The translations under genes were made by a program, and so were the position numbers. A stretch of DNA of 64,000 nt, taken from the NCBI GenBank assembly GCA_023653785.1, contig JAMKCH010010172.1, forward strand, positions 124,001 through 188,000, given 5' to 3'. Shown piece by piece: positions 1 through 64,000 of the stretch (position 1 is its first letter; every line of letters begins with the position of its first letter). The DNA is from Ophioderma brevispina. Its lineage: Eukaryota > Echinodermata > Ophiuroidea > Amphilepidida > Ophiodermatidae. The notes under the pieces are model-generated. The model was not told the DNA's origin, made no database searches, and saw nothing but the letters and a program-made list of their open reading frames with translations.

Positions 1-640
1 TACACCAAAAGTAAACAAAAATGTTAATTAAAATATTTATTAATTTAATCAATCTCATTATTAAAACTCTAGCTTAGCCATACACAATCAATTTCCCCAC
101 ATTCTATGTGAAAATTAAAGGGCTGCAAAATTGTTATTCTGTTTTCATCCCAAGGATAAAATGAATTGATCTTGATAACATACTTTTGCTAATTCAAATT
201 TACATTACATTACAGTTCCAGTAAAACCTGGGACAATATCTTCATCCCAGAGTGAACTTTCAGTCTTCACCTTGACCCGGGGACTTGACCATACGTGGTT
301 TCAACTTTTAGCCTTTCAACTAGACAGTGGTTATTTATATATTTCAAGTCATTTTCATCTTCTTAGGACTCTTAGTTGTGGGAGTTATATTAGCTAAACA
401 ATGCTTTAGTCAGAAAAAGTATGTAGAGCCTACCTTTCCTCAACAAACATTTGTTATATACATGTAGAAACATAATTTATTTTTGAAACATTATATAAAT
501 ATAACAAATAGTGAATACTCGGTATATATATGTCACAAAAACTATGATCAGGCCCTTAGACTATTAAATTATTTATCTTATTTGATGTGATGTACTTTTG
601 CATCATTTGAGGAAAAACACCCTCAAATTGAATTAAAGGA
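1..640. other. AT-rich sequence, no gene recognised
   Basis: No open frame of useful length, no splice-flanked coding stretch and no clear repeat was seen. It may be intronic or upstream sequence of the ABC transporter gene that ends near 9.6 kb, but no upstream exon was found here. Confidence 0.4.
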
Positions 641-644
641 GCAT

Positions 645-1015
645 TATGCAATTTTCAAAAAGTTATGGAGTTCATTGATGAGTTATGTTTAGAGTGTTTT
701 TGTTGTTTTGGTGAGTTATGGATTGAATTCATTGATGAGTTATGTTCTTTATAAGTAATTATAAATGGAGCCCATCAATGAGTTTTAGAGTTATTTGTTA
801 GTGAGGTATGAATGGAGTTCATTGATGAGTTATGTTGTTAAAGTCATTTGGGTGAGTTATGGAGTTCATCAACCAGTTAGAATTTTTAGAGGGGTTTGGT
901 GAGTTGTGGCATTCATTGATGAGTTATGTTTAGAGATTTTTTGGTTTTGGTGAGTTGTGGAGGAGTTCACCAATGAGGAGTCGTTTTTAGGTTATCTGTT
1001 GGTGAGATATGGGGA
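645..1015. repeat. Degenerate minisatellite (GAGTTATGGAGTTCATTGAT type)
   Basis: The phrases GTGAGTTATGGAG and TTCATTGATGAGTTATG recur about six times with irregular spacing, giving a diverged tandem array with a unit of very roughly 70-90 bases. It is non-coding. The spacing irregularity suggests old indels rather than a recent expansion. Confidence 0.7.
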
Positions 1016-1059
1016 ATTAAAGTTCTTGGGGGTATGATCGCAAAAGCCGGGTGCCCGCC

Positions 1060-1345
1060 TTGACTATAAAAGGCCATTCCTCCATTATTCCAATTAAAGG
1101 GCCATTAGGCCATTTCTCAGTTACCAATTAAAAGGGCGTTCCTCCATTTGCCAAGGCCCATCCATCATTTATTTGCATTGGAAAGGGTAATGCATTTATT
1201 TAAATTAAAGTGCCTTCCTTCGTTACCAATTAAAGGGCCATTCCTTCATTTACCAATGAAAGGGCTTTCCTCAATGTACTAATTATTAAAAGGCTATTAC
1301 TCCATTTACCACTTAAAGGACCATTCCAAATTAAAGGGGCATTAT
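1060..1345. repeat. Degenerate minisatellite (CCAATTAAAGGGCCATTCC type)
   Basis: Units containing AATTAAAGGGCCATTCCTCC recur roughly every 30-60 bases. The array lies just downstream of an unrelated minisatellite, making a compound tandem-repeat block of about 700 bases. No coding potential is evident. Confidence 0.7.
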
Positions 1346-2071
1346 ATGATTTTCTGAAACTGGTTAAGATTATAATTGGATTAAAGAGGCATTATTTAAT
1401 TTTCAAAAAAATTATGACAGGAAGGTATTTTTGCACGATTTGAAGAAGAGCACCCCCGGGTTCCATGTTGACCTCAATTACTTTGTACACACACATTTTC
1501 TATTTGCCAAGCATCTTTTATGTCCACCTTGAATATCTTATTTTTTTTTTTTTTTTTTTAATTTTACTTTATTAATGTTTTAGGTGTCTCATGCATTACG
1601 TCTCCAGAGATCATTCCACTTCCACCATACAAGTGGGTCCTATGCCATCATTGATGCTATCGTTTTAAACATAGCTAATCGTTTCTACGCATTTGTTCTG
1701 ATATAGAGATGTGATTAGAAGTTTATTTCAGGGGTGCACGAACACCCTTCTACCCACTAGGACTAATAATCATAATGCATCCCATTTAAAAAAAATCTAT
1801 CATTATCATTATACATAAATGTACTCTAATTCATATTCTAGATCTAAGTGTTAGCAATTTTGCTGTGAATGGATAAACATTAGGATGTCATCCTGCTAAC
1901 CACCAATTTTTAGGCTGGTGCTTAGACCAGCACAACAACAAAGCAATTGGAAGGGCATTGGACTTGGGGAAGTATGGGGATCAATCGTTGCATAAATCTG
2001 TCACCTGTTTTAGGGAATGTCTTCCAGTTTATCTTAAAAGGGGGATGGCTCAAGACCTCAGATCCTGCTTT
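1346..2071. other. No gene recognised; contains a T19 run
   Basis: A run of 19 T lies at 1541-1559. It could be the reverse-strand poly(A) of an old retroposon, but no element body or target duplication could be delimited around it. The rest has no recognisable feature. Confidence 0.35.
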
Positions 2072-2337
2072 CAGGGCCGTAGCCAGGATTTTATTTGGGG
2101 AGGTGTGGAACCTGAAAAAGTGAACCCTTTTTTTCGAAAAAAGGGGAATAACTCCCCTCCCCAAATGGCCCTATTTTTGACTTTTGAATGTTTCATCATC
2201 AAAAAGTGGACTCTTTTCTTGTCAAACTTTTCTCCTAATTTTTGGCCCTTATCAAACAAATTCAGCAAAAAAAAAAGTGACCTTTGGCCTCTGGTGGATT
2301 TTTTTTTGGGGGGGGGTGATGCTGCATACGGGCCCTC
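2072..2337. mobile_element. Degenerate non-autonomous element, CAGGGCCGTAGCC ends
   Basis: The left end reads CAGGGCCGTAGCC and the right end GCATACGGGCCCT, an imperfect inverted pair. The interior is homopolymer-rich, with runs of A, T and G. Open frames across it are low-complexity and are not credible proteins. Similar GGCCGTAGCCAGG-ended dispersed repeats are common in marine invertebrate genomes (general knowledge). No target duplication was identified. Confidence 0.45.
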
Positions 2338-3363
2338 CTACTTTACATCATATAGCTGTTACATTGAGTCAATTTTCCATTTTTGCCCCACACCAGTGGT
2401 GGATAGTCCCAAAGTAATGGCGATGGGATGCCTGGCCTTCTTGGAGTGGATGGATTCATGGAACATTCATTAGTACTATACAGACTGAAACGGAAAAGTC
2501 AATGAACTTCTGTCATGGCATGGTGATAAACATGATGATATCATAGACGCTGTTATATTTTGGACAAGTTGTGAAATCAAGAGCTCATTTGCATATTTTC
2601 AATACGTTGTGATAATCCACAGTTGTGGGCCATACTCTTGTTTGTTTTTCCAGACAAAGACTCTGCTAGTGGCTTTTAACCGCGTGCTCAGCATATTTCT
2701 TTTCCAAAGGTATTCTGCGATTTGGTACCCATGAGGTTAATTCGAATATTTGGATTTTGCTGCTAATTACCTACTGGAAATGATAGGGTAATTAATGCAT
2801 GGTTTGCTTAGGTAGAAGGGTGTATCTCATCTCACATTAAATTTTCCCTAACAGTTTACAACCTGTTCACGATGGTTTTTGTTGTCTACTGTTAACACAT
2901 AAGTGGCTAAAAGTTGTTTTCCCTTACAGGATACCCGTACAACAATAATATTTTACAAATCTTCCATAAGAATAATTATTGACCACATCGAGAGGTTTTA
3001 GAAACCAAATTTTTAACCAGAAAAAGACTTCACAAACCATCTATTCTACCATGCGCTATTTAAAAAGTGCTTAAGTATATAACTTGTTATGCGATACGTC
3101 CGTCACGTTTTATGCGTCAATACATGCCATAGGAAATACACATTATAAAGCATCATGTGTGAAGGTGTATCGACGCTACTGTTGCCGTCCTATCGCATAG
3201 CACATGTACATATCCCATATGCACTAGCGCAAATTTCAAATATCTCATGTTCCAGATAAAATTCATTGTTATGGTTTAGTATATATTCCGTTTTTTTCCA
3301 TGAAAACCCTCGATATTTTTTAATAATTGTTTTATATCACTGATTCTTGTAACAGGGTTCTCG
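2338..3363. other. No gene recognised
   Basis: Two acceptor-like sites (near 2669 and 2930) precede short open stretches, but neither translation resembles the transporter downstream or any family I know. No repeat structure was seen. Confidence 0.3.
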
Positions 3364-3670
3364 TGAAGGACAGAGGAGATTCCTTGAAGATACAAATTTC
3401 TCATTTGCAACTTGATTCGGTGGTAGAACACCTTCCGAGAATGTTTTGAAGGTATATTGGGTCAAGACAAGAACAAGAAACAAAAAAAAATTATTTTTGG
3501 GTACTTGCCTGCCTTGCCATAATCATCCCCATAGGACAGCATAGCTTTTGATTTTTGCTTCGTGATACCCAGAATGCAAAATGTTAATCGTAATGATTTT
3601 ATTACATAACGATGGCAATATTAGCTTATTTGCTTCATAGGTGTGATCTAATATACAATTGGTTACATCC
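3364..3670 (+). repeat. Diverged copy of the H repeat family
   Basis: The sequence matches, with many indels, the repeats at 13133-13474 and 40999-41361. Shared landmarks are AGGAGATT near the start, ACCTNCCGAGAA, a CATAATC...CCCCATAG block, TTATTACATAA, and AGGTGTGATCTAATA. The right terminus is not recognisable, so this copy appears truncated or strongly decayed. Confidence 0.6.
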
Positions 3671-3886
3671 ATCACTTGATGACAGTCACTGCAGACTTGT
3701 GCATTATTTTCCTTACATACTGAGAGATTTTGAACCCATGGTCAAGATTCACCAATTTGAAACTATCAATATAGGTCAATGTTTCTGGTCAATAACAATT
3801 ATTCCAGTCATTTGTTGATGTTTGGTTTGGTATAGTATAATTTTTAGTCATAATTGTGATTAAAGCTAGTATTTAAAAGACCAGAC

Positions 3887-4423
3887 TTAAAGAGACCCTG
3901 GCACCATTGAAAAATAGTCACGCCTCAGATTTTTCAAAATCGAATATTTTTTGCTTGTTGTAAGCTTTATATACAAAAGCCCTCACCCCGAAATGATTAA
4001 CCAAATCAAGCTTCCTTATGGTAAACGGAACGATTTTATAATTTTCCGTCAGCAACGACTGAAAATGGCTTTAACACAAGAACAAAACGCACGCCGTATG
4101 CATGTTTCCCCACGCTATTCACACTGTTTGATCGGTCTATAACCTTTGTGTTTGTAATATCATGAGTACGAGTCCAAAATATCATGTAATCTACACATTT
4201 TTGTTGATTAAAGTATATGGAAAAATTAAAAGTTGGCCTACAATGACCTGGATGTCTTTATCCTCATATCAAAGTCCCTATCACTCATATCAATGTCCCT
4301 ATCTGTTTTGAGTATGTTTATGTTTATGTGTAAATATCTCTCTGTTCTTCAAATGGCCTAGACTAATCATTTGAGAGCAAGGAAGAAACTTTCATATTTG
4401 TGAAATGTGCCATGCTGCTTTAA
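3887..4423 (+). mobile_element. TTAA-flanked MITE, family A (copy 1)
   Basis: TTAA is present at both ends. Terminal inverted repeats read AGAGACCCTGGCAC on the left and GTGCCATGCTGCT on the right. Two further copies occur, at 62378-62913 (same orientation) and 55985-56879 (inverted and interrupted). A TTAA target is typical of piggyBac and Kolobok superfamilies (established); which one mobilised this is not determined. The interior is non-coding. Confidence 0.8.
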
Positions 4424-4757
4424 GAAATGACCTAGGTACTTCTTGTCCCACGAGCTTAGCTTTCCATCATTAATGTAAAAGCACTAATGTGTTCTGGGGT
4501 TCTGACCTTATCAAAAACGAGCCACTGTCCTTTAATTTAGGGATACTCAGTTACTTCAAGCGTTGAAAACTTGGGTAGATAGCTTGTAGTATTTAGTTAG
4601 TTTGACAGTAAGATATAAAGTGAAAAGGAAAATGTCTAGTGATTAATACTTTGAAAATGAGGCCCAAATACATTAAAGCACAGCCATTTATTGAGTACAA
4701 ATCGTGTGGCAGACTGACCTATTCAGTTGGTTAATTTGAATCATTTTTATCTTTCAG

Positions 4758-4915
4758 GTCATTAAACCAGAAGCCAGCAGCATTTTACTTCTTCTTTATT
4801 GCAAATGGTTCTTAACAACAATATGTGCTTGTGGTTTTTGTCTTTCTTTAGAGTGCTAGTGTGGGGATTATGGCAAATTGCTACACTGTGTCTTGCATTT
4901 GACATTTTAGTGATG
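4758..4915 (+). CDS. ABCG2-like transporter, membrane-domain exon (partial gene)
   Basis: ABCG half-transporters dimerise in membranes and export lipids or xenobiotics using ATP. This exon follows a CTTTCAG acceptor and ends at GATG|GTAAG. It begins SLNQKPAAFYFFFIA, matching the LxPxxxAFF segment of the ABCG2 membrane domain, and ends with SASVGIMAN and LAFDILVM, hydrophobic helix sequence. Single-base indels break the frame twice within 158 bases. The upstream ATP-binding-cassette exons are not in the window. Family assignment rests on motif order across four exons. Confidence 0.6.
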
Positions 4916-5311
4916 GTAAGTATGATACAGTTACTGAGATAAATGGGTTGGGAGGGCTTTGCTAAGATGTTACATATCACTATGAGCCCACATCTATTGA
5001 TAAGATAGGTCTCAAATTCTGATTCAAATTGTTCATTGTGGATGTTTCAGCAACCACTGTGCCTTTCTCAAACCAAAGCGATGTACTGAGCAATATGATG
5101 CTTGAGATCATTGCCTAGCAACCAATGTTGCAGATCTAGCATTTCCGATGGTTTCTTGGTCCGAGCAAACAATTCATTCAAAAAACAGTGTGAGTCTGCA
5201 CTGCCCCTAATATCTATCCTGTGTGCCCCTCTTTCTAATTTCGATGGCTTCTTTTATCGATCTCTTGTACCTGTCTTGTTCTGTGCCTAGAACCTCGGCT
5301 TCACCCGAAAC

Positions 5312-5412
5312 CAATGACATGATTTCTTCTGCCACATGGTTTTGATCTCCAACATCATAAGTCTACGATCACAGACCATGTGGCAGAAAAAGAAAAAAAT
5401 CTTTTCATTGGT
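5312..5412. repeat. Short inverted repeat (hairpin)
   Basis: CTGCCACATGGT at about 5328 is inverted as ACCATGTGGCAG at about 5377. The arms extend outward through T/A-rich sequence to CCAATGA and TCATTGG. It could be a tiny foldback element in the transporter intron. No TTAA flanks were seen. Confidence 0.55.
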
Positions 5413-5500
5413 TGAGTGAGGCAACCAGTTAGCTCCAAATGTCAAGTGATATTTGAGCTCATACAAATGATAATCTTTGTTATTCATTCCATTGGTCTCG

Positions 5501-5582
5501 GTGGATTCTTATCAACATAGAATCCCTTCCTGTATGGATTCGATGGTTACAGTACCTCAGTATATTTAGATATAGTACCAAT
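5501..5582 (+). CDS. ABCG2-like transporter, second visible exon
   Basis: The translation contains LINIESLPVWIRWLQYLSIF followed by RYSTN. It aligns with the ABCG2 segment between the fifth membrane helix and the large extracellular loop (family pattern: SGLLVNL...WLSWLQYFSIPRYG). The donor AAT|GTAAGTATG is strong. The acceptor is imperfect: a pyrimidine-rich stretch ends TCTCG where CAG would be expected, which fits a single missing base. A one-base correction is also needed near the start for frame with the preceding exon. Confidence 0.6.
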
Positions 5583-5655
5583 GTAAGTATGTGTAGACCA
5601 TTACTGTACTTGCCATAGATGTCTGAAAACATGTTAATATTAGGGAGTATTGCAT

Positions 5656-5978
5656 TTAAAGGTGGGTGACTGGATCGACAACCTCATCCCCCCAATTTAC
5701 TCCATCAAAATTGAGATTTTGGTATCAAAAGAATGTCCATATTTTTCTCATTACCCCAGTGATATTTTAGGCCCAGAAAGTATTTCCTTTTGATGTAATG
5801 AACAAATGTCCCCATATGTGTTATACCACATTTATTAACACACTGTCCTATGGGCCAATTTAGTGCACATTTTTGCTTCTACTACCCAAACGGCTGGACC
5901 GATGTTTTTGGTGTAATACTTCATGTGAGGAAGAAAAGACATGAAAAAACAGACCATGACTGGGTCACCCACCTTTAA
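5656..5978. mobile_element. TTAA-flanked MITE, family B
   Basis: TTAA at 5656-5659 and 5975-5978 bounds inverted ends AGGTGGGTGACTGG and CTGGGTCACCCACCT. It lies in the transporter intron. The terminal AGGTG is shared with families C, D and F in this window, although the interiors differ. No coding capacity. Confidence 0.8.
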
Positions 5979-6559
5979 ATATACATAGTTCTTCGTGCAA
6001 TAATTACACATTGACAACTGTTAATTACATCGAAACAAAAAATCATCAGATTCATTTCAATATTGCAATTGAGTAGTTTAGGTGACTATCTTTAATTTTA
6101 GTTGCATTAGTACACACAAAAATGAATATTTCAAAATGTGTAGAACTACCTTTAATCTAATGTTCTTGTACTTATTAAGCACTTGTAGTGAAGCTCAGAT
6201 AAATAATACCTACAGAAATCAGAAGCAAAGCTGTTCTCCATTGTTAACACTGGATCAGAAGCAAAACTGTGATCCATTGGTAACAGCTTGAGTGTATTGA
6301 ACCAGGTCTGTTTCGGCTTGCAATGACTTCGCTGCACGATGGCGTCTTAAGTTTTCTTTGGGCTGGGTATCCTGCAAATCACACCATTTTACCCAATTTT
6401 GTGCTTTCAATGCATGACCTAAGAAGAATATATTTGTTCTTAAGACCAGTTCACATTACCACTTTATGGGTTTGGCTGTGCCATCAATAGCGTAATTTTT
6501 CATAAGACATAAGCCAAAATCAGAATATGTCCCCAGTTAAAAAAATATTGAGTTTAGAT

Positions 6560-6675
6560 TTAAAAGTTGCAGTAAACCCTATAGAGAAGAATTAGTCTTG
6601 CAGAGAAGAAGAGGATTGCACTGACTTCCATCTGTAAAAAGTATGATTGTCAATAGGGTTTCCTGCAACTCTTAA
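6560..6675. mobile_element. Very short TTAA-flanked MITE (~110 bp)
   Basis: TTAA bounds inverted ends of about 20 bases: AAGTTGCAGTAAACCCTAT on the left and ATAGGGTTTCCTGCAACTC on the right. The remaining interior is only ~75 bases. It lies in an intron of the ABCG2-like gene. Confidence 0.75.
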
Positions 6676-6949
6676 ATCCTGGGGTGGGTTGTCAAGTGAA
6701 GTGGGTCTAACTTCAACAATACTCAGTCGATCGCCACAAATGAGGTGTCAAAATATGCATAAATAAACACTTCTTCCCATTATATTCCATAATGTATAAT
6801 ACGACGTATCGTTTGAACTTGACAAATTTCAGGGATTATTGGGAGTGACTTTTTGGATGTGTTTACTTCAGTATATTATAGTTTGGTTATATTGTCATTG
6901 TTAAAAGCAAAACAACAAAAATAATAAAGTCTTTACTTCTTCATTTCAG

Positions 6950-7017
6950 GCACTGGCAGTCAATGAACTTGTAGGCATGAAATTCTGTACCACATTCAAT
7001 AACACCCAAATTAATTG
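6950..7017 (+). CDS. ABCG2-like transporter, third visible exon
   Basis: This is a clean 68-base exon between TTCATTTCAG and GTGAGT, open throughout. It encodes ALAVNELVGMKFCTTFNNTQ followed by IN plus two bases of a split codon. The pattern NE-x-x-G-x-x-FC, followed by Asn-rich sequence, is that of the ABCG2 extracellular loop. The split codon TG joins the C that starts the next exon at 9423, restoring a cysteine, so the phases agree. Confidence 0.7.
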
Positions 7018-7404
7018 GTGAGTGCAGTTGACCTGAATCTTATAGTGTGAATTTCCTGAGCGAAACCCAGATTTGGGTGAAGTCAGTATTCGTACACATC
7101 ATCAGTGCAAAAATAATTGTATTTGCAAAGTTATTGCTCTATTGAAGTAACCTGAAATAATTTCATTCAAGTGGGTTCATTTGTGCAATACATGTCCTTT
7201 GTATGCTATAGTCTCCGTATAATTGTTTGAACTAAGCGTACGCAGTACCGACTTGTGCGACCTGTACACAGGCATATCCTGTGTCTATTTTAATCGTTGT
7301 GTTTACGTGCAGTACACGGCAGTTCGACCTTCACGCACACGTGCAGCAGATTTTTCGAATTCGTTCAAACAATTATTACTCTGACTATAGCTCCCACATG
7401 GTCT

Positions 7405-7980
7405 TGGTGGTGAGATTCTTGAAATAGTTAATAACATGAAGTTGCTTGGTCTGGTCATTCAAAATAATTTAGGTTGGGATATACAGGTGAAAAACATGAT
7501 ATCTAAGGCTAGCAAACGGCTGTTTCTGCTATATTCACTCAGAGGGTTTGGAGCTCCTGTTGAGGAAATGCTGACCATATATCAGATCTATATCCGCCCT
7601 TTGCTCAAATACGCATGCGCTGTTTGGTATTCAAGTCAAACAAAACAACAGTCTTTCCAATTGGAAAGAATATAAAAACGCTTGTGCAGGATCATCCTTG
7701 GTAAGAATATCAACATTATGAAGATGCTCTCACGTTCTTGAATCTCACTAGCCTTTCCCGGTGAAGGGAGGATTTGGTTCTGAAATTTGGTCAGCAGGTC
7801 CTCCATTATGACAGACATCATCACATGCTTTAGGTAGAAAAGGTAAATTATTTCAACCTCAGGAAAAACACAAAGTTTGAACTTCCAAAAATGCGCACCA
7901 ATCGTTACAAGAACTCCACTTCCCATTTGTCATTCAAAAACTAAATACCTGTGGGTAACTCAACTTTTATAATTATTTTG
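7405..7980 (+). mobile_element. 3' fragment of a CR1/L2-like LINE
   Basis: An open stretch encodes MKLLGLVIQNNLGWDIQVKN, then KASKRLFLLYSLRGFG and YIRPLLKYACAVW. This is the thumb-side end of a CR1/L2-type reverse transcriptase. Frameshifted continuation to ~7970 encodes the usual basic C-terminal tail. The element is severely 5'-truncated and sits in the transporter intron, directly abutting the MITE at 7985. Confidence 0.75.
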
Positions 7981-7984
7981 TGCT

Positions 7985-8342
7985 TTAAAGGTGCAACGAG
8001 AGATTTCAAGTCATCCATATTTCCTGTGATATGTAGTGATTTCATATAGAATAGACACTCAATAGATCCCGTACCTTTTGTTTCGCAACAGAAATAACTT
8101 AAAATGAAAACAGAATGTGATTTGTATATGCTTGTATTTCAATAGAAAACATAGGCTGTATTCGTATTTGCTCCTATACGAAATTAGAAATTTCACAATT
8201 TTTGTACCAAAGAAGCAGTTCTCAGCTTAATCCTTTCGCATGGGGGTATATTTGGTAGAAAGCCTTTACAACCAGTTCAAAAAATCAGAGTTTCATATTT
8301 TTTAGGAACTCTATTATTTGAAATCTCTTGTTGCACCTTTAA
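7985..8342. mobile_element. TTAA-flanked MITE, family C
   Basis: TTAA at both ends bounds inverted repeats AGGTGCAACGAGAGATTTCA and AAATCTCTTGTTGCACCT. The same ends and related terminal sequence occur on the ~1.7-kb element at 9743-11459, so this looks like a deletion derivative or sibling of it. It lies in an intron. Confidence 0.85.
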
Positions 8343-9422
8343 TGTGTTTTTATCATGTTTGCTCTTTCCTTTGAATATTATTTATTTTAAATGTTGTATA
8401 TGTATATTCTAAATGTGTTTCTTATTGTATTTTAATTTTTAAATGTTGTATATTTTGAACTTTAAAAAAATATATATCTATATTATATGTATATTTGTAT
8501 TTTAATATTGTAAAGCTAACGTTTTTCAGCATATGCTGCCTATTAGTTGTTTTTCATATACCTGCAATAATACATAATCCCCATTGAAGAGCCACAGCAA
8601 ACAGCAATTATGAATCTGTCAACTGTGATCTTTAACGTAGGATACTTTGGAGTATGAGGTCAAAGGTCCGCCAAGGGTTTCATGCTGAGTTCTGTCACGA
8701 CACTGGATAGATAGCACCCAAAATACTCATCTTGATCACTAATCCTGAAGGAAGGTCTTATGATGTTCAGGGTTTTTGGCTCAAAGGCCATCACGTCATT
8801 TGAAGTCATCGGTCGAAAATATTGAATGCTTTTCTGCAGAATTAATGAGGCCTTCTCTCTCTTGTCAGCTCACATGAATTGTGAAGTATATTAGATCATC
8901 TGGGGGTCAAAGGACACCCAAAGGTCAACTTTTTCATGTTATCCCAGCTGTTTGAAAGTCTCAGTATTTATTATGACAACACTAGAATAAACTAAAAAAA
9001 TATCAACCACGACCACATTTGACAACTAATTTAGAATATTTGTACCACTGACTTCATCCTGTGTAAATTTCACGAAATTTCATTGCGGGCAAATGTGATT
9101 TTTCTTTAAAATTTAGTTTAAACCAGTCTCCTCTATTGAGAATTGGCATATAGAGGGCTCTGTAAACATACTAATCATGACTTTTGTAGGCCTATTTGCA
9201 GAACCCACAATGGATTTTTCTGATTTTGGCAGAGTTCATAGCTCTTGCATGTTCCTACTATAATAGTTGTCAAACTTGTGTCGCCACTGCTTAGACTTGC
9301 TCTAAAATTAAGACCATTTTGCATGGCATCAACAGCTGTGAATTATGTTGATGTCCCCTTCTAATGGCAGATGACCATGTTCCATAAATAACACTATTTT
9401 TGGTTGTTTAATTTCCAAACAG
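8343..9422. other. Intron sequence of the ABCG2-like gene
   Basis: Between the MITE and the last exon. There is AT-rich sequence at 8343-8520 and scattered AAAGGTC/GGTCAA motifs at 8660-8940. No exon or bounded repeat was recognised, except that 9055-9270 resembles the sequence around 13070-13630. Confidence 0.4.
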
Positions 9423-9577
9423 CATTCCTGGAGAAGCTTACCTAGAAGAACAAGGTATTGGCATGAACCATGGGTCTGTGTCAGAATAACATTGGGGGGG
9501 GTGGTACCATTTTCCCATGAATTGGTTTCATGTTCTTGGCATATGTGCAACTCAGACGCATTCCAAAGTACAAGTGA
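9423..9577 (+). CDS. ABCG2-like transporter, terminal exon with stop codon
   Basis: After the acceptor TTTCCAAACAG the frame encodes IPGEAYLEEQGIGMNH, matching the C-x-GEEYL-x-x-QGI motif of the ABCG2 loop. In the next frame it continues GLCQNNIGGGG and MFLAYVQLRRIPKYK, then TGA at 9575-9577. This matches the WGLWxNH...LAYxxL end of ABCG2, with its short basic tail. The frame change needs about two bases, both at short homopolymers (CC and GGG), and an in-frame stop lies before the last helix. This placement argues for sequence error, or a recently dead gene. Confidence 0.65.
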
Positions 9578-9685
9578 AGCAGCTGATCAAATGGATGAAC
9601 AATTAAGTTGAAAGAAAGCTGTATCCAAAGTACAAGTGATGCAGCGGAAATTGGATGGACAATGTTAAGTTGATGAAAGCTGTGT
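9560..9685 (+). repeat. ~62-bp tandem duplication over the transporter stop codon
   Basis: The sequence from TTCCAAAGTACAAGTGAAGC to AAGAAAGCTG is followed at once by a diverged copy starting ATCCAAAGTACAAGTGATGC and ending GATGAAAGCTG. The unit contains the last codons and the stop of the ABCG2-like frame, so the second copy lies in the presumptive 3' UTR. Confidence 0.75.
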
Positions 9686-9742
9686 TAAGTTATTTACTGC
9701 TGTAAAATATCTTGTTAAGATCAACTCTTAACTTCCCAATGA

Positions 9743-11459
9743 TTAAAGGTGCAAACAAGAGATTTCAAGGCATCTGTATTTCTGTCATATGAGTATTTCA
9801 ATAGATTAGGACACTCAAATAGATTTTTACCTTGTGTTGGCTACAGAAATATCTGAAAAAGTTGAAAACAAAAAGGTTGAAATTTGATTTGCTTATAAAC
9901 AGGCTGAATTTACTTTTGCACCAAAGAAATATCTCTCGGCTTAATCCTACCTGGGGGGTTATTTTGGGGTTCGTTCGATGAAATCGGAAAGACCTTATGT
10001 CTCAGCATGATTCATGTGTTTCTGTCTGTTACTCAAAAAAAACATTTAGTACACCACTTTTTCAACGTACGGTAGATTTTTAGTGCAGTGAAAAGTGGAA
10101 TGAAAGATCAAGTTTTCATACTTGGTAGTTGGTATGCTTAGTCATTCTTTGAGACGGGGGGGTGTTATGAGGTGGTTAACAGATAAGGAGGGGTCAAAGT
10201 TCATACAGGGGTCAACTTGGGGGTATTATATTGCTCTAGATAACACCTTTTGTTTGACACTTTTTCAACTTGCTGTAGCTTTTTAGATCAACTTAAGGTA
10301 GGATTATCGTCTATGGATCGTTGCCCAATCTTTTTGAAATTCTAATGATGTTGTATTTTGGTTTTGAAAAGATTTTTTAAAAGAATTTAATCAAAATTTT
10401 AATGTTTGTCAAAAAAGGCGTTTGGGAGACTTAGTCACATAATGCATTTCCAAATTCCCATAGACTTTGTACGGGACTTTTGATTTGGCAGTATAGAAAA
10501 TGACCAAAATGGGCAATTTTGTGAAAAACTACACATTTTATTTCAATATTTTCTCAGTTAATTGATGAGTTATAAAGATTGATGTTTGGTTTTAACGGTT
10601 AAAGAAATATAAAAAATACATCCATTTTTTATTTTGCTCTGTGTCATCAAAAACAAAGAACAGGTAGGCAACAACACACACTCTTTTGTTGAAGTATTTT
10701 TTTTAGAAATACTGAAGTATCCACTTTTCATAATTTTTCCTAGGAAGAAACTACAACTCCCTGGGTGATGAATAAGTTGTACATTTGAAAGGACATAAAA
10801 ATTTAGAAAATTCTCACCTTTAGATTTTGCAGATTGAGTGTTTCTATGTGAAAAGAATAGCTTTTTTAATTTCCTAAAGTATTTTTCCCTAAAATATTTT
10901 TTTTCTAAAGAATTAAACACTTGATTCAAAAAAGCAATGTGAGATTTTAGGTATTTTGTTTATATACACATCACTAATTTCAGCTTAAAAGCACCTTCCA
11001 TTTAGGCTGGGAAAAATTATATTTATTGTAAAAATTAGGATTTTTTAAAAAATAAATAAACACTAAAACAATCATGCAGTCTTGAAACTGCACAAAATTG
11101 TGGAGACCTTCAAATCTTACCCATAGTCAAGTTGGACTAATTGATTCAGGGGTTTTGATTTTAATTGTCATTTTTCTACCAGACCATTTTACGATATCCT
11201 AAACCTAATCTACTTGTATATATGCACCGAGACCTCAGTGATCTATATGTGGGGTAACAGATGAGAAGGTCAAAGGTCATCAAGGGTCACTTAATGTCAT
11301 TAATGTTGGTCTGATTATAAACACTTATTCTTTGACCACATAATTGGATGACCTGTATGATGTCCTCTTTTTTGATGGAAAGCTTTATCAGTGCTAAAAT
11401 TATGGCTTCAATTTTTTAGGGACACCCGACATATGTCAAATCTCTTATTGCACCTTTAA
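9743..11459. mobile_element. 1.7-kb TTAA element sharing ends with MITE family C
   Basis: TTAA at 9743-9746 and 11456-11459 bounds ends AGGTGCAAACAAGAGATTTC and AAATCTCTTATTGCACCT, nearly those of the 7985 MITE. The first ~150 bases also match that MITE. The interior contains GAAGGTCAAAGGTCA-type sequence at about 11250-11290. A 119-codon Lys/Phe-rich frame on the - strand (10570-10929) shows no transposase motif I recognise. It may be a chance composite rather than an autonomous element. Confidence 0.65.
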
Positions 11460-13132
11460 CTCAAGGTTATAAATTCTGCTTTATTGTAGGATAAGTGTCC
11501 TACAGTATCAGTAAGACCCAGAAGATCTTATTGAGTCAATCCCACAATGCATCATTTTGGTAAATTTCACCTCAATAGGGTCATGTGATCCCACCAAATC
11601 CTATTCTTAACACATAAAAACCCTGACTTCACACTCATTTTAGCCCTCAAAGCATTATTACTTAGGGAATTTTTAGTCATTGCAATCATGGACTGATTTG
11701 TGGTCCTCTAATTCTTGAACACTTTTTATCAATATTTTATTTTTTTTATTTTTTGTATTTTTTGTACAGTACATTGTACAATGCCGATCATGGGATGGTC
11801 AAACACCCTCCCGCTGAGTAGACCATCTAAAATATTTCTTTTTGCATCCGTCAAAAAGTAAGGTTTGTTGGATTAGATATTTTTCAATCGAGCACTGTCA
11901 TGGGTTCCTATTATATTGGCGGATTGCATGTTAATAAAACTATGACGGTCGCTAACATAAAATCCACACAGTTTCTACATAAGGCAAATAAATCTTCAAA
12001 TGCTCATATTTGTCCCTCTATTGAAAACAGTTGAAAGCTTAAAAAACACGGCAAAGTTAGTTGACTGATCAACCAACTGGTTCAAAGGGACACAATTTTC
12101 TAGAAAATATTGCAGACATAATGAAATGGACCCTTTGCATACACTGCCACAAATTTGAATACATCTGGTGGTTTAACATTTTGGTAAAAAAGGGAGGAGT
12201 ACTAATATTATTTTCTGTAATCTTCACTGCTCTCCACAGACAGCAAGGATGCTGACATTACTGCAAGCATTTTATCAAACTTAAAAGCATGAAGTCCATC
12301 CGCGCGCAGACGATTGCTATTGCAATATGTGCCAATAACCACTATCTACCTTTTCCTGTTCATATACAATGTATCTTCACTACAAGCCCTGAGGAAAATG
12401 TCGAATGCTTTTTTAATTGTCAAAAACATGCTAGAAACATTCTGGCAGATGTCAAACACCTTGTTTCTGTGGCAGGAATTGCCATGACTCTTGCTGTTTT
12501 TTAACAGACATGTAAGCACACAATTTGTTTTCAAATTTGTGGAATTTGATTTTCAGTAGGTTCCTTTTGATTATGTCTGAATAATTCTTTTCTATGCCAT
12601 TGTGTCCTTTTAACTCAGTGGATTAAGCAACCCTGTGGGTCAGTTAATCACCCTAAAGCCAATGTACTTGTACAGATGTGGGTGCCTCTTTGTTAACTAG
12701 TTTAAGCATCCATAATTTTTGTAACTAGTGTGCTTTAGTAGTAGTCTTTAAATGGTGAATGTTTAATAATTTGGAATCTAATCTCGGTACGATCATATAT
12801 TTGAGCTGTTATCCCAAAGACAAATTATTTTTGGCCTTGCTGCCCATGAAACATTAAATTGGTATTTGGCCTCATCCATATCGGATTACTTGGCTTGTTT
12901 GATTGTAAAAGTTTAATGATGTAACTTTGTTTAAATTGTAAATGTATGTGTATATTCCACTTGCATGTTCTCTTGCAGAGCTGTTTGCGGTCTCATTTAT
13001 TTCTGCCAAAACCAGAATAAAACAAAAATTCTCGCTGGCTACACAGATTGACAACTGATTGTGGAATATTAGTCCCATCTACATACTGGGTAAATATGTT
13101 ACGAAATTTCATTGGGGCAAATCTATTTTTCG
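11460..13132. other. No gene recognised; two adjacent open stretches
   Basis: Open frames at 12061-12255 and 12289-12504 (+) are separated by a single stop and have mixed composition. The second reads SPEENVECFFNCQKHARNIL in part. No family is recognised and no splice sites support them. The remaining sequence is AT-rich with no bounded repeat. Confidence 0.3.
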
Positions 13133-13474
13133 TAAGTGACAGGAGGAGATTTTTTAGGATATGAATTTTCTCAAATTTTTACTGGATCGGTTGTAGACCA
13201 CCTACCGAGAACGTTTGGAAGGATTATTTGGACAAACAGGTGCAAAAGAAAACTGCAAAACCTCGTTTTGAAAAACTTGGCCTGGCTATCGTAACGTTCC
13301 CCATAGAAAACCATGCTTTGACTTTCTGGTCGGCACGACAGAAACTACTAAATCATCTTATTATTACATAAAGACGGCGTACTTCGCTTATGCACTTCAG
13401 GTGTGATTCTAATACATTGGTAAGCATTCCCAATTTGTAAAAACTGGTTCTGAAAATCTCCCATGTCTCTTTAA
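13133..13474 (+). mobile_element. TTAA-flanked MITE, H family (copy 2)
   Basis: Right end ATCTCCCATGTCTCT plus TTAA, left end GTAA plus GTGACAGGAGGAGATTTTTT, where GTAA is a decayed TTAA. It shares its whole length with 40999-41361. Non-coding. Confidence 0.75.
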
Positions 13475-15400
13475 ATATCTAGTTGTCCATGTCCTTCTTG
13501 GAGAATGGTATATAGAGGGCCCTAATAAACATACACATCATGACCTTTGTAGGCCTATATGGCAGAATTCCGTGATGTTTGTCCTGATTTTTGGAGAAGA
13601 TAATAGCTCTTGCATGCCCCTACTTATCAGTTGTCAAAAGAAGAGGCAATTGTATAAGGTTCAAACGTTGTGCTTGAGTGTCACTTCGTGATTGTGATTT
13701 CGTTCAATGGCAATTTACTTTTTACTCTTGGCATACAGCCAAACATAGTGTGCAACCGGACAAAAAGTAGTATCATTGATGGGTTTGACCAATGATCCCC
13801 TAAATAAGGAAGATAGGACACTCGATCATATAATGGAGGCCTCATTCATACATGTCGCTGTGTAATGTTTTGATACGTCATCCCCTGGTCAACTACGTCC
13901 CTAGTAATGACGTACTGACATATAGGTAGCTCATCGAAATCCTCTTGGTGGTGCGATACTAATTCAAAACTTCAAAATGGCCTATGGGCATTTGTACAGT
14001 TTCATTTCACCCGCCTGTTGACAATGAAATCTGTACATATCGACTAGACGTGCTGTACTGAAGGACTGTTAAAAATAAGGTTATGTGTGTTTGCACAATG
14101 AAATTTAATTAACAGGTCCCATTCTGTACTCAATTGTTTTCATCACTTTCCTTCTCTGTAATCCTGATGGAATAGAGAACGTGTAATTGTGATCAAATGG
14201 GGCCTGTTTTTTTTAAAGGCGTACAAACACAATGAACGTTATAAATATGTTGTGTAACAGAACTGCATGAACCTCCTTAGTAGAAGTATTACGATATCAC
14301 AATGACCAAAATGAAGGCAGGCAGACTGCACTCTTTGGTGAATGTTCTCAGTGCAAAAATCAGGTTGACAAAGACCAAAAATTGTGCGACCAATAAGCAA
14401 AAACACCAAATGTGGTGTTAACCAAAGAGGGTTCTATATAGATAGAGAGGCACACGGTTAGTTAATCTTTAGAAATACACGTCTCGCATGGTTTGCCGAC
14501 CACCACAAAGAAAAACCTCGAGTACCAACAATGGAAAGCCAATGGCTGCCTCGCTTCTTCCACATTCTGTGGGTGCCGCTTGCATGATACACTAATCGGT
14601 AGTGATAGTGATACAAATTTAATGTATGTGTTAGAGGTGGCCAGGTGTGTAATATAGTGTACCGATCATTTGCTCAGATACTCTTTTTCTCATAAATGCA
14701 ATGCGCGTTAGGTGAAAAAGAATGTATTCATTGAGGCAGTTTATTTAATTCACGGAAGACTGATGGGGTCATTTCAATTGTTTTGGGGCCATGGGGGTAG
14801 GACAAAATTTAACCACCCAATAGCACCCAACATCCAACAAATGATTTATATTGGCGGATTTTTGTATCGATTGCCATTATGTGGTATACAAGCACCCCAA
14901 ACTGATAATTATTCAGTGCAATATGCCAAAATGGTCAGCGCACAGCCACGGACGACTGGTTTTGAATGCGTTTCACCCCCTTGGTGTTAACCCAGGAACT
15001 CCTCATTTTCCAGGTTGACAAACGAACCAAAATTGTGGACAATAAGCAAACACAAAATGCTGCATTTACCCTTTACCACCTATTGTCTCCCTGAGCACTT
15101 ACCGTTTGCCCTCCGTTATTTTCCCCTCAGTACTGGCTACACAAATTGTATTCATCTTGAGCTTCCTTCATATCGAAATATCTCTATTTATGCAAAGTCA
15201 GTATGTTTTATTATTCTTTTATAATATATTATAGAATGGGAGGGCCAGTTATATGAATGATTCTAGCAGAATCTTTATGACGAAGCAAAACTCAACACCA
15301 ATGCAGCGAGGAACGAAAACTGTTTGAACGGGAAATGTACCCCATGATCACAGGTAGTTACTTTTGGCAATACCCAATATGGCCATATTTTTGTGGGACG
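13475..15400. other. No gene recognised; one internal direct repeat
   Basis: AGGTTGACAAA...AAAATTGTG...AATAAGCAAA occurs near 14362 and again near 15014, about 650 bases apart. This may bracket an old duplication or insertion. The 92-codon frame at 14712-14990 lies between these repeats and has no recognisable motif. Confidence 0.35.
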
Positions 15401-15401
15401 T

Positions 15402-15765
15402 TCCTCCAGCTATAGCTGGAGGACTATTTAGCAATCCGTTGTGCGTGTGTATGTGTGGGTGTGTATGCATGTGGGTGTGTGTTTGTTTTTTAAAAAATTG
15501 ATCTCAATTGAAACCAAACTTGGGTCATAGGTGCACCATGGGATCCTTCATATCTTGATGAGGTCAAAGGTCATGTGACAAGGTCAAAGGTCATGTGAGG
15601 TCAAATTGAAAAATAGGCTAAAAATGTAAAAATTGACCTCAATTGAAAAGTTGTAGTTCAATTGGAACAAACTTGTGTCATAGGTGCACTAAGGGATTCC
15701 ACCTAATATATGTTGATGAGGTCAAAGGTCATATGCCAAGGTCAAAGGTAATGGAACAGCCCACA
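15402..15765 (+). repeat. Dispersed repeat with hairpin head and GGTCAAAGGTCA blocks
   Basis: It begins with a perfect palindrome TCCTCCAGCTATAGCTGGAG, followed by a GT-rich stretch (15437-15490). Then come two ~160-base units, each with GAGGTCAAAGGTCAT followed by a second AAGGTCAAAGGT. Related units recur at 26585-27140, 32530-32720 and 42538-42580. Confidence 0.6.
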
Positions 15766-16091
15766 GCTTATATTCTTTGAATATAGCGAGTGCGAAAGCC
15801 GAGAACCGCGACATTCTAGTTCAAGACTGCAAGACATTTGGGGAAATGTTGACAATGACACCATGATGTGTGCCGTCAGCATATTAGAAGTGTGATGGCT
15901 TACTATATTAGAGCAACCAGATTTCTTTTCGTGACCAAGTGTGGTCAACTCGGGATAACGAAAGGTAATGTAAAATTTAACTCAAGATAATGTCTGTAAT
16001 AATGAAAATTGTATTATCTCTGTTTATGTGTCGCCAGCAAAGATTTATAGGGGCACATACTAATAATGGGTGTTTTCACAGTAAAAGTAAC

Positions 16092-16170
16092 TGACGTGTT
16101 GGCGTAGTGGTTAGAGTGTTCGCCTCAGTTGGGAGGTCGCAGGTTCGAATTCCAGCCGGTTCATACCAAA
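16092..16170 (+). mobile_element. tRNA-derived SINE head
   Basis: A box A-like TTGGCGTAGTGGTTAGAG and a box B-like CAGGTTCGAATTCC are spaced as in a tRNA promoter. They are followed by CCGGTTCATACCAAAGACTT rather than a tRNA 3' end. The body probably extends to ~16330 but its end is not defined. Not a functional tRNA gene. Confidence 0.6.
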
Positions 16171-17554
16171 GACTTTAAAAATGGTACCTACTTCTAATCG
16201 ATTTACTGCAGGTCAACCCAGGTCCCCATAAAAAGCTACCAAGTTCCCATAAAAAGCTACTAGTTCCCCCATCACGGGGAAATAGTTCATTTTTATGGGA
16301 ACTTTTTCCCTGCATTGGTATCTTGACTAGCCTTGAGTTGCAGGGCAGTGAATCTCAAGAGATTGGGCACGTTGTTTCAAATGACAGAAATATGTTTATG
16401 TTATATAAAAAAATATTGACTGCCTAAAATTCGTGAAATGATGAAATACCTCCCCTCGGTGTGTGGAGAATGTGGGCCTACTAAGAGAGACTTAGAACCC
16501 AGGTGCAGACATTTGATTCAAGCAATGTTGCACAAACAAAGGCTGAAACTCCGGAGTGCGATCGGGTTTTAGCCATGTTGGACTCATTAGGAGTTTTAAA
16601 TTCCGAGTTTTATCGAGAGGGTCTAGTGGGGGTTTTATCCCCCTAAAAACTGGGGCGAAGCTCAAACTCCGATAACACTCCAGAGTTTTTTTGAGTGTCA
16701 TACCGTGTGGGACAGGCCCTCAGTCGACCCCTCACCTCTGCCTCTTTCTGATTCGGGGGTGGAGGTGACTAGCAAGTCATCTTGGTTGTCAAATTCCTGT
16801 GTTTGAATATCCATGGCAAAAGTCTACGCTTCCGGATGTTGACTTCGCGTTACACTCCGATATAAAAAGCGGAGGAGATATGGTCGCGGGGGATGATTTT
16901 ACTGAGTTTCGGCATGTTGGGTGGACAGCAATGAGAGTGAGTAAAATAATTGATTAAATTTTCACCTCTGAAGTTTCAAACCCTTGGGAGTTAGTGACCA
17001 TGTGAACATGGCTCAAGTCCCAGATACATTGACATAAAAAGCATTGAGCACGAGTAAGCCCATGTCCATTAAATTGGTATGAAACATAACAGTATAGGTT
17101 ACACTAGCGTTACTAAAAGCCAAATGCATATTGAATTGCGACTACTTAATTTTGTGTACGACTTCATAGTTACTGTATAATTGTATCTAAACTGTATAGT
17201 GTGTCAGACATTTGATATGGCCTTGTCAAACAATTCAGTATGATATTTACTTAAAGACCTTAGTGAGAACAATGATTATAGATTTGATAACGATAGATTG
17301 TAATATTGTTATATTCTCAGATTTGATACAAAGTATCATTTATTGTAAGAATGTTAAGCTTTATGAAATGATTCTGGAAAAATCAAATGACTCAACCTGG
17401 GCATTGAATCAAGTAGTAAACTGCAAAGCATTTTTTTCAGATTGGAAAGTGAATAATTTTAAAGACCATTCCAATGAGTTGCCTAATAGCCTCGTCCTCA
17501 TAACCCCAGGTTTTACCTAAGTGGTAAATTTTGGATCACAAGAATGCTATTGCG

Positions 17555-18180
17555 AGCAAGATGTGTGGGTAGGATAAGGGCAGTACTCATGATCATAAAA
17601 AGAGGACGTTCGAGTCCCGCTATATCAAAGTGTTGGTTTCTGGGCAAGATACTAATCTCAATTGCCTACGTGAACCCAAGCGAAATCTGGGGATATGTTA
17701 TGGGGAATATTACAATCCGGTGGAGTACCGACCGGGGGGGCAGGGGGGCAGGAGGGGGGCAAGGTGCCCCTCTGGCTCGAACAATAGCGGGACGATTTTG
17801 GCCAAAAATATGCATTTTCACCATATATTTCGGGCAATTTTGGCCAATTCAGCCTAAATTTTGGCCCAAATTAAAGTAAATTTGCGATTTTCGCGCGCTA
17901 TGCGCACATTTCAGCAATTCAGGACTTAGTGGAGCAATTCACGGGACGACATTAGAATTGTTCCCCCTTGGCAGAGACTGGGAAATTTTGCCCCCTCTGA
18001 TCAACTGCCTCTGTACGCCGCTGATTACAATCTAAGTGCTGATAGGATTATGCGCTTGGACCAGCTGCCGGCTAGATGAAGCCAAAATTGATGGTGACGA
18101 TTTCTGAAAGGCAGTGTAAAAATAATTGGCAACAGCGGCTTATGTAAAAGGCGCTATATACATCTCATTATTATTATATT
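17555..18180 (+). mobile_element. tRNA-derived SINE interrupted by a MITE (unit 1)
   Basis: Decayed box A near 17558 and box B GACGTTCGAGTCCCGC near 17612 are followed by a SINE body. The 3' end contains GCGCTATATACATCTCATTA and an ATT-repeat tail. The body is interrupted at 17718-18023 by a separate element flanked by a perfect 9-bp duplication. The counterpart in unit 2 retains clearer promoter boxes. Confidence 0.7.
17718..18023. mobile_element. GTGGCGTACCGA-ended element nested in a SINE (unit 1)
   Basis: Inverted ends are GTGGAGTACCGACC and CTGTACGCCGCTG. ATTACAATC occurs at 17709-17717 and again at 18024-18032, a perfect 9-bp target duplication. A 9-bp duplication suggests a Mutator-like mobiliser (inference). 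The interior has TGCCCCTCTG near both ends and GCGCGCTATGCGC in the middle. Its open frames are low-complexity. Confidence 0.75.
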
Positions 18181-21100
18181 ATTTCTAATTACCGTGACTC
18201 GCAGGGTTAAGGGTGTTTGGTTTGGAAGTTACAAGTGAAAAATGTGCCCCATTTGGTTGACCATATTAATTCTCACAATATCAAAACTGGATGAAATATC
18301 AGCGCAAAAACGTTTAGATGGGGTGAAGGCCATTCTTCAGAACAAAACTTCATATATTTAAATGGGGCATCCACTTTAAGTAGATGTTCAACACATGTTC
18401 ATTGCCATAAAATTGGTGTGTATCAGAAAGAAAGATCTAAGAATGTTGAATGATTTTTAGGTCGTCCGAATGAAAGACCTTGTGGCAGCATGATTCGTCA
18501 GTCTGTCTGTGATGGTGTGTAAAACTTTTGGTATGGCATTTAGGATTAAAATGTGTCTAGCTTTAGTGCCAGCTGATGGATCAAGTCATACTTGGTATGA
18601 GTTAATTTGAGACAAGGGGTCTTATGTGGGGTAAAACATGATGAGGCCCAAGGTCATCAGGGGTCACTTCGGGTCCTAGTTGTGAAATGTGGTATACACT
18701 TTTGGTTAACAATTCTTAGCAATTTTGCCGTGATGGTCGATTATCCATGGAGAACGGGGTCTTATGTGGTTGACACAAATGAGGAGGTCAAAGTCATTCA
18801 GGGTAACTTACACAGGGGGGGGGGGAGGTGCAAGGGGCATTATCATCTCTCGCTTGAGAAAAACAGTAGTAAACCCAAGCCATCAACCGCTGCTATTCAG
18901 ATAACACGCAACACAACCCTTAAAACAACATAATTTAGCAAGCGGTCAAACTTTAACATTACCAAAGCGCACCTTCGACATGACAAAAAGCGGACTTAAC
19001 ATCATACAGCGGACCTTTGTCATTGTTGGGGGGGTCGCCCCCCCCGCACCCCAGGGCTCTGGCCCTGGGTCAAAGGTCATTAAGGGGTCATGTTAGGGTC
19101 TATCTTGTCCATGTGGTATACCACTTTTGGTTAAAATTGGGGTTGTCTAGCTTTTTAAGTGCAGCGATGGATCAAGTTATTCTATGACAAAATAATTGGA
19201 CAACCTTTTTGGGACCACTCTGTACCCTACTTTTATTAAATAGCACAATAATAGCATATTTTTTAAAGGACCAATTTTCCAAAAAAATTGAAATTTTTAC
19301 ACGGCTTACATTGGTAACTGCCTAGTAAACTGTACTTGTGAATGGTTAAGCTCCAACATGTCTGGTGTTGAGCAAAATAATGCGAATTTTTGTAATTAGA
19401 ATTAATTAATCTCGGAGATCTCCGATAATAATTCAACGGCTGTTGGAAACGGCTGCCAATATGAAATAGCCGGAAAATAGTGCCATGTACGCATCTATGC
19501 TCATCCATTATTTGTTTATGGTTCAGGAGAGTGAAGTTAGAGGTCATTTTCGTCAGGTGGCACTATTTTCATCATTGGAGGACAAAACCTAGCATTTCCA
19601 GCGCTGCCTGTCAGTACAGCTGGAATCCAATTTTATATTATAAAATAACTGATTTTAGGATAAATATGCATTTTTGAGATGTCTCAGTTCGCAGGTATCT
19701 AGTTTCCTAGACAAGTACCAACTTAATGGAAAATATCAAATTTGAAAATTGGGCAGCTTTTCAAAAATGTGCATGTTCGTGCTTTTATGTGGTTTTGTTG
19801 TCGTCTGCAAGAATTGCAGAAGGCACATAGGGATGACTCTGGTCGTATGTCTGTTTATTAGTATGCATGAATGGTAAATGCTGATTGGTTAATGTCCCCA
19901 TTAATATTTTCCTGAAACCTCCTTGAGGAATTTTCATTAATCACTGGATATGAGCCCGTATTACGTAATGCTTACACCAAGTATCAAGTCCCCCTACTTT
20001 AAATGCTTCAAATATATAGAGTAATGCTCTTGCGCATCTGTGAAGAGACGTTTGGTCCAGCACCCTCTGAAGTGCACAATCAAGATGGCCTTTGGTTCAA
20101 CACAATGGTGTAACTGCTGCCTGGACATCCCAAACAAATATTTCTACTGGATACATTTTCCCTACATTCGTTTGTACAAAAACATTTTTAAAGTTCCCCT
20201 GTGTGTTTTGGAGGACTAGGGCCCTTGTGATGTCTTTCAAAAGCAGGTAAGTTAATGTGTTTTCCTTAGCTACAGTGACATGCTACCCAGCAGAAGTCAA
20301 CTCTCAATGACTCTGTGCACTGCATAGCCAAGACTACTATGCCATGTGGCTCATTCGGCATGTTTTAATTCCGGAGTTTTATTCAAAAATCGAGGGTCTA
20401 GTGGGGGTTTTATCCCCCTCAAAAACTTGGGGTGAAAGTTCAAACTCCGATAACACTCGCAGAGTTTTTTTGAGTGTCTACCGTGGACATCTTCGTGGGG
20501 TGGAGGTGACCGTCGGCGGTCATCTTTGTTGTCAAATGCTGTGTTTGGAATATCACATGCAAGTCTATAACCGCTTTCGGTATGTTGACCTTCGCGGTTA
20601 CACTCCGATATAAAAAGCGGAGGAGATATGGTCGCGGGGGATGATTTCTTTCCTGAGTTTCGGCAGTTGATGTGAGCAATTTGGAGTGAATAAAATAATT
20701 GGATTACAATTTTCACCTCTGGACTTTCAAACACCCTTGGGAGTTTTTGTGACCATGTGAACATGGCTTCAGCCCAGTACTTACATAAAAAGCCTTGAGC
20801 AAGAGTAAGCCCATGCCATTAAATTGTATGAACATACAGTATAGGTTCACTGGTTACTAAAAAGCCAAATGCTTAATGATTGGACTAAATTTTTGTGTAC
20901 TACTTCATAGTTACTAGTATAATTGTATCTAAACTGTATAGTTTGTGTCATACATTTTGATATGTGCTTTCCAACATTCAGTATAGATAATTTATTAAAG
21001 ACCGTAGTGAGAACATGATAGATGTCTATAGATATAGTGTAATATTGGTATATTTCAATTTTTGATACAAAGTATTCAATTTATTGAATAGTGTTAACTT

Positions 21101-21333
21101 TATGAAATGGCTTCTTGAAATCAAATACTAACCTTTGCCTTGTAAAATATGTACATAGTTTGTTATACGGGCAATTCTATGAATACTGCCGGTAAAGTAG
21201 TAATGAGCATTTTTTCAGACTTGAAAGTGAATCTATTTAAGGACCGTTGCCTGATTGCTAATAGCCTCGTCCTCATAACCCCAGGTTTTACCTATTGGTC
21301 CATAAGTTTGGCATCACAAGAATGCTCTTTCGA

Positions 21334-21970
21334 CGATCATGTGTGGCGTAACGGATCAGGCGCAGTACTCCTGCTAAAACGCGAGTTCGAGTCCCGCTAT
21401 AGTCAACGTGGTGTTTTCCTGGGCAAGATACTTTAATCTCAATTGCCTCGTTGACCCCATCGAAATGTGAGGGATTGTTTCTATGGGAATATTACAATCA
21501 AGTGGCGTACCGACTCGTTGGTTCAGGTGGGGTTGCGGGGGGGCAGTTGCCCCCTCTGGCTCGAAATAGCGGGACGATTTGGACGCAAAATATGCATTTC
21601 ACCCCCTATTTTTTCGGCAATTTTGGCCCTTTCAGCCTAAAGTTTGCCAAATATAAAGTAAAGTTTTGCGATTTTTTCGCTCGCGCTATGCGCGCATTTC
21701 GTCAAATTCAGACTTAGTGGAGCAATTCACCGGGACGACAAACGAATTTTGCCCCCTGCTGGCGGACGCCTTGGAATTTTGTTTTGCCCCCTCTGAATCA
21801 CTGCCTCGGTCCGCCACTGATTACATCTAAGTGCTGATAGGAATATGCGCTTGGCCAGCTGCCGGCCTAGATGAGCAAAATGGATTGTGACCATTTCCTG
21901 ACGGCAGTGTAATAAAATTGGCGAACAGCGCTTGTGTAAAGCGCTATATAAATCTCATTATTATTATTTC
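21334..21970 (+). mobile_element. tRNA-derived SINE interrupted by a MITE (unit 2)
   Basis: Box A TGTGGCGTAACGGATCAGGC and box B GAGTTCGAGTCCCGC are both well preserved, about 35 bases apart. The 3' end carries AAAGCGCTATATAAATCTCA followed by ATT repeats. It is interrupted at 21502-21819 like its partner, so the nested insertion predates the duplication. Confidence 0.75.
21502..21819. mobile_element. GTGGCGTACCGA-ended element nested in a SINE (unit 2)
   Basis: Inverted ends are GTGGCGTACCGACTCG and CCTCGGTCCGCCAC. Flanking copies ATTACAATC and ATTACATC are the same target duplication seen perfectly in unit 1, with one base lost. The interior has no coding capacity. Confidence 0.75.
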
Positions 21971-24513
21971 TCATTACCCGTGATGGAATCGCAGGGTTAA
22001 GGTTTTTGGTTTGGAATTTACAAGCAAAAATGTGGCCCCATTTGGGGTGACCATGAAATTTCTCACATACTCAAAATGGATGGAATATCACCGCAAACAC
22101 CTTTTAGATGGTTGTGAAGGCTCATTCTATCAGACCAAGAAACCTTCCTTATATTTAAATTGGGCCATCCCCTTTAAGTAAATGTTCGCGGAGGCCGGGA
22201 AACATCAACCACATTTTCATTGCATAAAAGTGGTGTGTTCAGAAAGAAATATCTAAGAATGTTGAATGTTTTTAGGTCGTCCGAGTATGAATACCTTATG
22301 GCAGCATGATTTCTGTCATTCTGTCTGTGTTTGTGTGTCAAAATCTTTTGGTTAGGCTTTAGGTAAATGTTGTCTAGCTTTTGAGTGCAGTGAGGATCAC
22401 GTTTCATCTTGGCATCCGCTATATTTTAGACCAGTGGTCTTTATGTGGGGTAACAGATGAGGCCAAAAGGTCATTCAGGGGTCCTTAGGGTCCTAGTTTG
22501 TGCCCTGTGGTATACCTTTTGGTTAAAAAATGTCTAGCATTTGCAGTATGGATAAAGTTCATACTTGGTATGTCTTATCCTTTGGACAAGGTCTTATGTG
22601 GTGACACAAATGAGGAGTCAGGTCTTCAGGGTCACTTCACACCGCGGGTGGGGGAAGGTGCAAGGTGACTATCATCATCATCTCAGCTTGAGAAAACATA
22701 GTACCCAATTGATAAAAATTGGTAAAATTAAAAAAAGCTTTAAATTAAAAAATTTAAAACACATAATTTAGGCAAGCGGCAAACTTTACATTACAAAGCG
22801 CAAACCGCTTCGAATGACAAAGCGGACCTTCACATCATAAAGCGAACCTTTGTCATTTTTGGGGTTGCGTCGCACCCCTCCCCCGCCCCCCTGGCTAACG
22901 GCCACCTGGGTCAAATGTCATTCAGGGGTCATTGAGGGTCATATCTTGTCCATTTGGTATACACTTTTGTTAAAATGTGCTTAGCTTTTTAAGTGGCAGC
23001 GTGATCAAGTTTATTCTATTACCCAATTATTGGACAACCTTTTTGGGACCGCTGTCCCTACTTTTATTTAAAGCAATAACGGCAATATTTTTAAAGCGAC
23101 CCCATTTTTTTCCAAAAAATTGAAATTTTTACACGGTTACATTGGTACCTGCCTCGTAAATGACTTGTGAATGGGTTACGCTCAAAATAGTCTGTGTTGC
23201 AAACCTAAGGAATGTTTTAATTAGAATAATTAAATCAGATCTCCGGAATAATCCACGGCTGTTGGAAACGGCCTTCAATATGAAATAGTCCGAAATGTGC
23301 CATGTCTTTCTACGCCAATACGCATTAGTTTTTTCTTTGTTCAGGAGAGGAAAGTTAGAGGTCATTTTTCGTGAGGTGGCCTAGTTCAGCATTGGCGGAC
23401 AAACCTAAACTTTCCAGCTCTGCTGTTAAGTACAATCTGGAATAACACAATTTTAATTATAAATCACTTATTTTATGATAAATATGGCATTTTGAGAATT
23501 ATCGTTCGCAGGTATAGCTTCCTAGACAGTTGCCAACGTAACTGCGAAAATATCAAATTTTGAAAATTGGGGGCTCTCAAAATGTGCTTCTATTGCTTTT
23601 ATGTGTTTTTTGTTCGTCTGCAAATTGGCAGAAGGCACAAAGGATTACTCTGGTCGTAGGTCTGTTTATCATTTAGGTAGACATGATGTAAATTCATTGG
23701 TAATGTCCAATATATTTTCTCCGGGTATTACCAGAGTATTTTTCATTACTCCTGGATATGAGCCCGTATTACGTAATGCTTACACCACGTATCAAGTCCC
23801 CCTACTTTACCTGCATTAACTATAGATGTAAGTGATTCTTCGCGCATCTGTGGAAGAGAGCTGTTTTGGATCAACACCCTCTGAAGTGCACAATCCAGAT
23901 GGCCTTTTTGGTTCAGACCACAATGGGGGGTGACTGCTGCTGGCATCCCAAACAAATATTTCTCCTGATACATTTCCCTGCATCTTTATGTACAAAACAT
24001 TTTTAAAGTTCCCCCCCTTGTGTGTTTTGGAGGACTAGTGACCTTTGTGATGTCTTTCAAGTCAGGATAGCATTAGTGTGTTTTTCTTAGCTACAGTGCC
24101 ATTCTACCCAGCAGAATTCCCATCCCTGCCTCTGTGCACTGCATAGGCAGACTACATAAAACTGAATCACTGTGCCTGACATCTTGACTCTAGACTGTCC
24201 TTGGATTAGGGATATTGTATGTATCAGGACATGATTACTGAGTCTTGTGTTACTGTTGCAGTTAGTCCCACGTGTTGATATGTACATTGTAGCCTCAGTA
24301 TGCACAGACCTAGACTAGGGTGGCCTAGTCACAGTCTGAGCTTTCTGGTTTCTGTACTTAGACTGTATTGTAGCTGTGCTAATCCAGATTTAAATACATT
24401 TATCACCTTTTAGGCTTACCACTTCAAATGTCTTAATGATAAATTCGTTACCCACTGTTTGTTCTCCACGCATCGGAAAAATATCTGGTTGTTTCCAATA
24501 TCACATTGGCTAT

Positions 24514-25600
24514 TGTTATAATGTCCTTCCATTTTTCTGCCATTAACCTTTTAAAAATATTATTTGCTCATTTTATTTGGAGAAAGATTCTCAACGGGAC
24601 AAGCACTTTGTTACTATAAAAGAGAGAAAGGGATTCCCTAAGTTGTTTTTTTGCAAGCTGCAAAACCTGTTTGATTGCACATAGGGGAAGTTGGGGAATT
24701 TCCCCAAGGATGCTAACCTTAGAAACTTGTTTATGTTTTGAGCTCAACAATATTGCAGACCTAGGGAATTCCCCCACCGTAAGTTATATATATGAAGACT
24801 GAAGTGAAGAGCATTGTGAGTAGAGTAATAATCATTATTAAAAAAAATGTAATGTTTTTTATGTTTATGCAAGAGGATGAAGTAATGAATATTGTTAGAA
24901 AGGGGAATCTATCTGATGAGTAGTTAAATACTATCACTGGAAGGACTCGATGCCAGCAGTTGAAAATCAGGAGCTGAACTAGAGCGCTGGAGCTCTACCG
25001 TTAATATAGCTAGTTTACTTTACAATGAATGTGTAGATTTGAGCTTTCTACATCTAGTGTCCCAGGATTTAATATTTTTGATGGCCGGGCCGGAGCTTGT
25101 ACTAATGTCCGCTGTCGTCTTTTAAGCCAAAGAGCTTCAGTTTTCGGAATCAAAAAGGATTCCAATTTGTGGTCCTACATGAGGACATTAACGGTAGACT
25201 GATGGTGGTATATTAACCTGTATTTTAAATTATTGTGGACCATTTTGTCGGTTGTCGGCGAAGGAAGAGCCCCCGTCGTCTGAACTGCTGGACAAGATTA
25301 CATTCATGACTGAGAAGATTCCCTTTGAATATTACCTGAGTTTTGTATGACTTTTGGCGCGTCATTTTGACGAGTCTTTAGCTGAGAGGACATACTCACT
25401 CGTTGAACTGCCCCAACGCCCTTTTGAAATTAAATATCAGTTATAAATTGTGTGTAATTGTGTATTTTTGATTTATGTAATGTTTTGGACATACCACCTC
25501 TTGAAGCAAATCAAGTAAAGATCACTTAACACTGTTTATTAATATATATTATATATATGAAAGGTATGTCTGACCTTAGGCGTACACGAGACGTCATAAC
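24514..25600 (+). mobile_element. Solo LTR of the Ty3-like element at 36-38.8 kb
   Basis: This ~1.09-kb sequence matches the reverse complement of 36044-37138 along its full length. It starts TGTTATAATG and ends GTCATAAC, the LTR termini of that element. CTAT precedes (24510-24513) and follows (25601-25604) it, fitting a 4-bp target duplication. No polypurine tract or internal sequence adjoins it, as expected after LTR-LTR recombination. Confidence 0.85.
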
Positions 25601-25604
25601 CTAT

Positions 25605-26584
25605 CGCCTCATGTATATTGGAACAACCATGATATTTTTCCGATTGCGTGAACAAACGGGGATAACGTAATAGTATCTTTGGTCAACATGTAACCCTTAA
25701 TAATTACATTCCATACTGAGTTTCCGTAAGGGCTACGATGATTAACTTGGGTGGAACGGAGGAGGGGCGGGTTGGGTTACATGTTTGGTGACCTTGTGTC
25801 CTTGGTGACCTCATGTGACTTTGGCCCCATTTCACAAACCACGCACGGCAGAACGTACACTCGCGGTCCGGAGCGCGATTTATTTTTTTTCTTGCATTGA
25901 ATATTGTTCTCCGCTTTTTTTCCCCCTGGCACTTTAGCACTTAGCAAGAAGGGGGATTTTGACATAGCTTAGCTACACTTTGCACACAGGACCTTAGATC
26001 TACTGTTCCTCGTGCTGTGATAGACATGTCTGTAGGCGAAAGTTTACCGTTGTGTATTGCAGACTTTTTCTGCTCGTATTCCCTCTGAAAACTGCCTACC
26101 AACTCTCTCTTACCAAGGTTTCTGCTCTTATTGCCTCAGGTATTGTGGCAGAGATCGCTCTAAATACCAACTAGAGTCCCCCAGCCCGCAGGATCTTGGC
26201 AAGTTTTAGCTTGCAGTATTTGTTTTTGAACTCACGCAGGATGGTAGCTGAGTGATCCCTATCTCCACAGCTGTGTATCATTCCAAATTGTCCTGTTATT
26301 TTTAGAGCAGTTTAAGAGGTGGTGACACATTTTGACAACTGATAGTAGGGCATGCCCAGAGCTGCTACACCCTTTTATTCTTCAACCTATAGGGGTTTTG
26401 TTTGTGTCACTTCTTAAATTTTTTGATGATATCCATTCATTCTGAGAGTTGTATGTTTGAGGCCAACATTTTCCGTGTCCCTGTCACGATTGCAGAGTCG
26501 AACGTTACCATCTGAGTCTTTTTGTGCCTGTGTCTGTTTGTTCCGGTTAAAGTTCCGATACAAGGTTTCTCATTCAAGAACTAA
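25605..26584. other. No gene recognised
   Basis: Mixed-composition sequence with a short G-rich patch at about 25750-25780. The frame at 26457-26696 runs into the downstream GGTCA repeat and is not credible as a protein. No splice-supported exon was found. Confidence 0.3.
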
Positions 26585-27140
26585 AAGTCCAATTGCTACA
26601 GAAATTGGGATCATGATGCCGCCTTGTGAGCCTCCATATCGTAATGAGGTCAAGAGTCACTTGCCAAAGTCAAGTTCATATGAGGTCACGTTATAAAATG
26701 GGCTGAAAACATCAAATTGACATCATTCGAATATAATGTTAAAAGTCAATGAGTGGTCCCTTGCTATCCTTCATATGATGAGATCAAGAGTCACATACAA
26801 GGTCAAAGCATGTGCGGTCCAAGTTATAAAATAGTCCTGGAAAACAATATCAAACTTCGCATTCATTTGAGAAGTCCTATAGCTACGTAAAACTTGACTA
26901 CTTGATACCCCGCCTTTGGGAACACATATGGAATGAGGTTAAGGGTCACTTATCCAGGTCAAAAGCTCATGAGGGCAAGTTAATAAAATAAGGCGGAGAA
27001 ACATCAATGGCTTCAAGTGTGAGAAGTAAAGCCTAATAGCTACATAGACTTGGATCGTAGATGCACCTTGGGAACCACAGATCATATGATCAAGGTCACT
27101 CAATAAACAATGGTAACAAAAAAAACTGTCAAAAATCTGA
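26585..27140 (+). repeat. Degenerate ~150-bp tandem repeat with GGTCA motifs
   Basis: Three to four units each contain AATGAGGTCAAGAGTCAC or a variant, then CAAGGTCAAAG, then AAGTTATAAAATAG, then AACATCAA. They begin near 26640, 26765, 26930 and 27085. They are related to the units at 15550-15750 and 32530-32600. The array ends near a GTTCGAGAACCAC motif resembling the end motif at 32758. Confidence 0.6.
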
Positions 27141-28829
27141 GTCAAGTTACAAAATAGTGAAGGAATAGTGGATCACGAAAGCAGTGACCCTATGTTCGAG
27201 AACCACTTGTTTACGTCTGAAGACACATTTGCCATACGATTAATTCACGATTAATTGCCATTCAAAATTACCTTGGAGAGTAAAAAAGGATTTCCATAGG
27301 CATTTGAGGCGCACGAAGGTCAACGTCCTTGCATTCAATGGGGCTTGAATCGCGTTTCCCCCCTTACTTTCTTGAGCAAAGCATTTGAGACCCTCAAACT
27401 ATTCCTTATTTTCCTAGGAGCTCCCAATAATTTGGCTAACCTTTTTTTATCCAAATCGGAGCACTTTAATTTTGACCCTGTACAATAGTCCAGACCTGCT
27501 TAAACCCCGCTCAATTCATCCGACGAGATTATGAGACTTGATTTGAGTTGTTGGACCATTTACCTTTAAGAATCACACATTTTCTTTTTCGAACGGCTCG
27601 ATTCGAATCCAAAATGGCCGCCGGTAGCCATTTTAAAATATAAAATTTTAATTTTGAGATCCTAAAAGTATGTTTAAAATACCTCTGTTTTAGAGGGTTT
27701 TTTTGGGGTGCTGGGAATCATTTCCTGACATCGTTTTTATCATTAGAGGTCCATGTTACATGGGATGGATTTGGAATTCCAAGATGCCACCGCATCACAT
27801 GAAAAGAAGTACACATTTTTGAAAAGACTTAACCTAGTATTTATGTTTAATACATCTTTTGATGGGGTTTTTAGGTGCTGGGAATGCATTTCCTGAACAT
27901 TATTTTTTATCATTAAGAATTTCATGTTACATGTAGGATTTGGAATTCCAAGGTGGCCGCCGGCTGTCCAATGAAGTACACTTTTGAAAGACTCACATCC
28001 TAAAATTATATGTATACCCTTGTTGTCGATGGTTTTGTAGGTGTAAGGAAATCCATATTGACACCATTTTTCAGAGTAGAGACCAAAGTAGGGTCAAGGA
28101 ATTCAATGGACCATTGAAACAATGCAGACCATTGTTGTTGCAGGCGCATCTTGAATTTCAAAATGGGCCCCACCATGAACGACTTTTGCCTAATCTTGGT
28201 CCCTGAGATTCGTAGAGCGCAAAATTCTGGTGTTCTGTATTACCCCATGTTTTTAGGGTCAGGAATTCATGACACCATTGATAACAATGCTGGACCATAC
28301 ATGTGCGGCCGCAATCTTGAATTTCAAAATGGCGCCAAGAAAAAAGTGTTATATTACATACATTCGCTTTGATAGAGGTAAGAAGCATAATTCTGGTGTT
28401 TATACCCATGTTTACAAGGTCAAGGAATCCAAAAGATCAAAGGTACTTTAACTGGGTTCTTTGTTTTGTGGCAGCCATTTGTTATTTGGGTTGAGACTTA
28501 ATTTTCCTTCCATTGGAGATAGGAGCACCAAGTAGAAATAATTTCAGAAATTGAACAAACTCATTCATTTTGGTACATGAGTTGATGGATTTGACATATT
28601 TAGAAGAGACATTTATGGCCAAACACAATAGTGACATAGTTGGCAGGAATCAAAGTGGTGGTGACAGAAGTGGCTGCAGTGTCATTGTACTTACATAGTT
28701 TGGTGGTACACTTGTATTTACCAATGTTTCTTGAAAGGGCCTCTATGACGTACGTTGAAAATATCGATAGTGCACACTTATTTAGTCCTTATTACACTAG
28801 ATCTTGGCAGAAGTTGAGATTTTAAGTGA

Positions 28830-29060
28830 CATGGTTGCCTGATGGTGCCATAAGTGTATAATTGAAGTTACATAGTTGATGGTATCATAATTGGCAGTGA
28901 TATTGACGATGTCATAATTGACAGTGACATAGCCGATTGTGTCAGCGTTGGGCAGTGTCATAATTGGAAGTAACATACCTGACGGTGGTCATAATTTGCA
29001 GTGGCCTAATTAAAGTACATAGTCTTATGGTGTATAATTCGCAGTGTCCTTAATTGGAAT
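28830..29060. repeat. ~30-bp minisatellite in the left palindrome arm
   Basis: Units of the type GGTGTCATAATTGGCAGTGA then CATAGTTGAT recur about six times with indels. The inverted counterpart lies at 30250-30410. Confidence 0.75.
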
Positions 29061-30249
29061 GTTATTTTTTTGGTGTGACTAGTTGGATCTGCATCAACAG
29101 AGTCATCGGCTGTGTTCGTTCTCTGATGAAACAGTTGGAGAGTCCTGATCATCTGAATCGTCGTCACCCGAACCTTGTATCAAGTCTCTCTACTTCATTT
29201 CTGGCATAGAGCTTCGGGAAGAATATCGGACAATCAACCATAGTGGTTCTAAATGCCCAGATTTAAGTGTCTAGTTCCATGTCCATCAGTTTGGAGATGC
29301 AAAGTCTACAACCTACAACGGGAGTAGCTGCCAGTCTCCATATAGCAACCTGGTATTCACTCTACGGGCTATATGTGCGTAATGCTGCCACGCTGGTGGT
29401 ACGTGGCAGTGAACATTGCAGCCGAGGCTGCAACATACCGTCATCATAACATTTCTCCTTGATGAAAGTGTAAGTTGAGGCTATCAACCGCCTTGAATCT
29501 TGATACGTTACGCCAAACCGCGATATATTTGTTTCATCTCCCTACCTTTTCATTCTCTTTTCCACCACTCCACCATACTTTTGACACTGGACCAGGAAAC
29601 AAAAGACCATCAATCTAACAGAATGGTTTTACTCAGAGTAAGTTTGTTGCTGTTGGCCCCTACATGCCTTCACACATTGTGATACCACAGTGCCTTCAAG
29701 GTGACGTGAAGGTGAAACCTATCAAACAATAATAAGGCAGAAGCTTCCACGAAAGTTCCAACCATCCTACAGACCTTGGAAGTGCATGGGAGGTCACTAA
29801 GGAATTGTTTGCTGATTTCGAATATTTCCATGTGCAAATCTATGTCGTACCGAGATTTCAAGATTCACTCTCATCAGGAGAAATGTTGTGATGACGGTAA
29901 ATGTGCACCTCGGCCATGTCGTGCAGCATTACAACAACTCATCCGTAGACAGAACTATCAGTTGCTATATGGCGACTCAGACTAGCGATACGCCGTTGTA
30001 GACCTTCCCTCTCCAACTGATGGACATGGATGACACTATACTCTTGGCAACGTGAACCATTATGGGTGATGGCCCGATTACTTTTCTGAACTCTGCAGAT
30101 GAAGAAGAGAGACTTGATATCAAGTATTTGATGACGATGATTCGACGATCGGACTCCCACCTGTTTTCCATTCAGAGAATAAGACAGCGAATGACTCTGA
30201 TGATCGTGATCCAACTATTCACCAACAAAAATAACATTTCCCCAGTAAT

Positions 30250-30640
30250 GACAATGCCAATTATGACACCATCAGCTATGTCACTTCCAATTAATGACAC
30301 TGCCAACGCTGACAACCCATCAGCTATGTCACTGCCAATTATGACACCATCAGCAATGGGTCACTGCCAATTATGACACATCAGCCAACCATGTCACTTA
30401 AATCTCAACTTACGCCAAAACTAGTGTACATACGGATTGAATACACGTTCGCTATCGTATTGGTCATCTTACTTCAAGATGCGTTTCAAGGAACATTGCT
30501 AAATACTTGTGTCCCCACCAACCATGTTCATTACCAATGACACTGCCACCTCTGTCACTGCCACATTTGTTCACTACCATCTATGTCACTACTGTGTTTT
30601 GGCCATAATGTCACTTCTAAATATTTCCATCCGCCACTCA
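30250..30640. repeat. ~30-bp minisatellite in the right palindrome arm
   Basis: Units of the type AATTATGACACCATCAGC then TATGTCACTGCC recur at 30250-30410. A looser set (CAATGACACTGCCAC, CTATGTCACTAC) lies at 30520-30640. It is the reverse complement of the left-arm array. The open frame over it is a repeat artefact. Confidence 0.7.
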
Positions 30641-31879
30641 CATGTACCAACTAATGACTTCTGTTCAATTTTGACACTATATTTCTATACTTGGTGCTCC
30701 TAATCTCCAAAGGAGGGAATTACGTTCAACCAAACAACCCATGGCTGCCACAAACAAAGAACCCAGTAAAGTACCTTTTGATCTTTTGATTCCTTTTACC
30801 TTGTAAACATGGTATAGACACCAGAATCAGCTTCTACCTCTCTCACAGGCGAAATGTAAATTAATATTAATCCATTTTTTTTTGGTGCCTTTTTTGAAAT
30901 TCAAGATGGCTGCAACAACTAAATGGTCTAGCATTGTTATCAATGGTCTCATTGAATTCCTTGACCCTAACTTTGGTTCTCTACTCTAAAAATGGTGTCA
31001 ATATGATTTCCTGCAGCCTACAACGAGGTATAACCCCTAATCTCGGATGAATCTTTCAAAATGTGTTATAACATATGACAGCCGGCGGCTCTGGAATTCC
31101 AAATCCCTACCATGTAACATGGACGTCTAATGATAAAAATCGATGTCAGAAATTAATTCCAGCACCTAGAAAACCCATAAACGATGTATTAAACATAATA
31201 CTAGGTTAATCCTCCAAATTTTACTTTTCAATGACTTCCGGCTGGCCATCGTGGAATTCCAAATCATACCATGTAACATGTACCTCTAATGATAAAAAAC
31301 GAGTGTCAGAAATGAATTCCCGCCCCTCAAACCCCTAAAACTAGGTATATGCACGTTTAACATACTTTTATGTATCCAAAAATTAAATTTATATTCTTAA
31401 AATGGCTACCGGCGGCCATCGTGGGATTTCGGACTTCGCAGCCGGTTTCGAAAAAGCACCTGTGTGATTCTTAAAGGTAAATGGTCCCACAACTCAAACA
31501 GTCTCAGAATCTCCTTGCGGATGACTTGTAAGCGGGGTTCTAGTAGTCCTGGACTACAACTGAAATTTACCCTTTTTTATTGATTTTTGCGCTGTTTTTT
31601 AGCCTTAACTCTGGAAACTTTAGGCTGTACTATTACAAACTATAACCTTTTCTGAAATCCTAATGAAGCCAAATCACATGGGTATACTTTTCAACATGAT
31701 TGTATCAATTAAAAGTTTGACACCTGTACAATCTTTGTCTTTGCCCCCTCTCTTGGCCACCACTTGCGGCAACTTAGAATCCCCGCGTTCATGGTTCTTG
31801 TCAGCGTCTACTATTTAATCATTCAATCCTTTTGTACTTGCGATGTGTTACAACTGTGTGCGTAGCTCCAGGGCTAATG

Positions 31880-32040
31880 GTACGATTACGATAGCAACCA
31901 AGTTCAAAACCAGGTTTGTGGTTTTCCTGTTTACCTGTTTGTTCAATAAAACCTTTTAAACGGGTGTTCTCGGTAGGTGGTCCTACAACCGATGCAGTAA
32001 AATTTGAGAGAATTCGTATCAAAAAATCCCTTCACCTTAA
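31880..32040 (-). repeat. H-family MITE fragment (copy 4, inverted)
   Basis: Read on the - strand it runs from TTAAGGTGAAGGGATTTTTT through ATACGAATTCTCTCAAATTT and ACCACCTACCGAGAAC, as in 40999-41361. It breaks off near 31880. It abuts segment alpha at the same TTAA where the beta copy has an H element in the opposite orientation. Confidence 0.65.
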
Positions 32041-33111
32041 ATAATCTTCAGTTAGTAGCATCATAATTGTAAGGAAGTCGGTAAAGATATTTTGCAGAGA
32101 GAATACAAGGTTCCTATTGATACCAAGATCATTTGATGGAGTGAAGGTTAGGTCAAGGGCAGATGACGTGAAGTGCTCTTAACCATAAAATGACGAAAAT
32201 GTTGGTTAAGAATTTTTACACCTATTACTTTATATTCACTAAAAAAATCACTATCCCTGTAAAAATATTGCCCCTGCAAAATTTCCCATCGATAACCTAT
32301 CACTTTGTTAATTCTCTCATTTCAAAGTATAACTCGCCTTAATTGTTGTGTGTAGTTTCTTGAGGTAGTCCAACCAGCATTTTTGTGTCGCCTGCCTTAA
32401 ATTAGGAAGAAACATAGGGGTCACTTTGTCCTCTGTTGATGTTGTCTGTTGTGAAAAAAGGGTTAACATTTGCCTGTAATATCCGCACACTTCTAGTCAT
32501 ATCTGCAAAACATGGGATTCCTCATTTGTTGATGAGGTCAAAGATCACATACCAAGGTCAAAGGTCATGTGAGGTCAAGTTGTAAGATAGTCTAAAAATG
32601 TAAAATTGACCTCAATTGATAAATTGAATTTAATTCGGAACCAAACTTGGTTTATAATACTACACGCAAACCCTCATTTGAGGTCAAAGGTCACATCAAG
32701 GTCAAAGGTTATACGAGGCCTATCAATCACAATCTGCGACAGCAGGCGACACTAGTGGTTCGAGGACCACATGTATTTTCTAGCACTAATAGTTGCTTAA
32801 TTTGCGTAACTCTTCATATACACTGCTCAAGTTTTGCCGGAGTAAATATTAGTTTCGTCTTTCCTGCAAGTCGAATAGTTGATTGATAATTTACAACTGG
32901 TATACATGGGTCCCACACCGCAAACAAGGATTTTCAAGGGTTTTAAGGTTAGTCTGAGCCCGAGGGATTCGATTGGTACTAGTAGAGACGCTACTGATAT
33001 CAGGACCTACCTACTCCCATAACCAACATAAAAATGCATGATATTGAAAGATGGCCTAAACCGGTTAAGGGTAACAGAAGGTGACAACAATATTCCCGAG
33101 GATCTCCCAAA

Positions 33112-34342
33112 TAGTCGTAGAGATATGGTCCAAGTTGTGGCCTGACCGTAAAGTTGGGTATATACACATTTTTTTTTTTTTGCTGAACGTGATAGATAAG
33201 GGTGTGTAGAATTATAATCTGCCGGGTGCCACCTTGGCACCCTTGGGCGTTTTGAGAAATCCAAGATGACGTTGTCATAGATCATAATTATCTATTTGAC
33301 CCTATATTATCAAACTATGGAGTTAATAAATATACTTATGACCCAATGAACGAGTGCATGGCACCTGTAACATTGAGTCATTCTTCAAATTCAAAATGGA
33401 AGCCAAATCTAATAATATTAAAATATGTCCTATAACAGCAAATACCTGCGATAAAAAATAAACATGAAGTACTTAGATTATGTTGTTAGACAAAATAAAT
33501 GTATTTCTGATACTTTTAAAGTTGTAACATGACGTCAATCAATATGGCAGCCAAAAATGTGAATATCTTCAAAAAATACTTGACACAAATTTCTAAATAT
33601 TACCTTCAAGTATAAATTATTATGTCAATGAAACAATTAGAAATGTACCTATGATCATAACCAAGTGATACCAGGTAATCCCTATAAACGTGTCAAATTA
33701 TAAATTGAGTGCAATATATGTGAAAAAATTTAATTCCTATGGTATTTTGACAACTTTGCACCATTTTTATTTCGATTTTGGCGCATGTAAAACAAATTGA
33801 AGTGTATGTTGTACAGTGGTTAGGATCAAAGGTACATTTCTAATGTCATTGACACACTGATTAAGGGTGTAATACTTATAAATTTGTGTCAAGTATTTTT
33901 AGAAGATGTTCACGTTTTTGGCTGCCGTATTGATTGACGTCAGGTTACAATTTTAAAAGTATCAGAAATATATTTATTGTGTCTAACAACATAACCTAAG
34001 TACTTCATGTCTATTTTTTATCGTATGTATTTGCTGTTATAGGGCATATTTTAAAATTATTGGATTTGGCTTCCATTTTGAATTTGAAGTATGACTTAAT
34101 GTTACAAGTGCCATACACTTGTTCATTGGATCCTATAGTATATCTAGTAACTCCATAGTTTGATAATATATGGTTGAATAGATAATTACCATTTATGGCA
34201 ACGCCATCTTGGATTTCTCAAAACGCCCAAGGAAGCCCAGGTGGCACCCAGCAGATTCTTATTCTATACACCCAATCTATCATTTTCAGTAAAAAAATGT
34301 GTATACTCAACTGTACGGTCATATGAACATTCTCTCTGACTA
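33112..34342. mobile_element. 1.23-kb near-perfect palindromic element
   Basis: Arms of ~560-600 bases (33112-33700 and 33790-34342) are inverted copies around a ~90-base loop. Paired landmarks are CCAAGATGACGTTG with GGCAACGCCATCTTGG, GACGTCAATCAATATGGCAG with CTGCCGTATTGATTGACGTC, and CATGAAGTACTTAG with CTAAGTACTTCATG. The uninterrupted site CTCCCAAAGTATCG exists at 51501-51514 and near 52810, giving exact limits and a possible 3-bp AAA duplication. The element has no coding capacity and could fold into one long hairpin. Confidence 0.85.
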
Positions 34343-35576
34343 AAAGTGTCGTTTGTGCTCTTTGTGAGCTACCAGTGAGAAATGGCGGGGGAAATTTCAA
34401 TGGCTATTTGTATCGTCAAGTGGTAAAAAAATACTAGCCTAGTCTGAGCCCGAAGGATTTGTTGGCAGTGGGTGGGGGGCGCTACTGATACCATGACTTC
34501 CCTGCCCAACCAGCACAGAAGTGCGCGATAGATCGAAAGATGGCCTAAACCAGAAGGGTAACAGAAGGTGATAAAAATATTCCTGAGTATCTCCTGGAAG
34601 TATCGTTTGTACTCAGCTACAAGTGAGAAATGGTGGGGAAAATTTCTATGGGGATTTGTATCATAAAGTGGTCAAAAAATAAAAATACTCCCGATTTCAA
34701 AACAAATGGGTTCAATTTATTTCTCTATCACAAAGATTTGAAGCATAATTTACACTATTTGCATTGATTAGTTGCGAAGGTACTTTGGAAATAAGGTCAA
34801 CGGCAATTTGATCTTCCAACCCAATGCATTGCATGGAATAAAATGTAGTATACAAACATCCGGACAAACATATTCCTTCTCCCCGGTATCTCATTCGTAT
34901 GTCCTGCGCTATCAATTATTATTTTACCGTATTTTAAGTATATTAATCTCACATTTCCCTATCTCGACCCTGAGGTGAGATGCCCGTCGGCAGGTGATCG
35001 GAAAAGTAAACTCCGAAAATCACCATGCAAATCCAAAAGGTAATAATGCGGAATGGTGTGTACTTCCGTAGAATTTTCATGCTAAAATTATTTTTTGGGG
35101 GGGTTTCAATAGAATAGGTATAAGGCTATAAAGGTTCAAGGTCACCAAAAGCTCAGATGCTGTTGAAAGCTGTGCCAAGTGATTCCTGTCGTCATACTGA
35201 AACAGAAATGCATTTAAATCATTTGAAGATAACACCATTTGTAACATCCAGGGAAAGTGTTAGTGACTCCCATGCACCATGTATACCCTTGATACATTTT
35301 ACCATTGTCCAACCAGATTGCCACACACTGTAAAATAGTATTTTTTGGATCCTATGAGACAATACGAACAGCTTGTCACCAGTTTCAACAAAAGCTCAGC
35401 ACCAGGTAAATTTTACCCTAGGATGACCTTGAACCATTATGTGGCTATACCGCTTTAACTAAGGTTGGAACCCATGCAAATATATACTTTTGGCAATCCT
35501 TATAAGGAGACAAACCTTTAGTGTACAATGAAACATAATTTGACTCGATTTCAAATTTCCCCTTTAGGCGACGAAA

Positions 35577-35888
35577 ATAAAAAAAAAACCTGTTTTACGG
35601 GCCCGACCGACCTTGATTTTTCAGTTTTGCAGATTTTTTTCCCCCAAAAATCATGTAAAATCAGCCTGTTTTTAGCCCAAATTTATCAATTTTGGCAAAT
35701 ATTTTTAAGAAAATTTGTTTGTAAAAATTTTTAATTTTTTCTCTTGATTTTTCAGATTTTGGGGCTATTTGAGGCCAATTTTGAGCTCCAGAAAAGAAAA
35801 AAAATTAAAAGAAAAAATTCGCCCGCCCGACCGACCCTACTCGAAAGGTCCGCTCGCCCGTAAAACAGGGTTTTCTTTTTTCGTCGCC
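35577..35888. mobile_element. GGCGACGAAAA-ended MITE with TTA target duplication
   Basis: Terminal inverted repeats of ~33 bases start GGCGACGAAAATAAAAA and end TTTTTTCGTCGCC, with CCTGTTTTACGGGC and GCCCGTAAAACAGG just inside. TTA flanks both sides (35574-35576, 35889-35891). The beta copy near 56975 lacks the element. A TTA duplication is typical of PIF/Harbinger (established); assignment is inference. Confidence 0.8.
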
Positions 35889-36043
35889 TTACTAACATTT
35901 TGCCTCTTGAAGGGGCAAGCAGTCTGAAAATTTGAACCACATTAATTTCTGACAGTCTAGTCCCAATTGAATCCATTGAAACAGCAAGAAAATCAATTTA
36001 AGCACCAAATTGCTACGGCAACTGTATCAATGACATACCATTC

Positions 36044-37138
36044 TGTTATGACATCTCGTAGACGTCAAAGGTCAGAAATACCTTTTAAAACAAAACTAAA
36101 TGAGCCTTGTGCACAAGTGATCTGAATTTTATAATATAACAGATTTAATGACTTGTAATCGGTTTGGTTCAAGAATTTGGTATGCCCAAAACATAATTAC
36201 AATAACAACTAAGATACTTAATTTCAAGTCCTCTAGTGTTCTATGTTGCAAGAAGCGTTGCAGTTCAACGATGATTTGTCCTCACAGCGAAGACTCCAAA
36301 ATGACAGCACATAAGTTCACATAAATATCCATTGTATACTCCATGCGAATCTTCTGAGTCTTGAAGGTAATTTTGTCCAGCAGTTCAAGACGACGGGGTT
36401 ACCCTCGACGACACTAATATTCAGCAATACATTCCAGGTATTCTACCACCATCAGTCTGTCGCTACTCGCTAATGTCCTCATAATAGGACCACAAACTGG
36501 AATCCCTTTTTGATTCCAAAACTGAAGCTCTTCTGGCTTAAAAGACGACAACAGACAGTTTAATTAGTTTTCAAGCTCCGGCGGTCTCCAAAGTATTACA
36601 ATGTATAAATCCTGGCACTATGCAAGAACGAATCTACCATTATTGTATATAGATTAAACTAGCTATAACTATACTGTATAGCTTCCTTCCTGGTTACTAC
36701 TGCTGGCCTCAGTCCTTCCAGTGACATGTATTTAACTTCTCACAGCTAGATTCCCCTTTCTAACAATAATCATTACATCATCATGCATAAACATAACCTA
36801 GCACTGTCAAATCAAATTTCACAAAAATTACATCATCTGAATTGCTTCATTTCACATTTATAACATCATTGGGGAATCCCCAGATTTTGCAATATGTTTT
36901 TCTTAAAGCATAAACAAGTTGACTCAGTTTTTAAGTTTACATCTTGGGGAATTCCCATTTCCCCTATTGTGCAATCTATCTCGTTGTAAATAACAGGTGT
37001 GAGCTCAATATAGCACTTGGGAATCCCCTGCTCTCTTTTTATCATAAACAAAGTACTTTTCCCGTGAGAAATCTTTTCTCAAATAAAATTGAAAATGAAA
37101 TTAATATTTTTAATCTCAAAGATGGAGGCTATATAACA
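36044..37138 (-). repeat. 3' LTR of the Ty3-like element
   Basis: Termini are TGTTAT..ATAACA in element orientation. On the + strand it starts TGTTATGACATC and ends ATATAACA. The length is 1095 bp, against 1087 bp for the solo copy at 24514. The flanking alpha sequence ACCATTC stops exactly at 36043, and beta continues uninterrupted there (ACCATTCCCC at 57122). Confidence 0.85.
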
Positions 37139-37154
37139 TCCTCCCCCTTAAAAG
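37139..37154 (-). other. Polypurine tract
   Basis: On the - strand TTTTAAGGGGGAGGA lies immediately before the LTR start TGTTATATAG. This is the expected plus-strand primer site of an LTR retroelement and fixes the LTR boundary. Confidence 0.75.
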
Positions 37155-37323
37155 AAAATTTGAATGAAATGAAAATTTTCAAAATCTAGCTTTATACCTT
37201 AAACCATTTTGTGGTTAATTTTACATACATTTACACAGTGCAAATTTTACAGTTTTTACGTTCTTGCATTGCTGCTTTCAGTCTATATTACAAGTTTTAA
37301 TATTGCATTTCTGAACAAAATTT

Positions 37324-37440
37324 AAGCAGCTCTGGGCAAGGCATCTGCCAAGACATTTTCTTCCCCTTTGATATGTCTTATGTCCAGATTGTATTCCTGT
37401 AGAGTTAATCTCCAGTGGGTTAAATTCTTGTCAGGCGGAG
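37324..37440 (-). pseudogene. C-terminal RNase H fragment of Ty3-like pol
   Basis: On the - strand the frame encodes PPDKNLTHWRLTLQEYNLDI, then RHIKGEENVLADALPRAA and a stop. This is the canonical end of a Ty3/gypsy RNase H (LTRW..LQEYN..I.HIKG..N..ADALSR). Ending pol here, rather than continuing into integrase, supports the integrase-first order. Confidence 0.8.
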
Positions 37441-37559
37441 TTTCTAATTTATCATCCACAAAATTTAATCAAAATACGATTCATAAATTAGCATTGGGTA
37501 CATTGTTCCCCAATATGCATCAAAGTGCAGTTTGACTGGATCTGAATTTCCAAACTCAC

Positions 37560-38370
37560 TTCTACTTGGTTCACTGAGATGCTGCAATTTGATTGGATTC
37601 ACCCTATAAGGATGTTGCTTTATAGGCTCGGAGTCACCTACATCAATGTCATGGGTTATGACATGTGGCTCACTGGGTACATCAGGAAATATGTTTTCCT
37701 ACTCATGAATTAACTCTTTCAATTCACCTTGTTGACCTTGTGGGAGGTGACCTAGTTTCTTGTCTAAATTGGCAAGTATGTCAGAATTTTGCAATTTGAC
37801 ACCATAATCATTTTCTGTGTTTACAGTGCTGTCTTGTTCAGGTACAGACTCTGTGATGTCATCATTAACACTGGATACTACACATGCAGGCTCAATAGTA
37901 TCACCTCCTTCTCTTGAGGGGGATAGCATATTTAGTGACATAATTGTCGACTTTTACGTCTACCTGGTGTTTTGATGACATAGTCAAGGTCTCCCACTTT
38001 GTTCTTAATCTCATATGGTCCAGAATACTTGGCTTGCAAAGGATGCCCTTGTATTGGAAAAAGTGCCAAAACTTTGTCACCTGGTTTTAATATTCTCGTT
38101 TCTGGCATCTTTGTCATACCATGTTTTAATTTGGCCTGGCTCTGTTTGAGATTTTGTTTGGCAATTTCTGTGGTTCTTTGGAGCCTGTGTCTGAATTGAG
38201 ACACATAGTCTAGCAAATTCACATCAGGATTTTCTTTCAGTAGTTTCAATGGTCCCCTTACTTTGTGACCAAACACCAACTCAAATGGACTAAATCCTAA
38301 TGACTTGTACAGCTTCCCTGGTAGCAAATAACAGGAGATGAACTCCCTCATCCCAATCCCTCTCAAATTC
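37560..38370 (-). pseudogene. Integrase C-terminus, linker and RT start of Ty3-like pol
   Basis: From 38.37 kb downward the - strand encodes SLGFSPFELVFGH and KVRGPL, then the integrase GPY/F-type module (LKPGDKVLALFP, KYSGPYEI). An acidic linker with LDKKLGHLPQGQQGELKELI follows, then an in-frame stop near 37700, then FPDVPS and HDIDVGDSEPIKQHPYRVNP, the start of reverse transcriptase. Most of RT is then deleted. The continuity from integrase to RT start within ~800 bases shows the domain order directly. Confidence 0.8.
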
Positions 38371-38374
38371 AAAA

Positions 38375-38635
38375 TAGGTTTTATCATGGGCTATGCCTAT
38401 CACTTCCCTATGGTATATCTTTGGCACTACAATTTGATGCACAACCTAACATTCCTCATCTACAAGTGCATCGGGTGGCCGCCATTTTCTCATGAGGACA
38501 CCATTTTGCTTGTAGAAACATACAGGAATTTGCTCGGCTTCCTGTTGCGTCAATGCCCTCTCACCTAATTTCCTAAGTGCTGGGTCATTTTGTTGTTCAT
38601 TTACCAGCTTGTCATTGCTTAAAGGGTCTCCTTTA
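38375..38635 (-). pseudogene. Integrase N-terminal remnant of Ty3-like pol
   Basis: The - strand encodes LSNDKLVNEQQNDPALRKLG, FYKQNGVLMRKWRP, and after an in-frame stop VVHQIVVPKIYHREVIGIAH. This is the region leading into the zinc-binding part of a Ty3 integrase. It then jumps to FERDWDEGVHLLLFA, a sequence normally ~200 residues further on, so the DDE catalytic core has been deleted. A frameshift separates this from the next fragment. Confidence 0.75.
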
Positions 38636-38835
38636 CACAAACTGGAATCCCTTTTGATTCCAAAACTGAAGCTCTTCTGGCTTAAAAGACGACAACAGAC
38701 ATTTTAATTAGCTTTCAAGCTCCGGCGGTCTCCAAAGTATTATAAATCCTGGCACTAAGCAAGAACAAATCCACCATTATTGTAGATTAAAACTAGCTAT
38801 AACTATACTGTATTATAGCTTCCTGGTTACCTTAT
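38636..38835 (-). repeat. Truncated 5' LTR fragment
   Basis: CACAAACTGGAATCCC onward matches 36491-36690 of the 3' LTR for ~200 bases (CTCCGGCGGTCTCCAAAGTA, AACTAGCTATAACTATACTG). The LTR end nearest to pol is missing, so LTR sequence joins directly to the integrase remnant. This indicates a deletion spanning the LTR end, primer-binding site, gag and early pol. Confidence 0.8.
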
Positions 38836-40998
38836 CTACGACGAATGACGTGCTTGGCAGAATTCTAGGATGCCAGCCTCTAGTAGTAGAGTATCCAAGA
38901 AGTAAAGCTTCAGCCTCAAGTAGAACTTCAACTCACTGCAATGTGTTAAGCTTATAAGCTTAACTGTGCTATACTGCCTGCGCCTGCAAGGTTGTCAAAT
39001 TCGTAGCTATGCTGGCTACAAGGTTGTCAAATTCGGCAACCCATTTTGATAGAGATTCTCACCAAAACCAACACAAAAATAGATCATAGCAGGGCATGAC
39101 AGAGGTATTTGGGAGTTCCCTAGATGTTATTAGGAACTCCTATGGGGAGCTTGAACTCAGCAGGTGGAATTTTAGGAGAAATTGTGCAGAGCAACTAGAG
39201 ACATGTCTGCACAGCTCAACCCCCACTTTGTTTCTTTGTTTTGTTTCTTTGTTTTGGAGTTATAGTGTAAAAATGACTAAAACGGTAAAAAGGTCAAATT
39301 CAACTTGTACAGGGTTCAACATTGAAAGTTATGCTGATTATATTTTAAGTACTTCTAAATTATTGCCTGAGGAATGAGGACTCCCAAAAAGTATAGTTGT
39401 GATTATGTTAAATTACTACTACCCTCCAAGAAATCGCTAAATATTTCAAAATTTATACGGAAAAGTTGTGATCAATTTTGGATATGTTATAAAGAAAGTC
39501 TTGCGAACAAATTGTGCAACTCTCATTTTCCTGAAGCAAGTTAACTCGCGATAGCAGCTCAAATAGAACATGAATTTTCTATACAAATTCTAGGGGAGGC
39601 GTATAGTTGTGTGCACCCTTTAAGCGCGCAAGCAGGGGGCTAGTCTCGTTATACGGCCTTTTGGGTTGGTACATTAGCAATATCACACACTTTATTGTAT
39701 TTTTATCTTTTTTCTATTTTCCTAAAACACACTAATGTTTACTCAGACCAAATTATTAGGGTTTTCTCTTCGTATTGCTCTTTAAATGGGCAAAAACAAA
39801 ATCAACTATGTAACTCAAATACGGTTGGCTCAAACACGCCGCACATACTGGTTGGTCAAGTCGCAACGGATATTGTCTCCCAATCGCTAGTAGGCCTACA
39901 GTACATGGCTTTTTTTAAAAAAAAAATCGTTTTTATATTCTCTATTTTAACCTCGCAATCGTTGTCTAATATAAGGCAGGTCCTATAGATCGTTTCAAGA
40001 CTTAATTATAATAACCTTTCTCATTTTTCCTTTTAAAATCTCCGATTTTCCTCCTTAAGTGAGTCGGGGGGGGGTGGGTCGCAGTTTGTTTAACGCGCTC
40101 ATTTCTAAATGCAGATACAGCCGGAAAACGCCCGACTTTTTGTTGAAAGGCAATCTCACCAACGGACTGTACTAGATGAATCCTATTTGGCCACGTTTAT
40201 ATTATTGTTTTTACTTGTTTATTTGTTTTATTGTTGATTTTGTCATTCTGATCCGATTTTTAGAGACTTTTTAGCACGTAAAAGGGTCGCATGAACCTGA
40301 AAAGTGGGTAAATCGAGTCAAATTTAAAACGGTCTTTTTTTGTCATGTTGTTTTTTGCTGCATCTTGCATAACCCGGGCGAAAATCCACATTTCATTAAT
40401 CTGTTAACCTAATAAAGCTCATACGGTTTTTAAGTTCAAATTAAAATGTTTTACACACCATCGCAAAGGTAATTACAAAATATGATCTATCAGTCACTTA
40501 AGGTACGTCGGCAACTTTGAGAGGCTTTTCAGTCCGGGCAAAGTCATGGATAACACGCGCTAAACTCAAAAAAAAAATCGGTCAAAGTGATTGGTTTGCG
40601 TATTGGTTCGTATCTTTGAGAACCCTATCTCTAAAACTAAACACTGCTCAGAAAGTGAAATTTCGACGAATCAATTTAACTTTTTATTAGCTATCTTTTG
40701 ACATAATATATAATTATTGAGGGTCGAAAAAAATTCTCGCTAAGGGTCCACCACTAATTACCCCTTTTGGCGGCCACTTCCTTCAAAATATCACAGCAAT
40801 AGTCCGTACTTTTTGATAAATATAGGATTCAATAAGATGCTCCCTTGATTACAACAACATTTTACTCTCTTCATTGGAAGTTCCATCACCACCCAAAATT
40901 TAAAATTTGAATCCGACATACCATTTTAATGTGATCCGGCAGTAATTGTGTTTATTACAATAGCCCATAAAGTTCTGTACAAACTATTTCTGGTTACC
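38836..40998. other. No gene recognised
   Basis: Contains a short direct repeat (AAGGTTGTCAAATTCG near 38988 and 39021), G8-10 runs near 40067, and AT-rich sequence. The frames at 39096-39377 and 39695-39988 show no domain, and splice support is absent. Confidence 0.35.
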
Positions 40999-41361
40999 TT
41001 AAAGTGACAGGAGATTTTTTAGGATACGAATTTCTCTCAAATTTCACTGGATCGGTTATGTAGACCACCTACCGAGAACGTTTCGAAGGTTTATGGATAA
41101 ACAGGTACAAAAGAAACCGCAAACCTTGTTTTGAACTTGCCTGCTATCATAATCGTTCCCAATAGAAAACCATGCTTTGACTTTCTGTCATGCACAACAG
41201 AAACTACTAAATCATCATCTTATTACATAAAGACGGCGTATTCGGCTGATTCACTTCAGGTGTGATCTAATACATTGGTAAGCATTCCAAATATGTAAAA
41301 AATCGGGGTTCGAGAAAAATTGGGGGCGCTTCTTCCTGGAAATCTCCTCATGTCTATTTAA
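40999..41361 (+). mobile_element. TTAA-flanked MITE, H family (best copy)
   Basis: TTAA at 40999-41002 and 41358-41361. Ends are AGTGACAGGAGATTTT and GAAATCTCCTCATGTCTAT. It contains GGTTATGTAGACCACCTACC and AGGTGTGATCTAATACATTG, shared with 3364-3670 and 13133-13474. It marks the left edge of segment beta. Confidence 0.8.
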
Positions 41362-41523
41362 ATAATATTTTAGTTTGTAGCATCATAATTGGAAGGAAGT
41401 CAGTAAAGGAATTTTGCAGATGAGATGAGAAAAATACAAGGCTTCTAATGATACCAAAATCATTTGATGGAGTGAAAGGTGCCGGGGAAAGGTGAGGTCA
41501 AGGCAAATGATTGGGTAGTGCCT

Positions 41524-41871
41524 CTAAGGTGCATGTTCCCAATTTATGTCGATTGTGTTCTCAACTTGATATGAGAGCCTGGCACTTGCACATACGCCCG
41601 TCAAGTACTGTGGGAAACAAACTTTCGTTTTTATGGTAGACGCAATAATGTATATTGCAAAGCCCAATTCAATACTGTGCTAATATTCATGATTAACCAT
41701 AAATACGGTGTTTTTGTTTTATATCTTTGGAATGAAATGGATTTGAGGGCTCGACGTTCAGGACGACGATGAGAAAAATATGACCTTTCATCTGATATCA
41801 AAATCGATACGACTTCCGGGTAAATGGGGGTGGGGATTCCCAAAGACGTGTGTCGCCTGCGTAAGCAGAAT
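41524..41871 (-). mobile_element. TTAA-type MITE, family F (inverted copy)
   Basis: The left end is TAAGGTGCATGTTCCCAATT. It matches 61755-62099 in reverse: TCAACTTGATATGAGAGC, GACGCAATAATG, GAAATGGATTTGAGGGCTC, GATGAGAAAAATA. The right end is decayed. Segment alpha has the empty site GTGCTCTTAACC at 32174-32185. Confidence 0.75.
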
Positions 41872-42651
41872 AACAGCACATTCTGAATATCGCCCCAATT
41901 ACTTCAAAAGTTTGAGCTTTTTGCAGTTGGTTTTCATGTTGGTAATTGCCTAGTAAAAATCCCTGTGAGGGTAATGCTCAAACATGCGTATTTGCATAAA
42001 AGAAGCGAGTTGTAATTTAAATCAGGATCCCGGATAGTGTAATTTAATGGCGGACTGAACGCCAATTTTATGTCTGTCCATGATGAAATAGTGGTCACAT
42101 CAAGCGAATGATCTCTAACTTGACTGCCTGAACTGAGCGAGACACGTACAATGGCGCATTTTCCGGCGGGGGGTGGTGTTATTTCATCTTGGAAGACGTT
42201 TCCTCCGGCAGCCATTGAATGATTATCGGAGATCTCGATATTAATTATTCTAATTACAAAATTCCTCATTTTCGACATATAGAGAGTTTTAGCTCTACCA
42301 TTCACAGTATTGTTTAGTAGTCCATTACCATGCAACTGTGCAAAAATTAAAAATATTAAAAAAAAATGGGAGCGCTCTTCAAAAAAATGTGCTGTTACTG
42401 CTTTTAGTGTGGCCGAAACATGGATCACTTTGTCCTCATTTGATGTTTGTGCTGTTGATGTTTGTGGAAAAGGTACATTTCCCTCTAATATCCGCCACTT
42501 CGAGTCATAGCTACAACATGGGATCCCTCATTTGGCGATGAGGTCAAAGATCACATACCAAGGTCAGAGGTCATGTGAGGTCTATCATTCAAAATCTGCG
42601 ACGGCACGCGACACTAGTGGTCAGAGGACCGCAATGTATTTTCTAGCACTT

Positions 42652-43134
42652 GTTTGCTCGTAATGTTTGCTCGTATCCACAAGTCATTGGTAATGGCTTG
42701 TGGTGGTGTCAGGATTTGTTCAGCTAGTGTGCTGATCCGGGGCCGCGTACATCCATGATACGGACGCTCCTAACATGGCCCGCTATTTGAAACTGGGGCG
42801 GATTGGGAACAGTCAGGGGTTTCCACCCTACTCTTATTCGACACTGACTGCGATGTACATGTACAGTTGTGACTCTCTGTACACGGGACCGACGGCTTAA
42901 CGTCCCCTCCGAAGGACGGGATGCTTCATGATCCATTTGCCCAATTCCAAGTGAACCATGGAGGAGAGCGTATTCTGTATTTAATCAATAGCTGGTATAC
43001 AGATCAAATCCAGAATTTATAGTACCCGAATAAATCCCAGCAAGTGCCACGACCCCACCGGGATTCGAACCCGGGAATTTTGATGGTAAATTTTCGCCAG
43101 AGGCAAGCACCCTAACCGCTAGGCCACGCTCTCC
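42652..43134 (-). mobile_element. tRNA-derived SINE, ~480 bp
   Basis: On the - strand it starts GGGAGAGCGTGGCCTAGCGG (box A), with box B GGGTTCGAATCCCGG 60-70 bases on. The body includes CGGAGGGGACGTTAAGCCGT and CGGTCCCGTGTACAGAG, a conserved-looking central domain, and ends in a GAGCAAACATTAC tandem tail. The tRNA-like head has an extra ~15-base interior and no tRNA 3' processing context. Segment alpha has the corresponding site without it (about 32788). Confidence 0.75.
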
Positions 43135-43245
43135 CAAAAGTTGCTTAACTCTTCATATTACAACCATTTAGTGTTTATACACTGCTAAAGTTTTGCCGGA
43201 GTAAGTATTAGTTTCTTCTTTCTTGCAAGTCGGTCGATAATTTAC

Positions 43246-43577
43246 GAAGCCCCATAGGGGACCTAGTGAAATAATCTGTTTTGGATAATATGGTCCCACA
43301 GGTTGCCAATCTGTTCCACGAGTACGTAATCTGGGGAAAAGAGTGCAATAGGTGGGAAACAGATTAGTTAATCTGTGGGACCAGCTTGCAATCTGTGGCA
43401 GGACAAGAGTTACGTAATATGTGGAAACAGATTACATGCTGTTGGGAACAGATTGCAAAACGTGGGAACAGATTCCGTAGCTGTGGGAACAGATGCAAAC
43501 TGTGGGAACAGATTGCAAACTGTGGGAACCGAGTATCAAAAAGATTATTTTAATAGTCCCCTATGGGCGGCTTCGGA
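43246..43577. mobile_element. MITE carrying an internal ~20-bp minisatellite
   Basis: Inverted ends are GAAGCCCCATAGGGGAC and GTCCCCTATGGGCGGCTTC. Flanks ATAATTTAC (43237-43245) and ATAATTAC (43578-43585) make an ~8-bp duplication. Alpha has the single copy ATAATTTAC at 32886-32894. The interior is a tandem array of TGTGGGAACAGATTGCAAAC, most regular at 43430-43530. Non-coding. Confidence 0.8.
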
Positions 43578-43665
43578 ATAATTACAAACGGTATTACCTG
43601 GGTGCCACACCGCAAACTAGGATTTTCATTTTCAAGGGTTTTAAGGTTAGTCAACAGTTAGGTTA

Positions 43666-44022
43666 GGCCACAAAAAAAATTGTTGTATTGGAGTAACCCG
43701 CCCGACCTTAATTTTGAAAATCAAGCCCTGTACAAAAGTATACGTACCCTAATTTTTTTATTAAAATGGTTTCAAAAATCTATTTTTCAAGGTTTTTACC
43801 ATGATTTTTAAACGATTTCTCAATATTTTTGTGTTCTGTTTGTAATTTGGCAACTTCTCTTAAGATTTTCAATATTTGAGTCAAAGTATCAATATTAATA
43901 ACACATTGCATAGACTATGTGTGATGATTGTGATGTAGTTAATTCATTATAAAAAAAAAGCCCCACGCCCCTACCCTATTTGAAAATTTCTTGTTGCTCC
44001 AATACAACATTTTTTTGGGGCC
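43666..44022. mobile_element. GGCC-ended MITE with TTA target duplication
   Basis: Ends are GGCCACAAAAAAAATTGTTG then TATTGGAGTAAC, and the inverse GTTGCTCCAATACAAC then ATTTTTTTGGGGCC. TTA flanks both sides (43663-43665, 44023-44025). Alpha shows the empty site AAGGTTAGTCTGAG at 32945-32958. The TTA duplication fits PIF/Harbinger. Confidence 0.8.
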
Positions 44023-44196
44023 TTAGTCTGAGGGATATAGTTAGGGACGTATGATTTTGGTCGTGGTTTGAGACGAGGGAGGGAATTGGTTGGTAATAGT
44101 AGGGGACGCTACTGATTTTAGGATACTCCCATAACCAGCACAAAAAATGCATGTAGCATTTGAAAGAGGACCTAAACCAGTTAGGGTAACAGAAGG

Positions 44197-45033
44197 GAAT
44201 CATCGTCGATGCCAGCAGGCGATCGCAGTTCGCCAGTCAATTCTGTTTTGGGCCAAGTGGAGATAGCCTTTGGTTTCAACATGTTGTTTGTATCCCCAAG
44301 AGCTTTTGGATGTAGGAGAGAGATGATGTCTCTGTCGGCCTGGCTTCCTATTGCCATGTGGTGGAGTGTAGAATAAGTTTATAACCTACTAGGCTCTCCT
44401 ATGGCATTCTTAGAATATGACCAAGAAAAGTAAGCTGTCGCAGTCTTACTCGGTTTATCGGAGGCTCCGTACCTGTAACAGCATAGATTTTGGCATTGGG
44501 GACACGATCAATGCGCTGAAGTTCAAGCATGATTCTGTAGCAACATGTGCGAAAGAATGACCTTACTCTCCAAATTGTTTGTCAGCACCCAAGTTCCGCA
44601 GCCATACACAACTACTGTCACGCTGTTGGGTTGAAGAGGCGTACTTTTCGATTGGTATACTTTGACTCCTCCCTACGCGCTCCAACTGCCAAAATGCTGC
44701 CCAGGCAAGGGCGTTTCGTCTTTAAGGTCTTTAGACTGAAAAGCCATCATTACAACAAGATATTTGACGTCGGAGAATGGTTGATACACTCGCCATAAAC
44801 TTAGCAGTGGAAGTGGGTTGCAGTTGGGTAGTCAGTACCTATGTCTTTTGCCCACTGATGATAGGCCCAATTCTTCAGCTACAGCTGCTGTCTGGATAAC
44901 TGTGCCTGAGCTCTAGGGATGAAGAATCCAGTAGGGCGATATCGTCAGCGAAATATAGGTGTTTAGACTTTGGCTGGATACCTCCTGGACTGACGTGAAT
45001 GTGTCATGCAATCGGCGAGAAATCTGTATCTAG
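44197..45033 (-). mobile_element. RTE-like LINE, 3' half (RT catalytic site to end)
   Basis: On the - strand: HVSPGGIQPKSKHLYFADDI then ALLDSS (intact FADD catalytic motif), IISGQKT, and with frameshifts LFNPTAVLYGCGTWVL, NQAKIY-like and FLGHILRMP sequences typical of the C-terminal part of RTE/endonuclease-type LINEs. The 3' end abuts host sequence GTAACAGAAGG. The upstream half of the same RT lies at 51030-51474, on the other side of a 6-kb insertion. Confidence 0.75.
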
Positions 45034-45879
45034 TTTTTTTTTTTTTTTTTAACATCATCATAAAGCCACACAGATTAGAAATACGTCATATATCAAAATA
45101 TTAAAATACATATAAATTCTTCAAAAACTAGTGCACTACGGGGGTTCTCAAGGTAGGTATATAAAATGTTAACATTAAGTTAGAATGATTACCATACTTA
45201 AATCTACAAATAGATAACTTGGCAATTAAAATCAGCTTACTTGATATATTGGGGGGTAGAATTTCTCAATCATAACCAAGACAAATATCAGTTTATTTTC
45301 ATTTATGATAAACAACCACTTTTTAGCCCAAGCCAGTTTTTTTTTTCACCATCCTTCCAATCTTATGACAGTATCACAATCAAAAGAAAATGTTCAATAT
45401 ATTCATATCCTTATCACCCTGACAGAAGGTACATTTTTCATCATTGACATACTATACCCATCTTTTTTAATAAAATTCTGGTGGGATAACAGTTATGGAG
45501 AATTTTCCAATTGGTGGGTTTTGGGGAAAACACGTGCCTCATGGCGAAGAACATTTAGGTTTGCATTTGCTGGCCAATCAAGGGATATGTTTTGTAAAAT
45601 TTCTATTCCAAAAATTAAATGTGAGCTCGGGGTTTGAATGAATATTCTTTAGATCAATTTCTCTTTCTTACAACATCTGAACAGATAATGAGTCCATAGC
45701 ATAGTCTTCTGGTTGAGAGATAATAGGGGGTTATCTCAATACTCATGATTGCTACGCATAATCAATCTAGACTCACGCCATGATTTAGGTAAGGCTTGAA
45801 TAAGCGTGTAATCTTCAATGATAAAAGCTGCTCCCTGATAATTTCTCTGCTTCATTTGGATTTGCTGTTAAAAGAGTGC

Positions 45880-48620
45880 CATGGGCCTGGTAAGAGGATC
45901 TTTACATACACAAAACCACTAGCAATCCCAATGTTGAAAAACAACTGTTTACCATTGATCGTAATACAACGATTATTCCATATGACTCAAGATGAGGTTT
46001 TTTAACCTCATTCAGATTTCTACATTGTTTTACACAATAACCAGTGAAAAGGCATTTGAAATAAAACATCTCGGGACTGGAATGCACTCCAAAGTAGAAA
46101 TCAAAGCTTTTCAGAGCATTAATTTCAAATAAGGCATTCCACAGCCAATTTTGAAATACACAGTCAAGGATATTCTCCAAGTAGCGGGAGACTCCTTCTG
46201 TAATCGTTTCACAACCAATTTACTATGAAAGAGTTGATTAGGCTAGGGACATGAACCATATCAAGTCCACCTTGTAACTTTAGTCCCATCACGGTATGTG
46301 GCGTTTTAAAACTTTTAAAAAAAAAAAAAAAAAAAAAAAATAATAAAGTTTTCAATTTGGGCAAGTCACCTTTTTTTGGAGCATCACAAAGCTGAGAGGG
46401 AAATAAAATTTGGGAAATAAGCACACGATTTTATGATCACAATTTACATTGTTGTAATCTCTCCGACTTCCAAAGCTGAAGAAAAATCCTTATACGAATT
46501 TTGCTAATTCCGTGAGTTTCCAATATCATGAATATTGCCGGCTGGTGTTTTAATTTGAAATACAATACCTATGTTTTGGCTCTTGTACAATCGATCTTCC
46601 ATTTAATGTCGCCAATTTTCATCTCTACGATCATTCATACCACCAATCCACATCCATCAGTTTTTACTTCTTTAAAAAGAGCCCAGCCCCGTGGCGATGA
46701 TCCAACAGTGGCTAATGATGTTAAGATAGAGGATCATCAGCAGGATAGAGTGACTCATACATACAAATTTATTTGGGCTTCTGTGATAGAATAATCTTTA
46801 TGGGGCAGAGGAATACCACGAATTGCGTATCATTTTGTCTTATTTTAAGGCAAGTATCTCCACCACCACTCCAAGAATAAACACAGTGAACTAACGTGTA
46901 CAGCCTTGCCGCGCACACCTTTCTTGAGATCCAACGAATCTTGAGCGCCAACCATTATGGTTTATACAACTTTGTGTATTATATAATAAAGTACATACAC
47001 CCATTTTTGAAAGGATGAACCAAATTATAATACTCTATGCATTCATAAAAGTCACGGTTGAGGCTGTCAACCGCCTTAAAAAATCAAGAAAAAGGCAGCA
47101 CCAGGAGTTTTTTTTGATTCTGGTAACCGGGAATATCGTCAATCAATCTTAATTTGTTCGGCATACAACGCCCTTTTAATTAATAAAACCTGTTTGAGAG
47201 CCCCGTCGACTATATCATGAATGACACCGATTGTAATCTTTTGGCTAGAACCTTAGCAGCAATTTTAGTCAACGTTGAGAAGTGGATTTGGGCGGCCAAT
47301 TGTTTGAGATCTTTTGGACGTCCTTTATCTTTCAAAAGAAGTGTTATAACCCCCTGCTTTTGTTGTTGTCGTAATTTCCCCATTTTCATAGCCTCATTTA
47401 AAAACTATCGATAACCATTTTCCAACCTGATTGATCCCACAAAGCTTTATACGTTTCCAACAGTAAGTCCATCTAGGCCTGGACTTTTATCATTAGCCAT
47501 AGAGTCCCAAGCGCCTTTTTGCATTCGTCAAGCGTAAACATCCCTTCACAACGTTTGACGTGATTCGTCAGAAAGTGAAGGAATATTGATATCATCAACA
47601 AAAGTAATTATAATTAATACAACTTCCTTTTTGTGGAATAATTACAATCATACAGCTTTTTCATAAAATTTACATTCTCGTTACGTACAAGTCGTCTCAA
47701 TCTGTAACTTCCTGAACATCTTCGTTTATATAATGAATGATACATTTGCGATCCCGTTTATTTTTTCGAGATTAAGAAAAGAATTTTAGAGTTTTTTTTC
47801 AGCCATTTTCATACCAGTTTTACTCTTGATCGAATTATTGCCCTTTATTTTTATCATCCATGCAATTTCATAATCAGTAATAGTTTTTTGAAGATTATCA
47901 CGAATTATTCGATCATTTGTATTATCTCTGCCAGCTTGGAATATAAATGCTGAATACGCTTTTCAAGATTAATGCATATTATTCTGTTTCTAAAAGCTTA
48001 TTCTGACCAATTCTGGAAAATTACGATATCATTTTTGCAATGATCCATTTCATACTGCATAAATGTTATTAATATTGTTTTTTTACAATCAATTAATGAC
48101 CTGGTACAGGCCATTATATATCCTTCCTCAATTGAGCAGACTATTATTCATCTTCCATCACCTGGGCCCTTTTGTATCTCTCTAACTGAATCTCATAGTT
48201 TACACATTTCATGGTCAGATTTTTGGGCAAATGAATGATAGCACATTATTTACACAATTAAGAAGACCTTTATTTACAAACAATAATTCTAGTCTGCATA
48301 AAATCGTTGGAGAAGTTTGCCTCCAAGTATCATTTTGGTTTAAGATGTTTGTTACGACGGACGCCAAATATCCTCCAGATCAAGAGAGTAAAGAATCTCT
48401 GTTAATTTACTTACACTGGAGCATCGGCTTTAAATTGCCACCAATTTATCAGAGTTGATTTAAGGGGACCATTAAATCACCACCAAGTGGACCTCTGCCC
48501 TGGCCAATGCTGTAGGAATCCAAAACTTTTGGTCATGTCAACATAAATTTTACCCCTCTTTCCAGCACGATTATTTAGGAGCATATGTTCCACCATATAC
48601 CAAATTGACTCATTAATCAA
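45880..48620 (-). pseudogene. ORF2 remnants (endonuclease, RT, C-terminal) of the L1/Tx1-like LINE
   Basis: Endonuclease tail near 48270-48490 (WRQTSPTILCRLELLFVNKG). RT start near 47550 (MFTLDECKKALG), then across frameshifts IVDGALKQVLLIK and near 46850 LALKIRQNDT. The catalytic YADD region is scrambled (LYVCMSHS-like), so activity is lost. The C-terminal part at 46280-45900 reads MGLKLQGGLDMVHVPSLINS and NALFEINALKSFDFYFG. More than ten frame breaks occur. Confidence 0.75.
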
Positions 48621-49464
48621 ATATTCCAAACAAGGCAACGATATTACGCTCATCACTTACTTTAGGAATATTTATCTAAAGTTTGTAATTCAGAGATGTT
48701 TTTAAATTAAAATCATCATACCTTGCTACTTATTTTGTACCTGGTGAGAAATATATATCCCAATCCCATGTGCTTTCGCTTCTATTCCTCCTCCCTTCTT
48801 CACAATCAGACTTAGTACAATAATCTTCTGTGATAAAAAATTATCAGCTTTTTTTGTCTTTAAAAAATGGAAAAGCGCTTAGCGTTTATTTTTATTTCTT
48901 AACCACGAACATTGGCCAGTTAAAAGTTTTATTGCCATAATTGAGAGAAGAAATGGATGAATGGCAAAAGCCAAATGGGTTCAGACAGTTAATAATATCA
49001 GTCCATATGAAGGGAAGATATTCCTACCCCTCTTATCTGGGGTTTAAACACATCGTTATATCCTTTTTGTGTGAAATTTCTTTCCTTTAATTGTCATTTG
49101 ATTGGACATACTTGAATGATTTCCATTATGGTTCGATTACATCGCGTTTTGTTTGATGATGGGTGTATTTCTTGCTTCTGAGTCTTTACTTTGCTTCAGT
49201 GCATTGGAAGCGTGAGAAGTGTTAGATTTAGTTACGTTGCTTTGAAGACTGTGAAGGCAGTGATTTAGAAGTGGATCTGGCATACAGTAGATCCAGCGTC
49301 TCTAACAGCGTTGTCATTGCTACTAGTATCAGCCAAATCTTTGCGTGTTTCTACAATTGAAGACGCTGAAGAGGATTTGTCAGCCGAAAGACTTCACAAA
49401 TATGTTCTCTACTTTTTTTGCAAGTTCTGGTGACGAAGGACCCTGGTGATGGTTCCAAGGAAGA

Positions 49465-49870
49465 TCAAGAAGTTACAAAATGAAATAAATTTTCATCGTA
49501 TCTTGGAGATTTGGCTTGCATTAGATCGTGATGGAGACTGATTCGCTTGATTAACATACCAACAAAAAACAGAATCTGAGGTAACTGATGAATGCATTGT
49601 TTATCAATGTGTCCCAAGTCAGGACAAACACGAAAGCATCTTGGGTCCGCGGTTACTTGGGCCAGTTTGATTTCTAAATGACCTTCCTCATTGCATATGA
49701 CGCATTTAAGTTTTGGGTTTTGCTTCGCACTCATTGATCAAGTGAGCACCATGGCAAAAACTACAGTTTCATGGGTTTTTGTCCGTTATAAAACAACTGA
49801 AATTTGATGTCAACTAGTTCAGTCTCATCAACTGGATTAGGAACCGTAATGTGTTGAATCTGGGTGTGGG
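49465..49870 (-). pseudogene. ORF1-like protein fragment with CCHC zinc knuckles
   Basis: The frame encodes KLKCVICNEEGHLEIKLAQV and DPRCFRVCPDLGHIDKQC. These are a partial CCHC knuckle (its last Cys lost to Leu) and a second with altered spacing. Upstream, in another frame, VDETELVDIKFQLF precedes what looks like a third knuckle (FCHGAHLINE). This fits the nucleic-acid-binding ORF1 of Tx1-type LINEs. Confidence 0.65.
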
Positions 49871-51029
49871 GGTAAACACCTCAGAAACGTAGCAAAAGCG
49901 ATGACCACTCTTCAATGAGCATCTTTTTATTTTGTTTTGCTCCTTTGCAATATGGTCATGCGTTCAGTTTTCTCTTTGGCAATGAATCAATCCGCTGGGT
50001 GATGTGGTCTTGATCACTAAACATCTTTGTGGAATGCCAGTATGCTCAATCTGATGGTTTTTGACTTTTATTGTTTTGAGCCGCGTCTTTAAAATTTGGA
50101 TACTTCAAATGTTCGTCGTCCCCTTTAATTGTTACCGATCCATTAGCTAGAACTAATTGTCTTGGCTTGAACTGATGACAAGTTTACTATCCCATCCGTT
50201 GAGGTGCTATCATCCATTGAACACCTAAAAAATTCTCGGGGCGAGGTGATCATCTTGACAGATTCAAAATATGCCTTCAGCTACATCTAGTTCGCTCACT
50301 CTAAAAGTTGAAGGTATTAAAAATCTTAACCCACAGAGATTCGGGTTTTTTTTAAAGGGTCTTTGTTTGGTCATTGTTTAACACAGGAGTATTAGTATCC
50401 ATGGTTGCAACTGCAGCGTAGTTACACAATGAAACCGTAGACGGAGCAGTGTCACGATTACGGTCTTTAGTGTAATGCGATTCCAGACTGTGACACAAAA
50501 GTCAACGTTGCGGTAATCATCGTGAGTATGTCCAAACACAGCACAGAATGTGACCAAAATATCGCGAATTCCAGGACTTAAAAAAAAACAGTTTGAAAAA
50601 AATATCACCAATTGTTCACAATTTAATACGTATAATGAATTTTTGGGCACATACAATTCTACAAAAGCGATAAAGGCTAAAAGTAATTTAAAATTGCATC
50701 GACGAGTCGACGCTAACTGAAGCACACAGTGTACGGTGATAACCACACAGAAATACTGCAAGTTTTAGGTGGAATTCAAATCGCTGGAAGTTTTAAACAC
50801 AGTTTCACACTCGTCGCTGAAGACAAAATACTTGCTTTTTCACACATTCTGCTAGTTATATTAGATCTTCCTTACGTAAGAAGATATCACAAGAACGTGA
50901 TGGAAGACAGTCTGTGGTTATAAAGTTATATTGTCCCGTCAAAAGAGTAGATTTGAATGTTGAAAATCAAGCTCTAAAAAGGACGACTCTAATCACCATT
51001 GCGTTCAATTCCCGTGCAACCGCATGAAT

Positions 51030-51474
51030 ATCTGTATCTTTAGTTGCCTTTTGCAAGCAAGTATTCTATCACAGCACAATGAAATAAAGGAGCTAATACT
51101 CTCCCTGCATACCCCTGTTGAACGAAGGAAAGGCTCCGAGATATTCCCATCTACCATACGCGCTTTGAATTGCTGTAAGGACCCTTGCTTTTTACCACCT
51201 GTCTGGGATACATAGTGCCCGAAGAACCTAGAACATACCTTCCGCTGTTGATCGAGTCAAAGCTTTCTTAAAATCGATTAAGGTGATGGTGATGGAAGTT
51301 GATAACTCTGAAAGGCCTCCATGATTCCCCTTAGGATGTGACCTGCTTTGGCACAGCTTCCCTTGCGGCAAACCAGCTTGGTTTGGATCTTAGTATAGGA
51401 TCAATGCCCGTATTCTTTAACAGATTTTGTTGTAGACTTTTGCTGACACTGACATCAAGGTAATTCCTCTGTTA
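51030..51474 (-). mobile_element. RTE-like LINE, 5'-truncated half (RT fingers and palm)
   Basis: On the - strand: NRGITLMSVSAKVYNKILLK, then SKPSWFAAREAVPKQV, KKALTRST, and EYLLAKATKDTD just before the L1/Tx1-like insertion. These are RT motifs NYRGITL..KVYNRIL, QAGFR and FDS, all decayed. It ends at host sequence GTGACAACATTT, where alpha has AAGGTGACAAC. Confidence 0.75.
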
Positions 51475-52467
51475 GTGACAACATTTCTATTCCTGAGGAT
51501 CTCCCAAAGTATCGTTTGTGCTCTTTGTGAGCACCATGAGAAATGGGGGGGGGGGAATTTCAATGGGCTATTTGTATCGTCAAGTGTGTAAAAAAATCCC
51601 GAGCCTATTCCTGAGCCCGAATGATTTTGTTTGGCAGTGTGGGCCCTACTGATATCATGACTTCCCTACCCAATGTACCAGCACAGAAATGTGTGATAGA
51701 TTTTGAAAGATGGCCCAAACCAGAATATGGGTAACAGAAGGGGATCAAATTTTCCCTGAGTATCTCCCGGAAGTATCTTTTGTACCGGCTACAAGTGATA
51801 ATGGTGGGGAAAATTTCTATGGGGATTTTATCATAAGTGGTCAAAAATAAAAATACTTCCGATTGCCAAGACAAATGGGTTCATTTCTTTCTCTAGTCAC
51901 ACATAAGCATAGTTTACCTATTTACATTGATAGTTGCTATGTACTTTGGAGTTGAGTGAGTGAGGTATTAAAGTGTAACGACAACTCAACACAATATTTG
52001 CATATCGTGTCATAAGATTAAAACCATCACAACCTTTATAAACTACACCACAATAAATTCTACGTACAACATTTTTTTAAAATTTAAAAATTTTAAACAA
52101 TCAGCCTCTTCAGGCAATTTAATCACCTGAAGAGGCCTTAAATCTTGAAATAGGTGTCAAATCTGGGACAGCTGTAATATTTTCTACGAGCGCATAATCA
52201 ACACTCAGTAATACATGTTTTCACAGAAAGGGCACAATCACAACGAATACACCGAGGGACTGGTTCACCTCTAAGCAAATAACAATGGGTCATAGAAGAA
52301 TGGCCAATTTTACATGCGCTAATGACAATATCGTCCCTTCTCCATCAAACCTAACACCATCAGCTCCAACAGTTTGGTTGAAAGCATGCATTTTAATTAT
52401 TAGGAATGAATTCCACAGCATTTGCCCGAGTTCTGATATAGCTATTTAACATCTGCTTTTGGAAGTG
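51170..52467. repeat. 1.3-kb tandem duplication, copy 1
   Basis: Contains RTE-like fragment, host block, then the first ~500 bases (3' end) of the I-like LINE, ending at TTCTGATATAGCTATTTAAC. Copy 2 starts at once. Compared with copy 2 it has many single-base deletions that destroy the RNase H frame. Confidence 0.8.
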
Positions 52468-53775
52468 CTGTAAAGACGCCTATGGCTTTTACCACCTGTC
52501 TGGGATCAACCATATTGCCCGGAAGAACCGAGACCATACCTTCCTGTTGATCGGTCAAAGCTTTCCTGAAAATCGATGAAGGTGATGGTAAGTGGAAGTT
52601 GATAACCTGAAAGGCCTCCATGATTCTCCTTTGGATGTGAACCTGCTGTGCACAGCTTCTACCTGGGCGAAAACCATGCTTGGTTGGATCTTAGTATAAG
52701 GATCAACATGCTCTCGTATTCCTTGTTACGATTTTGTTGTAGACTTTGCTGCCACTGACTCAAGGTAATTCCTCTGTAGGTTGACAACACTTATAATTCC
52801 TGCGGATCTCCAAAGTAATCGTTTTGTGCTCTTTGTGAGCTAACCAGTGAAAATGTGGGGGGGGGGAATTTCATATGCTATTTGTATCGTCCAGTGGTAA
52901 AAAATACTCCTAGCCTAGTCTGAGAGCCCGAAGGATTTGTTGGCATTGGGGGCCTACTGAATCATGACCTTCCCTCCCCACTGACCCACTAGAAATGTGT
53001 GATGATTTGAAGCTGGCCCAAACCAGATATGTGTAACGAAGGTGTACAAAATATTTCCTGAGTATCTCCCGAGTATCTTTTTGTACTCCGGCTACAATGA
53101 GAAATGGTTGGGGAAATTTCGAGAATTGGGGGATTTTAATCATAAGTGGTCACAATAAAAATACTCCGATTGCAAAACAAATGGTTTCAATTTATTTCTC
53201 TAGTCACAAATAAGCATAGTTTACACTATTTACATTGATTAGTTGCGAATGTACTTTGGAGTGAGTGAGTGAGTATTAAAGTTTAACGACAACTCAACAC
53301 AATTGTGTCATATCGTGTCATTAAGATTAAAAACATCAAAACCTTTATATAACATACACCACAATAAATTCTAGTCACAACATTTTTAAAAAGTTAAAAA
53401 TATTTAAACAAATCAGCCTCCTTCAGGAAATTTATCACCTGAAGAGGCCTAATATCTTGAAATAATGTTTTCAAATCTGGGACGCTGTAATATTTTCTAC
53501 GAATAAGCGCATAATCAACACACTCAAGTAATACATGTTTCACAGAAAGGGCACAATCACAACGAATACACCGAGGGACTGGCTCACCCCTAAGCAAATA
53601 ACTATGGGTCATATAAGAATGGCCAATTTTACATCGCGCTAATACAATATCGTCCCTTCGTCCAATCAAACCTGAACTACCAGCAGCTCCAACAGTTGGT
53701 TGAAAAGCATGCATTTTATTATTAGGAAATGAATCCCACAGCATTTGCCACCTATTTCTGATATAGCTATTAACT
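52468..53775. repeat. 1.3-kb tandem duplication, copy 2
   Basis: Begins with TGCTGTAAAGACGCC matching TGCTGTAAGGACCC at ~51170 and runs collinearly to TTCTGATATAGCTATTAAC at ~53770. Breakpoints fall inside two unrelated mobile elements, so the duplication postdates both insertions. Confidence 0.8.
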
Positions 53776-54365
53776 AAAGCCTTAAAATCTGTAAAGGGCA
53801 TCTCAGTGTTTGTTATATTCATATTAAGGGCTTCTTTCGCCAATACATCAACCTTTTCATTGCCTTGAATACCAATGTGACTCGGAATCCAAGCTAAAAC
53901 AACGGATTTATTCAATTGAGACAAACTGAAGAATACTTCCAACAGCTCAGCAATATAGGGATGACGACATTCTCTGCCTTTCAAAGCCATAAGACTAGAT
54001 AGTGAATCAGTAAATATAATGAAATGACTCTCATTAGAAATTTCACCTAATTCTAAGGCCAACTTAAGTGCCTGCAATTCAGCAGTGAAAATAGAAGCAT
54101 TATCAGGTAACCTAATCTGACGTTGATCACGCCGACTTAAAACAGCTGCAGCAGCCCTTTCCAAAACCTTAGACCCATCTGTATAAATAGCTTGATGTTG
54201 ATGATATTTATGTCTAAAATCATCAAATTTAGCTTGAAAAACAAGATCATCAGTTAGACCCTTCTTATATTGACATAAAGTTAGGTCAATATCAAGTTCA
54301 ACATTTGACCAAGGAGGACTAATAGGAAAATCAAATGAAGCAATGTTATCAGCATTTGGACACAC
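53394..54365 (-). CDS. RNase H domain of I-like LINE ORF2 (open, 323 codons)
   Basis: An intact frame with the full type-1 RNase H active site: D63 in YTDGSK, E96 in FTAELQAL, D120 in FTDSLSSL, and D173 in GNEKVD, with H163 in WIPSHIG. The tail has a CIRCD..HVLLEC zinc-knuckle-like motif. The enzyme degrades the RNA of the RNA-DNA hybrid during target-primed reverse transcription. It is the 3' part of ORF2, and a frameshift near 54370-54400 separates it from RT. No start codon is implied by the Met. Confidence 0.85.
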   Translation of the reverse strand: MCPNADNIASFDFPISPPWSNVELDIDLTLCQYKKGLTDDLVFQAKFDDFRHKYHQHQAIYTDGSKVLERAAAAVLSRRDQRQIRLPDNASIFTAELQALKLALELGEISNESHFIIFTDSLSSLMALKGRECRHPYIAELLEVFFSLSQLNKSVVLAWIPSHIGIQGNEKVDVLAKEALNMNITNTEMPFTDFKALVNSYIRNRWQMLWDSFPNNKMHAFQPTVGAAGSSGLIGRRDDIVLARCKIGHSYMTHSYLLRGEPVPRCIRCDCALSVKHVLLECVDYALIRRKYYSVPDLKTLFQDIRPLQVINFLKEADLFKYF

Positions 54366-54383
54366 CTGTGAAAAAACCCTCTT

Positions 54384-55331
54384 TTATACGGATTCCAAAA
54401 GATGGAATAGCATTAGGTTTACTAGTATAGAAGTTGGTAAATTGGTGCTTTCATGTGTTGGGATATCAGCATTACTTTTAAGTTTTAGAGCATATTGAAG
54501 AGCTAATTTTTCCCATCTTAGATGTAATGGAGGTTCATTAGCTTCAGTAGATAAGCTTTGCATAGGAGAGGTACGAAAAGCACCCAAGCATAGTCGAAGA
54601 CCTTGATTCTGAATAGGTTCAAGCCTTTTCAAATATGACTTACGAGCAGAACTATAAACAATGCAACAATAATCCAATTTTGAAAGGCGAAGCAAGACTG
54701 AGCGATCTGCACCCCAGTCCATCTTTACTTTAAAAAAATTCAGAGCTTTTTGACATCTCTTCCGCAAGTAGTCAATATGAGCTTTGAAGTTCAATTTACT
54801 GTCAAATATTAAGCCTAAGAATTTAGTCTGTGAAACGACAGGAATAAGAGAACCATTCAATTTAGTTCTGGGTATAGTGGCCATATTTGATGAAGAATAG
54901 GAAATGGAGAAGTCATCTACAAACAATGACTTCTTAATTCCTGTATTGACCACTTTGACAATACTAATAATTTTCAAAAGAAATAAGAGTAACAGAGAGA
55001 ATGCTACCCTGTGGAACACCCATCTCTTGATTATGTATTTCTGATAAGACTGTTCCCAGACGAACCCTAGAAACACGATCTGTCAAAAAAATCTTAATAA
55101 ACAAAGGCATTTTACCTCTAAGTACTAAATTATGCAAATCCTTCAAAATAACATATTTCCAAGTAGTATCATAGACCTTCTCTAGATCAAAGAATACCGA
55201 CACAACATGATGTCCTCTAACAAAACCCTCACGAATAAAAGATTCAAGACGAACAAGTTGGTCAATGGTACTACGACCCTGCCGGAAACCACTTTGACAC
55301 TTAGAAATCAGTCCATTACTTGGTTCTTGGG
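54384..55331 (-). pseudogene. Reverse transcriptase part of the I-like LINE, two frames
   Basis: From the truncated 5' end: QSGFRQGRSTIDQL, FFDLEKVYDTTW (palm A), GVPQGSILSVTL (palm B), then after a frame change at ~54970 KKSLFVDDFSISYS (catalytic FVDD), KFLGLIFDSKLNFKAHIDYL and the thumb. Motifs are well conserved, so the copy is fairly young. It is inactive because of truncation and at least two frameshifts. Confidence 0.8.
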
Positions 55332-55984
55332 ATGTACTTTGGAAATATGGTCAACGGCAATATGATCTTCCAACCCAATGCATCGAATAAAATATGGTAT
55401 CCAAACATATTCCTTCTCCCCAGTATCTCATTTGTATGTCCTGCGCTATCAATTATTATTTACCTATTTTAAGTATATTAATCTCACATTTTCCTATCTC
55501 GACCCAGAGGTGAGATGCCCGTCGGCAGCTGATCGGAAAAGTAAACTCCGAAAATCACCATGCAAATCCAAAAGTGCGGAATGGTGTGTACTTCCGTAGG
55601 ATTTTCATGCTAAAATTATTTTTTTTTCTGTTTGGGTTTCAATAGAATAGGTATAAGGCTATAAAGGTTCAAGGTCACCAAAAGCTCAGATGCTGTTGAA
55701 AGCTGTGCCAAATGATTCTTATCGTCATACTGAAACAGAAAATGCATTTTAAATTCATTTGGTGATAACACCATTGTAATCCAGGGAAAGGTCAGTGACT
55801 CCATGCAACATGTCTCCCTTGATAATTTTACCATATCCAACCTAGATTGCCACTACACTGTAAAATAGTATTGTGGATCCTATGAGGACAATACGAAACA
55901 GCTGGTCAACCAGTTTCAACAAAAGCTCAGCACCAGGGGAATTTAACCTAGGATGACATGAGCCATTATGGGGCTATACTGCTT

Positions 55985-56879
55985 TTAAAGCGGCACGGAC
56001 ATTTTCACAAAATATGAAATTTCTTCAATGTGCTCTCATAGGCCATGAAGAACAGAGATATATTTTACACATTAAATAACATACCCTAAAACAGATAGGG
56101 CATTGATATGAGACCCCCCCACTCCAAACAAATCCCTCCTGTCCTTTGAATCTTAACCTGCCTCCCTCTCCCCCCTCCCTACCCCCACCCCCTTTTTATC
56201 CCCCGGGCCCTCCTCTAATATTATTGATTTTTATCCCCTCCCTCTACTAACCGTCTTCCACACTCGCCCTCACTTCCCCTGCTCCTTCCACTCTCCATCC
56301 GACCCATTTACCCACTCCCCCCCTTCCCCCTAAATACTCTCTCCTAAACCTCGTTCTCCCAATTTTCCCTCTCCGTCTCCCCCCCTTCTCTCTCGCACTT
56401 CCTCCTACAGTCTCCGCCCCACCCTCTCGAACACCTCATTTCCTCTCTTCCTCGTTTCATACTTTCTTACTCTTTTTTGCATTCTTTCCTGGATAAAGCC
56501 ATCCAGGTATTTGTAGGCCAACTTTTAAGTTTTCCATAACTTTAATCAACAAATGTGTATTACATGATATTTTTGACTCGTACTCAATGATATTCAAACC
56601 ACAAAGGTTATAGACGAGTCAAAAAAGTGTTCATAGAGTGGGGAACATGCATACGGCGTGCGTGCTCTTGTGTAAACGTCCATTTTCCTCGTATGTGAAT
56701 GTCGCCGACGACGTTAAATTACAAAATCGTTCTGTTTACCATAAAGGAAGCTGATTTGGTGTAAATCCTTCTCGGGTGAGGCCTTTTGATATATAAAAAG
56801 CTTTGCAACATGCAGAAAATAGTCCGATTTTGAAACATCTTGAGGGCGCACTTTTTCCAATGTGCCAGTGTCTCTGTAA
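55985..56879 (-). mobile_element. TTAA-type MITE, family A (inverted, interrupted copy)
   Basis: Left TTAA at 55985 with end AGCGGCACGGACATTTTCAC; right end CCAGTGTCTCT followed by GTAA (decayed TTAA, 56876-56879). Matches 62378-62913 and 3887-4423 in reverse. Alpha has the empty site CCGCTTTAACTAAGG at 35450-35464. A 379-base pyrimidine-rich block interrupts it. Confidence 0.85.
56113..56491. repeat. 379-base C/T-rich block inserted in a MITE
   Basis: The + strand is almost purely C, T and A, with very few G, and consists of C-runs and CTCC/TCCC words without a fixed period. It sits exactly between GATATGAG and GATAAAG, which are contiguous in the family A copies. It has no coding capacity. 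The boundaries are therefore precise although its origin is unknown. Confidence 0.75.
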
Positions 56880-57146
56880 CTAGGTTTGAACCCATGCAAA
56901 ATATACTTTTGACAATCCTTATACGGAGACAAACCTTTAGTGTACAATGAAACATAATGTGATCGATTCATACTCCCTAATCTACTTTTATTCCCTTGAA
57001 GGGCAGCAGTCTGAAAAATTTCAACCACAATTTCAGACAGTCTAGTCCCTATTAGATTCCATTGAAACAACAGAAAATCAATTAAGCACCAAATTGACAC
57101 GGAAGCTGTAGCAATGGAATTACCATTCCCCAATGTAATATTTAAC

Positions 57147-58469
57147 CGGTCCCAAAAAAAATAGTCCCCTCTAGGATGACCAGGACTTTGTCATGATAAA
57201 GTCATTTTGATGGGGTATTTCTTCCCATCAAATAATTATTGTTTAAAGGAAACCTTTTCCCATGTAATACGTTCATCATTTGTGAAAGATAATTCCTTTT
57301 TTCTAACAACACGCATTTGTGTAAAAATGACGTTTTCAAAACAGGCCATAAAAAGTTGCACTTTTAAACTGTTGGCAAAACTTATTGCAACATTAAATTG
57401 TGAAATGGGGGAACCTTTAATGTGGTCCTTATGCATAAACAATTTAAAAATGCACTGCAAATTATCAGCCTTGTAATCCGAGTCATATGCTTTTTCCTAA
57501 TGATGAGGGCAAGAAGTGATATAGGTTATGGGTCATGAAAAGATAAGGCTTTATGAAGTGTTCAGGTGTGGGTCATGAAAAAGAGAAGTAAATTTAAATG
57601 AAGCTTTAGGAATGAACGGATTGATGATTGCTGAATGTAAAGGGTTGCAAGAATTCTTCATGACCCATTTGGCAATGTGATTTCTTGCAATGGTTGTTAA
57701 AATGAGTTAGAACGAGCGAGGTGTACTGCATCCTGGAAGAAGGGGGTTCTGTGAAAGGATTGCAAGGAGAATGCAGCTGATGAGGTCAAAGATTGCCTTG
57801 TTATGGGAGACCCGCTGTTCAACAGTACGGCAGGACATGTCCATCATTAACATGGCAAAAACCCGGCGCAAGATTAACAGTGTTAGTAATTTAAAAATAA
57901 AGGAAACATTTTGATACATCAGTGTGCCGGATCACCATTGAATTAGCCAAAATATGTTAATAAAAATAATGACTCGTCTCACATTCGTTGTCAAATCGTC
58001 ATTAGCGGCGTGTATCACAGAAGACGAGGGCAACCGAGAAATGCAATGGTCTCCCAGACAGTTAGGCATAGACTCAATGAATATGGGCCTACATGCACGG
58101 CGACCAAGCAAAATGGTGAAGTGAATGTGCGTCATCGAAAAAAGGGAAATGATCGTTAGGTTTTTTTTACTGAAACAGTTTGAACATGCACTCAACTAAA
58201 TGAAGAGACTGAAAGTAATGAACTCTTTGTAAACATGTTGGCACTTTAGAAGTGAAAGGTACTTTTTTTGGTCTGTTTGAAAACATCATTTTAACACAAA
58301 TGCTTGTTAGAAAACGGAGAGACCTTTCAACACATGGATGAACTGTATTACATGGAAATTGTTTCCGTTTAAAAATAAATTAACTGATGCGAAGGAAATA
58401 TACCTCATCAAAGTGAGTTTTTTCAAGACAAAGTCTGGTCATCCCAGACGGGGCTTATTTTGGGGACCG
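57147..58469. mobile_element. 1.3-kb element with ~230-bp terminal inverted repeats
   Basis: The left arm (57147-57385) and right arm (58245-58469) are inverted copies. Pairs are CGGTCCCAAAA with TTTTGGGGACCG, GGATGACCAGGACTTTGTC with GACAAAGTCTGGTCATCC, and TTTTCTAACAA..GCATTTGTGT with ACACAAATGCTTGTTAGAAAA. The ~850-base centre has a - strand frame (57932-58195) containing SSSVIHAANDDLTTNVRR that I cannot assign. Long inverted ends suggest a Mutator-like or other DNA element. No certain target duplication was found. Confidence 0.75.
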
Positions 58470-59352
58470 TTTATTTAGATACTCGGAAGAGTCGATTTAT
58501 AAGCCCGTATCAAGGATAATACCATTCTGCATTCGTCCATGCCACGAATTCAAGTTCATCCATGGCGGACGTGCGTGATACTGAAATGGGATCAACTTTG
58601 TCGAGGGCTCCTTTTTAGGAATCACGAAGCGAAGTCCCTCGCTTTCTTTTACTGTTTGGAACTTAATACTTGCTTAGGTTTTGATTCTTCAGGCAACGTG
58701 TGCCTAGGAATTGAATCGAGTGATTCGAGCAGTCGATAATGAACAGCTTGAACGTGAGCTGCCCCATACCGGCATCAACCAAAGAATCGATCTTCGTGGG
58801 CTTGCTCATTGCCATGAATTCGGCTTTCAAGTAGTACAAACTATTAATGTAGTTAAATATGCTTGCAGAAGAACGGACCACGCGAAGCAGCTTTTGGGTA
58901 TTCGACGTGCCTGGTCATTGGGTTGTTTAACACAGCCTCCCAGTTTATCGGTATGAAGGTCTTTGTAGCTGCCCAATTGTACAACGCAGCAAGTGCACCA
59001 CTCGCGTGTGCGGCCTGCAGATTCCGGGCCATCTATCTTCGCATACGGAAATACCACCTACCAATTCCAATATTGAGAAACGATCGTCGAACACTTGGCT
59101 GTCACGGTTGAGAAACGGCTTAAGGGCTCTAAGTAAGGGCTGCGTCCCGAATAATCGGCTAGGTGGAAGTGAAGATGCGTCAATTTACACGATTTCAATC
59201 AAGAAAAAATCTCACACCCAGCTCCAGGACATCCAAACAATAAAAGAGGTGGGTAAGAAGCCAGCTTTAAAAATGTTATAACATTATTATCTGATCGATA
59301 TGTATCCATGATAAACATAGCAATCATGGACTTGTTGTAATGATGTTCTTAC
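58470..59352. other. Unassigned sequence with coding-like stretches
   Basis: Open frames on both strands (for example - strand 58827-59057 with GRTREWCTCCVVQLGSYKDL) have balanced composition, and on that strand they would follow the DUF4470-like exon. However, there is no convincing acceptor, and competing + strand frames exist. Treated as unresolved, possibly further exon sequence damaged by indels. Confidence 0.3.
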
Positions 59353-60309
59353 CTTTAGGGAATCCCTGCACCAAAGGGAAAGAGATCGTGCCTATGCAAT
59401 AAAAAAACTTCAGCTTCTTCGCGAGAAGCGATCGGCAGGATTTCCTGAGATCTTCTCGCCCTAGAGGGAATCTGTACCAGTTAGTGTAGGGTTTCGTAGC
59501 AAAATCACTATCTTTGTACCAGGTGGTGAAAATTCACTTTTTCAGGTATTCGTAAACGACCGTAAAATTCACTTGGAATTTCATTCTTGTACACATCTAT
59601 GCCTTCCGCTGCTGTTGGTGAATTACTGAACACAAGTTCTCGTTGCTTATGAAGGTAAATATAATTGGTATGACTACTTCGACATTCTAAATTGAGCCAC
59701 GATTGCCAAACTTCCCGCATAGGAGGAAATATCGCTTCAGTATTTGAATTATAACTCTTGTAACTTCACATAAGGCCTGTGAGGTGAAACCTTGCAGTGC
59801 AGTAAGCCAGTCAAACTTGTATGTTGTAGTCCTTCTCAGTCAAATGAAGAGAGTACCAGAGAGTTGTGATTCTTGCAGCTATCTGGTCTTCATCAGCATA
59901 CATAATCATCATGTATAAATGAAGCACATTCCTTGCTTGGACGAACGGATTCAACATCGTTTAGCACAACGCGCAGCTTTCCGTCAAATGCTTCGGGTAG
60001 TGAAGCCACGTGTTAAGCAATTTCTCAGGTTACCGCATCCTGCCGAAAGAATGGAATAGTCAGCTTTCATCGGATCTTTTTCAGCAGAACTAAGTCTGCT
60101 CTGCACATCATTTGGAAGTAAAGTCAAATGTCAATGGAAGGGCATTGCCTATATAGTATGGGGCGGAGAGAGTGCCACAGTGAATTTTGAAATAGCTTGA
60201 AGGGCTGTGCCGCCCTTTGATCTCCTGTGTGCGTTCGCGACATGCGATTGGATCCGTCCAGTGTGCCCGTTGGCAGTTACGCAGTTACAGCATTGTTGCA
60301 AGCTGCCCA
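59353..60309 (-). CDS. Candidate host exon, DUF4470-like domain protein
   Basis: On the - strand a pyrimidine-rich acceptor (TATTTTATTTTACAG) at 60310 and a donor AAAG|GTAAGAAC at 59352 bound 957 bases. Across three frames it encodes YYIGNALPLTFDLLPNDV, YSILSAGCGNLRNCL, SLPEAFDGKLRVVLND, ARNVLHLYMMIMYADED and ARITTLWYSLHLTEKDYN. This order matches DUF4470 domains (LLSAGCGDLRN..LP..Y.G...VVLND.D..V.ARN), found in MYND-finger and DNAAF3-type proteins. Coding-like sequence continues to the donor (PSEFYGRLRIPEKVNF). At least three single-base frame changes mean either sequence error or a pseudogene. Confidence 0.5.
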
Positions 60310-61012
60310 CTGTAAAATAAAATATAAAGGGAAAACAATTAATGGAATTACAATTAATTGACCCGTCATAAACACAATAACATTACACGTAGAGTACCCT
60401 TTCCTCTTGGTTAAAATGTGGAAAATGTACTTCAATCCACTGAAGAAGTGATATGATGTATTAGAGGTTAAACGAAACTTCGTTCAGACTCCATACTGGT
60501 TAAATTTGGGGCCACAATGTAACATCTTCAGCGCTTAATGAGCGTTCTTTTTAAAATGTCTAAACTCTTCAAACCCCACCCAGAAGTAAATACTTGCACC
60601 CCTCCCCAGACGAAGGGACCATATAAGTTCACGTGTGCGATGCCCCGAGCGGAGAAGCAACTCCGTACGCACACACACACGCAGCACACGCAGACACAAA
60701 AATACTCTAAAAAAAACACTAAAAACATAACAACGTCTCTTATTGCCTTTACCTCTTTTGGCCAGAAGCTTTGCATTTAGGACTGAAACATTGTATGGGT
60801 CTCCATTATTCACTTCTGGGGGTGTATGTATTGATCAAGCTACCGCATCTTTTCGAGCAGTACTTAGGTACTCCGCACGAACTGCAATGCATCTTCCTTA
60901 AAACGAGTGGGGTTTCCACATCGCCCAACATGGCCAAATTTAAAATCAATGACTTCTTCGTCTAGCTTCCAACCGACTGTGAAATTAAAAAAAAACATTG
61001 TATGTAATTTCC
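60310..61012. other. Presumed intron or flank; short CA-rich microsatellite
   Basis: An imperfect CA-rich tract lies at 60667-60700. Open frames here overlap on both strands and have no recognisable motif. If the DUF4470-like exon is real, this is its upstream intron. Confidence 0.35.
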
Positions 61013-61334
61013 TTAAAGGTCCCAGGAAAGGCAAATAGAATTGAATCAATTGATGGGGTTTGTGTCCGTCTACTAGGACATGTCGGAGGGACCAGATAGC
61101 ATTCATATTGGGTTGATGATGAAATCCTTTGTGGAGCCATGATTTTTCAGGGGAGTATAGAAAATTCCAGGTGACTGGTGTGAATCATTCATGACACTGA
61201 CTGATAATCAAACCAGTTTCACAAATTGATGCCACTGGTAGTGTATTCTTTATCTGGCCTGTTTATTACAATGGAAGGTCTCACAAAGATTTGGAGTACG
61301 TAGGTTTATCATCTCATTTCAGGGGACCCTTTAA
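61013..61334. mobile_element. TTAA-flanked putative MITE
   Basis: TTAA at 61013-61016 and 61331-61334, with imperfect inverted ends AGGTCCCAGGAAAGG and ATTTCAGGGGACCCT. No second copy was seen in the window, so this is weaker than families A-F. Confidence 0.5.
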
Positions 61335-61754
61335 ACTAAGACTCTGAAACAAAATGGATGTGGTAAGGATATTTTGTAGGGGTGGGCATATAAAAATATG
61401 AAAAAAATTAAAAGGGAACTGAATTCAGTCTTACGATAGAGCAATCGAGAAAGCATTTTAACCAACACCAAGAAGACAAAGTAAAAAAAAAAATTCATTA
61501 ACGTTCTCCAGCGACACGCGTGTTTGTATCAACAATGTGTGTCAAACCTTGAAGTTATCCCATCCTCCCATCCTAACAGCTAGGCATATCTATGTGCACC
61601 TGACTATAACAATCACAATGACTTTCTGGTGCAATTCGATAATTTTTAATGCAATTTCCAATAACATTAACATTTTCTTGCCAACAGGTAAAACTCTTGC
61701 TGATAATATATCTGACCCGCCTAGTGATTATGTACCACCTTTAACATCATTTAA

Positions 61755-62099
61755 AGGTGCGTGTTCCGATCGTCTTTGGGACCCCCCTGATTTACCCGGA
61801 AGTAGTATCAATTTTGGTACCAAATGAAAGGCCGTATTTTTCTCATTGTCGTCCTGAAATTTGAGCCCTCAAATCCATTTCATTCCCAAGATATGAACGA
61901 AAAACCGCCGTTTTAGTGGTTAACCATCAATATTAGCACAGTATTGATTAGGGCTTTGCAACATGCATTATTGCGTCTACCATCAAAACGCAAGTTTGTT
62001 TCACACGTACTTGATGGGGCGTTATGTGCAAGTGCCGAGCTCTCATATCAAAGCTTATCAAGTAGAGAACACAATACACATAAATCGGAACAAGCACCT
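61755..62099 (+). mobile_element. TTAA-flanked MITE, family F
   Basis: TTAA at 61751-61754 and 62100-62103. Ends AGGTGCGTGTTCCGATCG and AAATCGGAACAAGCACCT form ~18-base inverted repeats. An inverted relative lies at 41524-41871. It is inserted in the LINE RT sequence. Confidence 0.85.
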
Positions 62100-62377
62100 T
62101 TAATAATCAGAATAGCTTCTGTCGAAACAGCAGCAGCATCAGTATTATCCTCTAAAACAAATTATTCCTTTCATCAATGATGTCCTCGCCCATATTTTTA
62201 TAATACTTTCATTTCCATTCTTATTGATACGCAATTTTTCAAAGCTGGCGATAACAATGATTTTACTAATTGCAGACCTCTTTCGATTTTACGAGCTATC
62301 TCCAAGCTTCTTGAAAAGATTGTCGTATTTTTGACTTCATAACCCGTCCCAATATATTGACATCTCATCAATTTGGT

Positions 62378-62913
62378 TTAAAAGAGAAACTGGCACATTG
62401 AAAAACAGTGCGCCCTCAAGATTTTTCAAAATCGATATTTTGCATGGTTGTAAGGCTTTTATATACAAAAGCCCTCACCCGAAATGATTAAGACAAAATC
62501 AGCTTCCTTATGGGTAAATAGAACGATTTTATAATTTAACGTCGCCGGCGACGTTAAATTCAGCAGACGACGAAAATGGCGTTTAACACAAGAACACGCA
62601 CGCCGTATGCACGTTTCCCACGCTATGCACACTGTTTGATCGGTCTATAACCTTTGTGGTTTTAATATCAGTGAGTACGAGTCAAAAATATTCATGTAAT
62701 ATGCACATTTGTTGATTAAAGTTATGGAAAACTTAAAGGTTGGCCTACAAATTACCTGGATCTCTTTATCCTCATATCAATGTCCTTATCTGTTTTGGGG
62801 TATGTTATTTTTATGCGTAAAATATATCTTTGTTCGTCCAATGGCCTAGACTATCATTTGAGAGCAAATTGAAGAAATTTCATATTTTGTGAAAATGTGC
62901 CAGTGCGCTTTAA
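62378..62913 (+). mobile_element. TTAA-flanked MITE, family A (copy 3)
   Basis: TTAA at 62378-62381 and 62910-62913. Ends AAGAGAAACTGGCACATTG and AATGTGCCAGTGCGC. Full-length relative of 3887-4423, including GTCGCCGGCGACGTTAAATT, which is also kept in the inverted copy at 56700-56720. It interrupts RT between HQFG and the palm motifs. Confidence 0.85.
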
Positions 62914-63066
62914 GGCACAAAAGATCGACATTCATGGCAATAAATGAACTTTATTTTAGCCCAAAATCTTGACCACAAACTTCACCGTGCCATCGGTATC
63001 TTCTTGACCTTTGATCTTCGTAAAGCCTTTGATACTACAAACATGATATTTTATGGTATCAGAGGC

Positions 63067-63105
63067 ATTATTATTATATAATTATTATTATTATTATTAT
63101 TAGTA
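63067..63105 (+). repeat. ATT microsatellite
   Basis: ATT repeats with one interruption, lying within the LINE fragment between the palm A and FADE motifs. Confidence 0.8.
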
Positions 63106-63582
63106 ATGATCTCTCACTAATGATCTCGCACTATGCTCCAAAGTACCTGATTTTATTTGCAGATGAGGCAAATATTTTATTTTCACGTGATTCTAAAACA
63201 GACTTAATTAAAAATAATGAATTAATTAGTATTCCCAACTCGTTTAAACTAAATAGATTATCTCTCAACATCAAGAAAACTAATTACAAGATATTTCTAG
63301 AACTAGAATTTCACGGTTCTTGGCTTTTGCGCTCACTATTTGCAAAGAATATAAATTTTCACAGTATGCATTTCTACCCAAACAAATGGAGCAATATACA
63401 TAAGTAATACTTGTGTTTACCACTATTGACATACCAAGTTTGTTCATTATCATACTTTGAGGTGTCCGATACGCGATAATATCGGATCATGCGTATGATA
63501 ATGATAAAAGGGTGAATGCGCCCAAGAGGTATGGGCTCGATATGAGTTTTTGTTAAAGAGTGGGCCGCGTCGCACAATATTT

Positions 63583-64000
63583 TTATCTAGCTATCTATCT
63601 ATCTATCTACTATCTATCTATCTATCTATCTATCCATCCATCCATCCAGCCATCCATCCATCCAGCCATCCATCCATCCATCCAGCCATCCATCCATCCA
63701 GCCATCCATCCATCCAGCCATCCATCCATCCATCCAGCCATCCATCCATCCAGCCATCCATCCATCCAGCCATCCATCCATCCAGCCATCCATCCATCCA
63801 GCCATCCATCCATCCAGCCATCCATCCATCCAGCCATCCATCCATCCATCCATCCATCCATCCATCCATCCAGCCATCCATCCATCCATCATCTATCTAT
63901 CTATCTATCTATCGATCGATCTATCGATCTATCTATCGATCGATCTATCTATCGATCGATCTATCGATCTATCTATCTATCTATCGATCTATCTATCTAG
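63583..64000 (+). repeat. Compound tetranucleotide microsatellite (ATCT / ATCC-AGCC / ATCG)
   Basis: Three blocks: ATCT repeats (63583-63630), CATC-type repeats with a CAGC variant every 12 bases (63631-63890), then mixed ATCT and ATCG repeats to the window edge. Long open frames in all phases (Ser-Ile-His-Pro or Asp-Gly-Trp repeats) are a consequence of the repeat and not proteins. The array may continue beyond the window. Confidence 0.95.

Follow-up and report, generated by a model that had tools for sequence, protein, structure and literature searches.

In related empty site (RESite) analysis, a paralogous unoccupied copy reveals the ends of an element and its target duplications (TSDs). 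Among DNA transposons, PIF/Harbinger elements have a 3-bp TSD, TTA/TWA, and EnSpm/CACTA elements have 5'-CACT ends. Among the errors of assembly, PMC9516828 describes homotype false duplication, in which under-collapsed sequence is ascribed to read errors and whose duplicates can sit on one scaffold. In the window analysed here (the whole stretch of DNA, 64 kb), a mutual empty-site pair, alpha and beta, sets the ends and target sites of about seven elements; through it, two dispersed families with long arms came to light, in which the 3-bp target duplications are clean. Taken jointly, the best explanation of this locus, which we consider probable, is one short-range copying of the host, different transposon insertions thereafter and a false duplicate at 51140-52446/52435-53771.

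Alpha and beta, a paralogous pair

Alpha and beta align in ten collinear blocks with 113 substitutions over 1,865 aligned bases (6.1%), in line with the earlier note, which had described a ~3-kb sequence present twice in the same orientation. The note had also expected a collinear alignment with gaps only at the element sites; collinearity was found and the gaps between alpha and beta fall at the ends of most inserts, while the family F and TTA sites are not clean. A whole-alpha against whole-beta global alignment placed pieces of alpha across the inserts and was not used; MAFFT with default gap costs masked one-base indels and was likewise replaced. A former value of 91.8% identity over 2,096 bases is superseded, as that alignment forced alpha 32180-32408 onto unrelated beta sequence.

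A search of the 2.5-Gb genome with the core of the duplicated segment returned five candidates, all five in this contig (alpha and beta), after which the reading of the whole host as a dispersed repeat was rejected. For the left host block, beta was the sole match of query positions 58-166, besides the query itself, among 40 scored of 1,401 candidates. The question raised earlier of whether the host recurs elsewhere has a divided answer: no copy of the core was found outside this contig, and older dispersed elements make up parts of the host. Because the core is found only in alpha and beta and most insert ends match gaps, a host duplication followed by independent insertions, as formerly proposed, is supported, while the partial tandem duplication that closes that chronology is in all likelihood an artefact of assembly. 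We infer that an ancestral stretch of ~2.2 kb, with a tandem repeat X-Y (X1 against X2, 76.5%) and two older dispersed elements already in place, would have been copied once, at short range, and that alpha and beta would then have gained different transposon insertions, so that for most elements of one copy the empty site survives in the other.

The older resident elements within the host had gone unrecognised in the earlier note. The start of the first is shared, within 10 bases of 32380, by 38 other genome places, and its inverted ends are GTGTCGCCTGC (32385-32395) and GCAGGCGACAC (32742-32752), the right end being placed by eye. The second, a foldback element, carries an internal deletion at 35112/35117 common to alpha and beta, whose homology stops on the right where this element ends. 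Among 27 loci of its family, a 3-bp target duplication is present in 19 of the 23 with ends located, and in 13 of the 15 that allow one pair of ends only. On the left side, the inverted ends of the G-family element in beta were read by eye, and alpha has a G-family fragment (31879-32040) in the opposite orientation.

Table. Features of the alpha/beta locus, in window positions.
Feature	Position	Strand	Remarks
Alpha segment	32037-36043		collinear with beta
Alpha left host block	32037-32179	+	begins at TTAA 32037-32040, end of G-family fragment
Alpha-only stretch	32180-32379 (200 bp)	.	unrelated to family F MITE
Older dispersed repeat, common to alpha and beta	32380-32752	.	sharp start at 32380
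X1, first X of shared tandem repeat X-Y	32950-33108	+	common to alpha and beta
Palindromic transposon, alpha only	33112-34342 (1,231 bp)	.	TAGTCG...CTGACTA ends; TSD AAA
Y1, X2, Y2 of shared tandem repeat	34343-34681	+	
Core of duplicated segment	34343-35040 (698 bp)	+	5/5 candidates in this contig
Older resident foldback element	35045-36043 (left end approximate)	.	member of ~890-bp dispersed family
GGCGACG MITE, alpha only	35567-35888	.	nested in foldback element; TTA on both sides
G-family element in beta	40999-41361	+	TTAA at both ends; adjoins left end of homology
Beta segment	41358-57128		collinear with alpha, spread out by inserts
Beta left host block	41358-41525	+	
Family F MITE in beta	41526-41848	.	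second copy 61771-62100
SINE-like insert in beta	about 42651-43137	-	tRNA-like head, minus orientation, by eye
Minisatellite MITE in beta	43245-43575	.	CGAAGCC... inverted ends
TTA MITE with unexplained beta-only bases on both sides	43653-44078	.	GGCC 43666 to GGCC 44022
Putative RTE-like LINE	44197-51472	-	split by nested LINE; 3' end near 44197, truncation near 51472
Nested LINE, ~6 kb, with poly(A)	about 45032-51029	-	inside RTE-like LINE
First copy of apparent tandem duplication	51140-52446	+	noisy; probably false duplicate
Second copy of apparent tandem duplication	52435-53771	+	clean in LINE part from 53261
I-type LINE, truncated	53261-55331	-	RVT_1 and RNase H; 12-bp TSD
Family A MITE in beta	55985-56873 (ends approximate)	.	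TTAA-type site
C/T-rich insert	56113-56490 (378 bp)	.	nested in family A MITE
Beta right end of duplicated segment	56874-57128	+	

Insertions read from the empty sites

In alpha, the palindrome is flanked by AAA (33109-33111 and 34343-34345) and is absent from beta near 51501-51509, where an empty site had indeed been proposed. It is a member of a dispersed 1.24-kb family: of 20 loci, the window's own included, 19 had ends that could be placed, and 16 of these show exact 3-bp target duplications. The palindrome and foldback families share the 3-bp TSD of EnSpm/CACTA elements; 5'-CACT ends were not found in either family, the ends being 5'-TAGTC and 5'-TAGTG. The GGCGACG MITE agrees with PIF/Harbinger in its 3-bp TSD (TTA at 35564-35566 and 35889-35891, one copy only), and its predicted empty site in beta is diverged but alignable.

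Among the small elements of beta, family F departs from what had been claimed: its site at 32179 is not empty, as alpha holds 200 unrelated bases there (local score of this stretch against family F 16.5; mean 18.7 and maximum 27 in 60 shuffles). The insert absent from alpha at 32788, formerly called a SINE, proved SINE-like, with its tRNA-like head and an approximate TSD both read by eye; ARAGORN and Rfam scans of the 64-kb window gave no match, this insert included. As stated before, the minisatellite MITE, with its inverted ends, and the family A MITE, at its TTAA-type site, are missing from alpha, the former being flanked by ATAATTTAC and ATAATTAC, read by eye. The TTA MITE (alpha site 32949) has inverted ends and is flanked by TTA, but ~16 and ~40 bases missing from alpha, by eye, lie beside it in beta.

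The three LINEs of beta were found where they had been described. The I-type LINE is flanked by ATGTACTTTGGA at 53249-53260 and 55332-55343, a 12-bp repeat facing a single AGGTACTTTGGA in alpha. It encodes reverse transcriptase (PF00078, window positions 54964-55350, E 1.3e-8) and RNase H (PF00075, window positions 53394-54383, E 1e-12), and a protein search gave 450 relatives; among the 120 matches listed, a single one bore an organism name, Patella vulgata (41%). The outer and nested LINEs are putatively labelled RTE-like and L1/Tx1-like. The outer one is missing from alpha and runs from ~44197 to ~51472; its limit at 44197 is set by the alpha gap, and the one genome copy reaching this end matches from 44213. 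No clear TSD was found at its ends; RT-like motifs were read by eye in broken frames, and three short frames had no Pfam match. The nested LINE has a poly-T at 45034-45050 and the TSD ATCTGTATCT at 45022-45031 and 51030-51039; the nesting is borne out by two other copies of the outer LINE in the genome, in which 4 bases separate the counterparts of 45013 and 51030. Two short frames within the nested LINE had no Pfam match; this Pfam scan covered ten frames in all, with a single match, well under its cut-off.

Indel noise and the origin of the duplications

Between natural copies in this genome, the ratio of gaps to substitutions is 0.15-0.45 for the palindrome and 0.31 for the foldback element (27 copies), and in noisy patches one-base indels are several times commoner than between such copies elsewhere in the assembly. 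In copies of window 50007-51008, 7.1 gaps per 100 separate two other contigs, and the unduplicated 51031-51139 likewise shows 7.1. This patchiness makes raw identities unfit for dating and, without reads, the same holds for the reading frames and tandem duplications of such patches; it also means that a false duplicate is not proven by noise alone. Over the 496 bp of LINE within the apparent tandem duplication, the first copy carries 23 private indels, of which 20 are one base long, and the second none, eight genome copies having 1-5 each; against seven genome copies, gaps per 100 bp are 6.9 in the first copy and 0.8 in the second. The second copy is adjoined, on its junction-distal side, by 1,326 bp of protein similarity in one frame, with a stop near 54384. 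The RTE part is noisy in both copies (10.9 and 8.0 in the first, 8.5 and 6.7 in the second; genome copies mutually 3.9). Counted in bins leading away from the junction, the second copy's private indels in the host part number 10, 8, 10, 5 and 0, the last bin being of 45 bases only, where alpha has likewise 0; the noise gradient predicted on both sides of the junction is only partly seen, and is absent in the RTE part.

The claim that a partial tandem duplication was the last event is doubtful: given the first-copy indel excess, 51140-52446/52435-53771 is most likely a false duplication, an assembly artefact. Errors concentrated in one near-identical copy, the mark of homotype false duplication, are found in the LINE part only. 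The two copies as a whole probably represent a single locus, assembled twice from what would be unpolished long reads, which would also be the source of the indel noise. Of eight sites where the second copy differs from most of seven genome copies, the first agrees with the second at seven, which speaks for a false duplicate; the eighth, which differs between them, counts against one, and the seven shared sites prove common origin only. Together with noise that is patchy across the assembly, this leaves some room for a real, very recent tandem duplication whose apparent divergence is mostly sequencing noise, which we nonetheless hold to be unlikely. Indeed, a further abutting direct repeat, 16572-20337/20341-24155, is similarly noisy (per 100 bases of its first kilobase, 12.3 gaps against 4.1 substitutions), and two such junctions in 64 kb would better fit unmerged contig ends. 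Of the two readings, we favour a false duplicate over a real one of very recent date; in either case, the partial tandem duplication cannot be dated.

Regarding alpha and beta themselves, PMC9516828 names heterotype duplication as the chief origin of the false duplications in its assemblies, and the two segments could be haplotypes of one locus set side by side. This is highly unlikely, as nothing in the alpha right flank (36044-41357) matches the beta right flank, taken to contig position 198000 of 198405, at E 1e-3, and the left flanks match in six stretches only, which include G-family and LTR-element copies and recur elsewhere in the window. That the stretches from 32380 and ~35045-36043 are dispersed families, and that the homology limits on both sides coincide with element ends, would suit a dispersed composite repeat of which alpha and beta were both copies; against this extremely unlikely reading, the 34343-35040 core has no candidate outside this contig, and the internal deletion and the X1Y1X2Y2 repeat are common to both segments. 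A more specific proposal, very unlikely in its conjunction, is that the palindrome and foldback elements are non-autonomous members of one DNA transposon group (TAGT(C/G) ends, exact 3-bp target duplications) and that alpha and beta were copied by macrotransposition, whose bounds would be the TTAA element left of both copies and the foldback end right of both.

Comparison with known systems

As in RESite analysis, an unoccupied paralogous copy gives here element ends and target duplications; unlike it, alpha and beta act as each other's empty site, with the F site failing and the TTA site unclean. Homotype false duplication, as presented in PMC9516828, was judged by read depth, k-mers and read pairs, whereas here it is judged on assembled sequence alone, and, unlike the homotype cases described there, the copies at 51140-53771 abut without a gap. 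Finally, the palindrome and foldback families resemble the Galileo foldback/long-TIR non-autonomous transposons described in PMC4168063 in their very long inverted arms, their dispersal and the absence of any coding sequence seen, and differ from Galileo, as described in that source, in their TAGTC or TAGTG ends and 3-bp target duplications.

A segment present twice on one contig

The sequence of about 3 kb that had been read as occurring twice in the window, at 32.0-36.0 kb (alpha) and spread over 41.4-57.1 kb (beta), is indeed found in both places: BLAST of alpha against the window returns collinear, same-orientation blocks, ten of which, when summed, comprise 1,865 aligned bases with 113 substitutions (6.1%) and 114 gap events, a match far above chance level. 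In a genome of 2.51 Gb (65,844 contigs), searched passing over very common words, the core of this common (host) sequence has five candidates, all five scored and all five located in the window's contig: alpha and an internal repeat within it, plus, from beta, the two tandem copies and the right-hand part. As far as the core goes, the pair looks local.

As for the host being itself a dispersed repeat, this does not hold for the core and does hold for two other parts. From 32380, 38 other genome places start at most 10 bases away (40 of 1,401 candidates scored), and the right-hand part belongs to a foldback family with 37 other genome places (40 of 3,001 candidates scored). Both ends of this family, TAGTGTGGGT and ACCCACACTA, were found with up to two mismatches allowed in 23 of 27 loci (lengths 866-931 bp), 19 of the 23 having a 3-bp target duplication when the best-matching pair is retained at loci with several possible end pairs; at loci with a single possible pair, the count is 13 of 15. 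The loss of an internal part of the foldback element at 35112/35117 and the tandem repeat X1Y1X2Y2 are both common to alpha and beta and are older than the alpha/beta duplication.

Features of the locus (window coordinates except where the contig is named)
Feature	Position	Remark
Alpha	32037-36043	
Beta	41358-57128	
Left limit of homology	32037-32040; 41358-41361	TTAA in alpha; in beta
Alpha-only bases	32180-32379	
Palindrome (alpha)	33112-34342	1.24-kb family
Core	34343-35040	
Foldback member (alpha)	~35045-36043	
RTE-like LINE (beta)	from near 44197	clade name putative
Nested LINE (beta)	45032-51029	about 6 kb; poly(A), 10-bp repeat
Apparent tandem pair (beta)	51140-52446; 52435-53771	first; second copy
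I-type LINE (beta)	53261-55331	RVT_1, RNase H domains; 12-bp repeat on either side
Strongly C/T-rich insert	56113-56490	378 bp; nested in family A MITE
Abutting direct repeat	16572-20337; 20341-24155	3.8 kb, 77% identity; first kilobase 12.3 gaps and 4.1 substitutions per 100 bp
LTR element pieces	36260-38830	repeat 36491-36697/38636-38830; integrase C-terminal domain in 37932-38390
Inverted relatives of LTR pieces	24551-25411	
Related repeats (L051 and others)	contig 114001-124000 (L051); 15490-15753; 32496-32718	window copy contains AGGTCAAAGGTCA, resembling nuclear receptor half-sites
ATCC-type microsatellite	63612-63997	about 97 units

Insertions in alpha and beta

Most of the about ten insertions that the earlier note had read from the differences between alpha and beta stand. 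The minisatellite MITE, the SINE-like element, the family A MITE and the GGCGACG MITE of alpha lie about where they had been placed, the flanks of several of them having been read by eye; tRNA and Rfam scans gave no support for a tRNA-like head of the SINE-like element. The TTA MITE is present, its empty site being unclean, with further beta-only bases on both sides. The empty site proposed for the family F MITE at 32179 is a false one: alpha has 200 unrelated bases there, limited by the dispersed repeat that starts at 32380. Neither of these two sites passes the test that the earlier note had set.

The palindrome of alpha is one of a dispersed family (40 of 15,751 candidates scored), with ends found in 19 of 20 loci (one of them the window's own) and an exact 3-bp duplication at 16 of these 19. 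In 16 copies, picked for having this duplication, the unequal arms are largely inherited, each copy retaining 22-30 of the 32 arm-arm mismatch sites of the majority sequence, and the palindrome therefore seems to be mobilised as a whole, its unequal arms being fixed, and not to be formed anew as a perfect hairpin.

The family of beta's I-type LINE occurs at no fewer than 39 further places in the genome (40 of 3,259 candidates scored) with a query starting at the supposed 3' end, an end that the search alone cannot show; the sequence beyond it varies among the fetched genome copies. Since two genome copies of the RTE-like LINE run across the site, passing from the equivalent of 45013 to the equivalent of 51030 with 4 intervening bases, the LINE of about 6 kb is nested in it.

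Edges of the segment and order of events

On the right, homology stops at the end of the foldback element, and the flanks beyond 36043 and 57128 show no match as far as contig position 198000 of 198405. On the left it stops at a TTAA where sequence of the G family ends in both copies, in opposite orientations; the left flank of beta shares six stretches with the left side of alpha, including G family and LTR element copies, and no collinear continuation to the left was found. Elements at these edges might have mediated the copying, or the edges may instead have been trimmed by later insertions.

It is safe to place the X-Y repeat and resident elements before the duplication, the separate insertions in alpha and beta after it and, within beta, to put the nested LINE later than the RTE-like one. 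The I-type LINE and the closest among eight fetched genome copies are 2.9% apart in substitutions, against 6.1% between alpha and beta, which agrees with its having inserted once the duplication had taken place. Identity percentages that include indels are not to be used.

Apparent tandem duplications

The partial tandem duplication of beta, formerly taken as the last event, is probably an assembly artefact, given the excess of private indels in the LINE part of its first copy: 23 (20 one-base), against none in the second and 1-5 in eight genome copies. Of the 8 sites where the second copy does not follow the majority among seven genome copies, the first shares 7; the LINE part of the first copy is probably the same insertion as that of the second, read with errors. 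The pair shows 3.5-6.3% substitutions, yet 6.8-12.0 gap events per 100 bp, compared, among natural copies, with 1.0-2.2 gaps at 3.9-7.2% in five palindrome copies and 1.3 at 4.3% in 27 foldback copies.

It is possible that the duplication is real and very recent: noise occurs in the RTE part of either copy as well as in the unduplicated neighbour, 7.1 gaps per 100 separate two other contigs in a different repeat, and only the host part of the second copy, where the last bin is short, becomes less noisy with distance from the junction. Against 27 genome copies, the foldback part is noisier in beta (10.3 gaps per 100) than in alpha (6.0). An artefact remains the preferred reading. Another abutting pair of this type, the direct repeat at 16572-24155, is probably also a false duplication; six genome copies of a repeat inside it differ by 1.0 gaps per 100, and measured against these its two copies have 8.3 and 8.7.

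The locus is an ordinary transposon-rich one, and the earlier reading of it was careful, apart from an empty site that is false, another that is unclean and a probable assembly artefact. For the artefact, the likeliest cause is that the ends of one locus were left unmerged, giving an apparent tandem pair, which is among the assembly errors described in PMC9516828.
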